This document shows positions 1-64,000 of a DNA stretch of 64,000 nt, in pieces (position 1 is the first letter of the stretch; the number at the start of each line of letters is the position of its first letter). Under the pieces are notes generated by a model. It was not told the DNA's origin, did not search any database, and was given only the letters and a program-made list of their open reading frames with translations. A program made the translations under genes and the position numbers. This stretch comes from Nocardiopsis sp. TSRI0078 (GTDB lineage Bacteria; Actinomycetota; Actinomycetes; Streptosporangiales; Streptosporangiaceae), in contig NZ_LWLB01000001.1 of assembly GCF_001905145.1 (NCBI RefSeq), positions 496,001-560,000 of the forward strand, written 5' to 3'.

Positions 1-681
1 GACCATCTGGAACAGGAACACCGTCACCAGCGCGGGAGCCATCATGCGCAGCCCGAGCGTGAAGAAGACGCGCCCCTCGCCCGCGCCCTCCAACCGGGCC
101 GACTCGATGACGGAGTCGGGCACCGAGGCGTCGGCGTAGATCCGGCACAGGTAGAGGCCGAACGGGGAGATGAGGCTGGGCAGCAGGACCGCCCAGTAGG
201 TGTTGGCCAGGCCGATCTGGCTGAACAGCAGGTACAGCGGCAGGGCGGTGGCCGCCGCGGGAACGAGCACACCGCCCAGGACCAGGCCGAAGACCAGTTC
301 GCGGCCCCGGAAGTCGTACTTGGCCAGGGCGTATCCGGCTGCGGCCGCCAGCAGGGTGGCCAGCAGGGCCCCGAGCACCGAGTACAGGAGGCTGTTGAGG
401 GTCCAGCGCCAGAAGATGCCGCCGTTGTAGGTGAGGACCTCGGAGATGTTCGTGAACAGGACGAACTCCTCGCCCAACCCGAAGCCGAACGAGTCGAACA
501 GGTCCGAGGTGGTCTTGGTCGCGGCCACGAACACCCAGTACACCGGCACCAGGAAGTAGACGGCGGCGACGGCGAGGATCGCGGTGACCAGGATCCGGGA
601 CCTGGTGGAGGCGCCGGTGGCGCCCCCGGGGCGGCGCCGCGCGGGCGCCGCGTCGCCCTTCTTGACGTCGGTCGTGGTCAT
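1..681 (-). CDS. Carbohydrate ABC transporter permease, MalG type (3' end outside window)
   Basis: Inner-membrane permease half of a CUT1 sugar importer. The 227 codons in the window begin with a basic, proline-rich cytoplasmic N terminus, then a membrane segment (TAILAVAAVYFLVPVYWVFV) and further hydrophobic helices. A cytoplasmic loop with ESARLEGAGEG is the EAA-type motif that docks the ATPase. The ATG overlaps the stop of the upstream permease (ATGA), so translation is probably coupled. The C terminus lies before base 1. No ATPase is seen; such systems often share one encoded elsewhere (MsiK type). The neighbouring GH3 enzyme points to a beta-glucoside substrate, which is inference. Confidence 0.9.
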   Translation of the reverse strand, partial: MTTTDVKKGDAAPARRRPGGATGASTRSRILVTAILAVAAVYFLVPVYWVFVAATKTTSDLFDSFGFGLGEEFVLFTNISEVLTYNGGIFWRWTLNSLLYSVLGALLATLLAAAAGYALAKYDFRGRELVFGLVLGGVLVPAAATALPLYLLFSQIGLANTYWAVLLPSLISPFGLYLCRIYADASVPDSVIESARLEGAGEGRVFFTLGLRMMAPALVTVFLFQMV

Positions 682-1649
682 CGCTGCCGGTCCTTCCTGT
701 TGACCAACCAGAGGAACCCGAACGAGAGCACGAACGCGGTCAGGGCCACGAGGACCGACTGCGCCGCCGCCACGTTGTAGTCGTTGTCGGTGAACGCGGA
801 TCTGTACGCCGCCATGTTCGGCGTGTACGCGGAGTCGATGTTCACCGTGAACGCCGCCAGGATCTGCGGCTCGGCGAACAGCTGGAGGGTGCCGATGATC
901 GAGAAGACGGTGGTCAGCACCAGGGCGGGGCGGATCAGCGGCAGCTGGATGTGCCAGGCGGTCTGGAGCGGTCCGGCCCCGTCGATGCGCGCCGACTCGT
1001 ACAGCTCGCTCGGGATCGTCTTGAGCTGCGCGATGAGGATCAGCATGTTGTAGCCGATGAACAGCCACGTGATGATGTTGGCGATGGACCACAGCACGCT
1101 GTTCGGGCCGAGCAGGTCCGGCTCCAGGCCCACCAGCCCGGCCACGTCCAGGATCGGGGACAGGCCCGGGACGTACAGGAAGCCCCACAGCAGCGAGGCC
1201 ACCACGCCGGGGACGCCGTAGGGCATGAAGTACAGGGCGCGGAAGAATCCGGGCCACGTCGCCGAGGCCGACTCCAGGAGCAGGGCCAGTACCAGGGCCA
1301 GGCCGAGCATGACCGGGACCTGGACGACGCCGAAGAGCAGCACGCGGCCGACGGAGTCGACGAACGCCTCCTGGCCCAGGGCCCGGGCGTAGTTGTCGAA
1401 CCCGGTGAAGACGGTCTCCCGGCCCTCCTCGCCGAACAGACCGTACCGGCGGATCTGGATGAAGCTCTGGTAGAGCGCGTACAGGATCGGCAGGAAGAAG
1501 CACAGGGTGAACAGCGCGAGGAACGGCCCGACGAACCCCCAGGGGATGAGGGCCCTGGTCCGGAACCGTCGGCGGGGCGGAGCGGCGGCGGCCGTGCGCG
1601 GCCTGCCGGGGGAGTCCGCTCCGGGCGCGGTACGCGTGGCGGTGGTCAT
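678..1649 (-). CDS. Carbohydrate ABC transporter permease, MalF type
   Basis: Second permease of the sugar importer, 323 aa. It opens with an Arg/Pro-rich cytoplasmic tail followed by a membrane helix (ALIPWGFVGPFLALFTLCFF), then five more hydrophobic segments. The loop near residue 230 (PSELYESARIDGAGPLQTAW) is a clear EAA motif. The start ATG at 1649 overlaps the stop of the binding-protein gene and its own stop overlaps the next permease, giving a three-gene coupled operon. A longer open frame continues upstream but reads the binding-protein gene out of frame, so the ATGA-coupled start was chosen. Confidence 0.92.
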   Translation of the reverse strand: MTTATRTAPGADSPGRPRTAAAAPPRRRFRTRALIPWGFVGPFLALFTLCFFLPILYALYQSFIQIRRYGLFGEEGRETVFTGFDNYARALGQEAFVDSVGRVLLFGVVQVPVMLGLALVLALLLESASATWPGFFRALYFMPYGVPGVVASLLWGFLYVPGLSPILDVAGLVGLEPDLLGPNSVLWSIANIITWLFIGYNMLILIAQLKTIPSELYESARIDGAGPLQTAWHIQLPLIRPALVLTTVFSIIGTLQLFAEPQILAAFTVNIDSAYTPNMAAYRSAFTDNDYNVAAAQSVLVALTAFVLSFGFLWLVNRKDRQR

Positions 1650-3028
1650 GACGCGCTCCTCACCGACAGGCCCTTGTCGCGGATGTCGTTGACGGTGTTC
1701 TCCTGCGCGACGGCCAGGGCGTCCACGAAGGAGGTGCCCTCGGCGACGGCGGAGCGGAACGCGTCGCCGATGTGGTCCTTGGTGCTGGACAGGGTCGGCC
1801 CCCACTCCCAGTCGGTGGGGATGTGCTCGGTGGCCTCGGCGATGATGCTCGTGTAGTTCTGCTCCGAGAAGTAGGGGTCGGGCCCCTGGTTGCGGACCGA
1901 GTTCTCGTTGAGCTCCTCCGAGGCCGCCCAGCCGATGCCGCACTCGGTGATCATGGCGTCCACCGCGCGCTGGTCGGTGCTGAGCCAGTTGGCGAACAGC
2001 ACCGCCTCGTGGGGGTGGGGCGCACCGCTGAGCACGGCCGAGGCCGAGCCTCCCCAGGTGCCCTCCCTGCGCTGTCCCCCGTCCCACTGGGGCATGCCGG
2101 AGACCTTCCACCGGCCGGGGTTGTCGGGGTCGTTGCCCCTGATGATGGCGTCGCCCCAGCTGCCGACCGTCCAGGTGCCGATGGTGCCCTGCTGGAGCCC
2201 CTGGAACCAGCCGGTGGACCACACGGCGTGGGTGAGGTTGAGGACGCCCTCGCGGACCAGCCCCTCCCAGAACTCGGCCACCCGTACCGAGGCGTCGTCG
2301 ACGAAGTTGACCGACCACTCCCCGCCCTCGGTGCTGAACCACCGCGCCCCGGCCTGCATGCACATGCCCGCGAGCCAGTCGGCGTCGCCGACGGGGAAGG
2401 ACTCGATGAGGGCGCCGTCCCCGGCCGCCGCGACGCGGCGTGCGGCCTCCGCGTACTCCTCCCAGGTGGCGGGGGCGCCGTCGAGTCCCCACTCCTCGTA
2501 CTTGTCGGCCCGGTAGAAGTACATGAGCGGGCCGGAGTCCACGGGGATGCCGTAGTGGCCGCCGACGTAGGAGGCCTGGAGCCACTGCCACTCGTCGTAG
2601 CGGTCGGCGTACTCCAGCGCGCCGTACCGGCCGAGGTCCTCCAGCCCGTTCTCCAGCAGGAAGGAGGGGATCTGGAAGAACTCCACCTGCGCCAGGTCGG
2701 GCTGGTTGCCCGCGACCAGCGAGTTGAACATCTTCGCGTACCCGCCGTCGAGCCCACCGGGGATGGTCACCGCCCTGACCTGGATGTCGGGGTGCTCGGC
2801 GTTCCAGATGTCGGCCACCGCCTGGAGGCCCGGCCACCAGGTCCAGTACGTGAGCGTGATGTTCTCGTCGGGGTCCTTGGGCGGGACGAGCGGCCGGTCT
2901 CCGGCCGGGCCGACGGTGGCGGCGCACCCGCCGAGTGCCGCGGCGGAGCCGAGCGCCGACGCCGTCAGGCCCGCGCGGAGCAGGCCGCGGCGGGACATAC
3001 CGCCCGGTCGGGGGATGGGAACTTTCAT
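1646..3028 (-). CDS. Sugar ABC transporter substrate-binding lipoprotein
   Basis: Extracellular solute-binding protein, 460 aa, family 1 (CUT1). The N terminus has a twin-arginine-like MSRRGLLRAG, a hydrophobic stretch and a lipobox ending LGGC, so it is probably Tat-exported and lipid anchored. The mature part starts with the typical ENITLTYWTWWPG strand and is rich in Trp and Tyr, as usual in sugar binders. It lies 112 bp downstream of the GH3 gene on the same strand and is coupled to the two permeases. A beta-glucoside or other oligosaccharide substrate is inferred only from that neighbour. Confidence 0.92.
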   Translation of the reverse strand: MKVPIPRPGGMSRRGLLRAGLTASALGSAAALGGCAATVGPAGDRPLVPPKDPDENITLTYWTWWPGLQAVADIWNAEHPDIQVRAVTIPGGLDGGYAKMFNSLVAGNQPDLAQVEFFQIPSFLLENGLEDLGRYGALEYADRYDEWQWLQASYVGGHYGIPVDSGPLMYFYRADKYEEWGLDGAPATWEEYAEAARRVAAAGDGALIESFPVGDADWLAGMCMQAGARWFSTEGGEWSVNFVDDASVRVAEFWEGLVREGVLNLTHAVWSTGWFQGLQQGTIGTWTVGSWGDAIIRGNDPDNPGRWKVSGMPQWDGGQRREGTWGGSASAVLSGAPHPHEAVLFANWLSTDQRAVDAMITECGIGWAASEELNENSVRNQGPDPYFSEQNYTSIIAEATEHIPTDWEWGPTLSSTKDHIGDAFRSAVAEGTSFVDALAVAQENTVNDIRDKGLSVRSAS

Positions 3029-3140
3029 GCTGTCTCCTCGGGAGGGCCTTCTGTGGGGGGTTGGTCCGGGCGCCCCGGGGCCTTGGGGCACCGCTGTGCC
3101 TCAGGGCCCCGGGCCCGATTCTCGGGCACCCGGCGGACGG

Positions 3141-5597
3141 CTAGCGCACGTCGAGGGAGAGGTGGTGCGCGATGGCGCGGCTGGAGGAGCCGACCGCGAG
3201 GCGGTAGGCCCCCTCCGGGGTGCGCCACGCGTGGGTGGCGGGGTCCCAGACCGCGAAGGCCCGCGGCGGGACGTCGAGGTGGACGGTGGTCCGCGACCCG
3301 GGCTCGGCCCGCACCGGGGCGAACGCGGCCAGGGCCCGGACCGGGCGCGTGGTGCCCGCCTCGTCGGCGGGGGGCTCCACGTAGACCTGCACCACGTGGC
3401 GCCCCGGTCGGGCGCCGGTGTTGGCGAGCGTCGCGGTGACGCGGACGGGGCCGTCGAGCAGGCCGCCGTCGAGTTCGGGGAGGGGGCCGTCGAGGAGGGC
3501 CCCGGTGATCTCCCAGTCGGTGTAGCCGAGCCCGAACCCGAAGGGGCGGTGGGGCTCGCGCCCGTCGCGGTCGTAGGCGCGGTAGCCGACGAACACGCCC
3601 TCGTCGTAGGTGAGGACCCCGTCGTCGGGACGGGTGTCCATGACGGGGACGTCGGCGTGGTCGCGGGGCAGGGTCCAGGGCAGGCGGCCGGTGGGCTCGG
3701 ACCGCCCGGTGAGGGTGTCGGCGAGGGCGTGGCCGTACTCGTGGCCGCCGAACCAGGACCACAGGACGGCGGGGACCTCGTCGAGCCAGGGCAGGAGCAC
3801 GGGGGCTCCGGCGTTGACCACGACGGCGGTGCGCGGGTTGGCCGCGGCGACGCGGCGGACGAGCTCGTCCTGGCGTCCGGGCAGGGAGAGGGTGGGACGG
3901 TCGTAGCCCTCGGACTCGACCTCGTCGTTGGTGCCGACCACCACGATCGCGACGTCGGCGTCCTCGGCGGCCCGGACCGCCTCGGCGATCTCCTCCTCCG
4001 CGGAGGGTCCGGGCGGCAGGTGGCGGAGCTGGGCGATGACGCCGCGGCCGAAGCCGCCGAAGTCGGCGACCTCCAGGTCGATCTCGACGCGGACCGTGCG
4101 GGGAGCGTCGACCTCGACACCGGTGCGGGGCCCGTCGGGGTGGCTGTGCCGCGACTCCAGGATCTCGGCGTCGGAGGCGGTCCGGCCGCCCTCGGCCAGG
4201 ACCTCGCCGTCGACGCGGACGGTGTGGCGGCCGACCACGCCGACCTCGACCTGGTGGAGGCCGGGTTCGGTGAGGCGGAGCTCGGCGGTGACGACGGCCC
4301 TGACCGCGCGGGGGTCGTCGACGTCGACGTGGAAGGCGGTGCCGTCGAGCTCGGGGGTGCCGACGGGGTCTCCGGAGGCGTCGAACAGGGTCATGTCCAC
4401 AAAGGTGAGGGCCTCGCGCGAGGCCACGGGCAGGAGCCGCCGGGGGTCGCCGCCGCGCACGACGGTGAGCTCCACGCCGTCGGGCAGGGCCTCGCGGAGC
4501 CCCTCGGCCGGACTGACCAGGTACTTGGAGTTGACGTGCGCGCTGCCGCCGCCCTGGGTGTAGGCGTCCACCGCGTTCGGGCCGATGAGCGCGATCCGGC
4601 GCACGCCGTCGACGCCGACGGGCAGCAGACCGCCCTCGTTGCGGAGCAGGACGTGGCCCCGCGAGCCGATCTCGCGCAGGACGACGCGCTCGTCCTCGCC
4701 CTCGACGGCGGGCGAGGTGTCGCGGTCGAGCTTGCCGACCCGGGCGGCCAGGCGCAGGAGGCGGACGACCTTGTCGTCGACGGCGGACTCGGGGACCTCT
4801 CCGGAGCGGACGGCCCGCAGGAGGGCGTCGCCCTCGGCCCAGGGGCCACGCGGACCGGGCATGACCAGGTCGAGCCCGGCGTTGGCGGAGGGCGCGGTGC
4901 TGCGTGCGGCGGTCCAGTCGCTGACCACCACGCCGTCGAAGCCGAGCTCCTCCTTGAGCAGCCCGGTGAGCAGCCGGTGGTGGTCGGTCATGCTGTTGGA
5001 CTCCACCCCGTCGTCCACGCCGTTGTAGGCGGCCATGACGGTCCACGCCCCGGCCTCCAGGGCGGCCTCGAAGGGCGGGAGGTAGACCTCGCGCAGGGTG
5101 CGCTCGTCGATGCGGGCGCGGTAGCTGGTGCGCTCGCGCTCGGTCTCGTTGCCGACGAAGTGCTTGGGGCAGGCCCCCACGCCCTCCCCCTGGACGGCGC
5201 GCACGAAGGCCGCGCCGAGTTCGCCGGTGAGGACCGGGTCCTCGGAGAAGCACTCGAAGTGGCGCCCGCCGACGGGTGAGCGGTGGAGGTTCAGGACCGG
5301 GGCGAGGACGACGTCGACGTCCTTGCGGCGGGCCTCGGCGGCGAAGAAGCGGCCGGTGCGCTCCATCAGCCCTGGGTCCCAGGCCGCGGCGACCGCGGTG
5401 GGGCTGGGGGTACTGGCCGAGTGCTCCTGCTGGGTGGCCTCGGTGCCGCGCACTCCGGCGGGGCCGTCGGAGACGGTGATCGGCAGCAGCCCGGCCTCCG
5501 GACTCTCGTGCAGGACCCACCCAGTGCGGCCGGTCAGCAGGCGCACCTTGTCCTCCAGTGAGAGGCGGGTGACACGGGTGTGAAGGTCTGAAGTCAT
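3141..5597 (-). CDS. Beta-glucosidase, glycoside hydrolase family 3 with PA14 insert
   Basis: Retaining GH3 enzyme of 818 aa without signal peptide, so probably cytoplasmic. The N-terminal barrel carries the KHF motif (about residues 145-147) and the nucleophile Asp227 in VVVSDW. The second alpha/beta domain is interrupted at about 400-540 by a PA14-like carbohydrate-binding module, and a fibronectin-III-like domain closes the protein. This order matches bacterial GH3 beta-glucosidases of the BglB/bgxA kind. It heads the sugar operon: products brought in by the downstream ABC genes would be hydrolysed here. Its promoter overlaps the TetR operator at 5642-5665. Confidence 0.93.
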   Translation of the reverse strand: MTSDLHTRVTRLSLEDKVRLLTGRTGWVLHESPEAGLLPITVSDGPAGVRGTEATQQEHSASTPSPTAVAAAWDPGLMERTGRFFAAEARRKDVDVVLAPVLNLHRSPVGGRHFECFSEDPVLTGELGAAFVRAVQGEGVGACPKHFVGNETERERTSYRARIDERTLREVYLPPFEAALEAGAWTVMAAYNGVDDGVESNSMTDHHRLLTGLLKEELGFDGVVVSDWTAARSTAPSANAGLDLVMPGPRGPWAEGDALLRAVRSGEVPESAVDDKVVRLLRLAARVGKLDRDTSPAVEGEDERVVLREIGSRGHVLLRNEGGLLPVGVDGVRRIALIGPNAVDAYTQGGGSAHVNSKYLVSPAEGLREALPDGVELTVVRGGDPRRLLPVASREALTFVDMTLFDASGDPVGTPELDGTAFHVDVDDPRAVRAVVTAELRLTEPGLHQVEVGVVGRHTVRVDGEVLAEGGRTASDAEILESRHSHPDGPRTGVEVDAPRTVRVEIDLEVADFGGFGRGVIAQLRHLPPGPSAEEEIAEAVRAAEDADVAIVVVGTNDEVESEGYDRPTLSLPGRQDELVRRVAAANPRTAVVVNAGAPVLLPWLDEVPAVLWSWFGGHEYGHALADTLTGRSEPTGRLPWTLPRDHADVPVMDTRPDDGVLTYDEGVFVGYRAYDRDGREPHRPFGFGLGYTDWEITGALLDGPLPELDGGLLDGPVRVTATLANTGARPGRHVVQVYVEPPADEAGTTRPVRALAAFAPVRAEPGSRTTVHLDVPPRAFAVWDPATHAWRTPEGAYRLAVGSSSRAIAHHLSLDVR

Positions 5598-5625
5598 GAG
5601 CCCCTGGTCCTGTGACGTACGTCTC

Positions 5626-5653
5626 TTGGACCGGAACCATACTTACTTAATAT
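5626..5653 (+). promoter_or_regulatory. Sigma70-type promoter of the TetR gene
   Basis: TTGGAC (5626-5631), 16-bp spacer, TAATAT (5648-5653). The -10 lies inside the operator, implying autoregulation. Confidence 0.5.
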
Positions 5654-5664
5654 TCATTAAGCAA
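5636..5664 (-). promoter_or_regulatory. Sigma70-type promoter of the GH3 operon
   Basis: On the minus strand TTGCTT (5664-5659), a 17-bp spacer and TATGGT (5641-5636). The operator fills the spacer, so bound repressor would block the polymerase. Confidence 0.55.
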
Positions 5665-5665
5665 G
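5642..5665. promoter_or_regulatory. Operator palindrome between GH3 gene and TetR gene
   Basis: A 24-bp inverted repeat with one mismatched pair: half-sites CTT-a-CTTAAT and ATTAAG-c-AAG around ATTC. It sits between the divergent start codons and overlaps both predicted promoters, as expected for the binding site of the adjacent TetR protein. Confidence 0.75.
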
Positions 5666-5760
5666 AGAGGGTGGGGAATCTCGATACCGTAGAGGTGGGT
5701 CCCGACCCCAGCCACGGACCCGGAGCGTCCCCGCAGGGGCGCAGGAAGCGGAGAGCAGGA

Positions 5761-6414
5761 ATGAGCGAGACGACCCCAGCACCGGACACACATCCCTCAC
5801 CCGGTGCGGAGGAGGCCCCGGCGCCGCGCAGGCGGGTGAACCGGCGTGAGCAGATCCTGCGCACGGCCGCCGACGTGTTCGCCGCGCAGGGCTTCCACAA
5901 CACCTCGCTGGCCGACATCGCGGCGATGCTCGACATCACCCCGGCGGGGGTCCTGCACCACTTCGGCTCCAAGACCGACCTGCTCACCGCGGTCCTGGAG
6001 CTGCGCGACGACATCGACCCGGCGCCGGAAGGGAGCCGGATGCTGGACCACCTGGTGGCCACCGCCGAGCGCAACGCGGCCCGCCCGGGGACCACCCAGC
6101 TGTACGCGGTGCTGTCGGCGGAGAGCGCCACGGACGAGCACCCCGCGCAGGAGTGGTTCCGGGACCGTTACAAGGTGCTGCGCCGGGAGATCGGCGACGC
6201 CGTCCTGGACCGGCTCGGACCGGAGTACCGGGAGGCCGCCGGCGCTCCGGGGCCGAACGGGCGCACCCCGGCGCAGGACGCGGCGGCCGCGGTCATCGCC
6301 GTGATGGACGGACTGCAGGTGCAGTGGCTCCTGGACCCCGAGGCCGTCGACATGGCCGCGGTGACCGAGCTGGTGATAGACGCCGTCGTCGCCCGGCTGT
6401 CCCGGAGAAGCTGA
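5761..6414 (+). CDS. TetR-family regulator of the beta-glucoside operon
   Basis: 217-aa repressor-type protein. The helix-turn-helix spans about residues 30-75 (REQILRTAADVFAAQGFHNT then TPAGVLHHFGSKTDLL); the C-terminal part is a helical ligand/dimer domain of TetR_C type. The ATG at 5761 follows a purine-rich GGAGAGCAGGA; an upstream in-frame ATG at 5596 would cross the operator and promoter and is unlikely. Divergent from the GH3 gene with a single shared palindrome, it probably represses sugar uptake and its own gene until an inducer (a glucoside or glucose derivative) binds. Confidence 0.88.
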   Translation: MSETTPAPDTHPSPGAEEAPAPRRRVNRREQILRTAADVFAAQGFHNTSLADIAAMLDITPAGVLHHFGSKTDLLTAVLELRDDIDPAPEGSRMLDHLVATAERNAARPGTTQLYAVLSAESATDEHPAQEWFRDRYKVLRREIGDAVLDRLGPEYREAAGAPGPNGRTPAQDAAAAVIAVMDGLQVQWLLDPEAVDMAAVTELVIDAVVARLSRRS

Positions 6415-6437
6415 CCGGGCGGGCGGGAACGCGAAGA

Positions 6438-6471
6438 GGGGCGTCGGGAACCGTGCGGTTCCCGACGCCCC
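6438..6471. terminator. Bidirectional terminator hairpin
   Basis: Perfect 15-bp stem GGGGCGTCGGGAACC / GGTTCCCGACGCCCC with loop GTGC, placed between the convergent TetR and L,D-transpeptidase genes. No T run, as usual in high-GC actinomycetes. Confidence 0.8.
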
Positions 6472-6490
6472 TTCGGCGTTCGGAAGGCGG

Positions 6491-7789
6491 TTACTGCTCG
6501 CCGTGGACGGAACCGGGGGTGCCGGATCCGTCGGTGGCCTGCGGCTCGCCGGTCGCGCTCTCGGCCAGCCACTCGTCCCAGGACTTCTGCCAAAAGCCCC
6601 AGCCGTTGTTCCACTCGAACTCGCGGTCGGTGCCGGTGGTGTCCAGCACGTCGCCCATGAGGGTGTTCTCGAAGAACCACCGGGCGTCGTCCATGCGCAG
6701 GTTGGTGCAGCCGTTGGAGGTGTTGGCGATGCCGATGTTCCCGTTGTAGGAGGCCTCGTGCACGAACTCGCCGCTGTTGGAGGTGCGGACCGCGTACTGC
6801 ACGTCCACGTTGTAGGAGTTCGGGGAGTCCTCGGGGATGCCCACGGTGGTGGAGTCCATGGTGATGTGCTCGTAGCGCTCCATCAGCACGTGGATGCCGC
6901 TGCTGGTGGTGTCGAAGCGGCGGTTGGCCTTGCCGTTGCTCACCTCGATGGTGCGCTCGTGCTCGCCGTCGACGGTGATGACCATCTCGTGATCGGGCAC
7001 GTGCATGGTCGCGATCAGCTCACGGCCGACCTCGAAGTCGATCTGGTAGTTCTTCACCCCGTAGACGCCCTCGGAGGCCTCGACGCCCGCGAGGCGCAGG
7101 TCGACGGTGACGGCCTGGTAGGGGTCCCAGTACTCCTTGGGGCGGAACACCGCGGTCTGGTCGTTGGTCCAGTTCCAGGCGCCCTCGATGCCCTGCTCGG
7201 AGACGACCTCCATGGAGTTCTCGACCTGTGCCTTGTTGGTGACCGGCAGGTCGAAGTTGATGACGACCGGCATGCCCACGCCGACGGTGTCGCCCGAGAC
7301 GGGGTAGTTGGACGCCAGCTCCAGGCGCTGGCCGGGAACGGCGGCCAGGGTGGTGAACTCGTGGACGAGCTCGGCCTTCTCGCCGGCGTCGTTCTCGGCG
7401 GTGGCGGTGACCACGACCTCCGAGCCGGGGCGCAGGTTCCAGTCGCTGACCCACTCGGTGCCGTCCCCGTTGAGGGTGCCGGTCATGTCGTAGAGGCCCG
7501 GGGCCTCCTCCTCGCCCTCCGCGGACGCCTCGTCGACGACGGTCTGGTCCACCTGGACGTCGGTGATGACGCCGTTCTCCGCGGTGACCCGGATGGGGGA
7601 GTTCGGAGCGACCTCTCCGGCACCGTCCTCGGGGGTGATCACCAGTTCCGCGGCCTCGGCGTCGGCGGGCTCGGAGCTTCCGCTCTGCGTCTCGGCCTCA
7701 CCGGACGTGCAGGCCGTCGCGGCCAGCGCCAGCGCGACCAGTCCGATACCGAACCGGCGCATCACCACCGGAGGTGTCTTGCCCGTCAC
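6491..7789 (-). CDS. L,D-transpeptidase lipoprotein (LdtMt2-like)
   Basis: Makes 3-3 cross-links in peptidoglycan. 432 aa: signal peptide with ALALAATAC lipobox-like end, two Ig-like domains (roughly 60-270), then the YkuD catalytic domain. The catalytic Cys (about 361) is in TSNGCTNLRMDD, and the partner His is in FVHEASYNG about 18 residues before it. Most family members have SHGC; here the His before GC is Asn, and HS is HE. GTG at 7789 was chosen because GGAGG lies 8 nt upstream; the ATGs at 7762 and 7804 have no ribosome-binding site. Confidence 0.88.
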   Translation of the reverse strand: MTGKTPPVVMRRFGIGLVALALAATACTSGEAETQSGSSEPADAEAAELVITPEDGAGEVAPNSPIRVTAENGVITDVQVDQTVVDEASAEGEEEAPGLYDMTGTLNGDGTEWVSDWNLRPGSEVVVTATAENDAGEKAELVHEFTTLAAVPGQRLELASNYPVSGDTVGVGMPVVINFDLPVTNKAQVENSMEVVSEQGIEGAWNWTNDQTAVFRPKEYWDPYQAVTVDLRLAGVEASEGVYGVKNYQIDFEVGRELIATMHVPDHEMVITVDGEHERTIEVSNGKANRRFDTTSSGIHVLMERYEHITMDSTTVGIPEDSPNSYNVDVQYAVRTSNSGEFVHEASYNGNIGIANTSNGCTNLRMDDARWFFENTLMGDVLDTTGTDREFEWNNGWGFWQKSWDEWLAESATGEPQATDGSGTPGSVHGEQ

Positions 7790-8036
7790 GTCTGGTACCT
7801 CCATGTCATGCTTTCGAACGCCGTGTACTGCCAGTAAGACGCGCGGGCGTTCAAAAGGTTCTGAAATCTCACGCATCGGTATAGATCGGTTATCACCAGC
7901 GAGGGAACGCCCAGGGGGTATGCGGCAGTTTCCTTCGGGTATGAGATTACGGCCATCCATAACTTGCACCGCACCCCGGGGACCCCCTTGCCGTAGAATC
8001 TGGTGCGAACGCTCAGGTTTATTCGGGGAGGGTGCC
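7790..8036. other. Divergent promoter region of the transpeptidase and SMR genes
   Basis: 247 bp without a credible gene. Because SMR proteins of the Gdx group can be under guanidine riboswitches, I looked for a ykkC or guanidine-III pattern here and saw none. Confidence 0.5.
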
Positions 8037-8360
8037 ATGTCATGGCTCTGGCTGGTCGGAGCGATCATCTCCGAGGTGGTCGGCACCACCTCGCTCAAAC
8101 TCTCGGAGGGTTTCACCCGCCTGGTCCCCTCGGTCTTCGTCGTACTCGGGTACGTCGGGGCCTTCCTCATGCTCAGCCAGTCCCTCACCCGGGGCATGGA
8201 ACTCGGAGTGGCCTACGGCGTGTGGGCGGCCGTGGGCATCGCGCTGGTCGCCGTGATCGGCACCATGCTCTTCGGCGAGTCGCTCACCTGGGTCCAGGTG
8301 GGCGGGATCGCCATGATCATCGCCGGGGTGATGGCCCTGGAGATGGGCGGGCGGCATTGA
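8037..8360 (+). CDS. Small multidrug resistance (SMR) family exporter, SugE/Gdx-like
   Basis: 107-aa, four-helix dual-topology type transporter driven by protons. It starts MSWLWLVGAIISEVVGTTSL, with the conserved membrane Glu of helix 1 (Glu13) in the SEVVGT context. The length is normal for the family. GGGGAGGG precedes the ATG. Its stop overlaps a possible TTG start of the following TetR gene, suggesting a two-gene unit in which the regulator controls the pump. Whether it carries guanidinium (Gdx subtype) or quaternary ammonium compounds (Qac subtype) cannot be settled by eye. Confidence 0.88.
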   Translation: MSWLWLVGAIISEVVGTTSLKLSEGFTRLVPSVFVVLGYVGAFLMLSQSLTRGMELGVAYGVWAAVGIALVAVIGTMLFGESLTWVQVGGIAMIIAGVMALEMGGRH

Positions 8361-8935
8361 ACGGCACCGATCCGGAGATGATCGCCGACGGCCGCAGGCG
8401 CAAGGGCGAGCGGCGGCGCCGACTGCTGCTGGACGCCGTCATGCGCGTGGTCGAGCGCGACGGCGTGGCCGCGGTCAGCCAGCGGCGCGTCGCCGCCGAG
8501 GCCGGCGTCGCGCCCAGCGCGGTCACCTACTACTACGCGGCCGTCGACGACCTGCTCGTGGACGCCCTCACCCGGGTCAACGACACCTACGTGGCCGCTC
8601 TGGCGACCCTGCCCGACGACGCGGACGCGGCCCTGCGCGCCCTCGCCGGAATGATCGCGGTGGGACCCGAGCGAGCCCACGTGATGGCCGAGTGCGAACT
8701 GTTCCTGCTCGCCGCGCGGCGCCCGGCCCTGCGCCCCCAGATCGAGCGGTGGAACCGGGCCGTGGACGCCTTCCTCGCGCCCCACGTGCCCGATCCGGAC
8801 GACCGCGCGGGCGTGTGCGCCGCCGTCGACGGCCTGTTCGTGCGTGCCTGCACCGAACCGGGACTGACGGTCGAGGAGGTGTACCGGACGCTCAGTCGGC
8901 TGGTGTCGCGTAACGGCCGGGCGGCACTCCGATGA
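8357..8935 (+). CDS. TetR-family regulator next to SMR exporter
   Basis: 192 aa if started at TTG 8357, which overlaps the SMR stop (TTGA); ATG 8378 (185 aa) is the alternative, but GGAG then touches the start codon. The helix-turn-helix is at about residues 12-60 (AVSQRRVAAEAGVAPSAVTY then YYAAVDDLL). The C-terminal half is a helical effector domain with no recognised subtype. Its last 44 bp overlap the convergent AraC gene. The likely role is control of the upstream exporter, from position only. Confidence 0.8.
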   Translation: MNGTDPEMIADGRRRKGERRRRLLLDAVMRVVERDGVAAVSQRRVAAEAGVAPSAVTYYYAAVDDLLVDALTRVNDTYVAALATLPDDADAALRALAGMIAVGPERAHVMAECELFLLAARRPALRPQIERWNRAVDAFLAPHVPDPDDRAGVCAAVDGLFVRACTEPGLTVEEVYRTLSRLVSRNGRAALR

Positions 8936-9680
8936 CGGCGGTGAACTCCCTGGTCAGGTGGGACTGGTCGCTGAAGCCCAACTCGACGGCCAGACGCCCC
9001 CAGTCGGGCGGCGCGCCCCTCCTGGCCCGTTCCGCGGCCTCGTAGAGCCGGTAGCGGCGGATGACCGTCTTGGGGCCCAGGCCGACGTGGTCGGCGAAGC
9101 GGCGCTGGAGGAGGCGCACCCCGACCCCCTCACGCTCGGCGAGCCCGGACACGCTGACCGCCGAGAGGTCGGCGGCCACCCGCTCGACGATGTCCCGGGT
9201 GTCCTCAGCCGGATGGCGCCGCACGGGCAGCAGCCCGGTCAGGACACGATCCAGCTCGGCCATGAGCGCCAGGGGATCACCCAGCCGCACCACCGGGTCG
9301 AACACCTCCGGGGCGGGAAGCTCCGCGTCCACGATCCCGCTCATCGCCCGGCCGAGGAGGGGCCGAAAACCCGCGGGCCGGAACATCGCGCCCAGCGCCC
9401 AGCCCTCGCCCTCCAGCACGCGCGAGGTCACCTCGGTGGTGGGCCCGTGCACCGTCGCGGTACCGCCGGTGAGGACCAGGTTCACCACGGGGTGGGCCAG
9501 GACCCGCTGGGTGTACGGCTCGCAACCAGTCAGGTCCCATGAGGCGAGCCAGTAGCGGTCCACGAAGCGGGCGACACGCTCCGAGGGCGCGTAGCGGTCC
9601 AGCCGGAACCGGGTCAGCCCGGCCTCCGGGTCGAGGATGCCGCGCGCGTCCCTCTCCACTCCCGCAGAGTACGGTTCCAC
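8892..9680 (-). CDS. AraC-family transcriptional regulator
   Basis: 262 aa from GTG 9680 (a second GTG at 9659 is possible). The N-terminal part (about 20-140) resembles the cupin-like DUF6597 domain found with AraC tails (YAPSERVARFVDRYWLASWD). The C-terminal helix-turn-helix pair lies at about 170-255 and ends LGFSDQSHLTREFTAVIGV-PPGRY, the classic AraC signature. It converges on and overlaps the TetR gene by 44 bp. Its target is unknown; no structural gene is adjacent on its own strand. Confidence 0.85.
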   Translation of the reverse strand: MEPYSAGVERDARGILDPEAGLTRFRLDRYAPSERVARFVDRYWLASWDLTGCEPYTQRVLAHPVVNLVLTGGTATVHGPTTEVTSRVLEGEGWALGAMFRPAGFRPLLGRAMSGIVDAELPAPEVFDPVVRLGDPLALMAELDRVLTGLLPVRRHPAEDTRDIVERVAADLSAVSVSGLAEREGVGVRLLQRRFADHVGLGPKTVIRRYRLYEAAERARRGAPPDWGRLAVELGFSDQSHLTREFTAVIGVPPGRYATPAD

Positions 9681-10205
9681 GGCCCCAGAGTAGTACCGCG
9701 CATGCCCCCGAGGGCCGGCGAAGCCGAAGGCGGTGCCCGGCCCCGAGGCTTGCGGCGGACCTCCGCCGGGCGCCGGTGGAGCCCGCGGTGGTGATCCGCC
9801 CCAGGGGACGGGGGCAGGGCCTCCTGCACGTCCCTGGTGCGGTGGCCGCGAAGGTGCGCCGGACCGGTCCCGCCCAGCGTGATCCTGTACCTCGAGCGAG
9901 TTCGGGCGCCCGAACTCGCTCGAGGTACAGGATCAACGGGCGTGGAGCCCCCTGCTCCACACCCGCGACGTTGACGGCCGGTCCATCGGCCACGCGCCCG
10001 TAGAGCCGGCCGGACCGACGCGCGACCACAGCTCGTTCGTCCGTGCCCGGGTGGGGAAGGTCGGGTCTTCGGGGCAGGGACTTCCTCCCGCCCGCCTGTG
10101 GGCTCAACGGGCACCCGTACGGTCTGTCGCGTTTGTTCAAGACGGGGCCTCGTGTGCGCACGAATAATGACGGGACACCGCGAACGACCCGAGGGGACAC
10201 CGATC
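9681..10205. other. 525-bp intergenic region with strong palindromes
   Basis: No credible coding sequence: the open frames here overlap each other in all frames and look like GC-driven shadows. It contains a 56-bp perfect palindrome (9880-9935) and, 6 bp further, a hairpin GTGGAGC-N5-GCTCCAC (9942-9960). The last part should hold the promoter of the gene at 10206. Confidence 0.6.
9880..9935. repeat. 56-bp perfect palindrome, no loop
   Basis: Begins TGATCCTGTACCTCGAG, is centred on GGGCGCCC and is perfectly self-complementary over 56 bp. There is no spacer, so it is not a typical terminator. It could be a cruciform-forming site, a very large operator or an inverted duplication. Confidence 0.9.
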
Positions 10206-10757
10206 ATGAGCGACATCTCCGCACGCTACGCCCGCCTGTCCGAGGACTTCGCCGCGACGGTGGCGGCCGTCCCCGCCGACCGCTGGTCGGCCGAGTCCCC
10301 CTGCGATGGGTGGAACGCCCGTGACGTGGTCCGCCACGTGGTGGACACCCAGGGCATGTTCCTCGGGCTGGTCGGCCGCGAACCGGGAGACATCCCGTCC
10401 GTGGACGAGGCCCCCCGCGCCGCCTGGGACGCCGCCCGCGCGGTGGTCCAGGCCGACCTGGACGACCCCGACCGCGCGAACACGGAGTTCGACGGGTTCT
10501 TCGGCCGCACCACGTTCGCCGAGGCCGTGGACCGCTTCCTCAACTTCGACCTGGTCGTGCACCGCTGGGACCTGGCCCGCGCCACCGGCCAGGGCGAGCG
10601 CCTGGACCCCGAGGACGTCACGTGGGCACACGGCGCCACCGCCGCCTTCGGGCCGCACATGCGCGCCGAGGGCGTCTGCGGGCCGGAGCTCACCCCGCCC
10701 GACGGCTCCGACGCCCAGACCCGCTTCCTCGCCTTCGTGGGCCGCCGCTCCTGGTGA
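10206..10757 (+). CDS. DinB/maleylpyruvate isomerase-fold protein (TIGR03086-like)
   Basis: 183 aa. The start MSDISARYARLSEDFAATV and the block SPCDGWNARDVVRHVVDTQG are typical of the actinobacterial mycothiol-dependent maleylpyruvate isomerase N-terminal/DinB superfamily. The His residues (RHVVD, VVHRWDLARA) are the usual metal ligands of the four-helix bundle. GAGGGG stands 9 nt before the ATG. Members are presumed metal- and mycothiol-using enzymes, mostly without a known reaction, so no substrate is proposed. It is monocistronic by spacing. Confidence 0.8.
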   Translation: MSDISARYARLSEDFAATVAAVPADRWSAESPCDGWNARDVVRHVVDTQGMFLGLVGREPGDIPSVDEAPRAAWDAARAVVQADLDDPDRANTEFDGFFGRTTFAEAVDRFLNFDLVVHRWDLARATGQGERLDPEDVTWAHGATAAFGPHMRAEGVCGPELTPPDGSDAQTRFLAFVGRRSW

Positions 10758-10844
10758 CTCCCTTCCCGGGACGGCGTCTCACCTTCGGATCCTCCCCGGA
10801 CACCGTCCCACCTCCGCCCTCCGCCCCTCCCCCAAGACGGTGCC

Positions 10845-12866
10845 TCACCTTCGGCCCCTCCCCCTCCCCCGGTCACCGTCCTGGGAGATGCCCACCAGCA
10901 GCCGCAGGACCAGCAGCCCCGCCACCGCGAGCAGCAGCCAGGCGGAGGCGTTGAGCACCTGCGCACGCGCGGACATGTCCTGCCATCCCGTCTGCGGGCT
11001 CTCCGTGACGTTGAACAGTCCCACCGACATCAGCCCCGTGGCCACCGCCAGGACGGTGAGGATGGCCCGGTGCGCGAGCACTCTGACCAGGTGACGGTCC
11101 TCCGGGTGCGCGAACGGCCTCACCCGGACGGTGAACCTGCCCTTGTGCAGCTGGTCGGTGATCCGGTCGAGTCTGCGCGGCAGGCGGCGCAGCGTGGGCA
11201 GCATCGCCACCACCTCTCCCATCGCCAGGTCCTGCAGGCTCTCCCCGCTGAAGCGCTCCGACATACGCGCCTCGGCGAACCGCCTGGCCTCGGTGACCGT
11301 GTCGAACCCGGGTGACAGGTACACCAGCGTGCCCTCCAGGGTGGCCAGAGCCCGAAAGACCGCGGCCAGCTCGCCGGGCAGGGTGAGGCCGAACCGGGTG
11401 ACGATGAGCAGCAGCTCGGTGAACATCCGCATGCTGGCGGCCATCCCCTGGTGCATGTAACGCGCCATGAACTGTCCCAGGGCGCGCCGCAACCGCTCCT
11501 CGTCCACGTCCGAGGGATCGGTGACCACGTCCAGCAGGGTGTCGGTGAGCAGCACCGCGTCCGTGCGGTCCAGGGCGAGCAGCATCAGCTGGAGGGACTC
11601 ACGGGTCTGTCCGTCCAGGCGGCCCACCGACCCGTAGTCGAGCAGGCCCACTCCGCCGTCGTCGAGCAGCAGGATGTTGCCGGGGTGGGGGTCGGCGTGG
11701 AAGATCCCGCTGAGCATCACCTGTTCGAGCAGGCAGACCAACAGGGTGGTGGCCAGCTCGTGCCCGTCGGTGTCGGCCAGGCCGGCCTCTGCCCCGCCGA
11801 CGGGGACGCCGTGCAGCCTCTCCATGACGAGCACGCACCTGGAGGTGTAGGCCTCGTACACCCTGGGGACCCGCACCGGCGAGTCGTGCGCGGCCTCGGC
11901 GACGGCGGCGATGTTGGCCGCCTCCACCTCGAAGTCCAGCTCCTCCCGGAGGGCCTCGGCGAACCCGTCCGCCAGGTCCACCACGCCGATCGCCGGGCCC
12001 CAGTCCGTGGAGGTGTCGAAGCGCAGCGCCAACCGCCGGATGATGTCGAGGTCGCGGTGCACGACCGGGCCGATCCCGGGTCTTTGGACCTTGACCACGA
12101 CCTCCTCGTCTCCGTGCAGCCGTGCGGTGTGCGCCTGGGCGATGGACGCGGCGGCGAGGGGCTCGGCGGAGAAGTCCTCGAACACCTCGTCCAGCGGGCG
12201 GCCCAGTTCGCGCTCCACGACCCGGCGGATCTCGGCCGCGGGCACCGGTGCCACCTCGCTGTGCAGCCGCCCCAACTCCTCCACGAACGCCGGGGGCAGC
12301 AGGTCGCGCCGGGTGGCGAGCACCTGCCCGAGCTTGACGAACACCACCCCCGCCTCCTCCATGGAGCGGGCCAGCGACCGGGCCAGGCGGCGCTGGCCGG
12401 AGGTGTCCCCGCCGTCGTCCCTGCGACCGGTGACGTAACCCCACAACCCGTGCCTGGCGAGGATCCACGTGATCTGGCGGTACCGGCGCATCCGTCCGAA
12501 CCAGTCCAGCACCGACCGGACCGCCTGGACCGGCCGCATCCGGGCACTCCGGGGGAAGGCGAGTTCCAGGGCGACGAAGACCAGCATCGCGGTGGCGGCC
12601 GTGAGCAGCAGCAGGAGCGAGAGGAAGCCCTGGGGCAGCGGCTCGCTCCCGGGCGCGGACTCCGCGAACCGCTGGAGGGAGCCGTAGTACAGGAGCGGGG
12701 CGGCGGGCCCGCCCAGCACCATGCCGAGGGCCCCGGCGAGCGCCAGCCGCGGGACGCTGAACGGGACGTCCATCATCCGGCTGGCCAGTACGCCCAGACC
12801 GAACAGCAGCCCGAGCAACACGAGCAGGGACAGGATCTGGGAGATTCCCTCGCCGATGTAGGACAC
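10845..12866 (-). CDS. UbiB/ABC1-family atypical protein kinase, membrane bound
   Basis: 673 aa. Three to four hydrophobic segments lie in the first 120 residues, followed by the ABC1 kinase-like domain with the family marks KLGQ (in VFVKLGQVLATRRDLLPP), the Ala-rich loop AAASIAQAH in place of a glycine loop, VVVKVQRPGI with the ATP-binding Lys, and HADPHPGN with the catalytic Asp. Two C-terminal membrane helices follow. UbiB proteins support quinone or lipid metabolism, as ATPases rather than ordinary kinases. GTG 12866 is preceded by GGAAAGAG; GTG 12899 is an alternative with no ribosome-binding site. Confidence 0.87.
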   Translation of the reverse strand: MSYIGEGISQILSLLVLLGLLFGLGVLASRMMDVPFSVPRLALAGALGMVLGGPAAPLLYYGSLQRFAESAPGSEPLPQGFLSLLLLLTAATAMLVFVALELAFPRSARMRPVQAVRSVLDWFGRMRRYRQITWILARHGLWGYVTGRRDDGGDTSGQRRLARSLARSMEEAGVVFVKLGQVLATRRDLLPPAFVEELGRLHSEVAPVPAAEIRRVVERELGRPLDEVFEDFSAEPLAAASIAQAHTARLHGDEEVVVKVQRPGIGPVVHRDLDIIRRLALRFDTSTDWGPAIGVVDLADGFAEALREELDFEVEAANIAAVAEAAHDSPVRVPRVYEAYTSRCVLVMERLHGVPVGGAEAGLADTDGHELATTLLVCLLEQVMLSGIFHADPHPGNILLLDDGGVGLLDYGSVGRLDGQTRESLQLMLLALDRTDAVLLTDTLLDVVTDPSDVDEERLRRALGQFMARYMHQGMAASMRMFTELLLIVTRFGLTLPGELAAVFRALATLEGTLVYLSPGFDTVTEARRFAEARMSERFSGESLQDLAMGEVVAMLPTLRRLPRRLDRITDQLHKGRFTVRVRPFAHPEDRHLVRVLAHRAILTVLAVATGLMSVGLFNVTESPQTGWQDMSARAQVLNASAWLLLAVAGLLVLRLLVGISQDGDRGRGRGRR

Positions 12867-13021
12867 GACCGGGCGCTCTCTTTCCGGGGGCCTCCGCACG
12901 GGCGGAGGAGGCGATCAGGGGGTACGGCGCGATCGGTGCAAAAGGGGGCGGCGCCGCCGTCTCCACGATGCCACCCCCGGAGCCCGTGAGGCGGAGCGGA
13001 TCCGGTTTGTGGAAAACCCGG

Positions 13022-13052
13022 AAGGGCCACGGAGAGCGTCCCCGTGGCCCTT
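13022..13052 (-). terminator. Terminator hairpin after the PBP4 gene
   Basis: 11-bp stem AAGGGCCACGG / CCGTGGCCCTT with a 9-nt loop, 80 bp downstream of the carboxypeptidase stop and upstream of the UbiB gene. Confidence 0.7.
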
Positions 13053-13132
13053 GCACCCGAAGGGTGGATCAGCGGTCCGGCGGCCCGGACCCGCGGCACG
13101 TACACACGCCGGCGCCCCCGCAGGTCAGCACG

Positions 13133-14794
13133 TCAGCAGGCCAGCTCCCAGGAGCACTCCATCTCCCCCGTGCCCTCCACGCGGGCACTCTGCGGACGGA
13201 CGCCGGCCGCGGACCCGTGGCCCACGTACTCGGCCAGCCGGACGCTGATCGCGTCCTGCACGCCCCTGGGCGCCGGTCCGCTGTGGCCGTTGTTGACGAT
13301 GCTGAACACCAGCTCGCCGCCGTCCGCCCCGGGCACGTACCCCGACAGGGCGCTCACCCCGGTCATGGTCCCGGTCTTGGCCGCCACGACGCCCGCGGCG
13401 GCGGTGCCTCCCATCCGGTACCTCAGGGTGCCGCCCACGAACGGGTCGCTCTCACCGGCCACCGGCAGGGACTCCCTCCAGGCCCCGTACCAGGAGGCCC
13501 CGCGCGAGCGCGTGAGCAGGTCCACGACCGTGTCGGCGGTGACCAGGTTGCCCCGGGACAGGCCGGAGCCGTCGTTGAGGACGAGGTCGGAGGTGTCCAC
13601 GCCCAGCCCGGTCAGGGCGCTCTCCACACCGGCGAGCCCGGCGTCCCAGCTGCCCTCGTCCGCGACCTCCCTGCCGATGCTCTTGACGAGCATCTCCGCG
13701 TGCCCGTTGTTGCTGAACTTCATGAACGGGACGAGGATCTCTCCCAGTGTGGGGGACTCATGGTCGGCCAGGACCCTGGCGCCGGACCGCCCCTCGGGCG
13801 CGTCGCCGGACTCCACTCCGCCCACGACCCTGACCCCGTGCCGCTCCAGCGCCCGCTCGAAGAGGTGGCCGGCCAGCCCGGCGGGTTCGTGCACCGTGCG
13901 CAGGACGGACACGGGGGCGCCGTCCGCCGGCATCGTGCCGCTCACCGTGATGGTGTTGGTGCCCAGCACGCGGTCGACGGACAGGGTGCCACCGCTGCCC
14001 GGCGCGCCCGTGCGTGCCCGGTTGTCCAGCTCGGCGTACCCCTCGGCCGCGCCGAGGTCGACCTCGGGGGGCTTTCCCGCCTTCCCCGGTGAGACCACGA
14101 CCTCCGTCACACCGGTGTCGTGGCGTTCTCCGTGGGCGACCGTGAGGGCGGAGATCTGCGCCGAGTAGGCGTACGGCTCGTCCTCGGGCCACCAGTCGTC
14201 CACGAGGCGATCGGAGTCGAACCAGGTGTCGTCGGCGTACACGCCTCCCCGCACGACCCTGACCCCGGAGGCCGCCACGTCCGCGGCCAGCCCGTCCAGG
14301 TCGTCCTCGGACAGGGTCGGGTCGCCGCCGCCGACCAGGTACAGGTTCTCCACGGACCGCCGGTGGCCGGGGCCCGCCTCGGCCATCACCTCGGTGGAGA
14401 AGGTGTGGTCGGCGCCCAGCACCTCCAGGGCGGCCGCGGCGGTGAACAGCTTCATGTTGGACGCGGGCAGCAGCTGCTCCGCGCCGTCGCGCGAGTAGAG
14501 CACCTCGCCGCTGTCGGGGTCGGTGACGACCACACCGGACACCGCGCCCTCCAGGGACGAGTGCCGCAGCAGGGTGTCGATATCCTCGCGCAGGTCGGCC
14601 AGGCGCTCCCCGGCCGCGTCCGTGTCCGCGTGGGCCGGGGACGCGCCCGGCGGCGCCACCGGCAGCAGCGGAATCGCGACGAGCGCGGCGGTGACCGCCC
14701 AGGCGGGGCCGCGACGGCCCTCGGAACGGCTTCCGGAACGGCTCCCGGAGCGCCGTCCGGACGCGGGGGCCCAGGGATTAACGGAGGTTCTCAA
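13133..14794 (-). CDS. dacB: D-alanyl-D-alanine carboxypeptidase/endopeptidase, PBP4 (DacB) type
   Basis: Periplasmic-side peptidoglycan hydrolase of the class C PBP family, 553 aa. It has an Arg-rich N terminus, then a signal helix (VTAALVAIPLLPVAPPGA) ending AHA. The three active-site motifs are present: SNMK (nucleophile Ser about 112), SNN in KFSNNGHAEM, and KTG in AAKTGTMTGVSALSGY. The long insert between the first two motifs is typical for PBP4. The start is TTG 14794, with AGGAG 8 nt upstream; much longer open frames through this region are out-of-frame readings of the ABC genes. Confidence 0.9.
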   Translation of the reverse strand: MRTSVNPWAPASGRRSGSRSGSRSEGRRGPAWAVTAALVAIPLLPVAPPGASPAHADTDAAGERLADLREDIDTLLRHSSLEGAVSGVVVTDPDSGEVLYSRDGAEQLLPASNMKLFTAAAALEVLGADHTFSTEVMAEAGPGHRRSVENLYLVGGGDPTLSEDDLDGLAADVAASGVRVVRGGVYADDTWFDSDRLVDDWWPEDEPYAYSAQISALTVAHGERHDTGVTEVVVSPGKAGKPPEVDLGAAEGYAELDNRARTGAPGSGGTLSVDRVLGTNTITVSGTMPADGAPVSVLRTVHEPAGLAGHLFERALERHGVRVVGGVESGDAPEGRSGARVLADHESPTLGEILVPFMKFSNNGHAEMLVKSIGREVADEGSWDAGLAGVESALTGLGVDTSDLVLNDGSGLSRGNLVTADTVVDLLTRSRGASWYGAWRESLPVAGESDPFVGGTLRYRMGGTAAAGVVAAKTGTMTGVSALSGYVPGADGGELVFSIVNNGHSGPAPRGVQDAISVRLAEYVGHGSAAGVRPQSARVEGTGEMECSWELAC

Positions 14795-15072
14795 CTCTTC
14801 GTCTCCTACCGGTGACAAACGGTAAAGGGCACCGAACCCTAACCTGTGCGGCACCCCCGGTTCCAGGACCTCCCGCGCGGGTCGCCGCCGAAGGGCGGCC
14901 GGGAGGCGGCGCGGCGGCCCCGGTGACGGGCGGGAACGCGTCCCGTTACGCGAGCACCGTGTCCGCTTCCGGCCAGCGCGCACGGCGGCGATGCGGCGCA
15001 CACGGCGGCGGGCCGGCGCCGGGGCTCGCGCCCCCGCACCGGCCCGCCGGGTCCACCGCCGCACGGGGCGTG
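14795..15072. other. Intergenic region between oligopeptide operon and dacB
   Basis: 278 bp. It holds the dacB upstream region and, near 15006-15049, a terminator hairpin for the oligopeptide operon. No gene seen. Confidence 0.6.
15006..15049 (-). terminator. Terminator hairpin of the oligopeptide ABC operon
   Basis: Outer 11-bp stem CGGCGGGCCGG / CCGGCCCGCCG with a smaller GGGGC/GCCCC-type stem inside, 24 bp after the ATPase stop. Confidence 0.65.
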
Positions 15073-17280
15073 TCAGAACAGCTCGACCGCCCGCGAGTAG
15101 TGGCAGGCGTCCTGGTGGCCGGTCCCCCGGTCCAGCAGCTCCGGCGGCTCCTCCACGCACTTGACGCGCTCGTTCTCCGACAGCTCGTCGGCGAACTTCG
15201 GGCACCGGGTCCGGAACCGGCAGCCCGACGGCGGGTTCGCCGGGCTGGGCACGTCGCCGGTGACGACGATCCGCTCCCGCGTCCGCTCCTTGACCGGGTC
15301 CGGCAGCGGGATGGCCGAGATCAGCGCCTGCGTGTAGGGGTGCGCCGGCGCGCTGAACAGCTGGTCGGTCGTGCCCGTCTCCACGATCTTGCCGAGATAC
15401 ATCACGGCCACCCGGTCGGCGATGTGCTTGACCACCGACAGGTCGTGCGAGACGAACAGGTACGACAGGCCCAGGTCGTCCTGGAGGTCCTCCAGCAGGT
15501 TGATCACGCCCGCCTGGATGGACACGTCCAGGGCCGAGACCGGCTCGTCCAGGATGAGCACCTTGGGATTGAGCGCCAGCGCGCGGGCGATGCCGATGCG
15601 CTGCCGCTGCCCGCCCGAGAACTCGTGCGGGTAGCGCGAGCCGTGCTCGGAGTTGAGGCCCACCAGCTCCAGCAGCTCCCTGACCCGCTTCTTGGCGCCG
15701 CCGTTGCGCTCGCCGTGGATCCGCATCGGTTCGGCGATGATGTCCGAGACCGTCATGCGCGGGTCCAGGGAGGCGAACGGGTCCTGGAACACCAGCTGGA
15801 GGTCGCGGCGCAGCGGCCGCATCTGGCGCGGGGACATCGAGTGCAGCGCCTGCCCCTTGTAGCCGATCTCGCCCGACGTCTGCTTGATCAGCTGGAGCAT
15901 GAGCCGCGCGGTGGTGGACTTCCCGCACCCGGACTCGCCGACCAGGGCGAGCGTCTCGTGCTCGTACAGGTCCAGGGAGATCCCCGAGACCGCCTGGACC
16001 TCGCCGATCCTCCTCTTGAGCAGGCCCTTGGAGCGGATGGGGAAGTGCTTCACGAGGTCCCTGACGGTCAGGATGGCCTCCCTGCCGCTCCCGTCGGCGG
16101 TGTCCGAGGAGCCGCCGACCTCGGCGAGCGCCTCCTCGGCCTGCCTCTCCTCCTCGTCCACGGCCTCGACGGTGTCGGCGTCCACCGCCGTCCCCTTGAA
16201 CAGGTCGGTGGGCTGGGCGTTCTCCAGCTCCTCGCTGAAGTGGCAGGCCGCCGTGTGCGCGTCGGTGTCCTCCACCGGGACGCGGACCCGCTCCCCGTTC
16301 TCGTCGGTCGCCAACAGGCGCGGCTCCTCCTCGTGGCAGACGGAACGCGCCATCGGGCAGCGCGGCGCGAACGCGCACCCCCGGGGCAGGGCGAGCAGGG
16401 AGGGCGGGGTCCCCATGATGGGGGTGAGCCGCTCGCTCCGGTCCTCGTCCAGCCGGGGCAGCGACCCCAGCAGGCCCAGGGCGTAGGGCATCCGCGGCCG
16501 GTAGAAGACCTCCTCCACCGGCCCCATCTCCACCATGCGGCCGCCGTACATGACGCCGATCCGGTCGACGTGCCCGGCCACCACACCCAGGTCGTGGGTG
16601 ATCAGCACCAGCGCGGCGCCCGTCTCCTTCCGCGCCGCCTCCAGGGCCTCCAGGACCTGTGCCTGGACGGTCACGTCCAGGGCCGTGGTCGGCTCGTCGG
16701 CGATGATGACGTCCGGCTCGTTGGCCATCGCGACGGCGATCACCACGCGCTGGCGCATACCGCCCGACAGCTCGTGCGGGTACTGCTTGAGCCGCTGCTC
16801 CGGGTTGGGGATGCCCACCAGCTCCAGCAGCTCCAGCGCGCGGGCCATCGCGGCCTTCTTGCCCACCTTGCGGTGCGCGAGCACGGCCTCGGCGATCTGG
16901 TAGCCGACCGTGTAGACGGGGTTGAGCGAGGTCAGCGGGTCCTGGAAGATCATCGCGATCTTGTTGCCGCGGACCTTGCTGATCTGCGCGTCCTTGAGTC
17001 CGACGATCTCCTGGCCCAGGACCTTCGCCGATCCCTCGACGCGGGCGTTCTTGGGCAGCAGTCCCATGATCGCCATGGAGGTCACGGACTTGCCCGATCC
17101 GGACTCGCCCACGATCCCCAGCGCCTCGCCCCGGCGCAGGACGTAGGACACCTCGCGCACGGCGGGCAGCGGCCCGTCGTCGGAGGGGAAGGTCACGCTG
17201 AGGTCCCGGACCTCCAGCACCACGTCGCCGGTTCCCGGTGGGACGGTCTCCTCGTTGCTCATGTGGTCAGTCGTGGTCAT
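15073..17280 (-). CDS. Oligopeptide/dipeptide ABC transporter, fused double ATPase (DppD-DppF type)
   Basis: 735 aa with two complete ABC domains that are separate genes in most species. Domain 1: Walker A GESGSGKS (58-65), signature LSGGMRQR, Walker B DVIIADEPT. Domain 2: Walker A GESGCGKS (about 447), signature FSGGQRQR, Walker B KVLILDEPVS. Each ends with the Cys-rich oligopeptide-ATPase tail (GCAFAPRCPMARSVC; GCRFRTRCPKF), a site that binds Fe-S in some relatives. An acidic linker (about 330-385) joins them. The start ATG overlaps the permease stop. As a fusion, its two NBDs must pair with each other in cis or with a second copy. Confidence 0.92.
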   Translation of the reverse strand: MTTTDHMSNEETVPPGTGDVVLEVRDLSVTFPSDDGPLPAVREVSYVLRRGEALGIVGESGSGKSVTSMAIMGLLPKNARVEGSAKVLGQEIVGLKDAQISKVRGNKIAMIFQDPLTSLNPVYTVGYQIAEAVLAHRKVGKKAAMARALELLELVGIPNPEQRLKQYPHELSGGMRQRVVIAVAMANEPDVIIADEPTTALDVTVQAQVLEALEAARKETGAALVLITHDLGVVAGHVDRIGVMYGGRMVEMGPVEEVFYRPRMPYALGLLGSLPRLDEDRSERLTPIMGTPPSLLALPRGCAFAPRCPMARSVCHEEEPRLLATDENGERVRVPVEDTDAHTAACHFSEELENAQPTDLFKGTAVDADTVEAVDEEERQAEEALAEVGGSSDTADGSGREAILTVRDLVKHFPIRSKGLLKRRIGEVQAVSGISLDLYEHETLALVGESGCGKSTTARLMLQLIKQTSGEIGYKGQALHSMSPRQMRPLRRDLQLVFQDPFASLDPRMTVSDIIAEPMRIHGERNGGAKKRVRELLELVGLNSEHGSRYPHEFSGGQRQRIGIARALALNPKVLILDEPVSALDVSIQAGVINLLEDLQDDLGLSYLFVSHDLSVVKHIADRVAVMYLGKIVETGTTDQLFSAPAHPYTQALISAIPLPDPVKERTRERIVVTGDVPSPANPPSGCRFRTRCPKFADELSENERVKCVEEPPELLDRGTGHQDACHYSRAVELF

Positions 17281-18197
17281 CGCCGCACCATGCTCTGTCG
17301 TGGGTCGAGGGCGTCGCGGAGCCCGTCGCCGATGAAGTTGATCGTCAGGCAGATCACCACCAGCAGTACACCCGGCGGGTAGAACAGCCAGGGCCGGGTG
17401 GAGGCCGCCGTGCGCGCGTCGCCGATCATCTGCCCGAGTGAGATGTCGGGCGGCTGGATGCCGAACTGGAGGAAGGACATACCCGCCTCCAGCAGGATCG
17501 CCACGGCGATCAGCAGGGTCGCCGCGACGATGATCGGTCCGGCCGCGTTGGGCAGCAGGTGGCGGACGATGATCCAGCTGGGCGAGGCCCCCGCGGCCCT
17601 CGCCGCCTCCACGAACTCCTGCTCGCGCAGGGACAGGACCACGCCGCGCACGACGCGGGCGATCTGCGCCCACGAGAAGAACCCGATGATGAGCGCGACC
17701 GCGTACCAGGTGGTGCCGGCCCGGGCGTTGCCCGCGATCGCGGCGACCATCACCAGCAGCGGCACGATCATGAACACGTCCACGACGCGCATCATGAGGG
17801 AGTCGACACGGCCCCCGTAGTAACCCGCGGTGGCGCCCCACAGGGAGCCGACGACGGTGCCCATGATCGACACCGTGAACGCGACCTTGAGCGTCTGCTG
17901 GGCTCCGCGCATGAGCTGGCCCAGGACGTCGTGCCCGGCGGTGGTGGTGCCGAGCGGGTGGTCGGCGCCCGGCGGCACGCTCGGCGGGATCTCCAGGTGG
18001 ACGGTGTGGTCCCAGCGCCAGACGAACGGGCCGAGGAAGGCGGCCGCGATGATGGCGACCAAGACGACCAGGCTGATCATGGCGGCCCGGTGCCTGAGGA
18101 ACCGGGACAGGATCATCTGGAGCTGGGTGCGCTCGACACCCCCGACGCTCTCGGCGTCGGCGCTCGGCGGCGCCGCGGGCGCCCTCTTCTCACTCAT
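17277..18197 (-). CDS. Oligopeptide ABC transporter permease, DppC type
   Basis: 306 aa. A cytoplasmic N terminus rich in Ala/Pro, a first helix MISLVVLVAIIAAAFLGPFV, a periplasmic loop with DHPLGTTTAGHDVLGQLM (a DppC hallmark), then five more helices. The EAA loop reads EFVEAARAAGASPSWIIVRH. The ATG at 18197 overlaps the DppB stop by 8 bp; an in-frame start upstream would read DppB out of frame. Confidence 0.93.
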   Translation of the reverse strand: MSEKRAPAAPPSADAESVGGVERTQLQMILSRFLRHRAAMISLVVLVAIIAAAFLGPFVWRWDHTVHLEIPPSVPPGADHPLGTTTAGHDVLGQLMRGAQQTLKVAFTVSIMGTVVGSLWGATAGYYGGRVDSLMMRVVDVFMIVPLLVMVAAIAGNARAGTTWYAVALIIGFFSWAQIARVVRGVVLSLREQEFVEAARAAGASPSWIIVRHLLPNAAGPIIVAATLLIAVAILLEAGMSFLQFGIQPPDISLGQMIGDARTAASTRPWLFYPPGVLLVVICLTINFIGDGLRDALDPRQSMVRR

Positions 18198-19200
18198 AGC
18201 GAATCCTCGGGTCGAGCACGCCGTACAGGAGGTCGGCGATGAGGTTGGCCAGGATGACCATGACACCGCTGAGCAGCAGCCACGCCATCAGCGCGTACGA
18301 GTCGTTCTTCTCGACCGCGGTGATGAAGAACTCGCCCAGGCCACGCCACTGGAAGACGCGCTCGGTCAGGACCGCGCCGTCGATGATCCCGGCGATGCCG
18401 ACGGCGACCACCGTGGTCAGCGGGATGAGGGCCGTGCGCAGCGCGTGGCGCCGGATGACGACGCGGTTGGGCAGGCCCTTGGCCCGGGCCAGGCGGACGT
18501 AGTCGCTGTTGAGTACCTCGAGCATGGAGGTCCGCTGGTACCGGCTCCACGAGGCGAAGCTGGTCAGCATCAGCACGATCGTGGGCAGGGTCATGTAGGC
18601 GAAGGCGTTGGTGATCCTGCCCCACAGGTCCTCGCCCTGCGCCTGGTAGACGCCGTCGCCGATCGTGGCGAGGACCTGGTCGCCCACCAGGTCGTTGAAG
18701 GCGACTCCGGCCTGCTGCATGATGCCCGCGAACCAGAAGACGGGCATCGCCAGGGCCAGGAAGCCGATGAACGTGAGGGTGTAGTCGAGCTTGGAGTACT
18801 GGCGCATGGCGCTGACGACACCGGCCAGGATGGCCAGGCCCAGGGCGAAGACCATGGCCGCGCCCACCAGGCGCAGGGTGACCCCCAGCCGCTCGGCGAT
18901 GTTCGCGCCGATGTCGTAGGAGTTGCTCTGCGTGGAGGGGCCGAACTCGCCCTGGAGCAGTCCGATGTCGCCGTTACCGCCGATGCCGGTGACCCAGAGC
19001 CAGTAGCGCTCGGGCATGGAGCGGTCCAGGTAGAGGCGCTCCTCCTGCAGTTGGATGACCGAGGGGTCCGGCGGGGGCTGCTGCATCCTGAGCTCGGTGA
19101 GGGGGTCTCCGGAGACGTCGATCAGGACGAAGGTGAGCACGGACGCGAGGATCAGGATGGGTATCGAGCCCAGGACGCGCCGCACCGTGTAAACGAGCAT
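18190..19200 (-). CDS. Oligopeptide ABC transporter permease, DppB type
   Basis: 336 aa, beginning MLVYTVRRVLGSIPILILAS, the standard DppB N-terminal helix, followed by a periplasmic loop and five helices. The EAA loop LNSDYVRLARAKGLPNRVVI is well conserved. AAGGA lies 8 nt before the ATG. It is separated from the binding-protein gene by 82 bp that contain a strong hairpin, and is coupled to the DppC gene. Confidence 0.93.
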   Translation of the reverse strand: MLVYTVRRVLGSIPILILASVLTFVLIDVSGDPLTELRMQQPPPDPSVIQLQEERLYLDRSMPERYWLWVTGIGGNGDIGLLQGEFGPSTQSNSYDIGANIAERLGVTLRLVGAAMVFALGLAILAGVVSAMRQYSKLDYTLTFIGFLALAMPVFWFAGIMQQAGVAFNDLVGDQVLATIGDGVYQAQGEDLWGRITNAFAYMTLPTIVLMLTSFASWSRYQRTSMLEVLNSDYVRLARAKGLPNRVVIRRHALRTALIPLTTVVAVGIAGIIDGAVLTERVFQWRGLGEFFITAVEKNDSYALMAWLLLSGVMVILANLIADLLYGVLDPRIRYE

Positions 19201-19231
19201 GGGTGTGATCCTTCAGGGGTGGACGAGGACC

Positions 19232-19266
19232 GGCCCGGACCCGGGAGGATGTCCCGGGCCCGGGCC
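19232..19266 (-). promoter_or_regulatory. Intercistronic hairpin between binding protein and permease genes
   Basis: 15-bp stem with one mismatch (GGCCCGGACCCGGGA / TCCCGGGCCCGGGCC) and a 5-nt loop. In this position such stems commonly act as partial terminator or mRNA stabiliser, raising binding protein over permeases. Confidence 0.6.
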
Positions 19267-19282
19267 ATGGGCCTGTGCCGAG

Positions 19283-20983
19283 CTACTCGGCGATGTCCCA
19301 CTCACCGATGTTGTAGGTGGCGCGGTAGCTGGACTGGAGGTTGTCCTCAACGTTGACGAGCCTGTCACTGGCGAAGAAGTAGTTGGGCTCGGCCACGATC
19401 GGCAGGACGTAGGCCTGCTGGACGACGGCCTCCACCGCGGCGTTGGCGTTCTCCGCAGCCTCGTCCAGGGAGGAGGCGGTGCCGGAGGCCTCGGCGTACT
19501 CGTCGATCTCCTCGTCGGAGAAGCCGCCGAAGTTGCTGGTGCTCTCGGAGTGCCAGAACTGCTCGGCGTTGGAGGCGAAGTAGGGGCTGCCGCTCCAGCC
19601 GAACTGGACGATGTCGTAGTCCTGCTCCCCGAGCATGGTGCCCAGGTCGTCGGTCATCTCGATGGTGGTCTCGACGCCGATCTCGGCGAGCTGGGCCTGG
19701 ATCAGCTGCACGGAGTTGTTGCGGATGACGGTGTCGGTGCTGCGCAGGCGGAAGGGGCCGACCTGCTCGCCGTCGAGCATGAGGGTGTCGCCCTCCAGCT
19801 CGTATCCGGCCTCCTCCAGGATCTCCTTGGCGGCCTCGACGTCGCCGTCGCCCTGGGTGGTGTCGGAGAGGTGGTCCTCGTAGTACTCGCTGTCGCTGCC
19901 GAAGATGTGGTTGTTCTTCAGCTCGTAGTCGGGGTAGCCGGCCTCGAAGTTGCGGCTGGCGATCTCGTCGCGGTTGATCGCGGTGAAGACGGCCTTGCGC
20001 AGCTCCACGTCGGAGAGCCACTCGTTCTCGACGTTGATGTCGATGTGCTCCCAGATGTTGCCCTCGCCAACGCTGAGGGTGGCGTCGTCCATCTCCCGGA
20101 TCTGGGTGATGACGTCCTCGCTGTACTGGGCGGGGTTGGCGCCGTGGATCTCGCCGTTCTGGAACGCGGGGACGAAGGTGCTCTCCTCCGTGTTGAACGG
20201 CATGATGATGCGGTCGAGCGCGGGCTGCGTCTCACCGAACCACTCGGGGTTGGGCTCCTTGACGACCTGGTTCTCCAGGTCGCCGTCCACGATCTGGTAC
20301 GGGCCGCCGGACCACTCAGGGCGGGTCTCGTGCAGCCAGGTGTAGTACTCGCCCAGCTGGTCGGGGTCGTCGACGTCCCAGCCCTGCTCCTCGGCCAGGT
20401 GCGCCGGGTAGAAGCCGCCCGCCACGCTGTGCGCGTCGAACATGCCCCGCCACTCGGGGTCGGCCAGGCCCTCCTTCAGCTTGAAGGTGGCGGTCTTGCC
20501 GTCGACCTCGACCTCGTCGACCATGTCGGCCTGGGTGGTGCCGCGGGAGTCGCAGGTGGTGCAGTAGCCCTCGTCGGGGGACGCGGACATCATCATGGTG
20601 ACCCGCAGGTCCTCGCCGGTCATCGGCGTGCCGTCGCTCCACACCGCGTCCTCGGCGAGGGTGAAGCTGTACTCGAACGGGCCCTCGTCGGGGTTGTCGT
20701 TGACGAGTGTGGGCTCCTCGGCGAGGACGTCCATGTTGTACTCGTACGTGGCGTCGGGCTGGTACTGCCCGGTGTGGGGGATGACGCCGGAGAGCATCTG
20801 GATCACGTAGACGCTGCCGCCGGCGCTACTGATGGCTCCCCACGCGGCGGGAAGGCTGTTGATCACCCATGTGACCTCCTTCTCGCCCTCTTCACCGCCG
20901 CCACCGCCGGAACAGGCGGTCAGCGCCATCAGCGCGGAGGTACCCGCCGCCGCGAGCGCGAGCGTCTTCCTTCGTTTGTGCAT
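19283..20983 (-). CDS. Oligopeptide ABC transporter substrate-binding lipoprotein
   Basis: 566 aa, family 5 (DppA/OppA). The signal peptide has a KRRK start and the lipobox LTAC, followed by a Gly-rich linker. The mature region has the family layout, with APNPEWFG-like turn residues (EPNPEWFGETQPALDRI) and a Trp/Asp-rich C-terminal lobe (YDIVQFGWSGS). It is first gene of the operon; AAGGGTG precedes the ATG. Ligands are probably peptides, but this family also binds nickel chelates, heme and oligosaccharides, so the substrate is not fixed. Confidence 0.9.
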   Translation of the reverse strand: MHKRRKTLALAAAGTSALMALTACSGGGGGEEGEKEVTWVINSLPAAWGAISSAGGSVYVIQMLSGVIPHTGQYQPDATYEYNMDVLAEEPTLVNDNPDEGPFEYSFTLAEDAVWSDGTPMTGEDLRVTMMMSASPDEGYCTTCDSRGTTQADMVDEVEVDGKTATFKLKEGLADPEWRGMFDAHSVAGGFYPAHLAEEQGWDVDDPDQLGEYYTWLHETRPEWSGGPYQIVDGDLENQVVKEPNPEWFGETQPALDRIIMPFNTEESTFVPAFQNGEIHGANPAQYSEDVITQIREMDDATLSVGEGNIWEHIDINVENEWLSDVELRKAVFTAINRDEIASRNFEAGYPDYELKNNHIFGSDSEYYEDHLSDTTQGDGDVEAAKEILEEAGYELEGDTLMLDGEQVGPFRLRSTDTVIRNNSVQLIQAQLAEIGVETTIEMTDDLGTMLGEQDYDIVQFGWSGSPYFASNAEQFWHSESTSNFGGFSDEEIDEYAEASGTASSLDEAAENANAAVEAVVQQAYVLPIVAEPNYFFASDRLVNVEDNLQSSYRATYNIGEWDIAE

Positions 20984-21646
20984 CAGTTACACCCTTGATC
21001 ACTAATACGAGCCGGACCCTGGGTTTGTGTGGTTCGCACACGCCCCGCAGAACTTAGGCGATTAGTCGATCAGAAGACCATTGAGCGAAATGTCTGTATA
21101 GCCCCACTGCCGGATTCGTGACCCATCCGCAACCGGTTCGCGCTCATCGCCCCGTGCCGCCGACACACATCCCCACCCCCATGGAAACACGGGTGTTACC
21201 GCAGATCAGAGCCCGGATCCCTGCCATGCCCCGCACTCCCCGATTCGGACGAGCCGGAAATGCATTGAGGATCGCTTCCTTTGGTCAACAGTGTTTATGG
21301 TAAAGTAAACGTTGTTTAACTACGCATTCACGCCACGTGACTACACAGAGAAAAGCGGACAAACCACCACAAAGCTCACATATAACGCGTAAGCTCCGAG
21401 CCGGGGCCCCCGGCACCTCCACGACCACCCCTCGGCGCACTTCGACGTGCGATTCGTAGGATGACCCGATGATAATCAGATAGATCCGACAAAGAGAACG
21501 ATCTACACGGAAGCACGCAGATCCGCGCTGAAGTCTGCACATCCAGCTGTCCGAAACCACCGTCCGCGTACCACCGGAGCAGATAAGGTTTCGTACGGCG
21601 ATCGCCGTCATCCCACACGCAGCATCCAGCGAGAGAGGCCTCTGCC
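20984..21646. other. 663-bp divergent regulatory region, AT-richer than its surroundings
   Basis: No convincing gene. It contains the promoter of the oligopeptide operon (leftward) and of the small membrane protein (rightward). An imperfect inverted repeat, AACAGTGTTTA-N8-TAAACGTTGTT (21287-21316), may be an operator. Marked AT-rich patches are at 21040-21110 and 21280-21330. Confidence 0.45.
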
Positions 21647-22120
21647 GTGTCCGAAACAGTTCGCCTGGTCTGCCCCGCGGGCCGCAAGCACGTGGAACTG
21701 TGGGCTGGTTACGCTCTGGTGGCGCTGGGCGCCGTGGCGGTCGCGGTCGACCCCTCACACTGGGCCAACATCATCCTCGGCGTCCTCCTGGCCCTCATCG
21801 GCGCCGGGCTGGCCGTGCACGGCCACATGATCAAGTCGCCCGTGCTGGAGGTCTCCGACGGGGAGTTCCGCTACGAGCGCGGCCGCTACATCGTGCGCGT
21901 CCCCTTCCACGACATCGGCTCCTACCACGTCCTGCCGGGCCGCATCCGCTCGCTCGGGCTGTGCGACACCGCCGGACGGCCCAAGCGCTTCCCCTCGCTG
22001 CAGAGCCGCCGCACCTCGCGCGCGTACCTGCCGCTGACCGGGCTGACCAGCCCGGCCAAGGTCGAGTCCTTCATGGCGGTGGCGGGCATCCCGCCGCGCA
22101 AACGCTCCCTGACCTCCTGA
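21647..22120 (+). CDS. Small two-helix membrane protein, unknown
   Basis: 157 aa starting at GTG 21647, with GAGAGAGG 7-10 nt upstream. Two adjacent hydrophobic segments (ELWAGYALVALGAVAVAVD and NIILGVLLALIGAGLAVHG) are followed by a soluble C-terminal half with strand-like character (LEVSDGEFRYERGRYIVRV) that might be a PH-like domain. I do not recognise a family. It stands upstream of the rhomboid gene by about 190 bp and may be cotranscribed. Confidence 0.6.
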   Translation: MSETVRLVCPAGRKHVELWAGYALVALGAVAVAVDPSHWANIILGVLLALIGAGLAVHGHMIKSPVLEVSDGEFRYERGRYIVRVPFHDIGSYHVLPGRIRSLGLCDTAGRPKRFPSLQSRRTSRAYLPLTGLTSPAKVESFMAVAGIPPRKRSLTS

Positions 22121-22311
22121 GGAACCGCGCCCCGGGAGCCCTTCCCGTCACCCGGCGGTCCCCAGGCCCATCCGCTCCGCCAGACCCGTGCCCGCGGTGC
22201 CGCCGGAACCGGACGAGCGCGATCAGGGCGACTTCGGGCACATCGGACAATTACGCACCACACGCCCCACGGACATACCACCGCAAGCCCGTGTCCTCTA
22301 CTCTCGATGGG

Positions 22312-22926
22312 GTGAAGCAGTCCAGAATCACCGCCATCCTGACCGTAGCGGGGATGCTCGCGGCCATGTGGGTCATCGAGATCCTCGACAGCGTCCTGCT
22401 CCTGGGAACGCTCGACCAGCGGTTCGGCCTGCGCGCCTGGCACTTCCAGGAGCCCTGGACCGTGTTCACCGCACCGTTCATGCACGGCAACCTCGAACAC
22501 CTCATCGGCAACTCGCTGCCGTTCCTCGTCCTGGGCGCGCTCGTCGCGTTCAGCGGTCTGGGGCGGCTCCTGCTCACCACGCTGATCATCGTCGTCGTCA
22601 GCGGTGTGGGCGTGTGGCTGTTCAGCTCGCCGACCTCCCTCACCGTGGGAGCGAGCGGGCTGGTCTTCGGCTACTTCGGCTACACCGTCCTGCGCGGCAT
22701 CATCGAGCGCAAGACCGTCGACATCGTCATCATGATCTGCGTGATCCTCTTCTACGGGACGATGATCTGGGGGGTCCTGCCCCAGTACCCCGGCGTCTCC
22801 TGGCAGGCGCACCTCTTCGGCTTCATCGGCGGCCTGCTCGCCGCGTACCTGCTCCCCAAGCGCGAGAGGAGCAGGCAGCTCAACCAGGGCTACGGAGGCG
22901 CCCAGGGCGGCTACTACGCCCCCTGA
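22312..22926 (+). CDS. Rhomboid-family intramembrane serine protease
   Basis: 204 aa, six hydrophobic segments. Family landmarks: FMHGNLEHLIGNSLPFL in helix 2, the nucleophile Ser (about 115) in VGASGLVFGYFGY (GxSG), and the catalytic His (about 167) in SWQAHLFGFIGG. The C terminus is basic, then Gln/Gly/Tyr-rich. The start is uncertain: GTG 22312 or GTG 22291, neither with a strong ribosome-binding site. Substrates cannot be inferred from context. Confidence 0.88.
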   Translation: MKQSRITAILTVAGMLAAMWVIEILDSVLLLGTLDQRFGLRAWHFQEPWTVFTAPFMHGNLEHLIGNSLPFLVLGALVAFSGLGRLLLTTLIIVVVSGVGVWLFSSPTSLTVGASGLVFGYFGYTVLRGIIERKTVDIVIMICVILFYGTMIWGVLPQYPGVSWQAHLFGFIGGLLAAYLLPKRERSRQLNQGYGGAQGGYYAP

Positions 22927-22960
22927 GGCCGACTCCGCCGCCCCGGTCCGCACACACGAA

Positions 22961-22990
22961 CGGGCTGCTCCCCGGAGAGGGAGCAGCCCG
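22961..22990 (+). terminator. Terminator after the rhomboid gene
   Basis: 12-bp perfect stem CGGGCTGCTCCC / GGGAGCAGCCCG, loop CGGAGA, 35 bp after the stop. Confidence 0.8.
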
Positions 22991-23020
22991 TCGGTGTTCA
23001 CACGGGCTCCGGATCCGGCT

Positions 23021-23190
23021 CGGAGCGGGGCCCCGAGGCGGGCAGAGCCTGGCGTCGGCGGGATTCTGGAGGGGCCGGAGGCGGGTTCGCGAGGAACGAG
23101 CCAACCCGCCGGAGGCCCCGAAGGCTCCCGCCTTCAAGACGCCCGGCTCCGGGTGAAGCGGAGCGGAGCCCCAAGGCGGGCAGAGCCTCC
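23021..23190. repeat. Short GC-rich direct repeats with a large hairpin between genes
   Basis: A 27-bp unit, gagcggggcccc-gaggcgggcagagcc, starts near 23021 and recurs with two changes near 23160. Between them a stem-loop spans 23071-23119: GGGGCC-gga-GGCGGGTT pairs with AACCCGCC-gga-GGCCCC. Probably part of the terminator of the leftward betaine operon. Confidence 0.5.
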
Positions 23191-23209
23191 GGAAAGACAG
23201 CCAGGGCCT

Positions 23210-24151
23210 CTAGAACTCCAGGCCCTCGGCGTCCTCGCCCAGGGTGCGCTCCAGGAACTCGGGGTTGTCCGCGAGCCAGACGCGGGCGCCCTCCTTGGGG
23301 TCGTCCTTGTACTCGCTGTCGTCCGACACGGTCAGGGCCTCCAGGGTGGCCAGCTCCTCGTCGGTCATCTCGAAGCCCTCGAGCCAGCCCGACAGGTCCG
23401 GGTAGTCCTCGGTGAAGCCCTCACGGCCGACGGCGTGGATGCTCTCCGCCTCGCCCATGAGGCCCTCGGGGTCCTCCAGGTCCTTCAGGTCGTGCTTGGC
23501 GTAGGCCGGGTGCGGACGCCACAGGGTGACCACGATGGGCTCCTCCTCGGCGATCGCCGAGTCCAGCTCGGCGAGCATCGCGGCGGTGGAGGACTCGACC
23601 AGCTCGAAGTCGCCGTCCAGCCCGTAGCCCGGCAGCGCCTCCTCCTTGGTCACACGGGTCAGGCCGGCGCCCGGGTCGATGCCGACGACCCGGCCGTCCA
23701 GCTCCTCGACGTGGTCGGCCAGGTCGGGGATGCTGTTCACGTCCTCCATGTAGGAGGGCACCGTGATGGTCAGCTTGGCGTTGTCGTACCAGGAGCCGAG
23801 GTCCTCGAGCTGGTCCCCGTAGTCCTCCCAGTAGTCGGCGTGGGTGGTCGGCAGCCAGGTGTCGAGGAACAGGTCCACGTCACCGTTGGCGGCGCCCTGG
23901 TACATCGGGGCGACGTCGACGTCGGTGATCGTGACGTCGTAGCCCTTCTCCTCCAGGATGGCCTCCCACATGTGCGTGGTGGCGATCCCCTCCTCCCAGG
24001 CGATCAGCGCGATGTTGATCGCCTTGGCGTCCTCGCCGCCGTCCTCGGGACCGGTCAGGTCCTCGCTGCTGCCGCCGCCGCAGGCGGTCAGGAGGAGTGC
24101 GGCGCTCATTCCGGCCGCGGAGAGGGCCGTCATGCGCTTGCGGCTGTACAT
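23210..24151 (-). CDS. Glycine betaine/proline-type ABC transporter binding lipoprotein (ProX/OpuAC)
   Basis: 313 aa, last gene of the osmoprotectant importer. Signal peptide with lipobox LLTAC and Gly/Ser linker. The mature chain starts INIALIAWEEGIATTHMWEA and contains VDLFLDTWLPTTHADYW, the region supplying aromatic residues of the betaine cage in OpuAC proteins. AAGGA is 8 nt before the ATG. It is separated from the permease gene by 63 bp. It should deliver betaine, choline or related compounds during osmotic stress. Confidence 0.9.
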   Translation of the reverse strand: MYSRKRMTALSAAGMSAALLLTACGGGSSEDLTGPEDGGEDAKAINIALIAWEEGIATTHMWEAILEEKGYDVTITDVDVAPMYQGAANGDVDLFLDTWLPTTHADYWEDYGDQLEDLGSWYDNAKLTITVPSYMEDVNSIPDLADHVEELDGRVVGIDPGAGLTRVTKEEALPGYGLDGDFELVESSTAAMLAELDSAIAEEEPIVVTLWRPHPAYAKHDLKDLEDPEGLMGEAESIHAVGREGFTEDYPDLSGWLEGFEMTDEELATLEALTVSDDSEYKDDPKEGARVWLADNPEFLERTLGEDAEGLEF

Positions 24152-24214
24152 CGTGGGATTCCTTCCCTCGGGGAACTTCTGTGTGCGGGGCCTTGGTGTG
24201 CGTACGCGCCCGGG

Positions 24215-25438
24215 TCAGGCGGCCGAGGCGCGCGGACCGTTGCGGGTGACGGCCGCGGTGAGGCGGTCCAGGAAGATCGCCAGGATGACCACGGCGATAC
24301 CGGCCTCGAAGCCGAGGGCACCGTCGTTGCGGGTGATGCCCTGGTAGACCTCGCTGCCCAGGCCCCCGGCGCCGACCATGCCCGCGATGACGACCATGGA
24401 CAGGCCCAGCATGATGACCTGGTTGACGCCGGCCATGATGGTCGGCAGGGCCAGCGGCAGCTGAATACCGGTGAGGATCCTGCCGCTGGAGGCGCCGAAG
24501 GACTCGCCCGCCTCCACCAGCTCCCGGTCGATCTGGCGGATGCCCAGCTCGGTCAGGCGCACGCCGGGCGGCATCGCGAACACGATGGTGGCGACCACGC
24601 CCGGCACGGCGCCGATGGAGAAGAAGAAGATCGCCGGGATCAGGTAGACGAACGCGGGCAGCGTCTGCATCAGGTCCAGGACCGGCTTGGCGAGCTTGCT
24701 GACCAGGTCGCTGTAGGCGGCCAGGACACCGATCGGGATCGCGATGGCCACGGCGATGGCGCTGGCCACGAGCACGAGGCCGAGCGTGTCCATGGCGTTG
24801 GTCCACTGGTCGACCGACGCCACCAGGGTGAGCGCGACGAGGCCGAACAGGCCCATCCGCCACCCGGCCACCGAGAACGCCAGGAGGCTCAGCAGCAGAA
24901 TCATCACCAGCGCCCTGGGAGCCGTGACCAGCATGGGGAGGACGAGCCAGCCGAGCAGGACCAGCACCAGCCAGCCGCCGGCGACGACGCCGGTGCGGAC
25001 GCGGGTGCCCCTGTCGAGCGCTCCCAGCACGGTGACGGCCACCAGGAAGAGCAGCGAGATGCAGAAGTAGGCGTCCACGTACTGCTGGTCGAACAGGTTC
25101 ATCGCCCACAGGAAGAGCTGCGGCGGCAGGCTGTTGACGATGGTGTTGCCGAACGCGAACTGCGCGTGCAGGACGTAGAGCACCGAGACCACGGCGACGA
25201 TGGCCACCAGCGGCAGGCGCCGGGACCGCAGCAGCGGGACGGCGATGATCACGGCGGCGATGAAGGCGAGCTGTCCGGCCGCCGGATCGGTGAAGAACCC
25301 CGACAGGGCCTCCACCGCCCAGCGGATGAACACGGCGATGGCCTCGAAGACGGGGCCGAAGTTGCTCTTGAGCCAGGAGTTGAGGGCATCGAAGCCCGCA
25401 CCGATCGGCAGGGTCGGCGGGAAGTCGACGGGTGTCAC
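24215..25438 (-). CDS. Glycine betaine ABC transporter permease (ProW/OpuAB)
   Basis: 407 aa with an extended N-terminal part carrying additional hydrophobic segments before the conserved permease core, as in ProW. The core has the motif PVLDLMQTLPAFVYLIPAIF and the EAA loop LTELGIRQIDRELVEAGESF, both very well conserved among OpuAB proteins. The ATG overlaps the stop of the ATPase gene (ATGA), so the two are coupled. Confidence 0.92.
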   Translation of the reverse strand: MTPVDFPPTLPIGAGFDALNSWLKSNFGPVFEAIAVFIRWAVEALSGFFTDPAAGQLAFIAAVIIAVPLLRSRRLPLVAIVAVVSVLYVLHAQFAFGNTIVNSLPPQLFLWAMNLFDQQYVDAYFCISLLFLVAVTVLGALDRGTRVRTGVVAGGWLVLVLLGWLVLPMLVTAPRALVMILLLSLLAFSVAGWRMGLFGLVALTLVASVDQWTNAMDTLGLVLVASAIAVAIAIPIGVLAAYSDLVSKLAKPVLDLMQTLPAFVYLIPAIFFFSIGAVPGVVATIVFAMPPGVRLTELGIRQIDRELVEAGESFGASSGRILTGIQLPLALPTIMAGVNQVIMLGLSMVVIAGMVGAGGLGSEVYQGITRNDGALGFEAGIAVVILAIFLDRLTAAVTRNGPRASAA

Positions 25439-26457
25439 GGCGTCTCCTTTCCGGCCGCGAGCGCGGCGAGCACCGAGTTGCGCGTCACCGTGCCCAGCAC
25501 GCTGCCGTCCTCGTCGACCACGCGGAGGCGGTCGGAGGCGGCCGCGCTGGCGTACAGGTCGGCGACCGGGGTGTCGGCGTCGACCCGGGGCGCGGACGGG
25601 TCGGCCGCGGGGGCGTCCGGGTCGATCACCGAGGCGGCGGTGAGCACACGGGTGCGGTCGACGTCCTCGATGAACCGTTCGACGTAGTCGTTGGCGGGTT
25701 CGCTGAGGATCTCCTGCGCGGTGCCCACCTGGGCGACGCGGCCGTCGCGGAGCACGCAGATCCGGTCGCCGATGCGCATGGCCTCGTTGAGGTCGTGCGT
25801 GATGAACACGATGGTCTTGCCCAGGCTCGCCTGGAGCTCCAGGAGCTGGGTCTGCATGTCCCGCCGGATGAGCGGGTCCAGGGCGCTGAAGGCCTCGTCC
25901 ATGAGGATGATGTCGGTGTCGGCGGCCAGTGCCCTGGCCAGGCCCACACGCTGCTGCATACCTCCGGAGAGCTGCTGGGGGAGCTTGTCCTCCCAGCCGT
26001 CGAGCCCCACCAGTCCGAGGGTCTCCTTGGCCCTGCGGGCGCGTTCCGCACGCGGTACGCCGCGCAGCTCCAGTCCGTAGGCGGCGTTCTCCAGGACCGT
26101 GCGGTGGGGCAGGAGGGCGAAGTGCTGGAAGACCATGCTGATCTTCTCGCCCCGCAGCTTCAGGAGTTTCTTCCTGTCGAGGGCGGTGATGTCCACGCCG
26201 TCGACCTCGACCGTTCCCGCGGTGGGTTCCAGGAGGCCGTTGAGCATCCGGATCAGGGTTGACTTCCCCGATCCGGACAGGCCCATGACGACGAAGATTT
26301 CGCCTGGTTCGACCTCGAACGACACGTCGATGACGGCGGCCGTCACGTCGAGGTCGGCGATGGTGTCACGGTGGCTGCCGTCGGAGAGCCGCTCGACGGC
26401 GGCTCCCGACTGTCTGCCGAACACCTTGTACAAGTGGTCTGCGCGTACTGCTGGCAC
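25435..26457 (-). CDS. Glycine betaine ABC transporter ATPase with CBS-like tail (ProV/OpuAA)
   Basis: 340 aa from GTG 26457 (GAGGAG just upstream); GTG 26502 with AAGGGG is an equally possible start. Walker A GLSGSGKST, signature LSGGMQQR, Walker B DIILMDEAFSALDP. After the ABC domain come CBS-like segments (VLTAASVIDPD, ASDRLRVVDEDGSVLGTVTR), which in OpuA sense ionic strength or c-di-AMP. First gene of the proV-W-X type operon. Confidence 0.9.
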   Translation of the reverse strand: MPAVRADHLYKVFGRQSGAAVERLSDGSHRDTIADLDVTAAVIDVSFEVEPGEIFVVMGLSGSGKSTLIRMLNGLLEPTAGTVEVDGVDITALDRKKLLKLRGEKISMVFQHFALLPHRTVLENAAYGLELRGVPRAERARRAKETLGLVGLDGWEDKLPQQLSGGMQQRVGLARALAADTDIILMDEAFSALDPLIRRDMQTQLLELQASLGKTIVFITHDLNEAMRIGDRICVLRDGRVAQVGTAQEILSEPANDYVERFIEDVDRTRVLTAASVIDPDAPAADPSAPRVDADTPVADLYASAAASDRLRVVDEDGSVLGTVTRNSVLAALAAGKETP

Positions 26458-26856
26458 GGTCTCCTCATGAGGGCTGTCCCGGCCGCGAGGCGCGCGGGGC
26501 ACAGTCCGCCCCTTCGCCGACCCGCGGTTGTCACAGGTAGTCGGCCTGCGCAGAGCCCCCTTGCGCGCCCCTCACCGGGGCGGAACCGCTACCTGGTTCA
26601 CGTCGGGGCGAACCTTACCGAGGTACGTACACACAGTTCAGGCGCTGTATAACCGGCAAATAACATGTTTAACCCGCATAAAAACCGTCCGTCGACCTGT
26701 GGCAGCGGATGTCGGCCCCACGAAGCGCCGATATGTGATCTATGCCACAGGGAGGGAGGGAGTGACCTTCGCCACATAAAGAAGACATACGGGTCATGCG
26801 ACAGAAAGTGCCGATTCATGACCGTACCGTAAACGGCTTTTCCTGTCTTCCCCCGA
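26458..26856. other. Promoter region of the betaine operon and end of dcd
   Basis: 399 bp, no gene. A -10-like TATACA on the minus strand lies at 26651-26646, with GTTAAA 16 bp upstream of it. A bulged hairpin (arms at 26788-26798 and 26817-26826) sits 31 bp after dcd and may be its terminator. Confidence 0.45.
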
Positions 26857-27441
26857 CTACTCCGGGTTGATCCGGGTGCGGATGAAGTTCTGGTGGGACC
26901 TGGACGGCGTCGGTCCGCGCTGTCCCTGGTAGCGGGACCCGTAGCCCGCGGAGCCGTAGGGGTGCTCGGCCGGGGAGGAGAGGCGGAACATGCACAGCTG
27001 GCCGATCTTCATGCCCGGGTAGAGCTTGATCGGCAGGGTGGCCACGTTGGAGAGTTCGAGCGTGACGTGCCCGGAGAAGCCCGGGTCGATGAACCCGGCG
27101 GTGGAGTGGGTGAGCAGTCCCAGGCGCCCCAGGGAGCTCTTGCCCTCCAGCCGGCTGGCGATGTCGTCCGGAAGGGTGACGACCTCGTAGGTGGACGCCA
27201 GCACGAACTCGCCCGGGTGCAGGATGAAGGCGTCCTCGCCGTCGGTCTCGACCAGCCGGGTGAGGTCCGGCTGCTCGGCCGAGGGGTCGATGTGCGGGTA
27301 CTTGTGGTTCTCGAACACCCGGAAGAAGCGGTCCAGCCGTACGTCGATGCTGGAGGGTTGGACGAGTCCGGGGTCGAAGGGGTCGATCCTGACCCGCCCG
27401 GCGTCGATTTCTGACCTGAGATCACGATCGGAGAGCAGCAC
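26857..27441 (-). CDS. dcd: dCTP deaminase
   Basis: 194-aa trimeric enzyme converting dCTP to dUTP (or, in the bifunctional actinobacterial type, directly to dUMP). Starts [19 protein letters not shown], and includes [20 protein letters not shown] with the conserved catalytic/trimer residues, then [20 protein letters not shown]. The C terminus with [15 protein letters not shown] is the nucleotide-covering tail. Starts at GTG 27441. In many actinomycetes a tRNA-Gly gene lies just upstream, as here. Confidence 0.96.
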
Positions 27442-27582
27442 GCTCCGAACCTATCGTCTGGGGACAACGCTACGTAGTCGCGAGTCCCCCGTACGGATGT
27501 GGTCAGCGCCGAGTTGCCCACGGGGTCCGGAGTTGGGCTAGGATGACATGCGTTGCCAGCCGGTACTCCCGGCGGGTGCGAC

Positions 27583-27653
27583 GCGGATGTAGTTCAATGG
27601 TAGAACTTCAGCTTCCCAAGCTGATAACGCGGGTTCGATTCCCGTCATCCGCT
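27583..27653 (+). tRNA. tRNA-Gly (anticodon CCC)
   Basis: Complete cloverleaf without encoded CCA: acceptor GCGGATG/CATCCGC, D arm GTTC/GAAC, anticodon arm TCAGC-TTCCCAA-GCTGA, T arm with TTCGATT loop. Its last 21 nt are the first part of the 146-bp repeat bounding the island, which left the gene intact. Confidence 0.96.
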
Positions 27654-27778
27654 CCGTTCGAAAGACGGCCCCTGGCCTGCGAGGATCGCTCGCACGCCAG
27701 GGGCCGTCTTCGCGTTGGGGGTGCGCCAGCGGGTGCACGGGACTCCGGATGACGCGCGCGTCTCCCGTCATACACCCC
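27633..27778 (+). repeat. Left island boundary repeat (attL-like, tRNA-Gly 3' end)
   Basis: 146 bp matching 44417-44562 with 4 mismatches and no gaps; the first 75 bp (tRNA 3' end and most of the terminator) are identical and the mismatches are all in the distal half. This is the pattern left by site-specific integration into a tRNA 3' end. Confidence 0.9.
27662..27710 (+). terminator. Terminator of tRNA-Gly
   Basis: 15-bp perfect outer stem AAGACGGCCCCTGGC / GCCAGGGGCCGTCTT with an inner TGCGA/CTCGC-type stem, 8 nt after the tRNA. It is inside the repeated attachment segment. Confidence 0.85.
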
Positions 27779-27829
27779 GGTCCGGAGGTCGGAATGCCTC
27801 AGGTCCAATCGGGCACGGACCAGTGATCG

Positions 27830-28700
27830 TCAGGCCGCTTCACGCAGGTCAGAGCCGTGCTGTACAGCAGGTACGGTCTCTAGTCCGTCTGGCTCGTTGA
27901 TCCACGCGGCCTCGGAAAGCCCGGGAAACACAGGCCTGTGGGTGAACCGCCAGGGGTTGGCCGCCCGGAGGGCCTCGATGGTCTGCGCGCGCTTGTCCTG
28001 AATCGCATGCGTGGCACCGGCATGCACCATGAAAGGGGTATGTAGCCCGATTCCGGAGTGGTAGTGCTCGTGGTTGTAGTACTGGAAGGATCTCCGGCAG
28101 AACCTGCGGGCGCCCTGGATAGACCCGAACCGGTCGGGAAATTCCGGGCAGTACTTGAGCGTCTTGGACTGCGCTTCGCTGCAGGGGTTGCCGTTACCGG
28201 TCTTCGGCCTGGAGTGAGATTTGGTGATGCCGAGCATGGACAACAGCTCGGCCACCGGCTGCGAGGGCGTCGCGGTACCGTGGTCAGAACGGATCGCCTT
28301 GGCCGCGATGGAGTTTTCGATGAGCTACTCGGCGATCTCCCCGGATTCTCGGGTATGGGCCTCCCCGTGCACCACGCACCGGCGGTAGATATCAATCATG
28401 ACGTACAGGTCGAAGAACGTGCCCGGGCCGGGTCCGCGCAGTTTCGTGATGTCATGGCTCCAGACCTGGTTCGGGACGTGTGGCCACCAGCTTGGTCTTG
28501 GGCGGGTGGGTGGCTTGGGCGCACCGCTCCTGGCGCTGGTCGCGTTCGCGCAGCAGGCGGTACATCGTGGAGACCGAGCACAGGTAGATGCCCTCGTCCA
28601 ACAGGACCGCCCACACCTGTCGGGGTGCTTGTCCCGGAACCTCGGGCCGTTGAGGACCTCAATAACCTGCTCGTGTTCTTCGGGTCCTAGCCGGTTCGCG
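27830..28700 (-). pseudogene. IS3-family transposase OrfB, degenerate
   Basis: Read leftward, pieces of one integrase-core transposase are spread over several frames: RLGPEEHEQVIEVLNGPRF, later STMYRLLRERDQR, then a DDE-region piece (FFDLYVMIDIYRRCVVHGEA) interrupted by an in-frame TAG after ESGEIAE, and the C-terminal part in one frame (about 28255-27830; FQYYNHEHYHSGIGLHTP). The N terminus and orfA are absent. Inactive. It lies directly inside the left island boundary; its partner fragment type (orfA) is found at the opposite boundary. Confidence 0.85.
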
Positions 28701-28737
28701 GGAGGTGTCCTGGCTGGCTCTTGCGGGGTGGGTCGTT

Positions 28738-29105
28738 GCCATCAATGGCGACCGCGGACTGGCCTATAGGGGCGCCCCGGAGACCGGAGAGCCGACGGGC
28801 GGTATCAAGCACGATCACCACGTCTGGCATAGCGACAAGGTGAGGGCTCTGGTCGCCAGCCAAGGCAGTCAAGTGACGTTCTTCTGCGGCGGCTCCAGGA
28901 ACTTCCCCAAGTTCGTGGGCCTCTTCGACGGCGTCTTCGTCCTCGAGGCCGACCTCGAGACGTTGAGGCGGCGGCTTGACGAGCAACCGGACGACGAGCG
29001 GGGCGGGAAGCAGTCGGAACGAGACCTCATCGTGCGCCTGCACCAGACGAAGGGAGGCATGACATTCCGAAGGACGGTACCGTCATCGACGCCACCCAAC
29101 CGCTC
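28738..29105 (+). pseudogene. Nucleoside/adenylate kinase-like AAA protein, truncated and frameshifted
   Basis: The frame reads GDRGLAYRGAPETGEPTGGI, ALVASQGSQVTFFCGGSRNF, VFVLEADLETLRRRLDEQPD and stops matching after HQTKGGM; the expected continuation PKDGTVIDATQPLSRA is in another frame, so there is a frameshift near 29060. The P-loop N terminus is missing, cut where the IS3 remnant begins. Small P-loop kinases of this layout are common in bacteria, with function mostly unknown. A dead cargo gene of the island. Confidence 0.7.
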
Positions 29106-29526
29106 TCGCGCGCGCTGTTGACGAGAGCATCCGCCGAGCCGGGCAGTAGAGACCTCTCGTGTTGCGGGCGCCGAGTCACCACCCGAGCCAGCGACTCCTC
29201 GACCCGGGTCGCGCGTCACCGGCGCGGTCCGGGCGCAGCCCGGCACGCGGCACGAGGGTGTCCAGGAATCCCTGTCGGGCCCGTCATGACGATGTGGGGG
29301 TGGCCGAACCCGCATGCCGCGAGGCGGCCGCGAACACACCGGTGGCGGGTACGATACGTGCTCAGGCCTGGTCGTCATCGGCCTTGTGGCCGGCCGGGTC
29401 TTGCCGGACCACTTGCGGGGGACCAGGACGCGGCGGCCCTACGGAGGTAAGGCCGCGCGCTCGTCTGAACCGGGGTTCTGTAGCGCATACGGCAAGACCC
29501 GAACCTGCGGCCACTGGATTGGAAGT
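29106..29526. other. 421 bp with no recognisable gene
   Basis: Several overlapping open frames but none resembles a protein I know and none has a good ribosome-binding site. Probably decayed island DNA downstream of the methyltransferase gene. Confidence 0.5.
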
Positions 29527-30570
29527 CTACGGCTTCATGCCTATCTGAAGTCCGTGCTCGTACGGTAGTCCAGACCAGGAACGGGTCCGGGCGAACCCTG
29601 CTTCCTCCAACCAGCGCAGGTAGTCGGCAGCCGGGTAGGCCATCCCCTCGCCGCTCGCCAGGACGTTCAGGTACAGCGACAACCGCGCCGAGATCACGCC
29701 TGCGGTCTCGTCGTCCGTCGCGTTGTAGCCGTAGAGCACCACACTGCCGCCCGAGGGCAGGGCATCGAAGGCCTTGGCCAGCAAGGCGCGGATCCGCTCC
29801 TCGGAGAAGACCTCGAGGACGTGGCTGAAGAGGATGGCGTCATATCCTCCGGGCAGGTCCGACCCGAAGAGGTCTCCGGGGTGGAAGGCCATCCTGTCCG
29901 CGACCCCCTCCGGGAGGTCTTCCCGTGCCTGCCTGAGCACACTCGGCAGATCGAATACTCCGGCCACGGCGTCCGGATAACGCTCCAGGAAACGGATCGC
30001 CGTCGTCCCCGCACCGCCGCCCACATCGAGAAGCTTCCGGACGCCAGACAGTGCGGAGCTCTCAATCAGACTGTCCATCGAGCGGAGTGTGAAGGCGGAC
30101 ATGGCAGTGTGGAACACCGCCTCCGTTTCGGGATCCTCCGAGAGCCGCTCGTACAGTGAACCGCTGGTTCCGCCGTACGCAGCCAGGGCGGCCTCATTGG
30201 TGCCCTGGCTCAGCCCAGCGGTCATGTGGGCGAACGCCGGGTAGTAGATTCGCTGCCATCCGATGAGAATATGACGCCAGCTGTCCGGAGCGGCGGACGC
30301 CAGGTTATCCTGGGCGAACTCCGAGTTCCGGTAACGACCGCCCACCCGTTCCACCAGCTCGGTCGAGCACAGCGCGAACATCAGGATACGCAGTTTGTGG
30401 CGGGGTATACCGACGAACCGCTGGACGTCGTCCGCTGTCGCGTCCGGGCTCTTGGCGAGAAAGTCGAACACGCCGAGTTCGAGCCCGCTCACAACAGCAT
30501 TGAATAGAGCCGGACCATTGGCGATAAGCTGGAACCGTTCGGCGACGCGGTCGTTCCTGTTATCGGACAT
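29527..30570 (-). CDS. SAM-dependent methyltransferase (O-methyltransferase family) of the RiPP cluster
   Basis: 347 aa: a winged-helix dimerisation domain (about 1-100), then a Rossmann methyltransferase domain with DVGGGAGT (182-189) and the acidic residue of FDLPSVL. This is the plant-COMT/DnrK-like family, which mostly methylates phenolic hydroxyls. It is last gene of the leftward operon after the ligase (73-bp gap); AAGGAAGG precedes the ATG. A resorcinol hydroxyl or ring carbon of the dihydroxyphenylglycine unit is a sensible acceptor, by inference. The usual catalytic His is not evident: the matching stretch reads FSHVLEVFSEE. Confidence 0.87.
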   Translation of the reverse strand: MSDNRNDRVAERFQLIANGPALFNAVVSGLELGVFDFLAKSPDATADDVQRFVGIPRHKLRILMFALCSTELVERVGGRYRNSEFAQDNLASAAPDSWRHILIGWQRIYYPAFAHMTAGLSQGTNEAALAAYGGTSGSLYERLSEDPETEAVFHTAMSAFTLRSMDSLIESSALSGVRKLLDVGGGAGTTAIRFLERYPDAVAGVFDLPSVLRQAREDLPEGVADRMAFHPGDLFGSDLPGGYDAILFSHVLEVFSEERIRALLAKAFDALPSGGSVVLYGYNATDDETAGVISARLSLYLNVLASGEGMAYPAADYLRWLEEAGFARTRSWSGLPYEHGLQIGMKP

Positions 30571-30643
30571 GGATCGCCTTCCTTTTGCGATGTGTGGTGC
30601 GGAACAGAGGTGATTGGTTCGGCCCCTGCTGATCGGATGGGGA

Positions 30644-31960
30644 TCACCACGCCGCGAACAGGTGGGTCACCCGCTCCCGTATCTCCTGCGCCCGCTCGAC
30701 ATCCTCGGCGACGACGCAGTATGTGACGTCGCGGTCCACGGGGTGCACGTCATTGGCGATGACGACCCCTGTCCGACTGCCCGGGTCGTAGTGGAGGTGG
30801 TGATCGCGCAACAACGCGACAGCCCCGGTGACCGAGGGAACCCGCAGCCCGACGACCTCCATGAGGGTCCTGTGGCCCGGATAGGCGTCCCCCACGATCC
30901 GCCGCCCGACGCTCGCGTAGATGTGGGTGGACCCTGTGACCCTGCCGTTGGCCTCCGTGAAGAGCGTGCGTCCCTCCGGGGTGATGATCGCGTCCATGCT
31001 CACGAAGCCGCGGTACCCGATGCCCCGGAGCAAGTCGCTCATGCGCCGCGCATCGGAGACCAGCCGGTCGCGTATCGACGAGTCCAGGGTGCGGATCGGA
31101 AGCACCTGGCCGACGGGGGACGGCGCGTAGAGGAGCTCCCCTTCCCCGGTCAGCTCCACGCAGGAGTCGCTGAGCAGGAACTCCGCGAATACCGATGCGG
31201 AGTCAGGGTGGTAGCGCTCGACGACCAGTCTGTGGCGCCCACCGGTCGTCAACCGGTTCCACTCCCGGGCGAAATGTTCCTCGACGGAAGGCGCGTCGGG
31301 CAGGACCAGGGTCTTCGGCGCGCCCCGGGACATGATCCCCTCCTTTTGAGTGAGGATCTCGTTGCCCTTGCTCGCTTGCCGGAACTCGTGTTTGGTCATG
31401 ACCGGGTGCCCCGAGGCGAAAAGCCTGAGCGCCTCGTTCCCGGCAGCCTCTGGAGTCGAGCACACGGCCCCGTCCGCGACGGGGACGCCTGCGCCGGCCG
31501 CCAGCGCCCTGAACGCGGCCTTGCTGTTGACCAGGGCACCACCGCCCTGCCGGATGAAGTCCCCTCCCGCCACCGAGACCCCGACACCCAGGTCGGCGGC
31601 GAGTTCAGCGACCACGGGGTCGGGGTAAAGCATCACGACCTCGTCAACGGAGCGTTCCGCGAGCAGCCGCCCGAGTTCCGAGCGCAGAGAGGTGGCGGCG
31701 AGACGGATCGGCGTCAGTGCCTCGTAGGGCGCCCCGGAACCTGGAGGGATCACCGTGCGCAGTGTGCGCGGGTCCACCCCGGTGAGCGAGGTCACGTATT
31801 CCACGAATCCGGAAGAGGGCGGAGCCGGTAACAGTAGGACGTCTCCGTCCCGGGCCAGGAAGTGGACGCGCTGGGCCGACCAGCACGCGGTCACCTCACG
31901 CTCAACCCCGGACTCTTCCACTTCCTCGGTGAAGTCGTTCCCGATCAGGAGACGAGGCAT
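30644..31960 (-). CDS. ATP-grasp peptide ligase, PGM1 (pheganomycin) type
   Basis: 438 aa. Layout matches PGM1: a pre-ATP-grasp domain (about 1-140), an ATP-grasp domain with SKAAFRALAAGAGVPVADG, VVERY (246-250) and metal-binding SMDAI with TEANGR (Glu337, Asn339), and a C-terminal part (about 363-430; HRTLMEVVGLRVPSVTGAVA) characteristic of PGM1-like ligases. Known PGM1 joins a guanidino-arylacetic acid to the N terminus of ribosomally derived peptides, using ATP and forming an acyl phosphate. Here the nearby Dpg and amidinotransferase genes would supply that acid and the precursor at 35422-35667 the peptide. The ribosome-binding site is weak. Confidence 0.87.
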   Translation of the reverse strand: MPRLLIGNDFTEEVEESGVEREVTACWSAQRVHFLARDGDVLLLPAPPSSGFVEYVTSLTGVDPRTLRTVIPPGSGAPYEALTPIRLAATSLRSELGRLLAERSVDEVVMLYPDPVVAELAADLGVGVSVAGGDFIRQGGGALVNSKAAFRALAAGAGVPVADGAVCSTPEAAGNEALRLFASGHPVMTKHEFRQASKGNEILTQKEGIMSRGAPKTLVLPDAPSVEEHFAREWNRLTTGGRHRLVVERYHPDSASVFAEFLLSDSCVELTGEGELLYAPSPVGQVLPIRTLDSSIRDRLVSDARRMSDLLRGIGYRGFVSMDAIITPEGRTLFTEANGRVTGSTHIYASVGRRIVGDAYPGHRTLMEVVGLRVPSVTGAVALLRDHHLHYDPGSRTGVVIANDVHPVDRDVTYCVVAEDVERAQEIRERVTHLFAAW

Positions 31961-31996
31961 TCGATCGTCCGTTCTGTGTTGTAGGTGAAGACGGCA

Positions 31997-33232
31997 CTAC
32001 CTCGAGTCCGACACCGCCTCTACCCGCTCCTCGGCTCTGAGCCACCGTGAGCAGCACATTGCGACGAAGCATGCGACGAGAGCGCACACCGAGGGGATCA
32101 AGAGCGCGTGAGTGGGAGACAGGAAGTCGGTGACCATTCCGGCCCCCCAACCGCCCAGCGCCACCCCGATGGCCATGCTCGTGGTCTCGATGCTGAACGC
32201 CTCGGTGAGCAAACGGGGCGGCAGAAGGCGCTCCAGAAGAACGGCCCCGGAGATGGCGGCGGGAGCGACGGCCAATCCCGCGACGAAGGTGGCCGCTGCC
32301 AGGGTCCACACACCGCCCGCGAGCGCAAGGGCACCGAGCCCCAGAGCCTGGGCCGCGAGCGCACGAATCCACAAGGTGTGCGGCGGCAGTCGCCAGGACC
32401 GGTTTCCGTACCACAACCCACCGATGATGCTGCCCACGGCCAGGGCGGTCAGGAGCGGGCCGGCCAGGGCCGTGGTCCCGACCTCCTCTGCCCGAGCGAC
32501 CAGGGAGAGGTCGATCACCCCAATGATCGCCCCCGCGAACATCATCACCACCGCGATGACAAGCATCCCCGGCACCGCCAGGGCGGAGCCACCACCGCCC
32601 CGCACGCGGTTGGCGGGTGGCGCGGTCCCACGTTGCAGCGCCAAGGCAACGGCGCCACCCGTGGTCATCACCAGGCAGGCGGACAGGCCCGCGAGGTAGT
32701 GGACGGAAGTCGCCAACGCAGTGACGATGATCGGGCCCGAGATGAACGTGACCTCGTCGAGGATCGCCTCCAGGGAAAACGCCCTCTGGAGCCTTTCCTT
32801 CTTCGCTCCAGGGTCATCGCGCTCAAGGACGTACGCCCACCGGGTGCGCACCATCGTTCCCGTCGAAGGACGCGACGCTCCGGTGATCAGGCTCACGGCA
32901 CAGAGCATGGCCACACTCGCCCCCGAGTCAGCTGCGACCATCAGAGCGGCAAGGCTGAGCCCGTGCAGGATCGAGAGGACCAGGAGAATTCGGTGCTGAC
33001 CGTACTGGTCCACGAGGCGTCCGGCGATGGGCGCACCGGCCGCGTAACCCACCATGGCCATCGCCGCGACTGTGCCCGCAGCCGTATATGAGCCGGTCAG
33101 GGTGGAGATGAGGATGATGATGCCCAGCCCGAGCATGGGAACTGGGAGGCGTCCCACGAAGGCCGCGAGACTGAACGCGGCGGTTCCGTGTACCTGGTAC
33201 AGGGAACCGTACCGACGGATCATTGATGTCAT
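31997..33232 (-). CDS. Major facilitator superfamily exporter of the RiPP cluster
   Basis: 411 aa with about twelve hydrophobic segments and the MFS loop GRLVDQYGQHRILLV between helices 2 and 3. The ATG overlaps the TfuA stop (ATGA), so it belongs to the modification operon. It resembles drug:proton antiporters, and export or self-resistance for the product is the likely role. Longer open frames upstream read TfuA out of frame. Confidence 0.88.
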   Translation of the reverse strand: MTSMIRRYGSLYQVHGTAAFSLAAFVGRLPVPMLGLGIIILISTLTGSYTAAGTVAAMAMVGYAAGAPIAGRLVDQYGQHRILLVLSILHGLSLAALMVAADSGASVAMLCAVSLITGASRPSTGTMVRTRWAYVLERDDPGAKKERLQRAFSLEAILDEVTFISGPIIVTALATSVHYLAGLSACLVMTTGGAVALALQRGTAPPANRVRGGGGSALAVPGMLVIAVVMMFAGAIIGVIDLSLVARAEEVGTTALAGPLLTALAVGSIIGGLWYGNRSWRLPPHTLWIRALAAQALGLGALALAGGVWTLAAATFVAGLAVAPAAISGAVLLERLLPPRLLTEAFSIETTSMAIGVALGGWGAGMVTDFLSPTHALLIPSVCALVACFVAMCCSRWLRAEERVEAVSDSR

Positions 33233-33888
33233 ACTTTTCCGGATCTCGTGTGCTGGTGAACGACCTGAAGAAGCCGGAGGGCGTCCTCCCTCTTGACCTC
33301 GGGCGCGTCGGTCGCGAAGTACTTCTCGATGGCCTCGCCCGCGCTGGCCCCGATGTCCCCCTTGGCCACAGTCAGCGCGTTGCCGACGGTCCGGCGGGGG
33401 AAGTGCAGGGACTTCGCCGCTTCCAGGAAGAGCTCTGCGGCCCCGGCCTCGATCATGCCCTCCTCGACGCCCCGCCGTACGGCGAAGCGGAGGTCGACCA
33501 TGGGCCTGGACAGAGCACGTAGGCTGGTGGGGTCGAAGACGATCGCGACCTCGTCGTCGGCCTCGATCTCGCCCGAGGCGTACGCTTCGTAGACGTGTCC
33601 CACCCCCCTCATCCCGAAGGCCGCGCACTCCGCGGCCCGCAGCGCACCCATGCTCGACGAGCCGAAGGTGGGGATACCCGCGTCCACCGCCCTCAGGACC
33701 TCCTTCGGCGAGATGGACAAGCTGTCGAGGAACCGCCCGTCGACGATGCCGATGGCCGAAGGCGGGACCTCTCGGGCCAGCAGCGCGTCGATGTCCCCCC
33801 GCGCGATGGGCGGAAGGTACTCGGCATCAAGGATGCGAGCGGCCGACTCGTGATCGAGGCTGGGCCCAAGGAAGATCACGGGACGCAT
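33229..33888 (-). CDS. TfuA-like protein, partner of YcaO
   Basis: 219 aa, starting MRPVIFLGPSLDH; GGGGAG lies 3 nt upstream. The family core is evident: VDGRFLDSLSISPKEVLRAV, GIPTFGSSSMGALRAAE and HVYEAYASGEIEADDEVAI. TfuA proteins encoded beside YcaO are associated with backbone thioamide formation (archaeal methyl-CoM reductase; thioamitide and thiovarsolin pathways), probably by delivering or releasing sulfur. It lies 56 bp after YcaO and is coupled to the exporter gene. Confidence 0.92.
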   Translation of the reverse strand: MRPVIFLGPSLDHESAARILDAEYLPPIARGDIDALLAREVPPSAIGIVDGRFLDSLSISPKEVLRAVDAGIPTFGSSSMGALRAAECAAFGMRGVGHVYEAYASGEIEADDEVAIVFDPTSLRALSRPMVDLRFAVRRGVEEGMIEAGAAELFLEAAKSLHFPRRTVGNALTVAKGDIGASAGEAIEKYFATDAPEVKREDALRLLQVVHQHTRSGKV

Positions 33889-33944
33889 GGGCTCCCCTTT
33901 CTCATCGCGTTGGCTAGGACTCACAGATAAGGTGATGGTGCCGT

Positions 33945-35279
33945 TCAGGGAGCGATCGGTGCTTCGGCCAGGGACCGGACCGCTTCGCTCCAGACCCGCT
34001 GAGCCCGGCTGCCAATACGGCAGTAGTCCGTGGCCCATGATTCGAGGATGGGGCAGATCACCCTGACCACGCTGACGGGGATCTGCGGAGGCGACAGGTC
34101 GACTACGACCACCTGCCCCGCCCCCGCCGCGCGCAGCCGTCCGAGGAGGAGATCGAGGTCGGCCCGGACATCACCGCTCGGGTGGTGGGGGACCTGGTCG
34201 AACCGGACCGTGTGCGAAGCCGACTTCCAAGCCCACGAACTGGTGTCTACCGAGGCCGAGCGGCGGACGTGCAGCTCGTACTTGGAAACGTCCGCACCGG
34301 GCAGGCTGATGTCCTCCCGGAGCGCTTGGACGTCGACGGCCCGCCCCTGAGCGCACTCGCTCAAAGCCCGCGCCACCGCAACCTCGGCGTTGGGGTGCGT
34401 GCCGTAGCCGCCGTGACCCTGGGAGGTTCCGTCACCGATGTCCTCGCTCGTGGCAGCGAAGAAGCTCGGGATACCGAGATCGGACGTGATGTCGAGGAGA
34501 CGCACCTCCACCCCGGCCTTGTCGAACTTCTCCAACATGTACTGCGCGGCAGATGGGAGGGAACCCGGTTCGACGTGGGGATGGCGGCCGCGCAGCTCAT
34601 CCACGACCGAGAAGGCCGATGCGCCCAGGTGCCCGTCTTGTTCGAGGATCTGCGGCAGGTAGTTGCTCACCAGTTCGGCCAGGGTCATCGAGTCCCGTTC
34701 GACCAGCTCGCACAGCGCGTGGCAGACGGCCTCCTCCAGGCTGTTCCCCGAGGCCAAGCCGTTGGTTGTGGTGATTCGGTAGCACGGCTGCTCATGCAGG
34801 CGCGCCTGGTACACGGCGCCGTCCTGGGGGACGAGCACGGGCTCTTCGTTGAGGAGGTCCCACCCCCTGACCCAGGAGATCGGACCGTCGTCGCGGTAGT
34901 CGCGGGCCAGTTCCAGGTTGATCTCGTCCGGACGGAGTACCGTCTCACCCACGGAGACGAGCTCATCCAGGGAGGCGACGAGGTCGGGCCTTACCGGCAG
35001 CCAGGCGGAGTAGCGTTCGATCGCCTCCATCACGGCGCTGACCTTGGCGTCGATCGGCCGGAACCCCTTGCCTCCGTAGACGGAGATGCTGTCGTTGGAA
35101 CGAGGGACGATCGCGCTGTAGACCGGAACGCCGACGTAGTCCAGGCCGGTGATGTCTGCCAGTCTCGTGATTCCCACCCTGCGCAGGTGGGGGGAAACTC
35201 GATCCCAGGTCTCCTCGACGGTGATCTCCCTCTGCGTCCCCGACTCAATGGTCTTGGGGATGCTCGCACGCAGTTTCAA
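33945..35279 (-). CDS. YcaO-domain protein (predicted peptide thioamide synthase)
   Basis: 444 aa. YcaO ATP-binding motifs are complete: SAVMEAIERY (81-90), NSLEEAVCHALCELVERDS (179-197) and HPNAEVAVARALSECAQGR (295-313). YcaO enzymes activate a peptide amide oxygen with ATP; with TfuA the incoming nucleophile is sulfide, giving a thioamide, whereas azoline formation would need a Cys/Ser/Thr substrate and usually an E1-like partner, absent here. The only start available is TTG 35279, with no clear ribosome-binding site, so translation should be far weaker than that of the precursor gene just upstream. Confidence 0.92.
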   Translation of the reverse strand: MKLRASIPKTIESGTQREITVEETWDRVSPHLRRVGITRLADITGLDYVGVPVYSAIVPRSNDSISVYGGKGFRPIDAKVSAVMEAIERYSAWLPVRPDLVASLDELVSVGETVLRPDEINLELARDYRDDGPISWVRGWDLLNEEPVLVPQDGAVYQARLHEQPCYRITTTNGLASGNSLEEAVCHALCELVERDSMTLAELVSNYLPQILEQDGHLGASAFSVVDELRGRHPHVEPGSLPSAAQYMLEKFDKAGVEVRLLDITSDLGIPSFFAATSEDIGDGTSQGHGGYGTHPNAEVAVARALSECAQGRAVDVQALREDISLPGADVSKYELHVRRSASVDTSSWAWKSASHTVRFDQVPHHPSGDVRADLDLLLGRLRAAGAGQVVVVDLSPPQIPVSVVRVICPILESWATDYCRIGSRAQRVWSEAVRSLAEAPIAP

Positions 35280-35326
35280 TGAGGTCCCATCATCGTTGTG
35301 AAGGTTTGTACAGCGCTGCGATGTGC

Positions 35327-35357
35327 CCCAAGGACACGGTGTGTCCGTGCCCTTGGG
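35327..35357 (-). promoter_or_regulatory. Intercistronic hairpin between precursor and ycaO genes
   Basis: 13-bp stem with one mismatch (CCCAAGGACACGG / CCGTGCCCTTGGG), 5-nt loop, 65 bp after the precursor stop. Expected to work as a partial terminator so that precursor mRNA exceeds enzyme mRNA. Confidence 0.65.
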
Positions 35358-35421
35358 TTGTTTACCGCGTCACGGCACGGTGCGAGCCGTCTAGATCAGG
35401 GACACCGAACCAGGCTGGGTT

Positions 35422-35667
35422 TCACCTGACGGTCTGAGCCTTGGGCGCGGCGAAGAACGAGTCTCCCGCACCACGCACGGTCTGAGCCCTGGGCGCGGCG
35501 AAGAACGAGTCTCCCGCACCACGCACGGTCTGAGCCCTGGGCGCGGCGAAGAACGAGTCTCCCGCACCGACTCCCGACCTCCCCTCGAGGAAGGACTGGA
35601 GCTCCTCCGGGGCCAACTCGGCCAGCCGCGTCAATTCCTCGTGGCTCTGGGCGTTCACCTTGGTCAT
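35422..35667 (-). CDS. RiPP precursor peptide with three tandem core repeats
   Basis: 81 aa. The leader (1-33) is acidic and helix-prone (HEELTRLAELAPEELQSFL), ending EGRSGV. Then come three 16-residue units, GAGDSFFAAPRAQTVR (34-49, 50-65) and the same with APK (66-81); the gene stops at the last residue of unit 3. A consensus AAGGAGG lies 8 nt before the ATG. No Cys; Ser and Thr are present, so azoles are not excluded, but the YcaO/TfuA pair favours thioamides. Each unit probably yields one peptide after proteolysis. The Ala-Pro-Arg element recalls thiovarsolin precursors (from memory, to be checked). Confidence 0.88.
   Translation of the reverse strand: MTKVNAQSHEELTRLAELAPEELQSFLEGRSGVGAGDSFFAAPRAQTVRGAGDSFFAAPRAQTVRGAGDSFFAAPKAQTVR
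35425..35568 (-). repeat. Three 48-bp tandem repeats inside the precursor gene
   Basis: Units 35521-35568 and 35473-35520 are identical over 48 bp; 35425-35472 differs at 4 positions, one changing Arg to Lys. The identity points to recent duplication or homogenisation of the core. Confidence 0.95.
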
Positions 35668-36243
35668 CGATTCAACCTCCTTGAATTCCCCTGGCAGCAA
35701 GATCTGCCCAGGTAATGGTGGGTTCTCTCGGTTTCGGATGACGTACAGACAGCCGGTCAACGGGGATAATCGAGTCAGATGAATTCGGAGCCATCCTCCG
35801 AAGATTGAGTATCGAACTGCCGACTTCTCCCGTTGTGGTTTTGCTTTGGCCGGCGCAATTCGACTCCCGCGGGAGCACAAATATGGACGCTACACCGGCA
35901 CTGCGGAGGTGTCAATGGCCTGACTTCCACATGATTACCGCTCCGACCTGAGCATTCTCCGTAAAAATGCAGGTAATCGCGACCTACGGCGGCTTCAACC
36001 AGCCGGCCCTGCCCGAGCGACCAGATGGAACGGTGCGGCGCGTGTTAAAAACTTCCCCCACTGACCGGATCGGGCCATTGGTCATTCTTCATCGCCAGGA
36101 AAACGAGGGTTGACGCCTTCTGATAGCACTTGATACATTCACACCGATTCAGCAAAAATCGGACCCATGCGCATCTGCGCCTCAGTTTCAAACCCAGATG
36201 TGCCGCATATCCTATATTTTGAACCGATCGAGTTGGGGGACGA
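35668..36243. other. 576-bp divergent regulatory region of the RiPP cluster
   Basis: No gene supported. It is AT-richer than the rest and must hold the promoters for the leftward precursor operon and the rightward amidinotransferase gene. A TATATT at 36213-36218 could be a -10 for the latter, but no matching -35 was found. A short leftward frame here overlaps the amidinotransferase start and has no good start signal. Confidence 0.45.
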
Positions 36244-37392
36244 GTGAAGCTCAATAGCTTCGATGAATGGTCACCGCTCAAGGAAGTCGTTGTCGGTTCC
36301 GCTCTGAACTACACGTCCCACGAGCGGGAACTCTCCTTTGATCTCTTCTTTCATGAGCACATCACCAGGTCGGAGTGGTACTACCCGCGGCTGTCGGTGC
36401 ACACCAGCGACGAAGGCTCCCGCCGCCGCTCGACCCGGTCACCGATCAAGCAACGCTACGTTGAGGAGCTCAACGAGGACCTCGATGGGCTGGCCAAAAC
36501 CCTGGAGTCCTTGTCGGTGAGCGTTCGGCGCCCCATCGACCTTGACCCCTCCACCACGGAGGTGCGCACACCCGCATGGTCCGCGGCCGTGGTCCCGCCC
36601 CTCAACATCCGGGACAACACACTCATCCTGGGCGACGAGATCATCGAGACCCCGCCCATGGTGCGGTCCCGCTACTTCGAAACGCAGTTCCTCACCGGGA
36701 TCTTCGCGGACCACTTCGCCAGGGGTGCGCGCTGGACCGTGATGCCCAGGCCGCTCATGACGGACTCCTCCTTCGACCCGTCGTACGCCGAGAGCACCGC
36801 AGGCGGTCCGACCGAGCCCATCACCGACCCTGAGCCCTCCCACTACGACGTCGGCTTCGAGATGATGTTCGACGGCGCCCAGTGTCTGCGCCTGGGCAGG
36901 GATGTCATCGCCAACATCTCGACCACCAACCACGCGATGGCCGTCGACTGGCTCGAACGCCACTGTGAGGGCCGCTTCCGTTTCCACCGGGTGCACCGGT
37001 TGAGCGACAGCCACATCGATAGCATGGTTTTGGCGTTGCGGCCGGGAACGTTGCTGGTGCGGTCCCGAGAGGTGGTCGACTTCCTTCCGGAAGCGCTTCG
37101 GAAGTGGGACATGATCGTCGCCCCGCCGCCGAGCGAGAACAACTTCCCGTCCTACGAGGACGACGACCTCGTCCTCACCACGCCCTTCATCGACCTCAAC
37201 GTGTTCTCCGTGTCCCCGGACACCGTCCTGGTCAACGAGGCGTCCCCGGACCTGATCCGCACCCTGGAACGACACGGTTTCACGTGCGTCCCAGTCCGCC
37301 ACCGCCACCGGCGCCTCTTCGGCGGCGGATTCCACTGCTTCACACTGGACACGGTCCGCCAGGGCGGCCCGGAGGACTACCTCGAAGGCTGA
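36244..37392 (+). CDS. Amidinotransferase (arginine:glycine amidinotransferase family)
   Basis: 382 aa from GTG 36244 (GGGGGA upstream). Starts MKLNSFDEWSPLKEVVVGSA, as in AGAT-like enzymes. The catalytic triad can be placed: Asp210 in MMFDGAQCLRLG, His257 in SDSHIDSMVLALRPG, and nucleophile Cys365 in GGGFHCFTLDTVR. The family moves the amidino group of arginine through a Cys-linked intermediate to an amine. The expected acceptor is the alpha-amine of 3,5-dihydroxyphenylglycine made by the neighbouring genes, giving the guanidino acid that PGM1-type ligases use. It is divergent from the precursor operon. Confidence 0.9.
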   Translation: MKLNSFDEWSPLKEVVVGSALNYTSHERELSFDLFFHEHITRSEWYYPRLSVHTSDEGSRRRSTRSPIKQRYVEELNEDLDGLAKTLESLSVSVRRPIDLDPSTTEVRTPAWSAAVVPPLNIRDNTLILGDEIIETPPMVRSRYFETQFLTGIFADHFARGARWTVMPRPLMTDSSFDPSYAESTAGGPTEPITDPEPSHYDVGFEMMFDGAQCLRLGRDVIANISTTNHAMAVDWLERHCEGRFRFHRVHRLSDSHIDSMVLALRPGTLLVRSREVVDFLPEALRKWDMIVAPPPSENNFPSYEDDDLVLTTPFIDLNVFSVSPDTVLVNEASPDLIRTLERHGFTCVPVRHRHRRLFGGGFHCFTLDTVRQGGPEDYLEG

Positions 37393-37422
37393 CCGGCAGC
37401 CGGGGCGTACCGTGGCCGGCCG

Positions 37423-38250
37423 TCACTCACCCCACCAGTCGGGGGTGCGCTTCTCAGCGAAGGCACGCGGTCCCTCCTGTGCGTCTCGGCTGTGCATGCG
37501 TTTCTCCTCCCACACGTACCGGGTGGCAAACGCCTGCTCCAACGAGGCCGAGGCCGATTCGAGCGCAGCCTCCTTGATCGCCCGAACTGAGAGGGGTGCG
37601 CAGCGCAGGATGTCCTCCACCCACCTATTGACGCACTCGTCCAGTTCGTCTGGCGGCACTACGTCGTTGATGAGCCCGAGCCGGTGCGCCCGATCAGCAT
37701 CCAGGTTCCGCCCGGTCAGCAGATGGCCCATCGCCGTCCGGAAGGGCAACTGCCGTACAAGCCGGAACACGCCCCCCGCTCCCGGCACGAGGCCGTGCCG
37801 GGCCTCGGGTAGGCCGAACACCGCGTCTTCAGAAGCGACGACGATGTCACAGGTCAGCGCGAGCTCGAAGCCCCCGCCCAGGGCGTACCCCCGCACCCGG
37901 GCCACCAGGGGTTTGAACAATCGGAAGCGTTCCGTCAGGCGTGGCCATCCGGGCTGTCCCCGGCTGCCGAACGTGGTGGGTGAGGCATCACCCGCCGCTG
38001 TCAGCCGTGCTCGCTCCTTGAGGTCCTGTCCTACAGAGAAAGCTCGGTCGCCCGCGCCGGTGAGGACCCCGACCCAGACGTCATCGTCCTCCTCGAAGTC
38101 GTCCCACACCCGCGCCAATTCCTCGTGCATGCGCAGATCCATCGCGTTGAGAGTGTGGGGCCGATCTAGGGTTATGTACGCGACACGGCCACGCTTTTCA
38201 TATCTGATGCTCTTTTCCGGACTCGCGCTCTCCATGGATGATTCAGTCAT
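37423..38250 (-). CDS. dpgD: Enoyl-CoA hydratase/isomerase, DpgD-like
   Basis: 275 aa crotonase-fold protein. [19 protein letters not shown] near the start, the oxyanion-hole region [18 protein letters not shown] and the active-site loop [19 protein letters not shown] identify an enoyl-CoA hydratase. In Dpg clusters DpgD, with DpgB, helps dehydrate and aromatise the tetraketide made by DpgA. It is on the minus strand, 32 bp from the divergent dpgA. ATG 38250 was chosen; ATG 38235 is possible and neither has a ribosome-binding site, so a leaderless mRNA is conceivable. The dpgD name rests on context. Confidence 0.82.
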
Positions 38251-38282
38251 GAAAATGGATGCTACCACAAGGCGATGAACCG

Positions 38283-39371
38283 ATGACAAAAACCTTTGCG
38301 TCGACTCCGAAGTCAGATATCTCTACCGCACCAAAAATACTTTCCGTGGGGACGGCAACCCCATCGAACTCCTATACGCAGAAGGAGATCCTGGATCTGT
38401 TTCAGGTGGCGGACGAACGCATATCCGCCATCTTCCTTAATGGCGGAATCGAACGCAGAAGCCTCACCCTCCCCCCAATGACCCCGGGCGAGGGTTTCAC
38501 GGAGGAGACCCAGGGCGACCTGCTGAGGAAACACCTCGAAAGCGGAATCGAGATCGGCGGTGAATCGGTCCGTAGGTGCCTTGAGGGCATCGGTGCGACC
38601 GCGTCCGACATCGAATACTTGTGCTGTGTCTCCTCTACGGGGTTCATCACCCCCGGATTCAGCGCGCGCCTGATCGCTGAGCTCGGGATACCCGTGTCGG
38701 CCTCCCGGATCGACGTGGTGGGAATGGGGTGCAACGCCGGCCTCAACGCCCTGAACGCCGTGACGGGCTGGTCCCGGGCCAACCCGGGCGCACTCGCGAT
38801 CATGGTCTGCATCGAGGTGTGTTCGGCCGCCTACGTCTTTGACGGGACCATGCGCACGTCCGTGGTCAACAGCCTCTTCGGTGATGGTGCGGCGGCCATC
38901 GCGCTGGGGTCTGGACGGGACGGCGCCGAGGGCCCTGGGGTCCTGGACTTCGCCAGCGAGATCATTCCCTCCGCCGCCGAGGCGATGCGCTATGACTGGG
39001 ACGATTCCCAGGGGAAGTTCAGTTTCCACCTGGACCCCGATATCCCGTACGTCGTCGGTTCCCACGCACGGGAACCGGTGGGGAGGCTGCTCAACCGGGC
39101 CGGACTCCGGCGCTCGGACATTACGCACTGGATCGTGCACTCCGGAGGAAAGAAGGTCATCGACGCCCTGAGGGTGAATCTCGGCCTCACCCGCCACGAC
39201 CTGCGCCATACCACGGGGGTCCTTCGCGACCAGGGAAACCTTTCCAGTGGAGCCTTTCTCTTCTCCTATCAACGGCTTCTCGCGGAGGAAAATTTCAGGA
39301 CGGGGGATTACGGAGTGATGATGACGATGGGACCTGGTTCCACGGTTGAAACGGCCCTGCTGCGTTGGTAA
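38283..39371 (+). CDS. dpgA: Type III polyketide synthase, 3,5-dihydroxyphenylacetyl-CoA synthase
   Basis: 362 aa chalcone-synthase-fold enzyme that condenses four malonyl-CoA to the dihydroxyphenylacetyl skeleton. The catalytic triad is Cys150 in [16 protein letters not shown], His286 in WIVHSGGKK and Asn319 in [13 protein letters not shown]. The N terminus [20 protein letters not shown] and the MGCNAG active-site string agree with DpgA of glycopeptide-antibiotic clusters rather than with RppA or alkylresorcinol synthases. AAGG lies 9 nt before the ATG. It heads a five-gene rightward operon dpgA-dpgB-dpgC-aminotransferase-methyltransferase. Confidence 0.93.
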
Positions 39372-39400
39372 GGAAAATCCTTCCGAGGAAGGCGAATAGC

Positions 39401-40117
39401 ATGAGGAACGAGCACGACATCGAATGGGACACCGTCTTCACCGCGGACATCGACGGAAACCGCCCGATCGGCGAACTCGCGGCGTCGGTGAACGATCTGT
39501 GCGGCCGAGTGGAGGGCCGCCCGGGTTCCGTGATCCTGCTGAGACTGGCCGAGGGCACACCAGACCGGAGGTCGTGGCCCGGTGCCGTGGACGTCAGGGA
39601 CGTCAGCCGGTGGGAGAAGGCGATCCGGCGGCTGGAACGCTCGGAGGCCGTCAGCATCGTGGTGGGCCAGGGCACGTGCTGCGGACCCGCACTCGACGTA
39701 CTCCTGGTGGGCGACTACCGGATCGCGAGCGCGGACATGACACTGCTGCTGCCCGTCAACGACGACCAGTTCTGGCCCGGTATGGCGTTGCACCGACTCG
39801 TGCGGGAGATCGGAGTGGCGCGCGCCCGTCAGCTGGTGTTGTGGGGTGACCGCCTCACGGCCGCCGCCGCACTGGAGAACAGCCTGGTCAACGAGGTATC
39901 CACCGATGTGGAGGATACGGTGCGTTCCGCCGTGGTTTTCCTCCGCCGGACCTCTGGCACCGATCTCGCCGTACGGCGCCAACTGCTCTTCGAGGCGGCG
40001 TCGAACGACTTCGAGGATTCCCTCGGTGTCCACCTGGCGGCGTGTGACAGGGAGTTGCGTCGGCTGCGGGCCCAGCCGCGGTCAGGGGTGGACGCACGTG
40101 TGGAGGCGCGTCGATGA
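39401..40117 (+). CDS. dpgB: DpgB-like enoyl-CoA hydratase homologue
   Basis: 238 aa, divergent crotonase fold. It lacks a textbook enoyl-CoA hydratase motif but keeps GQGTCCGPALDVLLVGDYRI at the place of the oxyanion-hole segment and LHRLVREIGVARARQLVLWG afterwards. DpgB increases DpgA activity and assists dehydration. GAGGAAGG precedes ATG 39401, and the stop overlaps the dpgC start. Assigned by fold, size and position between dpgA and dpgC. Confidence 0.87.
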   Translation: MRNEHDIEWDTVFTADIDGNRPIGELAASVNDLCGRVEGRPGSVILLRLAEGTPDRRSWPGAVDVRDVSRWEKAIRRLERSEAVSIVVGQGTCCGPALDVLLVGDYRIASADMTLLLPVNDDQFWPGMALHRLVREIGVARARQLVLWGDRLTAAAALENSLVNEVSTDVEDTVRSAVVFLRRTSGTDLAVRRQLLFEAASNDFEDSLGVHLAACDRELRRLRAQPRSGVDARVEARR

Positions 40118-41484
40118 GCGGGCACGGGACAGGCCCGGTGGCGCGGTGGCACCTGCGCACACCGAAGCTCAGCGGACGGCTCGGGGAGGACGCGGACCTG
40201 CTCCGCCGCCACACGGAGGAGGGGGAAGAGCTCTTGGCGGAACTACCCCCGCGTCCGGAACGGGACGCGGGTGAGACGGCCATCGCCGCAACCATCCACG
40301 GGGGCGGCCGCGAGATCCGCGGCGCGTTCCTCGACCTGCACGCCGAGCCGGTGTTCGCCACGATCTGTGACGGAAACCCCCGACCGCGCCTGTCCGACAT
40401 CGCCTTCGAGGCGGCCGACCGCTTTCCCGGCCTAGCACCCACCCGGAAGCAGATGGTCGAGGAGCGAACGCGCCTCCAGGCCCACAAGGAGGGGCGGGAG
40501 ATCGACCAGGGAGTCCTCTTCCGAGGGCTGCTCCGTGCTCCCAGCGCTGGGAGCCGTCTGGTCGACGCAATGCTCCGCCCCACCGCCCGGGCAAAGGACC
40601 TCCTGTCCGTGTTCGCGGTGAAGGGACGCGTCGAACTCCCCACGGTGGTCCTGGAACGCAGCGGGGCGGCGGCCCACCTCACCGTCACAAACACGCGGTG
40701 CCTCAACGCCGAGGACGACCAGCTGATCACCGACATGGAAACCGCGGTGGACCTTGTGTTCCTGGAGGAACGCGTGCACGTCGGTGTCGTCCGGGGAGGC
40801 CTGATGACGCACCCCCGCTACCTGGGCAGGAGGGTCTTCAGCGCGGGTATCAACCTCAAGGAGTTGCGCAACGGGGACATCTCCTTCGTGGATTTCCTGT
40901 TGGGCCGGGAACTGGGCTATCTGCACAAGATCCTCCGAGGGGTGGTTCCGGACACGGACAGGCCGAGCCTGTCCGCGCGGGCAGTCCACAAGCCCTGGAT
41001 CGCGGCCGTGGACTCCTTCGCCATCGGCGGCGGTATGCAACTGCTCTTCCTGTTCGACAGGGTGATCGCGGAGAAGGACGCGTTCTTCAGCCTTCCGGCC
41101 GCCCGTGAGGGAATCGTTCCGGGGGCGGCGAACCTCAGACTGGGCCGCTTCGTGGGGAGTCGGGAGGCCCGCCGGATCATCCTCGCCGGGCATCGCCTCC
41201 GCGCGACCGACCCGGAGGCCCGGCTCCTCTGCGACGAAGTCGTGGAATCCGAGGAGATGGACACCGCCGTGGAGCGGGCGATCCAGGACCTCGACAACCC
41301 GGCCGTCGTGGACAACCGCAGAATGATCGCGCTCGCCGAGGAGCCGCTGGACCACTTCCGCGCCTACATGGCCGAGTTCTCCCGGGTGCAGGCCGAGCGC
41401 CTCTACGCCGCAGACGTCCTGGAGAAGGTCGCCACCCCGCCGGGCACGCGGCGTCGACAGGAGGCGAAGGAGAGCGGATGCTGA
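40114..41484 (+). CDS. dpgC: 3,5-dihydroxyphenylacetyl-CoA 1,2-dioxygenase
   Basis: 456 aa. Cofactor-free oxygenase of the crotonase superfamily: a helical N-terminal domain (about 1-200), then the crotonase core with RRVFSAGINLKELRNGDISF, the oxyanion Gly run in SFAIGGGMQLLFLFDRVIAE and PAAREGIVPGAANLRLGRFV. DpgC turns 3,5-dihydroxyphenylacetyl-CoA into 3,5-dihydroxyphenylglyoxylate with O2, releasing CoA. GGAGG lies 7 nt upstream of the ATG; it overlaps dpgB by 4 bp and the aminotransferase by 7 bp. Its presence is the strongest mark that the product is dihydroxyphenylglycine rather than a simple resorcinol. Confidence 0.94.
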   Translation: MSGHGTGPVARWHLRTPKLSGRLGEDADLLRRHTEEGEELLAELPPRPERDAGETAIAATIHGGGREIRGAFLDLHAEPVFATICDGNPRPRLSDIAFEAADRFPGLAPTRKQMVEERTRLQAHKEGREIDQGVLFRGLLRAPSAGSRLVDAMLRPTARAKDLLSVFAVKGRVELPTVVLERSGAAAHLTVTNTRCLNAEDDQLITDMETAVDLVFLEERVHVGVVRGGLMTHPRYLGRRVFSAGINLKELRNGDISFVDFLLGRELGYLHKILRGVVPDTDRPSLSARAVHKPWIAAVDSFAIGGGMQLLFLFDRVIAEKDAFFSLPAAREGIVPGAANLRLGRFVGSREARRIILAGHRLRATDPEARLLCDEVVESEEMDTAVERAIQDLDNPAVVDNRRMIALAEEPLDHFRAYMAEFSRVQAERLYAADVLEKVATPPGTRRRQEAKESGC

Positions 41485-42788
41485 GCATCGACCACCTGCA
41501 CGGCTCCCTCACCGACCCGGTACTGGACTCCGTCAACTTCCTCAACGAGGTGATGGGACGCTACCCTGACGCGATCTCCTTCGCGCCTGGAGCTCCCAGA
41601 CCGGCCCCTTTCGACGACTCGGTCGCCGCCGGGCACATCCGACGCTACCTCCGCCACTTGCGCGAGGCGCGCGGGGCGGACCCCGAGGAGGCGGAACGGC
41701 TCATCTCCCAGTACGGCCCCGCCCGGGGGCTGATCAACGACCTCGTCAGCCAGGCGCTGCGCACCGACCACGGCATCGATGTCGCTCCGGAGTCCGTCGT
41801 CATCACTGTGGGAGCGCAGGAGGGCATGTTCGTGACGCTGCGCGCCCTCTTCAGCCCGGGTGACGTCCTGGCGGTGGCCGAACCTTGCTTCGTCGGGATC
41901 CTGGGGGCCGCGCGACTGCTCGACATCGAGGTGGTTCCGGTAAGTGAGACCGATGACGGAATCGACCTGGACCAACTCGCCGGAGCGTGCCGGGACGCCA
42001 GAGCGCGGGGGCAGCGCGTACGGGCGCTCTATGTGGCTCCCGACCACTCCAACCCGTCGGGGACCCTCCTCGACCTACGATGCCGACGAGAGCTCCTCGC
42101 CTTGGCCCACCGGGAGGACCTGCTGCTGTTGGAGGACAACGCCTACGCGTTCACCGCGGCCCCCGACCAAGAGCTCCCCCCGCTCAAGGCACTGGACGGC
42201 GGCGGCCGGGTGGTCCTCATCGGCACCTTCGCCAAAGTGTGCCTGCCGGGCGCGCGTGTGGGATACGTGGTCGCGGGCCAGGACGTGCGACACGGTGACG
42301 GACGGTCGGCACCGCTCGCGGAGCTCATCGCTGCGGTCAAGAGCATGGTCACGGTCAACACGTCGCCCGTGTCCCAGGCGGTCATCGGCGGCATGCTGCT
42401 GGAGCGTGGAGGGTCGATCAGCGCCCTGGGAGAGGCGAGGGCGGCCGAGTACCGGCAGAATCTGCGGCATCTGCTGCAGGCACTCGACCAACGGCTGTCT
42501 CCCGGAAGCACCGGAATTCCCGGTGTGAGCTGGAACCGCCCGCGAGGAGGGTTCTTCGTCCGGGTCCGCGTCCCGGTCAGAGCGGACGCGGAGCTACTGG
42601 AGCTGTCCGCGGCGGAGTTCGGTGTGCTGTGGACACCCATGACGCACTTCCACGTCGGTGACGGGGGGACCAACGAACTCCGTCTGTCGTGCAGTTACCT
42701 CAGCCACGCGCACATCGACGAGGGAGTCGAACGCCTGGCGGCCCTTCTCGACCACGTCGTTTGCGGAGCACGGGAGAGGAACGCATGA
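41478..42788 (+). CDS. PLP aminotransferase, dihydroxyphenylglycine-forming (HpgT/PgaT-like)
   Basis: 436 aa, class I fold. PLP Lys253 in IGTFAKVCLPGARVGYV, Asp220 and Tyr223 in LLLLEDNAYAF, and the Asn-Pro turn in APDHSNPSGTLLDL. In glycopeptide clusters the corresponding enzyme converts 3,5-dihydroxyphenylglyoxylate to the amino acid, usually with tyrosine as donor. AAGGAG lies 5 nt upstream of the ATG. It follows dpgC directly and is coupled to the next methyltransferase gene, completing the Dpg pathway. Confidence 0.9.
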   Translation: MLSIDHLHGSLTDPVLDSVNFLNEVMGRYPDAISFAPGAPRPAPFDDSVAAGHIRRYLRHLREARGADPEEAERLISQYGPARGLINDLVSQALRTDHGIDVAPESVVITVGAQEGMFVTLRALFSPGDVLAVAEPCFVGILGAARLLDIEVVPVSETDDGIDLDQLAGACRDARARGQRVRALYVAPDHSNPSGTLLDLRCRRELLALAHREDLLLLEDNAYAFTAAPDQELPPLKALDGGGRVVLIGTFAKVCLPGARVGYVVAGQDVRHGDGRSAPLAELIAAVKSMVTVNTSPVSQAVIGGMLLERGGSISALGEARAAEYRQNLRHLLQALDQRLSPGSTGIPGVSWNRPRGGFFVRVRVPVRADAELLELSAAEFGVLWTPMTHFHVGDGGTNELRLSCSYLSHAHIDEGVERLAALLDHVVCGARERNA

Positions 42789-43819
42789 AGCCCCACACCG
42801 GCCTTGAGGAGGAACTGCACGCCTTGGCAGACCTGGCCACACCCATGGCGATCAGGGTCGCTGCCACACTGCGCCTCGCCGACCACATCGGGGAGGGGAC
42901 CGACACCACAGAACAAATCGCCGACGCCACCAGTACGGATTCGGGAACACTCGACCGCCTCCTTCGGCACCTGTGCTCCGTCGGCGTGCTTCGCCGGTTA
43001 GAACCGTGTCGATACGCGATCACAGAGAAGGGAGACTGCCTACGGGACGACCACCCCTCGGGGCTACGCGCACGGCTCGACACCGAGGGGGCGGAGGGGC
43101 ACGCGGACCTGTCCCTCCTGGAACTGGGCCACTCGGTCAGGACGGGGGAACCGGCCTTCGACAAACGCTACGGTGCCCCGTTTTGGGAGCACCTGGCCGA
43201 GGACCCGGAGCTGGCGGATGGCTTCCACCAGCGCATGGGCGCGGCGGTGCAGAGGGAGGCCGAGGCGATCGCCACCTCCTACGACTGGAGTTCCCTCGAC
43301 CGTGTCGTCGATGTCGGAGGGGGAGACGGCACCCTCCTCACAGCGCTCCTTCGAGCCCACCCTCGGTTGAGGGGAACAGTGCTCGACCTCCCCGGAACAG
43401 CGGAACGAGCCCGGAACGTGCTGGCAGGCGCTGGGGTGGCCGACCGGAGCGAGTTCGTGGCGGGAAGCTTCTTCGACCCCCTGCCGACGGGGGCCGACGG
43501 GTACGTGCTCTCAGCCATAATCCACAACTGGGGTGACACTGAGAGCGTGACCTTGCTCCGACGCTGCGCCGAGGCCGCCGGAGAGTGTGGTCGTGTCTTT
43601 GTCATCGAGCGGATCGGCCCAGACGGAACTGCGGCGAGCACCGGTACAGATCTGCGGATGATCGCTTACTTCGGGGGGCGTGAGAGGGACGAGGTGGAGA
43701 TCAGTGATCTCGCCGACCTGTCTGGGCTCCGCAAGGTCGCACGGCATCCGGCCAGTGCGTGCACGATCCTGGAGTTCGCTCCGAACCGGCCACGTCCCAA
43801 CCATGTCGGCGACAAGTGA
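42785..43819 (+). CDS. SAM-dependent methyltransferase (O-methyltransferase family), second in cluster
   Basis: 344 aa. Winged-helix dimer domain, then DVGGGDGTLL (176-185) and VLDLPGTAERAR for SAM binding. SAIIHNWGD has the His-Asn-Trp site seen in active O-methyltransferases of this family, with His as base. The start ATG overlaps the aminotransferase stop (ATGA). It is only distantly similar to the methyltransferase at the other end of the cluster, so the two probably act on different positions. The ring hydroxyls or C4 of the Dpg unit are candidate sites; pheganomycin and resorcinomycin carry carbon substituents there. Confidence 0.87.
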   Translation: MKPHTGLEEELHALADLATPMAIRVAATLRLADHIGEGTDTTEQIADATSTDSGTLDRLLRHLCSVGVLRRLEPCRYAITEKGDCLRDDHPSGLRARLDTEGAEGHADLSLLELGHSVRTGEPAFDKRYGAPFWEHLAEDPELADGFHQRMGAAVQREAEAIATSYDWSSLDRVVDVGGGDGTLLTALLRAHPRLRGTVLDLPGTAERARNVLAGAGVADRSEFVAGSFFDPLPTGADGYVLSAIIHNWGDTESVTLLRRCAEAAGECGRVFVIERIGPDGTAASTGTDLRMIAYFGGRERDEVEISDLADLSGLRKVARHPASACTILEFAPNRPRPNHVGDK

Positions 43820-43932
43820 GTACTGGATCTGGGATCTGGCTGTTTTGTGCCGTATATGCTGGGAGTGGTATATCCCTCTTTTTCGGCGTCGGGTTCCTGA
43901 ACTCTGGGACCACATGATCTCAAGCAGGTATC

Positions 43933-44121
43933 GTGGGGCGTCGTGGATACTCGACCGGGTTCCGCCACAAGGTGTTGGACTTGGTCGAGGCAGGGTACAG
44001 CGTCGCCGCAGTGGCACGCGATCTGGACATTAGCACCGAAACGATCTACGCCTGGTGGCGCCAGGAGCACATCGACTGCAGCTTGGCTCCGTGGTGGCTC
44101 TGCTGTTCAGGGATCCCGTAG
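43933..44121 (+). pseudogene. IS3-family transposase OrfA, truncated
   Basis: The first 48 codons give the helix-turn-helix of IS3 OrfA (STGFRHKVLDLVEAGYSVAA, then VARDLDISTETIYAWWRQEH), after which homology stops at HID and unrelated sequence runs to a stop. A normal OrfA has about 90-100 residues with a leucine-zipper half, missing here. It lies between the RiPP cluster and the right island boundary. Confidence 0.8.
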
Positions 44122-44416
44122 TCCGCAATAGTCTTCCCTGGTTTCCGATGGCACGGCGGCTCCCGGACAAGCAAGAATGAACCACCACATAGCTGGGAAA
44201 AATACCCGCGGTCCCGTTGACCTTTTATCCGATGGATGACGTTCGATGCAACCTGCGGTACACCCGCAAGAGTGCACAAGAACGGCAAAGTCCGTGCACC
44301 TGGAGGGTGCACGTGGTGCGGTGCAACGCGCGACAATCGGGGACAACGAGGCGAAGAGCAACGACTTGGCCTGCGCTTTCCCGCGTTCCCACAGGTCAGC
44401 GCATTGACACTGGGCA
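44122..44416. other. 295 bp at the right island end, no gene seen
   Basis: Mixed-composition sequence between the IS remnant and the boundary repeat. I looked for the end of a tyrosine or serine integrase, expected at this place, and saw none. Confidence 0.5.
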
Positions 44417-44562
44417 GTTCGATTCCCGTCATCCGCTCCGTTCGAAAGACGGCCCCTGGCCTGCGAGGATCGCTCGCACGCCAGGGGCCGTTTTCGCGTT
44501 GGGGGTGCGCCAGCGGGTGCACGGGACCCCGGATGACGCGCGCGGCTCCCGTCGTACACCCC
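44417..44562 (+). repeat. Right island boundary repeat (attR-like)
   Basis: Second copy of 27633-27778. It starts in the middle of the tRNA-Gly T arm (GTTCGATTCCCGTCATCCGC), so it is only the last 21 nt of the tRNA plus terminator and flank; upstream sequence does not continue the tRNA. Confidence 0.9.
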
Positions 44563-44810
44563 TATAACGGGATGCCGGAGACCGTTTGACGACAGCGTGA
44601 TCTCGCTCCAGCGCCGTGCCCTCACCCTGAGGTCACGCTCAGTGGTCAAGGGCTCCCATGCACAGAGGTCCCGCACCCGTACCTGTCAGTGACAGCCCCT
44701 GAGTGGCAGCGCTAACGTGGCAGATGATCGGCCGCGCTTCCAGGACACGTGTCCGGACCGTCTGACCCTCACGGCCCGCGTGGCCCGGACCGAAGAAGGG
44801 ACCCATCACC

Positions 44811-45386
44811 ATGCTCCTGCCCGCGCTCGTGGCCCGCTCCTACGGAGACCTGACCTCCGACCAGGTGCGGTGGCTACACGACAAGCTCCAGCTCGACGAG
44901 GGAACGCCCCGCACCGAGGGCATCGGAGCAGCGGCGAGCATCGCGCACCGCACCTTCACCGACGGCACGGCGGACAACCTCGTCCTCGAACTCGGACGCA
45001 CCGGCGAGGACGGTTGGCTCTTCTCCGTGTACTTCGAGAAGGGAGGACGGCCCTCGACCGAGACCGTCGAGAGCTACCGACGACTGTTCCGCGACCTCAT
45101 CGACCAACTCGGGCTCAGGCTCAGAGAGATCATCCCGGCCGCGACCGCCGACGAGGTCGCCGTCGCACCCCCGCAACCCCCCAACGTGGAGGGGGGTGTC
45201 GGTGGTGTGGCCTGGCAGTTCTCGTACACCGAACTGGACCAGCTCTGGGCGCATCTCGGTCTACTCAGGGACGCCCCTCGGGAGGTGAAAGCGGTCAAGC
45301 TGCGCGAGTTCATGACCTACCCGTTCTGGTCCGCCGCTCCCGAGCCCCTCCGCAGCCAGGCCGAGGAATTCCTCCGCGAAACCTGA
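44811..45386 (+). CDS. Unknown 191-aa protein, copy 1 (possible immunity/chaperone partner)
   Basis: No family recognised. Soluble, no signal peptide. Starts MLLPALVARSYGDLTSDQVR; contains DGTADNLVLELGRTGEDGWL and a Pro/Val/Gly-rich hinge (PPQPPNVEGGVGGVAWQF). Copy 2 at 48447-49022 is nearly identical in DNA over about 600 bp including 27 bp of leader, except for a patch at about codons 84-125. The two copies flank the large ART-like gene. Duplicated small genes around a toxin-like gene are typical of immunity genes, but a structural or chaperone role is equally open. GAAGAAGGG lies upstream of the ATG. Confidence 0.75.
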   Translation: MLLPALVARSYGDLTSDQVRWLHDKLQLDEGTPRTEGIGAAASIAHRTFTDGTADNLVLELGRTGEDGWLFSVYFEKGGRPSTETVESYRRLFRDLIDQLGLRLREIIPAATADEVAVAPPQPPNVEGGVGGVAWQFSYTELDQLWAHLGLLRDAPREVKAVKLREFMTYPFWSAAPEPLRSQAEEFLRET

Positions 45387-45781
45387 CCCTGAGAACAGAA
45401 GACACCGCCCAGGCTGACCGGACCTGGTAATGCTTCGGCCGCCCTCACGAGACCGCCGTTCCACGGGATGACACCACCGCACGCCCCCGGTGAAGTGTCC
45501 GTGACGTGAAGAGTCTGCCTCGATCCAGCCGTATATGGGGAGCGCGTCGTGCCCGGGCACGACGCGCTCCCATTGTGAAGGCCCCTCTGCCCCCGTCCCA
45601 CCCAAACCGTTCTCTCGGCACCCGCCGGTCGCGAACTCCCGCACCGCCCCGGTACCGCACTCGCCGCCGAGCCCATGCGTCGTTCCCCTGACCGAACCAT
45701 CGCGAGGACTTCGGCATCTTCACCATTGGTGCTCCCCGCCCCACCCCCAGCCCCTCAGACATCAAAAGAGAGAGGACGCCC
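45387..45781. other. 395-bp intergenic region with a 34-bp perfect palindrome
   Basis: No gene. The palindrome is at 45538-45571. The purine-rich GAGAGAGGA before 45782 is the ribosome-binding site of the next gene. Confidence 0.5.
45538..45571. repeat. 34-bp perfect palindrome, no loop
   Basis: Starts GGGAGCGCGTCGTGC, centred on CCCGGG, fully self-complementary. It may end the transcript of the 191-aa gene or be a protein-binding site. Confidence 0.85.
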
Positions 45782-48238
45782 GTGCCTCCGCGGTCGCCTG
45801 AACCAAACGAGCAGCCCGAATCCGCTACGGAGCGGCATGTCCCCCCACCCGCCCAGGACTCGCCGGAGCGGGAACACCAGCAGCGGATCGGTGAGGCCCT
45901 GCTGAGCGACGACGGCCGTATCCAGAACACGCCCCAAGCCAAGACCATCGCGATCGAGGCCCTCGCCCGGAGGATGCGGTCCTTAACTCCAGAACTCGTT
46001 GTCGCGGCATTCGGCCTGAACGTCGGAACGGACATGGTGGAGAGGCTCGGCGATCACCGATACGTCCTCGCGCCGTTCAACGAGCAGTACCCCTCCATGG
46101 GGGCCGACGTCCTGCACATCGACGAACTCGACCCGGAGTCCGAGCCCAGACACGCTCCGGACAAGGTCGTGCGCATGGACCGGCCCGAGGCCGACGCCCT
46201 GGTACGCCAGATCGCGGTCAGCGAAGTGATGGGCGCCTGGGCCTACGGCTCCAACAACAACGCGCGCGCACTGGCGATCCAGGAGGTCACCCAAGAGGAG
46301 TTCGACCGCCCCCAAGTCCTGGGGTGGGACATGGACCCGGAAACGCGCGACGACGTGAACATCGAACTGTTGTACAGCCGCGACGCGTTTCGGGACTTCG
46401 TGCGCACCCAGTACGAGATGACCCAGGAGGTCCTCGCCGAACGCGGCATTTCGGAGTTGATCGGTTATCGGGCCTTGACCTGGGCGGAGGGAGCTCCTCG
46501 TCCCGAGTGGGCCGACCAGGAGGTCGGCTCCAGCTTCCAGGCGCTCCACCGACCGTTGGAGAGCTGGTCGGCGGACCGCCAGGTCGCCGCCGACTGGCTG
46601 GAGACCCGCGGCGGCCCCGGTGTGATCCTGGCCGAACGCATGCCGGCGGAGGACATCCTGTCCGTCCCGTTGACCGGTATGGGTTACCTCGGTCAGAAGG
46701 AATGGGTCGCGCTGTCCGGTGAGCGAACGACCCTGATGGACGGCGTCTCCGTCGGACGGAGCCGGGAACATGCCGCGGAGCGTACCGCGGCGAGCAGTGT
46801 CAACGTCGGTGGCCCTGCTCTGGGAGGCGGCGGGGACGCCCTGCCAGAGGATCCGACGAACAGCCCGGACGCCCAGGACCAGGGCTCCGGCCCCCAATGG
46901 CAGCCACTGGAGATCACGGGTCACCAGCTCAACCCCACCGACCTGTTCGACCACCAGACGATCCGGACCCTCGACGGTGAGCAACACCCGGACTGGTGGC
47001 CCCGGGACGACTCCGGCTACGCCATCTCCAAGCGCGACCTGGACTTCCTCGGTATCGATCCGGTCCAGATCAAGTGGTTGGCCAGCAAGGAAGCCCCCAT
47101 GGGGATGACCCCGGAGCTCTATGACCAGTTCGGCACGGAGTTGCTGGAGGCCCTGCAGCGGGACGGCGTCCCACCGGATCAGGTCGACATTCGTCTCAAG
47201 GGAACCGGTTCCGGCTTCTTCTCGGGGATACACAAGGAGCTACCCCGGGAGGAGGACATACCGGACAATCCCGAGGCGGCCAACCGCATGCGGGAATGGT
47301 TCGGCGACAGCGGGGAACGCCCCAAGCGCCGTCCGCACGACTCGATGTGGCGGCTCGGCCTGGAATCCGTACCGAGCGACTTCGATCTCGACATCAACAG
47401 CACCCACATGATCCGTGCCGCCCGCAAGCACTGGAAGGAGCAGCACCCCGACCGCTACTCGGGCGACTTCATGGGCGGGCACGGGTACTTGGACAAAGGC
47501 GCCGTCAAGGGGGCCTTCCCGAACCTGGCCGGCTGGGCGGACAAGTGGGAGAACAAGCTGGGTCGAGAGATCTCCGTGGGGGCCTTCGAGTCCAGCGGGC
47601 CCGTCAACGCGACCAAGTTCGGACGCTCCCTCTCCGGGCACTTCCGCAGTACCGACTGGATCATCCACAACTCCGACCAGCCCTGGGCTGAACGGTCCAA
47701 GAGCCAGGCCCAGACCTGGTTGTCGGAGTACTGGAACCATGCGCAGGATCTGATCGAACGCGGAGAGCTCACCGCTGAGACCGCCCCGACGATGCTGAAG
47801 CTGCACTCCCAAGCCGACCGCATGGCCACGGTGGCCTATGCGGGCCAGGACGAACAGTTCATGGAACACGTCCGAAACCAGACGGTACAGAAAGCCGTGT
47901 TCCAGGCGGGCCAGCTCGGCGTGGACAACGCCGCCCTGCCGTCGCACCCAGAGCAGTTCCTCTCCGCGACCGACGAGGAGAAGAAGCGCTACGCGGCCTC
48001 GATGAGACCCGGCAAGACCCCGGACGCCGGGAAACCCACGGACACCGCGAAGACGGCACCACGCCCCCAGCGGAGGCTGTCTCCCCCGGGCAGCGGAAAA
48101 ACCGCGCACGGCACCCAGATGGCACCACGCCTCCAGCGGAGGCTGTCTCCCCCGGGTTCAGGGGGCACCAAGCCGTCCCCCACCAGCGATGGCCGACAGA
48201 ACCAGGGCCAAGGGGAGAGCTCTGACATGGAACGGTAG
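45782..48238 (+). CDS. Large protein with ADP-ribosyltransferase-like and nucleotidyltransferase-like domains (toxin candidate)
   Basis: 818 aa from GTG 45782. Residues about 220-315 show an R-S-E ADP-ribosyltransferase layout: Arg230 in GYRALTW, SWS (261-263) followed by ADRQVAADW, and Glu307 in YLGQKEWVALSG. Residues about 430-700 resemble a nucleotidyltransferase: KGTGSGFFSG (473-482) and SDFDLDINS (532-540), with the insert between them. The C-terminal tail is Pro/Arg/Ser-rich with a doubled QRRLSPPGSG motif. No signal peptide or membrane helix. Flanked by the two 191-aa genes and near a VirD4-type system, it could be an exported effector; alternatively an intracellular modifying enzyme. 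Domain calls are by eye. Confidence 0.6.
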   Translation: MPPRSPEPNEQPESATERHVPPPAQDSPEREHQQRIGEALLSDDGRIQNTPQAKTIAIEALARRMRSLTPELVVAAFGLNVGTDMVERLGDHRYVLAPFNEQYPSMGADVLHIDELDPESEPRHAPDKVVRMDRPEADALVRQIAVSEVMGAWAYGSNNNARALAIQEVTQEEFDRPQVLGWDMDPETRDDVNIELLYSRDAFRDFVRTQYEMTQEVLAERGISELIGYRALTWAEGAPRPEWADQEVGSSFQALHRPLESWSADRQVAADWLETRGGPGVILAERMPAEDILSVPLTGMGYLGQKEWVALSGERTTLMDGVSVGRSREHAAERTAASSVNVGGPALGGGGDALPEDPTNSPDAQDQGSGPQWQPLEITGHQLNPTDLFDHQTIRTLDGEQHPDWWPRDDSGYAISKRDLDFLGIDPVQIKWLASKEAPMGMTPELYDQFGTELLEALQRDGVPPDQVDIRLKGTGSGFFSGIHKELPREEDIPDNPEAANRMREWFGDSGERPKRRPHDSMWRLGLESVPSDFDLDINSTHMIRAARKHWKEQHPDRYSGDFMGGHGYLDKGAVKGAFPNLAGWADKWENKLGREISVGAFESSGPVNATKFGRSLSGHFRSTDWIIHNSDQPWAERSKSQAQTWLSEYWNHAQDLIERGELTAETAPTMLKLHSQADRMATVAYAGQDEQFMEHVRNQTVQKAVFQAGQLGVDNAALPSHPEQFLSATDEEKKRYAASMRPGKTPDAGKPTDTAKTAPRPQRRLSPPGSGKTAHGTQMAPRLQRRLSPPGSGGTKPSPTSDGRQNQGQGESSDMER

Positions 48239-48446
48239 CGGTGTGGTCGGAGAAGGGACACGGGGTCCGCCCGAGCCAGGAATCCCGACAGCGACACCAC
48301 GGTCACCGGGGCCGTCTCCCGAACCCGGCCCGCCGCCGACCGGCCCGAGGCGAGCCCCGCCTCGGGCCGAGGGGCACCTCACACGTGAGGGACCGCCTGA
48401 CCCCCGCAGCCCCGCGCTGCCCGGACCGAAGAAGGGACCCATCACC
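48239..48446. other. 208-bp spacer before copy 2
   Basis: No gene. The last 27 bp (CCCGGACCGAAGAAGGGACC and following) equal the leader of copy 1, marking the left edge of the duplication. Confidence 0.6.
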
Positions 48447-49022
48447 ATGCTCCTGCCCGCGCTCGTGGCCCACGCCTACGGAGACCTGACCTCCGACCAG
48501 GTGCGGTGGCTACACGACAAGCTCCAGCTCGACGAGGGAACGCCCCGCACCGAGGGCATCGGAGCAGCGGCGAGCATCGCGCACCGCACCTTCACCGACG
48601 GCACGGCGGACAACCTCGTCCTCGAACTCGGACGCACCGGCGAGGACGGTTGGCTCTTCTCCGTGTACTTCGAGAAGGGAGGACGGCCCTCGACCGAGAC
48701 CGTCGAACACCACCGGCGACTGTTCCGCGACCTCATCGACCAACTCGGACTCACGCTTCTCGAGATCGAACCTGCCGCGACCGCCGACGAGGTCTTCGTC
48801 GCTCCCCCGCAACCCCCCAACGTGGAGGGGGGTGTCGGTGGTGTGGCCTGGCAGTTCTCGTACACCGAACTGGACCAGCTCTGGGCGCATCTCGGTCTAC
48901 TCAGGGACGCCCCTCGGGAGGTGAAAGCGGTCAAGCTGCGCGAGTTCATGACCTACCCGTTCTGGTCCGCCGCTCCCGAGCCCCTCCGCAGCCAGGCCGA
49001 GGAGTTCCTCCGCGAAACCTGA
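48447..49022 (+). CDS. Unknown 191-aa protein, copy 2
   Basis: Paralogue of 44811-45386: same length, same start context, with differences mainly at codons 8-10 and 84-125 (for example ESYRR to EHHRR, LREIIPA to LLEIEPA, EVAVAPP to EVFVAPP). The flanking identity and concentrated changes suggest either a recent duplication under local selection or gene conversion with an unseen third copy. It is followed after 22 bp by a small membrane protein that has a better ribosome-binding site and may share the transcript. Confidence 0.75.
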   Translation: MLLPALVAHAYGDLTSDQVRWLHDKLQLDEGTPRTEGIGAAASIAHRTFTDGTADNLVLELGRTGEDGWLFSVYFEKGGRPSTETVEHHRRLFRDLIDQLGLTLLEIEPAATADEVFVAPPQPPNVEGGVGGVAWQFSYTELDQLWAHLGLLRDAPREVKAVKLREFMTYPFWSAAPEPLRSQAEEFLRET

Positions 49023-49044
49023 CCCTCAACCTACGGAGGAGACC

Positions 49045-49332
49045 ATGACCCGCAATCGAGTGACCAGGACCCCCGGTCGGCGTTCGCTCAACCTGCGCCG
49101 CCTCCTCGGTGCCTGTATCGCCGTGGCGATGTTCTGGGGCCTGTTCTGGCTACTATTCCTCTCCGGCCTGACCGATCCGCTGATGGAGGCGGCCAGACCG
49201 GGCTACGATCGTCTGGTCGCCATGATCAACGATCCTCTGGGCATCGACTGGGGCGGCCACCTCGTGGCCATCGCCGCAGTCCTCATCCCGCACCTGGGGC
49301 TCCTCCTCTTCATCTTCGACGAGAACGCCTGA
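49045..49332 (+). CDS. Small two-helix membrane protein, unknown
   Basis: 95 aa. GGAGGAGA directly precedes ATG 49045. A basic N terminus is followed by helix 1 (LLGACIAVAMFWGLFWLLFL) and helix 2 (GGHLVAIAAVLIPHLGLLLF), with a short acidic end. No family recognised. Its position suggests cotranscription with copy 2 and possibly a role in membrane anchoring or protection in the toxin-like locus. Confidence 0.6.
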   Translation: MTRNRVTRTPGRRSLNLRRLLGACIAVAMFWGLFWLLFLSGLTDPLMEAARPGYDRLVAMINDPLGIDWGGHLVAIAAVLIPHLGLLLFIFDENA

Positions 49333-49534
49333 GAGACCCGCCTGCCGGGCCACTGCGGCAAAGAGGCGCATCGAAGGACCCTTCCTCGGCGCGCCCCTTG
49401 TTCTCCCGAGTGCGTCAGAAAGACCCAGCATGACCAGGAACCGCGATCGCGAGATCCACGCCGAGGAGGGCTCCGGCCCTGTCGTGCTGCGTTTTCACGA
49501 CCGCAGTGCCGTTGCCATGACTTTGGGTCCGGAG

Positions 49535-49571
49535 CCGGCCCCACGGCTCCGCTTCGCGGCCGTGGGGCCGG
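49535..49571 (+). terminator. Strong hairpin, probable terminator
   Basis: 13-bp perfect stem CCGGCCCCACGGC / GCCGTGGGGCCGG with an 11-nt loop, about 200 bp after the small membrane protein gene. Confidence 0.55.
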
Positions 49572-49765
49572 GTCGAGCCCGTCGTGGGTGCTACGCCGCT
49601 GGGAACGGCGTGCCCGGCGAGTCGCCGAGCGACGACCAGCGGGTCATCGACCTCTAGCACGGTCCTTCCGGCTCCTGGAGCGGTGAAGGATACAGGATCT
49701 ACCGCCGCGAGATCGACGATGACGACGACACCGCTGACGACAAAAATGACAAGAAGTGACGCACG

Positions 49766-49807
49766 CAGAAAAGAGCCCCAGAGGAATGCATTTCCTCCGG
49801 AGCTCTT
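49766..49807 (-). terminator. Rho-independent terminator of the HU-like gene
   Basis: Read leftward: AAGAGC, an inner GGAGGAA/TTCCTC stem, GCTCTT, then a T-rich TTTTC. It lies 38 bp after the HU-like stop and is one of the few T-tailed terminators in the window. Confidence 0.75.
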
Positions 49808-49844
49808 GTGTCCCTGGCAGCCTCAACCGGTTGTGATCCCAGTA

Positions 49845-50159
49845 TCACTCAGGCCGTCCAATACGCTGGTTGGTCTGGCGAGTCGCGCTGAACTTCAGCA
49901 CGGAGTAGTCGTCGACCTTGTCCTCACCGCCCTTGGTGAACCTCACCGGGTGACCTTTGTGCCATTGTCGCTCAAAGCTGCCGAAACCGGTCAGGATAAG
50001 GCGATCGCCTCGACTCACCACGTCCATGAGTTCAGCGATGGAGGCGTCGTAGATTTCAGAGACGACCCTCTTCGGAAGCCCGACGCGGCGCGCCACCGCC
50101 GCAATGAACGCGCGCTTGGTCACGCGTTCCGAACCCTCAGAGGTCTGGGGCACCGCCAT
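49845..50159 (-). CDS. HU/IHF-family DNA-binding protein
   Basis: 104 aa from ATG 50159 (GGAGG 7 nt upstream). VTKRAFIAAVARRVGLPKRV is the helical dimer part and LILTGFGSFERQWHKGHPV is the typical beta-arm start; the arm tip is less conserved than in chromosomal HU. This looks like an accessory HU-like protein of a mobile element rather than the housekeeping HupA. It may organise element DNA or assist DNA processing. It is the last gene of the leftward series from 64 kb. Confidence 0.85.
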   Translation of the reverse strand: MAVPQTSEGSERVTKRAFIAAVARRVGLPKRVVSEIYDASIAELMDVVSRGDRLILTGFGSFERQWHKGHPVRFTKGGEDKVDDYSVLKFSATRQTNQRIGRPE

Positions 50160-50269
50160 GTCCGGTCCTCCGTCTTGGTCAGGGCACAATGTCGTAGTTT
50201 CGCTCGTAGACGAGTCTATCCAGCCCTCGCCGGAGGGTCAAAGCACCGCTCGGCGCGCCGGAAGGGTGC

Positions 50270-50566
50270 TCAGTCGAACTCGCGTTTATCCGTGAACTCC
50301 GTCTGCTCCTCCACCTCCACCACCTTGCGCGTGCGCTTCGGTCGCGTTGCGCGGCCATCGTTGCGCAGATTGTGCTGGGCCGCGTCCATCCGTGATTGTG
50401 CTGCTTTCTGCGCGAACCCCAATCCCGACTCGGCCGCTTTTCCCACGACCTGCCCGATACCGCCTCCCCGCGCGCGCCGCTCGGCCGCGTCCTCCTCCAT
50501 TTCCTCCCAACGCTTGTGGTCCTCGGGTTCGATACCGAAAACTTTGAACCAGTCCACGTCACCCAT
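50270..50566 (-). CDS. Small highly charged protein, unknown
   Basis: 98 aa, AAAGG 7 nt before ATG 50566. WFKVFGIEPEDHKRWEEMEE is acidic and helical, a Gly-rich segment follows, and the C-terminal half is mixed-charge. No family recognised. It lies between the HU-like and the 602-aa genes with short gaps, so it is probably part of the conjugation/secretion-like operon. Confidence 0.6.
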   Translation of the reverse strand: MGDVDWFKVFGIEPEDHKRWEEMEEDAAERRARGGGIGQVVGKAAESGLGFAQKAAQSRMDAAQHNLRNDGRATRPKRTRKVVEVEEQTEFTDKREFD

Positions 50567-50613
50567 TATCGCGCCTTTCTCTGTGCTTGATCACTTTCTA
50601 TCCCGGTGGCCGG

Positions 50614-52422
50614 TCAACCACCGAGTTCAGGACCGTTGTCCTGTTCCGGAGCCGCCCCCGGGGGAGTGGTTCTGATAGCGGAACGAACAGCTGACGGCAT
50701 ATCGTCGGCTCTCTGGTTGGCGAGCACCCTGACCCGCCTCGCCACGACACCCGGCGTTGGACGGTCCCCGGAGGGATCCGTCGGACGCATGTCGCCTTCC
50801 CGCTGCTGTTCCGTGGCCGAACCCGGACCCTTGTCCGCGTCGGCGGTGTCGGCCTCGTCCCGTCCGCGTTCAGGGCCCTGTTCCGGTCCGCCCCGGCCCC
50901 GCGGCCCCCGCTGCTCGCGATCGGTCCGTGCGCGGTCGGTCTGCTCGCCGAACCCGCTGTTCTCACGGATCAGATCGTGCATCCGCTGTTCCCACTCGGG
51001 CCCCAGGCTCTGTCGCCACTGCGCCACCTTCTGCGGGTGCGTCTGCTCCATGGCCTGCAGTGACTCGACGAACCCGCCCACGTAGACCAGCTTCTGGTCC
51101 CCCTCGCTGATCCCGTCGCCGCGCATGGACGCGAACATCGTCCGCGCCCTGTTCAGCCGCGCACGTGCCGAGGGATCCTCGGTCCGCTCGACCGCCCCGG
51201 GATGGTTCAGGGTCTTGGAACCGACGACGTACTGCTCCATGACCGTCTTGAACTCGGCCGGGCTCCTCGTGCTGGCGAGTTCGGCGTACATGGTCCGGGC
51301 CACCTCGGCGCGGTGCTCGTCGGTACCCATCGGCTCGCGCAGCGAGAACGTCCCGCCGGTGATCAGGTCGCCGTTGTGGGCGTCGACGTAGTCACCCTCC
51401 CAGACCTTCCTCGTCTGTTTGGTGTCCTCCTCGACGACCGCCGTCGGTTCGGACCTGACGAACCGGCCGTGCCCCAGTTCGGCGAAGACCGCCGCCTGCT
51501 CGGGGTCGCGTTCGATGAGCTGACCGACGATGCCGCGCATCTCGCGCGCGACCTCCTCGCGGTCCAGACCGTCCTCGTCCACACAGTCGTAGAGCGCGCC
51601 GAGGGCGCTCTCGTAGTTCTGCCTGACGAGGTCCCGGTCGGCGCCGGGCCTGCGCATCTCGTCGTAGGCGTTCTGGGCGATCCCCACATGCGCCAGTGCG
51701 GCGCTGTGCTCGGTGAACAGGTCGCGGCCGCCGCGTTCCAGCCGTTCGAGGCGCTCCAGGCGCCTGCGGTGCATCCACCCGAACGGGCCCCGCATGCCTT
51801 CCCGTCCCTCGCCGGTCCGGTCGAAGTGCCGAGCCTCCTTCGCACGTGACTTCTCGCCCTTGGCGGTGATCCTCGCCTCGCGCCGGGCCTGCCCGCCGAT
51901 GGCGGCGGCCATCTGCCCGGCGTACTCGCCCGTCACGGTGCGGAAGTTGGGCGAGAGCAGCCACATCGCCGTACCCATGCCCACGGTGGTGAGCACGCTC
52001 TGCGCGTTGAGCCCGCCCTTGAGCGGTTCCAGGCACTGGATCACCATCTGCTGGACGTACGCCCGGTGCAGGTCGTTCAGCTGTCGGCCCTGGTCGGACC
52101 GGGACGCACCCGGCGAGGCGATGCGCGAGGCGCGCAGGTGGCGGATGAACTCCTCCTGCGCGCGCTGTGTCTCAAGCTTGAGCCTGGCCAGTGGGTCACC
52201 GTCGCGCCCGGTCGCGTCGCGCCTGGTCTGGCGCTGCTTGCCGTCCAGTTCGCGGTCGTACCGATCGCGCTGGGCCCGCGGGGAGTCGGCCCTGCGCCTC
52301 GCGCGGCGCTGACGCCCGGTCTCCTTGCCGACACCGCGCGCCTCGGCGTCCGCGGTGTCCTCGACGGGGTCGGGGGCCGGGTACGTCTCGGCCTTCAACG
52401 TCCTCTTCTTACGCGTCGCCAC
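50614..52422 (-). CDS. Large protein of the conjugation-like locus, unknown
   Basis: 602 aa from GTG 52422 (GGAGG 5 nt upstream). The N terminus is very basic. One moderately hydrophobic segment lies near 150-185 (LTTVGMGTAMWLLSPNF), then a long helical, charged region with RRRLERLERLERGG. The C-terminal 100 residues are low-complexity Arg/Asp/Gly/Pro. No family recognised. It sits 132 bp downstream of the coupling-protein gene; an accessory protein of DNA or protein transfer is the guess from location. Confidence 0.65.
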   Translation of the reverse strand: MATRKKRTLKAETYPAPDPVEDTADAEARGVGKETGRQRRARRRADSPRAQRDRYDRELDGKQRQTRRDATGRDGDPLARLKLETQRAQEEFIRHLRASRIASPGASRSDQGRQLNDLHRAYVQQMVIQCLEPLKGGLNAQSVLTTVGMGTAMWLLSPNFRTVTGEYAGQMAAAIGGQARREARITAKGEKSRAKEARHFDRTGEGREGMRGPFGWMHRRRLERLERLERGGRDLFTEHSAALAHVGIAQNAYDEMRRPGADRDLVRQNYESALGALYDCVDEDGLDREEVAREMRGIVGQLIERDPEQAAVFAELGHGRFVRSEPTAVVEEDTKQTRKVWEGDYVDAHNGDLITGGTFSLREPMGTDEHRAEVARTMYAELASTRSPAEFKTVMEQYVVGSKTLNHPGAVERTEDPSARARLNRARTMFASMRGDGISEGDQKLVYVGGFVESLQAMEQTHPQKVAQWRQSLGPEWEQRMHDLIRENSGFGEQTDRARTDREQRGPRGRGGPEQGPERGRDEADTADADKGPGSATEQQREGDMRPTDPSGDRPTPGVVARRVRVLANQRADDMPSAVRSAIRTTPPGAAPEQDNGPELGG

Positions 52423-52554
52423 GGCCGCCTCCGTCCTCGCCCGTCCCGGTCACATCACCTGGACGCGTGCCGGTCCGCCCACCGCGGTCTCTTCGTCCAT
52501 CAGCCATGTCGCCACTCCTGACCTGCCTTCTGTCCCACGCCCCTGGCCTCCCGG

Positions 52555-55500
52555 TCAGCCCTCGTCACCCATCAGGTCGGCCATCGCCCGGTCGAACTCG
52601 CCGCGGGCCAGATCCAGCCAGTCCTCCCGCTCGGCGAGGAACTCGTAGAACGCTCCGTGCACGTGGAACCCGTGCAGGTCGGTCAGGTGCTCCGGACCCT
52701 CGGTGAACACCCGCTCGGTCTCGCTCTCGCTGGCCTGCTGGAGCCGCCGCATCGCCTCGGACTCGTCCTGGCGGGAGATGTAGACCTGCGATCCGTCGGC
52801 GCTGCGCAGGGCTCCGTCAGGGCCCACCGAGAAGTGGGCGCCGTCCCGCTCCAGCGCGGGCCGCACCGACTTGTACGCCTCGATGATCTGGGCGTCCAGC
52901 GGACCGTCCAGCGCGCCCGCGTGCGGTCGCGCGGGATCGGAGGAGAAGTGGACCAGCATGTCGCGGCTGACCAGGTTGTTGGCGTAGCGCGGCCGGCGGA
53001 ACTCGGTCATCCTCGCCTGCTGGGAGTCGACCGCCTGCTGGGTCGCCGTGTCGAACTCCCAGGGCATGTCCAGGTCGAGGGCGTTCTCGAGGTCCTCCAG
53101 GTCGACGTCGTCGGAGCCGCCCAGGTCGTGCTCCTCGGCGTAGGCCTCGCCGCGGGCCGCGTCGACCAGTTCCATGACCTCGTCGGCGTAGGTGTCGGGG
53201 TCCAGCCGTGCGACATCGGCCTCGGAGAGGCCGTAGGCCGTCTTGTGCTTCTCCCGGCACTCGGCGGTCAGCTCGGCCTGCTGCATGCGCTTGGCCAGCA
53301 TCGCCTCGAAGTCGGGCTGGTTCATCCGCACGTCGAAGTCGACCGCGCTGGACAGCGTCGGGATGGTCTGGAGCGTGTAGTCGTGCCCAGGGTGCTTGAT
53401 CGTGTCCTTGAACATGCGCCAGGACATCGGCAGGATCGTCTCGTTGCGGTTCCACACCGGCGAGTCACCCGCGCGGAAGACGATCGAGTTGCGCTCGGAG
53501 ATGAAGGCCATGTCGTTGTAGGAGATGACCGGCTCCTCCTTGGTCGACATGGTGTAGGAGACCTTGCTCTCCACACTCATGCCCTTGACCACGTGGCCCT
53601 TGTCCTGGGTCACGGTCTTGGAGTCCATGTAGGTGGTGTGGCGCTTGCCGGACATCTTCTCCAGCGTGTCGAGCATCGAGTCGTCGGTGCTCTTGAGGAA
53701 GACGATGTTGGAGGTGTTGCCCTGCACGATCTTGTCCACCGACTCACCGTAGACGTCGCGCAGCTGCTGAAGCGTCTGGAGGATGAGCGTGAACTGCTGC
53801 TCCTGGCCCAGCCCGATCGACAGCATCGTCTCGAAGCCGGAGATACCGTTCCCCTCCGACTGGAGGTTGCCCAGCTCATCGAGCATGAACCGGGTCTTGT
53901 ACAGCGGTTTCTGGTTCTCCTTGGTCATGTACGACTTGTCGAAGTTCAGGTCGACCAGTTGCTTGATCAGGATGAGGATGAGCTTGGCGTACTTCATCAG
54001 GTGCGGCGGCGTCACCAGGAACACCGCCTTGGGCTGCTCCGAATACCGCACCATCGTCTGCGTGATCGCGTTGGCCTGGCCCATCTCCTTCTGGGGCACG
54101 TCCCCCGTGATGTTGGTCAGCCGCATCTGCGGGTAGGTGGTGTGCCCCGGGGCGAACGAACCGTCGCCCTGTTTCCTCAGCTCCAGCAGGATCCCGTTAC
54201 GGATGATCTTCTCGCCGGTCACCGGGTCGGTGATGTAGAACCGGCCGTTGAGCGAGGTCTGGTAGTCCTTCTTGAACTTGAAGTAGTAGGTGCGGATCAG
54301 CATGCCGGTCTGCGGGTTCAACAGCCGCAGTCGGATATAGGCGATGTCGCCTGCGAACTTGCCCTTGAAGTAGTAGCGGGCCCAGCCTTCGCGGGAGACG
54401 ATGTCCTCGTGCTCGAAGTCCTCGCCGAGCGCCTGCTCGAACTTCTCGTCGGCGTAGGCGTCCCACTTGGCCTGGGCGCCGATCAGGTGGTCGCGCTTGA
54501 GGTAGTTCATGGCGAAGCGCACGCCCATGCGGCGCGGGAAACTCAGGCCGCCCAGGTCGGTGTTCTGACTGGGGGTGCCCGAGGTGAGCGTGGAGATCGT
54601 CGGGTCGGTGAAGAAGCTCATCGCCGTGATCGCGATGCCGTAGACACTGGCCAGCATCTTCTCGGCCGCGCCCATCGCCCGGAGCGCGTTGTCGGCGTTG
54701 CCGACCAGGGTGCGCATCGAGTTGGTCGGCAGCGCGTTGGTGGCGTTGAAGAACAAGGTGAGCATGTCCAGCTCCTTCTTGTCCTCCCACAGGAACGCCT
54801 TGTTCTCGGCCTCCACCAGTGCGGCCTCGGCTTCCGCCTCGCGGAACGTGCCGTCCTCCAGGCTCCCGTAGTCGCCCCGTTGGACGCTCTCCTCGACCAG
54901 GTCCACCGGATTCTTCACCTTCTTGGACGAGAGCCGCACGAACAGCTGGTAGCAGTTGTACAGCGTGACCTTGCCCCACTTCTCGTCGAGCTTGGTCTCC
55001 AGCACCTTGGGATCCATGTCCACCCGGGCGGCGTAGGCACGCAGTTCGCGCTCCTCCTCCAGGTAGAAGTCGATGAGGCCGTAGGCGGCGCGCTTGAAGG
55101 CGTTGTTGGCGGCGTTGGGCCACACCGGATCCTCACCGCCGTCGAGCGGAAAGAAGACGTCGGCGATGTTCTCGACGTACATCGCGCACTTGGTCGAGTC
55201 ACCCTCGCGGGCGGCTTCGGCGGCCATCCCGAGCGGGTTGTAGATGTCGGTCTTCATCGCGTTGATCAGGTTGAACTGCACCACCTGGAAGCCGCGCATC
55301 GTCGCTCGCACGTAGTGCTTGACCAGGAGTTCGCCCTTGGGGTCGTTGATGACCATGTTGTTGGGGCTCTTCTCGCGCAGCCACATGTCGATCATCGGTT
55401 CGATGTACGTCTGGCCCTTACCGGCGCGAGTGATGGCCAGGACCATGGTGTTGACCGGGGCGGTGTCGACGATGTAGGCACCGGCCGGGCGCTGTACCTC

Positions 55501-56556
55501 GTACTCGGGGAACTCCCAGTCGGCGTTGATCATGTCCGCGACGGTCTTGTACTCCCCGAGCTTGTCGCGGTCCTTGCCGTCCGGGTTGTAGGGGATCTTG
55601 GTGGTGTCGAACCGCTTGCGGATGTTCTTGTCCTTCGGCAGACCGGAGGCCTCGAACAGGTCGTCGCCGAACTTCTCGTCGATGAGCGGCATCTTCGTGG
55701 TGATCGCCCGATCGTCGTCGTCCCGCAGGATCTCGCCCTTGAGGAACTCGACGTCGCCGTCGGAGTCGAGGACGTCCTCGTCCGCCCGCTTGGCGACCTC
55801 GACCGACTTGAGGCCCTTTCGGACCGCCATGACGTGGCTGATCATGGAGGACGGCTGAACGGAGCTGTGCGCGCCCACGTCGGGGAACCAGTCGAACTTG
55901 CGGACGACCTCGTCCGGCAGGGCGATGTGCTGGTCGCCCTGGTACTGGTTGATGTCGCTGGTGTCGTGCAGCAGGTTCTGTGCGTCCCGGTTGCGCATGA
56001 GCAGCAGGTAGGCCAGGCCGAACGTGATCAGGCCGGCGCCGAGCGACACGGCGAGCTTGATCCAGGTCACGTGGAGGAACCACCCGAGGAACGCGTCCGG
56101 CTCGCCCTCGCGCTCGGCGTCGATCCGCGCCTGCTGCGCGGCGACGTCGTCGAGGACCCACTGGGGCGGGTCCGCCAGGGCCTCGTCCTCGGTCTCGTGG
56201 CACGGCTGGTCGGGGACCGCCTGCCCGTCCTCATCGAGGACGCGGTAGCAGTACTGCGTCGACGACATCCGCTCGCGTTCGACGAAGTCAGGGGCGACGG
56301 GTCCGCCGAGCGAGGAGGTCACGGCGCTCACGGTGAACTGGCCGACCGACCACAGCGCCCACACCAGCACGGCGACGAGGACTCCCGCCGCGACGGCGAT
56401 CATGGTGCGTGAGGTGCGGGTCCGTTTGCGTTCGATGCGCGAGCGGTCGAGCTGCTGGGACTCGTAGATGTCGCGGTTGGCGAGCGTCTCCTCGGCTTTG
56501 CGCGAGGAGAGTGTGTCCCACGCGCTCGCTTTAGGGCTGGAGCCCCTCCTGGCCAT
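52555..56556 (-). CDS. VirD4/TraG-type coupling ATPase
   Basis: 1333 aa. Two N-terminal membrane helices (52-72 and 163-187) enclose a loop with several Cys. The RecA-like core has AITRAGKGQTYIEP (374-387) as Walker A, VINDPKGELL (402-411), and FMLDELGNLQS (about 890) as Walker B; QQFTLILQTLQQLRDVYG follows, as in TraG/VirD4 proteins. These hexameric ATPases bring DNA or protein substrates to a type IV secretion channel. About 330 extra C-terminal residues are helical and acidic. ATG 56556 with AAAGG upstream was chosen over longer in-frame starts. An EccC-type (type VII) ATPase is unlikely, since only one such domain is present. Confidence 0.82.
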   Translation of the reverse strand: MARRGSSPKASAWDTLSSRKAEETLANRDIYESQQLDRSRIERKRTRTSRTMIAVAAGVLVAVLVWALWSVGQFTVSAVTSSLGGPVAPDFVERERMSSTQYCYRVLDEDGQAVPDQPCHETEDEALADPPQWVLDDVAAQQARIDAEREGEPDAFLGWFLHVTWIKLAVSLGAGLITFGLAYLLLMRNRDAQNLLHDTSDINQYQGDQHIALPDEVVRKFDWFPDVGAHSSVQPSSMISHVMAVRKGLKSVEVAKRADEDVLDSDGDVEFLKGEILRDDDDRAITTKMPLIDEKFGDDLFEASGLPKDKNIRKRFDTTKIPYNPDGKDRDKLGEYKTVADMINADWEFPEYEVQRPAGAYIVDTAPVNTMVLAITRAGKGQTYIEPMIDMWLREKSPNNMVINDPKGELLVKHYVRATMRGFQVVQFNLINAMKTDIYNPLGMAAEAAREGDSTKCAMYVENIADVFFPLDGGEDPVWPNAANNAFKRAAYGLIDFYLEEERELRAYAARVDMDPKVLETKLDEKWGKVTLYNCYQLFVRLSSKKVKNPVDLVEESVQRGDYGSLEDGTFREAEAEAALVEAENKAFLWEDKKELDMLTLFFNATNALPTNSMRTLVGNADNALRAMGAAEKMLASVYGIAITAMSFFTDPTISTLTSGTPSQNTDLGGLSFPRRMGVRFAMNYLKRDHLIGAQAKWDAYADEKFEQALGEDFEHEDIVSREGWARYYFKGKFAGDIAYIRLRLLNPQTGMLIRTYYFKFKKDYQTSLNGRFYITDPVTGEKIIRNGILLELRKQGDGSFAPGHTTYPQMRLTNITGDVPQKEMGQANAITQTMVRYSEQPKAVFLVTPPHLMKYAKLILILIKQLVDLNFDKSYMTKENQKPLYKTRFMLDELGNLQSEGNGISGFETMLSIGLGQEQQFTLILQTLQQLRDVYGESVDKIVQGNTSNIVFLKSTDDSMLDTLEKMSGKRHTTYMDSKTVTQDKGHVVKGMSVESKVSYTMSTKEEPVISYNDMAFISERNSIVFRAGDSPVWNRNETILPMSWRMFKDTIKHPGHDYTLQTIPTLSSAVDFDVRMNQPDFEAMLAKRMQQAELTAECREKHKTAYGLSEADVARLDPDTYADEVMELVDAARGEAYAEEHDLGGSDDVDLEDLENALDLDMPWEFDTATQQAVDSQQARMTEFRRPRYANNLVSRDMLVHFSSDPARPHAGALDGPLDAQIIEAYKSVRPALERDGAHFSVGPDGALRSADGSQVYISRQDESEAMRRLQQASESETERVFTEGPEHLTDLHGFHVHGAFYEFLAEREDWLDLARGEFDRAMADLMGDEG

Positions 56557-56789
56557 GAGGCGGGCCTTTCTTTTGACGTGTGCGCTAGGATGCACTGTTT
56601 TTACTGGTTTACCAGTAGATATGACAGCGCGTTCGGAGTCCGCGGACCAACGTGGGCAGGGCACCGCCCTCATCGTCGAAGGTGGCGCCCCGTACCGGGA
56701 CGCGCCCGTGGCGCTCGGCTTCTCCAGGCCCTGTTCGGCCGGAGCTCACCCTGCTGCGCGGCGCCCCGGGGCCATCCACCGGACACGCC
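56557..56789. other. Promoter region of the coupling ATPase gene
   Basis: 233 bp, no gene. Contains the palindrome at 56602-56617 in an AT-richer patch 46 bp upstream of the ATG. Confidence 0.5.
56602..56617. promoter_or_regulatory. Operator-like palindrome TACTGGT-TT-ACCAGTA
   Basis: Perfect 7-bp half-sites with a 2-bp centre, 46 bp upstream of the coupling ATPase start and beside a -10-like CATATC on the minus strand. A likely repressor site. Confidence 0.5.
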
Positions 56790-59072
56790 CTAGACGATCC
56801 ACACGGGGATGATCATCGCGCTGGCGCTACTGGTCGCCCCGTATCCGAGCGTCCAGCCGACGATGACGCCCACGGCGATGGAGATCAGCACCAGCACCGC
56901 CGCCAGGAGCATGAGGAGCTTGGTGAAGCGGCTGTGGACGTGGTTGGTCCGCTTCAGCTCATCGGCGTAGGAGCGCTTGTCGCCTTCGAGCTCGTCGATC
57001 CTGCCGCGGTACTGCCGGTGCATGCTGTCGGCCATGTCCTGCATCTGCGCGTGCAGGTCCTTGTACAGCTGGTTGGCCGAGCGCAGCTTCTCCTCCTTGA
57101 TGTGGGCCTCGTGCCGCCACTCCCCCTCGCGCTCGCGCAGCCGAGCCTCGGCCCGCTCGCGCTCGCGCTCCAGTTCGGCCTCCAGCCGACGCACCCGGTT
57201 CTCCCGGTCGGCGTTGAGCTCTTCCACCCGGAGGGCGTGCTCGGCCTGCAGCTCCTCGACCTGGTTGTCCAGCCGCAACTGCTCGGCCAACACCTCGGCG
57301 CGGGCGATGTCGTGCTTGAGGTTGTCGCTGATGAAGCGCGTCAGCTTGGCGTTCCACTGCTCCAGCAGCTCCATCTCCGCTTCGCGCTGCTTGGCTTCGC
57401 GCTCGGCGAGCAGTTGGAAGGTGCGTGTGGTGCCCAGATGCATCCGTGTGCGCGCGTCCTTGCGCCGCATCTCCAGCACGAGCCGGCGCTGGTGGGCGTA
57501 GCGCTCTTCGTTGCGACGCTCGATCTCGGGGGCCACGTCGGCGATCTTGCGTTCCATCTCCGTGCGGAACCGGTCCCAGAACACCTGCCTGGCCTGGGCC
57601 GCGGCGACCTCGGCGCGCTCATCGGCGTCCTTTTCGTAGCGCCGGGTGATCTCCGCCCGCCGGACACCGACGTCCTCGGGCACCCTGGCCTTGAGGTCGG
57701 CGAACTCCTGCTCCGCCGCGGCCGAGAGCGTCTGGTAGACCGAGCCTTCGCGATGTTCGTCGACTTCACGCATGACCGACTCGGCGTGCAGGCTCATGGT
57801 CTCGACGAAGAACTGACGCAGCTCCTTTCTGTGGTCGCTGTGCAGCTTCGCCAGCTCGGTGTTGGCCTGCTCGGCCATGACGGCGATCTGCTCGCCGAGC
57901 CAGTCGGAGACCTCGTCACCGAACTCCAGCCGCACCGACGGCGCCCGGGTGTCGAACGTGGCCTCGAACTCGGAGTACGGGATCTCCAGACCCAGGTCGT
58001 CGGAGAGGAAGCGCCTTGCGATGGTCTCCCGCACCTGCTCCTCGGTGAACTCCCGGTCCCGGTTCTGTTCGGCATAGCGCGTCCAGGCGGGGTCCTGCGT
58101 TCCTTCCTCCTGCGCCGCGAAGCCCTGGCCCTCGTCCTCTTCGTCCTCTTCGTATTCGTCGTCGTCCTCTTCGTCTTCGTCGTCGTACGTGCCGTCCTCG
58201 TACGCGCCGTCGTCGTCCACCTCGTCGTAGGCGCCGGACTCGTCGTCGCCGAGGTCGTCGTCGAACAGGTCCGCGGAGGACTCGCCGCCGGCCAGGGGAT
58301 CGTCCCCCGGCTCCTCGTCGTCGACGCCCGCCTCAGGGGTGGGGGCCGTGGCCACCGCGCCTGGCAGGTGGTCGCTGCCGTCAGGGGCGGGCGGGACCGA
58401 CGGCGGCATGGCGGCGCTGTCGGCCGACGGGGCGACGTCAGCGCTGCTCGGGGCAGTCGTGCGGGTCGTGGTCGCGCTGATGGCCTGGGTCCAGGCCCAC
58501 ATCTGCGGAAGCCGGTCGGCCAGGCTGCGGCTTCCGTCGGCGATCGCCACCGCCTCTGCGTAGGTGGTCCCCTCGTCGATGACGGCCTCGACCACCAGTT
58601 CCTGGCGGTCCTGGCTCGGACTCAGCACCATCCAGTAGTACGTGGCGTCGGTGAGCAGCGAGTACTCACCCATACGCTCCAGTGTCTGGGCGTTGGGGAT
58701 GATGCCGAGGACTTCCTCGTCGAGGAGCTGGCGGGTGGTGATGGTCTGGATGTGGTCGTGGTTGATGAGCTCGATGAGCGAGCCCTTGGCCTCATCCTTC
58801 TGTTGCTTCTTGCTCAGGCCGCCGATGTTCTCCACCGGCAGGGCCAGCGCCGCCCAGGAGTTGCCGCCGGGCAGGACGAAGCGCTCGTTGCGGCTCAGCA
58901 GGTCGATCGCGGCGTTGACGGTGCTCTCCTGCAACACGCTCGCCAGCATCTCCTCGGGCTTGCGCCGCTTGGTGCGCTTCTTGCCGTCGCCGCTCGGCGA
59001 GGCGGCCGCTTCCGAACCGTCAGACGTGCCGCCGGCCTTCCCCTTCTTCCACATGTTGTCGATGAGTCCCAT
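56790..59072 (-). CDS. Large coiled-coil, C-terminally membrane-anchored protein of the transfer locus
   Basis: 760 aa from ATG 59072 (GAGAGGA upstream); GTG 59078 is possible. A folded N-terminal domain (1-200), a disordered very acidic linker with runs of Asp/Glu (about 210-320), then more than 300 residues of coiled coil rich in Glu/Arg/Leu. Near the C terminus is a membrane helix (KLLMLLAAVLVLISIAVGVI). No family recognised. Size and architecture suggest a scaffold or tether at the membrane for the VirD4 and Clp-like ATPases encoded on either side. Confidence 0.7.
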   Translation of the reverse strand: MGLIDNMWKKGKAGGTSDGSEAAASPSGDGKKRTKRRKPEEMLASVLQESTVNAAIDLLSRNERFVLPGGNSWAALALPVENIGGLSKKQQKDEAKGSLIELINHDHIQTITTRQLLDEEVLGIIPNAQTLERMGEYSLLTDATYYWMVLSPSQDRQELVVEAVIDEGTTYAEAVAIADGSRSLADRLPQMWAWTQAISATTTRTTAPSSADVAPSADSAAMPPSVPPAPDGSDHLPGAVATAPTPEAGVDDEEPGDDPLAGGESSADLFDDDLGDDESGAYDEVDDDGAYEDGTYDDEDEEDDDEYEEDEEDEGQGFAAQEEGTQDPAWTRYAEQNRDREFTEEQVRETIARRFLSDDLGLEIPYSEFEATFDTRAPSVRLEFGDEVSDWLGEQIAVMAEQANTELAKLHSDHRKELRQFFVETMSLHAESVMREVDEHREGSVYQTLSAAAEQEFADLKARVPEDVGVRRAEITRRYEKDADERAEVAAAQARQVFWDRFRTEMERKIADVAPEIERRNEERYAHQRRLVLEMRRKDARTRMHLGTTRTFQLLAEREAKQREAEMELLEQWNAKLTRFISDNLKHDIARAEVLAEQLRLDNQVEELQAEHALRVEELNADRENRVRRLEAELERERERAEARLREREGEWRHEAHIKEEKLRSANQLYKDLHAQMQDMADSMHRQYRGRIDELEGDKRSYADELKRTNHVHSRFTKLLMLLAAVLVLISIAVGVIVGWTLGYGATSSASAMIIPVWIV

Positions 59073-59176
59073 CGGCACATCCTCTCGCTCTCACCATGAC
59101 GTCTGGAAACAGCTCGTTTATCAGCCTGGGTAAGGCAACCGTCGATCGGTGGGCCGCCGCCGCCCCGTGGACCACC

Positions 59177-60958
59177 TCAGCGCGCGGCGGCCACCTCGAT
59201 ATAGGAGTCGCTCTTGAGAAGGCCCTTGTCCTCGCTGCGCATCGTGCCCCGTACGTCCACCCGCAGGACCCTCTCGTGCGTGTGGGCGTTGACGAACGCG
59301 GCGATGGCGGTGGTGACCTCGTCGGTCATCTTCGCGATCGCCGCACGTGCGCCGCCCGCGTTGGAGTCGGTGTCAGCGTGGTCGTCGATGAGGTACTGCA
59401 GGACCCGTTCGGCGATCTCGACCCTGACCCCGTGCTTGACCATGACCTCGCGACGCATCTGGCGCAGCTTGTTCTTCACGATCTTGCGCTGGGTCTCGCG
59501 CGAGAGCGGCTGGAAGGGGACGATCGCGTCGATGCGGCCCAACAGCTCGGGCGGGAACTTGTTGTCCCCCTGCGTGGTGGAGATGGACCTGCGGATCTCC
59601 TTCATCTTCTCCACCAGCTCCTTGCCCGAACCGGTGTCGTCCACGTTGTACTGGGCGATCGTCTCGTAGATCTCCGATCCCGCGTTGGTCGTCAGCACGA
59701 TGTAGGTGTTGAGGAACGACACCTGACGGCCGTTGTCGTTGGTGAGCCTGCCGTCGTCGAGCACCTGGAGCAGCACGCGCGTGATCGCCGGGGCGGCCTT
59801 CTCGATCTCGTCGAACAGCAGCACGGCGTGCCCCATGTCCCACACGCGCTTGGTCAGCTCCGAGCGGAACAGGTCCAGGGATTCCTCCCGCGCGTACTCC
59901 GACATGTCGAAGCGGATGAGGTGGCGCTGGTCGTCACCGAAGAGCAGCAGGGCGAGCTGCTTGGTCAGCTCGGTCTTTCCGACTCCGGTACTGCCCGTGA
60001 AGAGGAATGACGACATGGGCTTGGTCTTGTCGTTCAGATCCGCGACGCAGACCTGCAGCCTTTTGGCGACCACGGTGGTGGCGAACTCCTGGGAGAACAC
60101 CGCCCCGTCGAGCTGTTTCTTGATCTGCACCGCGTCGACGCGGAACGCCACATTGACGTTGGTCGACTCCATGAGGACGTCCGCGAGCAGGTCGCGGTCC
60201 ATCGGACGGCCGGTGTACCGGTGCCAGCCCACCATCGAGTCGAGCACCAGGATGGACTTACGCGGCTGCGTCGAGGCCGGGATGTAGCGGTTGGTGTACT
60301 CGTAGATCATCTCGAAGAGGTGATCGTCGTAGAACTGGTCGGCCACCCCGTAGCGCCTGGCCATCCCCTTGAGGATCTCCACCGTGGTCTTCTGGTCGGG
60401 CGGGCTGACGTTGATGCGCTGGAGGCGTTCCATGAGCGGCTGGTTCGGTGCCACGTACTTGTGGAACTCGTCGAAGGTCGTGGCCGCGATGACGCGGATA
60501 CCACGCGCGCCGGACGCCGCCAGAACCGGCTTGAGCGCTTCGACGGAGGCGGTGCTGAGCTGTACCACCTGGTGGAACTCGTCGATGAACAGCACCAGCT
60601 CGACGTGCTCGTCGGAGCTGAACCTCTCGGCCTCGTCGAACAGCCCCTTGAGCAGTGCCGCCATTTCGTCGGGGGTGCTCAGCCCGGAGATCATCCGAGC
60701 CAGGTCGACTTCCATGTAGACCCGTTTGGCGTCTTTCAGCATCGCCGCCTGGACCAGAGCGGTCTTACCCGCACCGGCCGGGGCCAGCAAAAGGGCATTG
60801 CACAGCTCGGGTCGGGCCATGGCCGCCATGAGCTGGGAGATCTCATAGTCGCGGCCGACGATCTCACGCTCAGGGGCCTTGAGGGGGTCGCTGTACTGGG
60901 CCAACTTCGGATAGCGCTCGTTGCGGCCGTCGGGGGAACCGTCCGGATTGGTGAACAA
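59177..60958 (-). CDS. Two-domain AAA+ ATPase, Clp/ClpV-like
   Basis: 593 aa. AAA domain 1: Walker A APAGAGKT (59-66), Walker B VLFIDEFH (122-129). Domain 2: TGSTGVGKT (321-329), VLLFDEIEK (379-387), and sensor region NAGSEI. It lacks the Clp N-domain and the ClpB middle coiled coil, and shows no ClpP-binding loop that I can see. It therefore looks like a remodelling motor rather than a protease partner, comparable to ClpV-type ATPases of secretion systems. The start is TTG 60958 with GAAGG upstream. It lies between the coiled-coil gene and a gene of unknown function. Confidence 0.85.
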   Translation of the reverse strand: MFTNPDGSPDGRNERYPKLAQYSDPLKAPEREIVGRDYEISQLMAAMARPELCNALLLAPAGAGKTALVQAAMLKDAKRVYMEVDLARMISGLSTPDEMAALLKGLFDEAERFSSDEHVELVLFIDEFHQVVQLSTASVEALKPVLAASGARGIRVIAATTFDEFHKYVAPNQPLMERLQRINVSPPDQKTTVEILKGMARRYGVADQFYDDHLFEMIYEYTNRYIPASTQPRKSILVLDSMVGWHRYTGRPMDRDLLADVLMESTNVNVAFRVDAVQIKKQLDGAVFSQEFATTVVAKRLQVCVADLNDKTKPMSSFLFTGSTGVGKTELTKQLALLLFGDDQRHLIRFDMSEYAREESLDLFRSELTKRVWDMGHAVLLFDEIEKAAPAITRVLLQVLDDGRLTNDNGRQVSFLNTYIVLTTNAGSEIYETIAQYNVDDTGSGKELVEKMKEIRRSISTTQGDNKFPPELLGRIDAIVPFQPLSRETQRKIVKNKLRQMRREVMVKHGVRVEIAERVLQYLIDDHADTDSNAGGARAAIAKMTDEVTTAIAAFVNAHTHERVLRVDVRGTMRSEDKGLLKSDSYIEVAAAR

Positions 60959-61180
60959 CTGCTGCCGCCTTCGTGGACGAGAAGGTCACGACCTCATCTC
61001 GTTCTTGCTCATAAATCAGGATAATCGTAGCACGCTACACACAGCTGATACCAGGCGTAAAGCGCTTTTCAGTCATGGCCGAAAACACAACGAAGAACTG
61101 CGTTTCGCCGTTCCTGCTCGAAGGGTGAAAGGCTGGAAAAGGCGAGGGATCTTCGTCATTCATGTGTATCGACACGGCCA

Positions 61181-62224
61181 TCAGCCGCCGGGCTGATAGC
61201 CGTCCGCATCGTCCTGCCGCTCCTCGGGGAACCGTCGCTCGAAGCTCGTGCGGACCGGGGCGACGCCGACCTCGGACGTGTCCTCAGGCTCGTCCCAGTC
61301 GAGGAAGCCGGACTCGGCGGCCTGGTCCCGCGCGTGCTCGGTGCCGCGCTCCGGAGCGTCGCTCGGTACCGCTTCGGCCCGACTCGACAGCGCCTGCCGC
61401 ACGCCGGGGCCGATCCGCTCGCGCAGCACCCCGGCGGGGCCGTCGGGGTCGTAGCCCGCGTCGGTCTCCGCGGTGCTCTCGGCGCCCCTGCGCTGGGCTT
61501 CCAGTTCGTTCATGAGGCGGTCGAACACGCTTGCCGGGGCCTGCCCATCCTGGTTCGCGGCCGCGTAGCGGTCGGCGGGCCCGGTCGGTCGGCGGTGTTC
61601 GGCGTCGTCGAGGTACTCGTCGGCGAACAGGTCCTGGATCGCCCCCGAGTGTGTGGGCACCGTGGGTGCGGGCCCGGTCGAAGCCCACGCCGGGCTTTCG
61701 GCGGAGTAGTCCGGGAAGTACTCGGCGAGGGTGTAGCCGCTGTTCTCCTCGGTGAGCACGGCGCTGTTCTGATCGCGGACACCGGCGAAGACCAGCGGGG
61801 GCTGCTCGACGTTCTCCGGTGCGACCACGAGGAAGTCCGCCTCGGCGGGCAGTTCCCACTCGATACCGGTCATCGACTCAGGCACCCGGAAGCGGGTGCC
61901 GAAGTAGCCCTTGCGGACCAGCTCGGTGAGCTGGGCGGGGTCGAATTCGTAGTAGGCGTCGATATCGGGTTCGGATCCCGCGCGGTACTGGATCTCGGTG
62001 ATGCCGAAGGGCAGTTCGACGTCGGGCCGGATCTGGATGATCTGGCCCCGCAGGTGCAGGTAGGGCCGGTAGTTCTGGTCGACGCCGTGGTGCAGGATCG
62101 TCACCGCCTCCATGTGCACGGCGATGTCGCAGGGCACAGCGCTCAGGGTCCGCACGTCGGCCTTGTCGTCCCGCACCAGGCGGTGGAACCAGGGGTCGGT
62201 GATCCGTAGGGGTGCGATCCTCAT
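61181..62224 (-). CDS. Unknown soluble protein of the transfer locus
   Basis: 347 aa, ATG 62224, weak ribosome-binding site. The first 160 residues look folded (MRIAPLRITDPWFHRLVRDD and YRPYLHLRGQIIQIRPDVEL); the rest is a disordered tail rich in Asp, Glu, Pro and Ala, typical of the neighbouring genes. No membrane helix, no family recognised. Short gap (39 bp) to the upstream membrane protein gene, so same operon. Confidence 0.65.
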   Translation of the reverse strand: MRIAPLRITDPWFHRLVRDDKADVRTLSAVPCDIAVHMEAVTILHHGVDQNYRPYLHLRGQIIQIRPDVELPFGITEIQYRAGSEPDIDAYYEFDPAQLTELVRKGYFGTRFRVPESMTGIEWELPAEADFLVVAPENVEQPPLVFAGVRDQNSAVLTEENSGYTLAEYFPDYSAESPAWASTGPAPTVPTHSGAIQDLFADEYLDDAEHRRPTGPADRYAAANQDGQAPASVFDRLMNELEAQRRGAESTAETDAGYDPDGPAGVLRERIGPGVRQALSSRAEAVPSDAPERGTEHARDQAAESGFLDWDEPEDTSEVGVAPVRTSFERRFPEERQDDADGYQPGG

Positions 62225-62263
62225 GGGAGCGTCTCGCTTCCGTGTCGGGGGGCGGCCGGCCGG

Positions 62264-62758
62264 TCAGCGACCGGCGCTGTCGGTGTCGGTGGCCTGGGCG
62301 GCGTCCGCCTGCTCGCCCAGCAGCGCGCGACGGGCCCGTTCAGCCAGACGGAGCTGGGCGCGCCACAGCGCGCGCATCGCGACCAGCACCAGGACGAAGA
62401 CGAGGCCGATGAGGAAGACCGACGGCGCAAGCCAGTGCGCCAACTGCATCTCCAACGACGAGGTGGGACCGACGCCGGTCCCCGCCGCCACCATGACGAA
62501 CAGGTTGGGCACCACGGTCACCGCCGCGAACATCGCCAGGACGTACCCGACCAGACCGGAACCGACCACCAGGCCCGCGCGTACGAGGGCCAGCAGCGAG
62601 CGCGCCCCCGACTCCCCCAGACGCGCGCGCAGGCGAGCGCCCAGCGGCGTCGCCGCCCTGTCCGCGTCGGCCTGCTTGGCCTCGGCGGCCCGCTGCGCGG
62701 CGCTCTTCCTCTCACGTGGCTTGCGCTTGTTCCTGGACCCGGTGGCGGCGGGGCTCAT
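62264..62758 (-). CDS. Membrane protein of the transfer locus, unknown
   Basis: 164 aa. AGGAGG 4 nt before ATG 62758. A Lys/Arg-rich N terminus is followed by two or three hydrophobic segments (LVVGSGLVGYVLAMFAAVTV; WLAPSVFLIGLVFVLVLVAM) and a basic end. No family recognised. It could be a small inner-membrane component of a secretion or conjugation channel. Confidence 0.7.
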   Translation of the reverse strand: MSPAATGSRNKRKPRERKSAAQRAAEAKQADADRAATPLGARLRARLGESGARSLLALVRAGLVVGSGLVGYVLAMFAAVTVVPNLFVMVAAGTGVGPTSSLEMQLAHWLAPSVFLIGLVFVLVLVAMRALWRAQLRLAERARRALLGEQADAAQATDTDSAGR

Positions 62759-62797
62759 CGGTCCTCCTGTCGTGGACTGGCGTTGCGGACGTGCGTG

Positions 62798-63451
62798 CTA
62801 GGAGTGTTCGGGGACCCCTTCGGTCCAGTGGGCGTCGATCTCGGTGATCGCGCCCTCGGCGTCGGTGGACCACTCCACCGACAGCGCCGCGACCGGGCGC
62901 TCCTCCTCGTCATCGGCGTCATAGATCTCGACGAAGGCGAAGTAGGCGTAGTCCACGCCTTCGATGCCGGTCAGCACCGGCTCGAACGGCCCCAGACGCG
63001 CCCGCGAGGCGGCTTCCAGACCGGGGACACCGTCGCGGCCCAGCTCCTCGAACAGGGCCGGGGGTTCCTCGTCACCGGTCCCGACCAGTTCCGCCGACAC
63101 GTCCTCTCCCTCCTCCACCGCCTCGCTCAGTAGGATGCGCATCGCCTCGCCATCGTTCTCCAGACGTTCGACACGGACCGCCGACGAGCGCGCCAGTGCG
63201 TCGGACCAGGCGGCGTGCAACTCGTCCTCGGCTTCCCGGGCCTCGGTCTGGCGTTCTTCCACCAGGGCCGCGACCTCGGCGCGGTCGGCGTCGTGGCCGG
63301 AGGAGGCCGACCACACGGACAGCCCGCCCACGGCCAGCATCAGGGCGGCCACCCCCAGCGGGGTCCAGAACAGGACGCGCCGGATCATCTGGCGGCGGCG
63401 CTCGCGCTCGCGCTCGTAGGCTTCGATCTCGGCCAGGCTCACGTCACTCAC
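62798..63451 (-). CDS. Single-pass membrane protein of the transfer locus (VirB8/TraH-like layout)
   Basis: 217 aa from GTG 63451, overlapping the upstream gene; GTG 63442 is the alternative. A short charged cytoplasmic segment (EIEAYERERERRRQMIRR) precedes one membrane helix (FWTPLGVAALMLAVGGLSVW) and an extracytoplasmic domain of about 170 residues. This topology and size resemble VirB8-type or actinobacterial conjugation accessory proteins, but the sequence similarity is not recognisable by eye. Confidence 0.65.
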   Translation of the reverse strand: MSDVSLAEIEAYERERERRRQMIRRVLFWTPLGVAALMLAVGGLSVWSASSGHDADRAEVAALVEERQTEAREAEDELHAAWSDALARSSAVRVERLENDGEAMRILLSEAVEEGEDVSAELVGTGDEEPPALFEELGRDGVPGLEAASRARLGPFEPVLTGIEGVDYAYFAFVEIYDADDEEERPVAALSVEWSTDAEGAITEIDAHWTEGVPEHS

Positions 63452-64000
63452 CGTCCTCGGGCTCGTCGCCCTGCTCGTCCGCGCCATCGCCCGCAGCGGT
63501 GTCACCGTCGTTGGCGGAGTCCTCGTCGGCGCCGTCCTCGGCGGCCTCCCCGCCCTCGGCGGCCTCCTCACCCTCGTCGGCGACGGTACCGAGCACCATG
63601 TCGTCGAACTTGCTGACCAACGGGTCGAACCGACCGCTGAGCCAGGCGACGGTCCGCCCCGTCTCGTCCTCGGTCAGGATCCAGACCATGCGGATCGCCA
63701 GGTCCTGCTCGAAGGCCTGCGCCTCATGGGCGGTCCAGGTGTAACCGGACAGCGGGGCGTCGTCGTCGAGGGTGGGTATCGCCGAGTGCCACTGGCTCAC
63801 GGCGTTGAAGCCGTCGGAGTCACGGGCGCTCGCGGTGAAGTGCGGCGTCAGCGCCCGCTCCAGACCGCCGATGGCGCTCTGGCGCAGCCCTTCGGCGCAG
63901 GCGGTGAGCTCCTCCTCGGTGTAGTCGCGCGTGGTGGTCGGCGGGTCGTCGAGGTAGGGATGGCACTCGTCGCGCCCGCCCGGTCCCGGTGTCTGCTCGG
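63444..64000 (-). CDS. Unknown protein of the transfer locus (5' end outside window)
   Basis: The last 185 codons are in the window; the frame is open to base 64,000. It reads TRDYTEEELTACAEGLRQSA, then a globular part with FTASARDSDGFNAVSQWHSA and RMVWILTEDETGRTVAWLSG, and ends in an extremely acidic, Ala/Gly/Asp/Glu-rich tail. Its stop overlaps the next gene's GTG, giving coupled translation. No family recognised. Confidence 0.65.
   Translation of the reverse strand, partial: EQTPGPGGRDECHPYLDDPPTTTRDYTEEELTACAEGLRQSAIGGLERALTPHFTASARDSDGFNAVSQWHSAIPTLDDDAPLSGYTWTAHEAQAFEQDLAIRMVWILTEDETGRTVAWLSGRFDPLVSKFDDMVLGTVADEGEEAAEGGEAAEDGADEDSANDGDTAAGDGADEQGDEPEDGE

Follow-up and report, generated by a model that had tools for sequence, protein, structure and literature searches.

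Clusters that join a YcaO-TfuA pair to a pheganomycin-type ATP-grasp ligase and an amidinotransferase were already described in 2019, as the thiovarsolin clusters of Streptomyces and Nocardiopsis, N. baichengensis being named among them (PMC6511847). According to that report, Streptomyces varsoviensis yields APR/GPR tripeptides, varA, varY and varT are enough for thiovarsolin B, and deletion of varL, varS or varP led to no change, while the authors suspected the thiovarsolins of being shunt products. Deletion of varO still gave thiovarsolins B and D (PMC6511847), which implies that VarO is dispensable for the class. A 2022 survey found branch-6 ATP-grasps adjoining YcaO/TfuA genes, and also adjoining genes for type III PKS and amidinotransferase (PMC8939145).

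Here we describe a locus of Nocardiopsis sp. TSRI0078 in which the thiovarsolin-type genes are linked to a set for 3,5-dihydroxyphenylglycine (Dpg). Its 13 genes probably constitute one RiPP pathway, in which thioamidated APR/APK peptides would receive a (methylated) guanidino-dihydroxyphenylacetyl cap.

Gene content and island boundaries

Within the 64-kb stretch analysed (the window), positions 29527-43819 hold 13 intact genes: those for a repeat precursor, YcaO, TfuA, an MFS protein, a PGM1-like ligase, an amidinotransferase, DpgA-D, an aminotransferase and two methyltransferases (MT1 and MT2). The codon-position G+C pattern of all 13 frames is that of real genes. Every gene named in the initial annotation was present with an intact, coding-type frame, and its family assignments held in Pfam, NCBIfam and structure matches. 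The features are as follows.

27583..27655, plus: tRNA-Gly (ccc), island insertion site (ARAGORN)
27633..27778, plus: left 146-bp direct repeat, tRNA-Gly 3' end and downstream (blastn)
27830..28255, minus: transposase remnant, integrase core rve_3, island left end (PF13683, E 2.3e-9)
29527..30570, minus: MT1, SAM O-methyltransferase family, with the Dpg ring as proposed target (PF00891, E 4.9e-34)
30644..31960, minus: PGM1/VarL-like ATP-grasp peptide ligase (PF18604 and PF18105 PGM1_C)
~31997-33232, minus: MFS transporter (VarP-like), predicted export (PF07690)
33229..33888, minus: TfuA (VarT-like), predicted thioamidation partner (PF07812, E 2.1e-39)
33945..35279, minus: YcaO (VarY-like), predicted backbone thioamidation, TTG start (PF02624, E 1.6e-75)
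35422..35667, minus: precursor peptide, 81 aa, leader and three 16-residue core repeats (NF033878)
36244..37392, plus: amidinotransferase (VarS-like; StrB1 1bwd, E 1.9e-48)
37423..38250, minus: DpgD enoyl-CoA hydratase, opposite in strand to the plus-unit genes around it (NF042430, E 8.1e-142)
38259..39371, plus: DpgA type III PKS, 3,5-dihydroxyphenylacetyl-CoA synthase (NF042429, E 4e-178, over cut-off)
39365..40117, plus: DpgB (NF042431, E 2.4e-65, over cut-off)
40114..41484, plus: DpgC dioxygenase (NF042432, E 7.3e-169, over cut-off)
41478..42788, plus: PLP aminotransferase, class I/II, proposed arylglyoxylate to arylglycine conversion (PF00155, E 4.6e-32)
42785..43819, plus: MT2, second PF00891 methyltransferase (Pfam, E 2e-40)
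43933..44121, plus: transposase remnant, HTH_Tnp_1, island right end (PF01527, E 4.8e-9)
44417..44562, plus: right 146-bp direct repeat (blastn)

The minus unit comprises the precursor, YcaO, TfuA, MFS, ligase and MT1 genes, and the plus unit those of the amidinotransferase, DpgA, DpgB, DpgC, the aminotransferase and MT2. The two divergent units described in the initial annotation were seen, except that dpgD, although located in the plus unit, is encoded on the minus strand. A plus-strand ORF at 37412-38278, which overlaps dpgD, was rejected as a gene because its codon pattern is non-coding; DpgA has an alternative ATG at 38283. The two 146-bp repeats, identical at 142/146 positions (blastn), enclose a 16.8-kb island containing both units; the initial annotation had not mentioned this tRNA-Gly island.

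In Nocardiopsis halophila DSM 44494 (loci L095, L010 and L030/L038) all 13 genes were found at 57-82% identity, with order and relative strands as in TSRI0078 within each contig, the reversed dpgD included. That cluster is broken over three contigs (C19, C20 and C21), whereas the TSRI0078 cluster is unbroken; the aminotransferase gene is split by the C19/C20 break, and C20 ends inside the precursor, visible only to the start of its second repeat. The three contigs presumably adjoin. The sequence itself shows which families the genes belong to, that their frames are intact, that gene set and order are conserved, that ancestry is shared and that there is one island.

Transposase remnants at both island ends, together with the lack of a close ligase copy among the 39 other genus genomes examined (two genus matches, 25% and 42%), would suit a silent or decaying import that makes nothing. 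We regard such an import as very improbable, given 13 intact frames with coding-type G+C, the presence of the catalytic motifs looked for in the cluster proteins, and the retention of the gene set in N. halophila.

Precursor, thioamidation pair and capping genes

The precursor matched the NCBIfam model NF033878, 'thiovarsolin family RiPP' (E 7.8e-37, 125.4 bits, cut-off 35), and by this match it is a member of that family. Its repeats start at residues 34, 50 and 66, with cores APR, APR and APK. The stretch AAPRAQTVR, singled out earlier as the peptide region, does occur, in two copies beside one AAPKAQTVR, but by analogy with the thiovarsolins APR/APK is more likely the core.

The best NCBIfam match of the YcaO protein was TIGR03266 (McrA-glycine thioamidation; 270.9 bits, under cut-off), which scored higher than the SagD family (154.9 bits, also under cut-off). 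YcaO was 70-73% identical to two thiovarsolin-type copies and 53-61% to YcaOs from seven other YcaO-TfuA loci. The adjoining TfuA gave 215.6 bits against NF033432, whose cut-off of 235.2 it does not reach; identities to the S. varsoviensis copies were 70% for YcaO and 62% for TfuA. The identities to other YcaO-TfuA loci place YcaO in the TfuA-associated group, as had been supposed, and on sequence grounds the pair is of the thioamidation and not the azoline type. The MFS protein was 52% identical to the S. varsoviensis copy and 62% to that of N. halophila.

The ligase matched the PGM1 structure 3wvq (E 3.2e-107), and its residues E336, N338, R340, K147 and K190 are invariant in a 9-row alignment; with the PF18604 and PF18105 matches, the structural match puts it inside the PGM1 group to which it had been assigned. 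A graspetide ligase forming side-chain lactones or lactams was discarded as a candidate, the sole ATP-grasp found among the 13 proteins being PGM1-type. We surveyed 42 PGM1-like ligase loci, taking at most 10 kb on each side (less in several, where the contig ended), and close YcaO and TfuA genes lay beside the ligase in two of them, N. halophila and S. varsoviensis, whose ligases cluster with that of TSRI0078 at 100/99.

The amidinotransferase, without a Pfam match at E<=0.001, also aligned with SxtG and AGAT. Its Asp, His and Cys motifs begin at residues 210, 257 and 363 (aligned to StrB1 and SxtG), and we take these to contain the catalytic Asp, His and Cys. Arginine is the amidino donor in this family. 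The enzyme was 82% identical to its N. halophila counterpart and 76% to that of S. varsoviensis; the clade that holds it does not fix its substrate, because 12 of its 18 rows (S. varsoviensis and 11 others) come without Dpg genes in the examined locus.

The Dpg module and the alternative of two products

Judged against NCBIfam equivalog cut-offs, DpgA, DpgB and DpgC all scored above threshold, as did DpgD (471 bits, cut-off 400). The aminotransferase reached no equivalog cut-off and was 52-69% identical to aminotransferases beside other Dpg genes; by family, it completes the gene set for 3,5-dihydroxyphenylglycine. DpgA is the single copy over the NF042429 cut-off in the TSRI0078 genome, which has no condensation domain at E<=1e-10, so that no ordinary NRPS sink for Dpg was found; the window itself gave no A- or C-domain match. 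In a 20-row tree of concatenated DpgABC, 10 rows with ligase/amidinotransferase linkage, TSRI0078 included, split at 100/99 from nine labelled as NRPS-linked (for 8/9 the stretch examined gave an A- or C-domain match).

Five surveyed loci (L040, L044, L045, L046 and L060) share DpgA, DpgB, DpgC, the aminotransferase and the ligase, four of them also having the amidinotransferase and MT1. Unlike TSRI0078, they have no close YcaO/TfuA within up to 10 kb on each side (L046 being a 9.8-kb contig); L045 carries a P450 gene and L044 a B12-radical SAM gene. Resorcinomycin is a precedent for a small pseudopeptide, and the TSRI0078 locus might make two products, a thiovarsolin-like thioamidated peptide from the precursor, YcaO and TfuA, and a resorcinomycin-like pseudopeptide, for which the ligase would couple guanidino-Dpg with a free amino acid or an unrelated short peptide. 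The divergent units, the absence of close YcaO genes in the examined flanks of L040, L044, L045 and L060, and the sufficiency of varA, varY and varT with varL and varS dispensable (PMC6511847) would all be in keeping with this, as would the ribosome- and NRPS-independent pseudopeptides, ketomemicins, reported for PGM1-type ligases (PMC11943689). However, in both TSRI0078 and N. halophila the ligase gene sits in the YcaO-TfuA-MFS unit, apart from the Dpg genes, the three YcaO-linked clusters have ligases of one clade, and a lone MFS gene suits one pathway, as do the island boundaries; we therefore consider two products unlikely.

Relatives of MT1 (54-64%) occurred in 6/42 ligase loci, always with a close amidinotransferase: six of the seven loci whose amidinotransferase is at least 75% identical had one, against 0/35 others (rows not independent). 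In a second sample MT1 lay beside just 2/4 amidinotransferases of >=72%. N. halophila has a 65% copy of MT2 adjoining the aminotransferase end. A search of two ligase-bearing genomes in which no YcaO gene adjoins the ligase gave no counterpart as close, the best in G346 being 39%, on another contig, and G342 having none at E<=1e-30. This distribution, with the AQ(T/N)VR segment conserved across the three precursors compared, would favour a sub-case overlapping the one-pathway reading, in which the cap is placed on a longer peptide of pheganomycin-like length (AAPR, AAPRAQTVR or multi-core) or the methyls on the peptide. The characterised relative gives APR/GPR tripeptides (PMC6511847), and we give this sub-case a minor though real chance.

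Proposed pathway and comparison with known systems

Synteny, phylogeny, the island boundaries and the failure to find a condensation domain in the genome give the single pathway good support. Its reactions, their order, the thioamide position, the cut site and the methyl positions are predictions. YcaO and TfuA would thioamidate the three cores of the precursor with the leader still attached, at the Pro-Arg (or Pro-Lys) bond by analogy with thiovarsolin. DpgA-D and the aminotransferase would form 3,5-dihydroxyphenylglycine, to be methylated by MT1 and perhaps also MT2, and the amidinotransferase would convert its amine to a guanidine. Host peptidases may then release thioamide-protected APR/APK (or AAPR) pieces, whose N-terminus the ligase would acylate with the guanidino-arylacetic acid at the expense of ATP, and the MFS protein would export the capped product. 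For a cap with one methyl on Ala-Pro-thio-Arg the calculated [M+H]+ is 580.2660; the mass model is sound, since the computed value for Ac-Ala-Pro-thio-Arg, 401.1966, fits thiovarsolin B, reported at 401.1968 (PMC6511847). The cluster encodes no protease, and the divergent units could be expressed separately; both were counted against a single pathway.

The S. varsoviensis cluster (L039) has a same-family repeat precursor, with APR/GPR cores, and YcaO, TfuA, MFS, PGM1-like ligase and divergent amidinotransferase genes in the same arrangement at 48-76% identity. It differs in carrying VarO (heme-oxygenase-like dehydrogenase), for which the TSRI0078 window gave no tblastn match at E<=1. DpgA-D, the aminotransferase, MT1 and MT2 were not matched within 10 kb past its ligase or ~14 kb past its amidinotransferase; the Dpg link is thus not general in the thiovarsolin family, and varS and varL could be idle there for want of linked Dpg genes. 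The sole close DpgA of S. varsoviensis sits with DpgB, DpgC and an aminotransferase on another contig, beside an NRPS. Dpg supply in trans is disfavoured under the conditions of the 2019 authors, who, despite this unlinked set, saw no other metabolite related to thiovarsolins in the native strain (PMC6511847), and the silent varL and varS deletions weaken the case for a role of the ligase and amidinotransferase with this precursor type. A corollary of our pathway is that the thiovarsolins would be shunt forms, N-acetylated instead of capped, with the S. varsoviensis varS and varL idling on a cloned fragment without linked Dpg supply. Tentatively, and with close to an even chance, we extend this to Dpg-bearing thiovarsolin-type clusters at large: their end products would be short thioamidated peptides of a new structural class, with an N-terminal methylated guanidino-(3,5-dihydroxyphenyl)acetyl cap, the S. 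varsoviensis ligase and amidinotransferase would act only with Dpg from the unlinked NRPS-associated genes, and the published thiovarsolins would be shunt forms.

The retention of a seemingly idle ligase and amidinotransferase in thiovarsolin clusters has been a puzzle since 2019, and a complete cap supply beside the same genes makes it testable. If our proposal is true, it adds a class of capped, thioamidated peptides and shows that a single peptide can undergo both thioamidation and PGM1 capping; it would also support the view of PGM1 ligases as capping modules that can move between RiPP classes.

Pheganomycin, a ribosomal peptide whose guanidino cap is of the Dpg type, is described as likewise involving a PGM1-like ligase, an amidinotransferase and a type III PKS, with NRPS, radical SAM and C-methyltransferase genes in addition (PMC8939145). 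The TSRI0078 enzymes are assigned from sequence; its cluster has no NRPS, and no radical SAM family match was obtained among the 13 proteins, YcaO/TfuA and a thiovarsolin precursor standing in place of those extra genes. PGM1-type or other ATP-grasp ligases are also joined to other RiPP enzymes in the branch-6 loci (PMC8939145) and the biarylitide and Pgm1 hybrids (PMC13417212), which, as those accounts present them, have other precursors and other core modifications and do not pair a thiovarsolin precursor with a Dpg module. The initial annotation knew of no product joining thioamidation, PGM1 ligation and Dpg; the pairing of YcaO-TfuA with ligase and amidinotransferase proved to be published (PMC6511847, PMC8939145), whereas the linked Dpg module goes beyond the literature found. 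What is new here is therefore the linked, complete Dpg module and, with it, the likely identity of the cap.

Gene content, precursor and genomic island

Thirteen intact genes, arranged as two divergent units, occupy 29527-43819. The minus-strand unit comprises, in order, the precursor, YcaO, TfuA, MFS transporter, PGM1-like ATP-grasp ligase and MT1 genes; the plus-strand unit comprises those for the amidinotransferase, DpgA, DpgB, DpgC, an aminotransferase and MT2 (MT1 and MT2 being PF00891 methyltransferases), with dpgD inserted on the minus strand between the amidinotransferase gene and dpgA. Family searches backed each of the 13 gene names, and the initial annotation was right about both the gene families and the two units, dpgD being the exception. 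In the profile search DpgA, B, C and D exceeded curated equivalog cut-offs for the 3,5-dihydroxyphenylglycine (Dpg) pathway. The ligase had been placed in the PGM1 group, and indeed it aligned over its full length with the PGM1 structure 3wvq (E 3.2e-107; next ATP-grasp peptide ligase, E 1.1e-27). The amidinotransferase gave no Pfam match at E<=0.001; almost its full length could be aligned with StrB1, SxtG and AGAT. A plus-strand ORF at 37412-38278 was ruled out as a gene by its wrong codon pattern. The same genome carries three more YcaO genes on contigs C35 and C37 (L001, L003 and L004), at no more than 31% to the cluster YcaO over the matched parts; no TfuA match at E<=1e-3 was found beside them within these 4-kb loci.

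The 81-residue precursor belongs to the NCBIfam thiovarsolin family (E 7.8e-37) and, on sequence grounds, settles the class of the cluster. It contains three repeats of 16 residues, ending in AAPRAQTVR, AAPRAQTVR and AAPKAQTVR, whereas VarA of S. varsoviensis has five repeats of this type. Across 200 genomes of the family, NF033878 matched, besides the window, Nocardiopsis halophila over the cut-off (74 bits), and it gave three more hits below it (23-25 bits); among these three, only the L007 locus was matched by the window's precursor, weakly (E 6e-6).

The two copies of a 146-bp direct repeat (142/146 identical), each comprising the 3' end of tRNA-Gly plus the DNA that follows it, occupy 27633-27778 and 44417-44562. 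As they stand on both sides, the 13 genes constitute the body of a 16.8-kb island. Within the genus, the tRNA-Gly(ccc) gene adjoining dcd (27583-27655) appears to be an integration hotspot: as judged by eye, at least 14 of the genus's 39 other genomes carried the tRNA-Gly 3' end once more on that contig, 2.5-16.4 kb downstream. Two further genes lie to the right of the island:

52555-56673 and 59177-60958, both minus strand: VirD4/TraG-like coupling protein and AAA ATPase

The coupling protein scored over the cut-off of PF02534 and under that of NF045973 (150.9 bits; cut-off 250). The two genes are possibly a conjugation-type block beside the tRNA-Gly island.

Distribution of ligase and YcaO-TfuA loci

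Contigs from one genome per species (84,980 species) were scanned from the ligase alignment with one degenerate pattern, which gives a lower bound of at least 42 ligase loci; their flanks extended up to 10 kb, several being cut by contig ends. Close YcaO and TfuA genes accompanied the ligase in two of the 42, those of N. halophila and S. varsoviensis, and five loci contained DpgA without a close YcaO (L040, L044, L045, L046 and L060). Two of these five, L045 of Micromonospora okii (11324-17652) and L040 of Sinosporangium siamense (11375-18010), combine Dpg, ligase and amidinotransferase genes and extend into further genes, whose starts we take to resemble a carbamoyltransferase, a PIG-L-type deacetylase and a DegT-type aminotransferase; these loci may make another guanidino-Dpg compound. 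The ligase was matched at E<=1e-20 in 18 of 341 genomes of the family, the window's included; the closest of the other 17 was that of N. halophila (59%), followed by one at 44%.

All 13 genes are present in N. halophila DSM 44494, where they are split between three contigs (C19, C20 and C21): the edge of one carries MT2 and the end of the aminotransferase, the next the stretch from aminotransferase to precursor, and the third that from YcaO to MT1. We infer that the three contigs adjoin. In S. varsoviensis neither the 21 kb surrounding the ligase nor an overlapping 20 kb, reaching about 14 kb past the amidinotransferase, gave a Dpg match. On a different contig, DpgB, DpgC and an aminotransferase accompany its single close DpgA (64%), and an NRPS gene encoding adenylation, condensation and thioesterase domains lies upstream of them.

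Besides the window's genome, the cluster YcaO was matched in three of 394 class genomes (E<=1e-50, 53-61%) and in five of 394 from a second family (E<=1e-120, 53-58%); G612 belongs to both sets. The seven YcaO-TfuA loci fetched (16-20 kb each) were rejected as further examples, as they contained no close ligase, amidinotransferase or Dpg match; in one of them, L111, the ligase was weakly matched once (39% over 107 residues, E 6e-7).

Relationship between the thioamidation and Dpg halves

Five lines of evidence say that the two halves belong to one pathway: synteny, the ligase and amidinotransferase clades, the capping lineage of the Dpg proteins, the absence of a condensation-domain match in the genome and the island repeats. 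Within each contig N. halophila preserved the gene order and relative strands of the window, reversed dpgD included. The three YcaO-linked ligases formed one clade (support 100/99), and the three YcaO-linked amidinotransferases grouped at 94/95 with rows trimmed at the natural C-terminal stop (98/95 untrimmed); untrimmed DpgA, DpgC and MT1 rows, which ran past the stop, were used in no tree. The amidinotransferase clade was rejected as proof of substrate, since 12 of its 18 rows lacked Dpg genes in the analysed locus, a point that also counts against a single pathway.

DpgC was present in 12 of 394 class genomes, at 14 places including the window. In the stretches fetched for the other 13, an A- or C-domain match was seen at nine, an amidinotransferase of at least 72% at four, both at one and neither at one; here an A-domain match is an AMP-binding match, by itself no proof of an NRPS. 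A tree of concatenated DpgABC was built on 20 rows; it omitted L137 and L138 and took in L092, L094 and the ligase loci found earlier. In it, 10 ligase/amidinotransferase-linked rows were split from nine labelled NRPS-linked at 100/99. The window and N. halophila fell with the former, and none of 500 label shuffles was as low. Judged from this tree, the Dpg proteins of the cluster stem from the capping lineage. L131, which is in no labelled group, fell on the NRPS side. L094 was labelled NRPS-linked before the domain check from its context, and no A- or C-domain match was found in its 18 kb; one of its genes is presumably hydroxymandelate-synthase-like. Among the cap-linked rows, L046 has the ligase and, on its short contig, no amidinotransferase, and L133 (G436, 8409-18861) has DpgABCD, an aminotransferase, MT1 and two amidinotransferases (76% and 60%); a PGM1-like ligase was not matched within the 20 kb fetched. 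In L137 (G646, 6443-16956) two amidinotransferases (72% and 60%) and a match to an adenylation domain lie next to DpgC; it may be a mixed NRPS-amidinotransferase locus.

A search for condensation domains in the window's genome found none at E<=1e-10 (E. coli and B. subtilis controls were positive), and a single DpgA exceeded the cut-off; no ordinary NRPS use of Dpg was therefore seen, and the feeding of an NRPS was rejected on the strength of this condensation-domain search.

Two published results count against a single pathway. PMC6511847 reports that deletion of varL, varP or varS had no consequence, varL and varS thus being dispensable in the single system tested, and that the authors did not detect any further thiovarsolin-related metabolite in native S. 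varsoviensis, despite its unlinked Dpg set. The authors considered that thiovarsolins may be shunt products. The reading that the thioamidated peptide and a guanidino-Dpg compound are separate molecules seems to us improbable, and a single pathway is preferred.

Proposed biosynthesis and relation to thiovarsolin clusters

In this single pathway YcaO and TfuA would thioamidate the core, by homology with VarY and VarT, whose role is backed by gene deletions (PMC6511847, available text). Dpg would be made by DpgA-D, given their equivalog-level homology, and host peptidases would release the peptide, as the thiovarsolin authors proposed. MT1 is predicted to methylate the aromatic ring, at carbon or oxygen, because its relatives at 54-64% adjoin amidinotransferases of at least 75%. 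Such relatives occurred in six of seven ligase loci with an amidinotransferase of at least 75% vs none of 35 others (Fisher p 1.3e-6, the related loci not being independent); in a second sample MT1 accompanied two of four amidinotransferases of 72-76% and was present at none of nine other Dpg loci. The tie between MT1 and the amidinotransferase is good but not strict.

The initial annotation named no described natural product that joins these elements; the view that no known cluster joins them was rejected in the light of PMC6511847 and PMC8939145. The pairing of thioamidation with a PGM1-type ligase is prior art, since thiovarsolin clusters encode varS and varL (PMC6511847); the linked Dpg module, which is not described in the text available from either paper, stood. 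According to PMC6511847, thiovarsolins are N-acetylated APR/GPR tripeptides in which Pro and Arg are joined by a thioamide, the pheganomycin-protein homologues VarS (amidinotransferase) and VarL (ATP-grasp ligase) are also encoded by Nocardiopsis and Streptomyces clusters of the network, and its clusters adjoin NRPS or PKS genes. In Nocardiopsis this neighbor may well be DpgA. The 2022 survey reports branch-6 ATP-grasps adjoining YcaO/TfuA and adjoining pheganomycin-type genes, the passages concerned not placing the two at a shared locus, and it mentions PGM1 at one locus of Streptomyces viridosporus (PMC8939145); a 2026 paper reports a homologue of the Pgm1 ligase in 47 biarylitide clusters (PMC13417212). 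Capping hybrids are thus already a known theme.

In the open-licence PMC literature (text only, some of it in part) no description was found of a thiovarsolin-type cluster to which a Dpg pathway is linked, nor any paper combining dihydroxyphenylglycine, RiPP and YcaO, or Streptomonospora, RiPP and thioamide; amidinotransferase, thioamide and TfuA appeared together in PMC6511847 only. The main text of a 2021 survey of thioamidated-RiPP clusters does not mention ATP-grasp, amidinotransferase or dihydroxyphenyl (PMC8120280).

The interest of the cluster is good, since it allows a question left open in the literature, that of varS and varL in thiovarsolin clusters, to be tested directly. Compared with the var cluster of S. 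varsoviensis, the window has no VarO match, so that arginine desaturation is not expected, and what it appears to add to thiovarsolin-type clusters is a linked and complete Dpg module.
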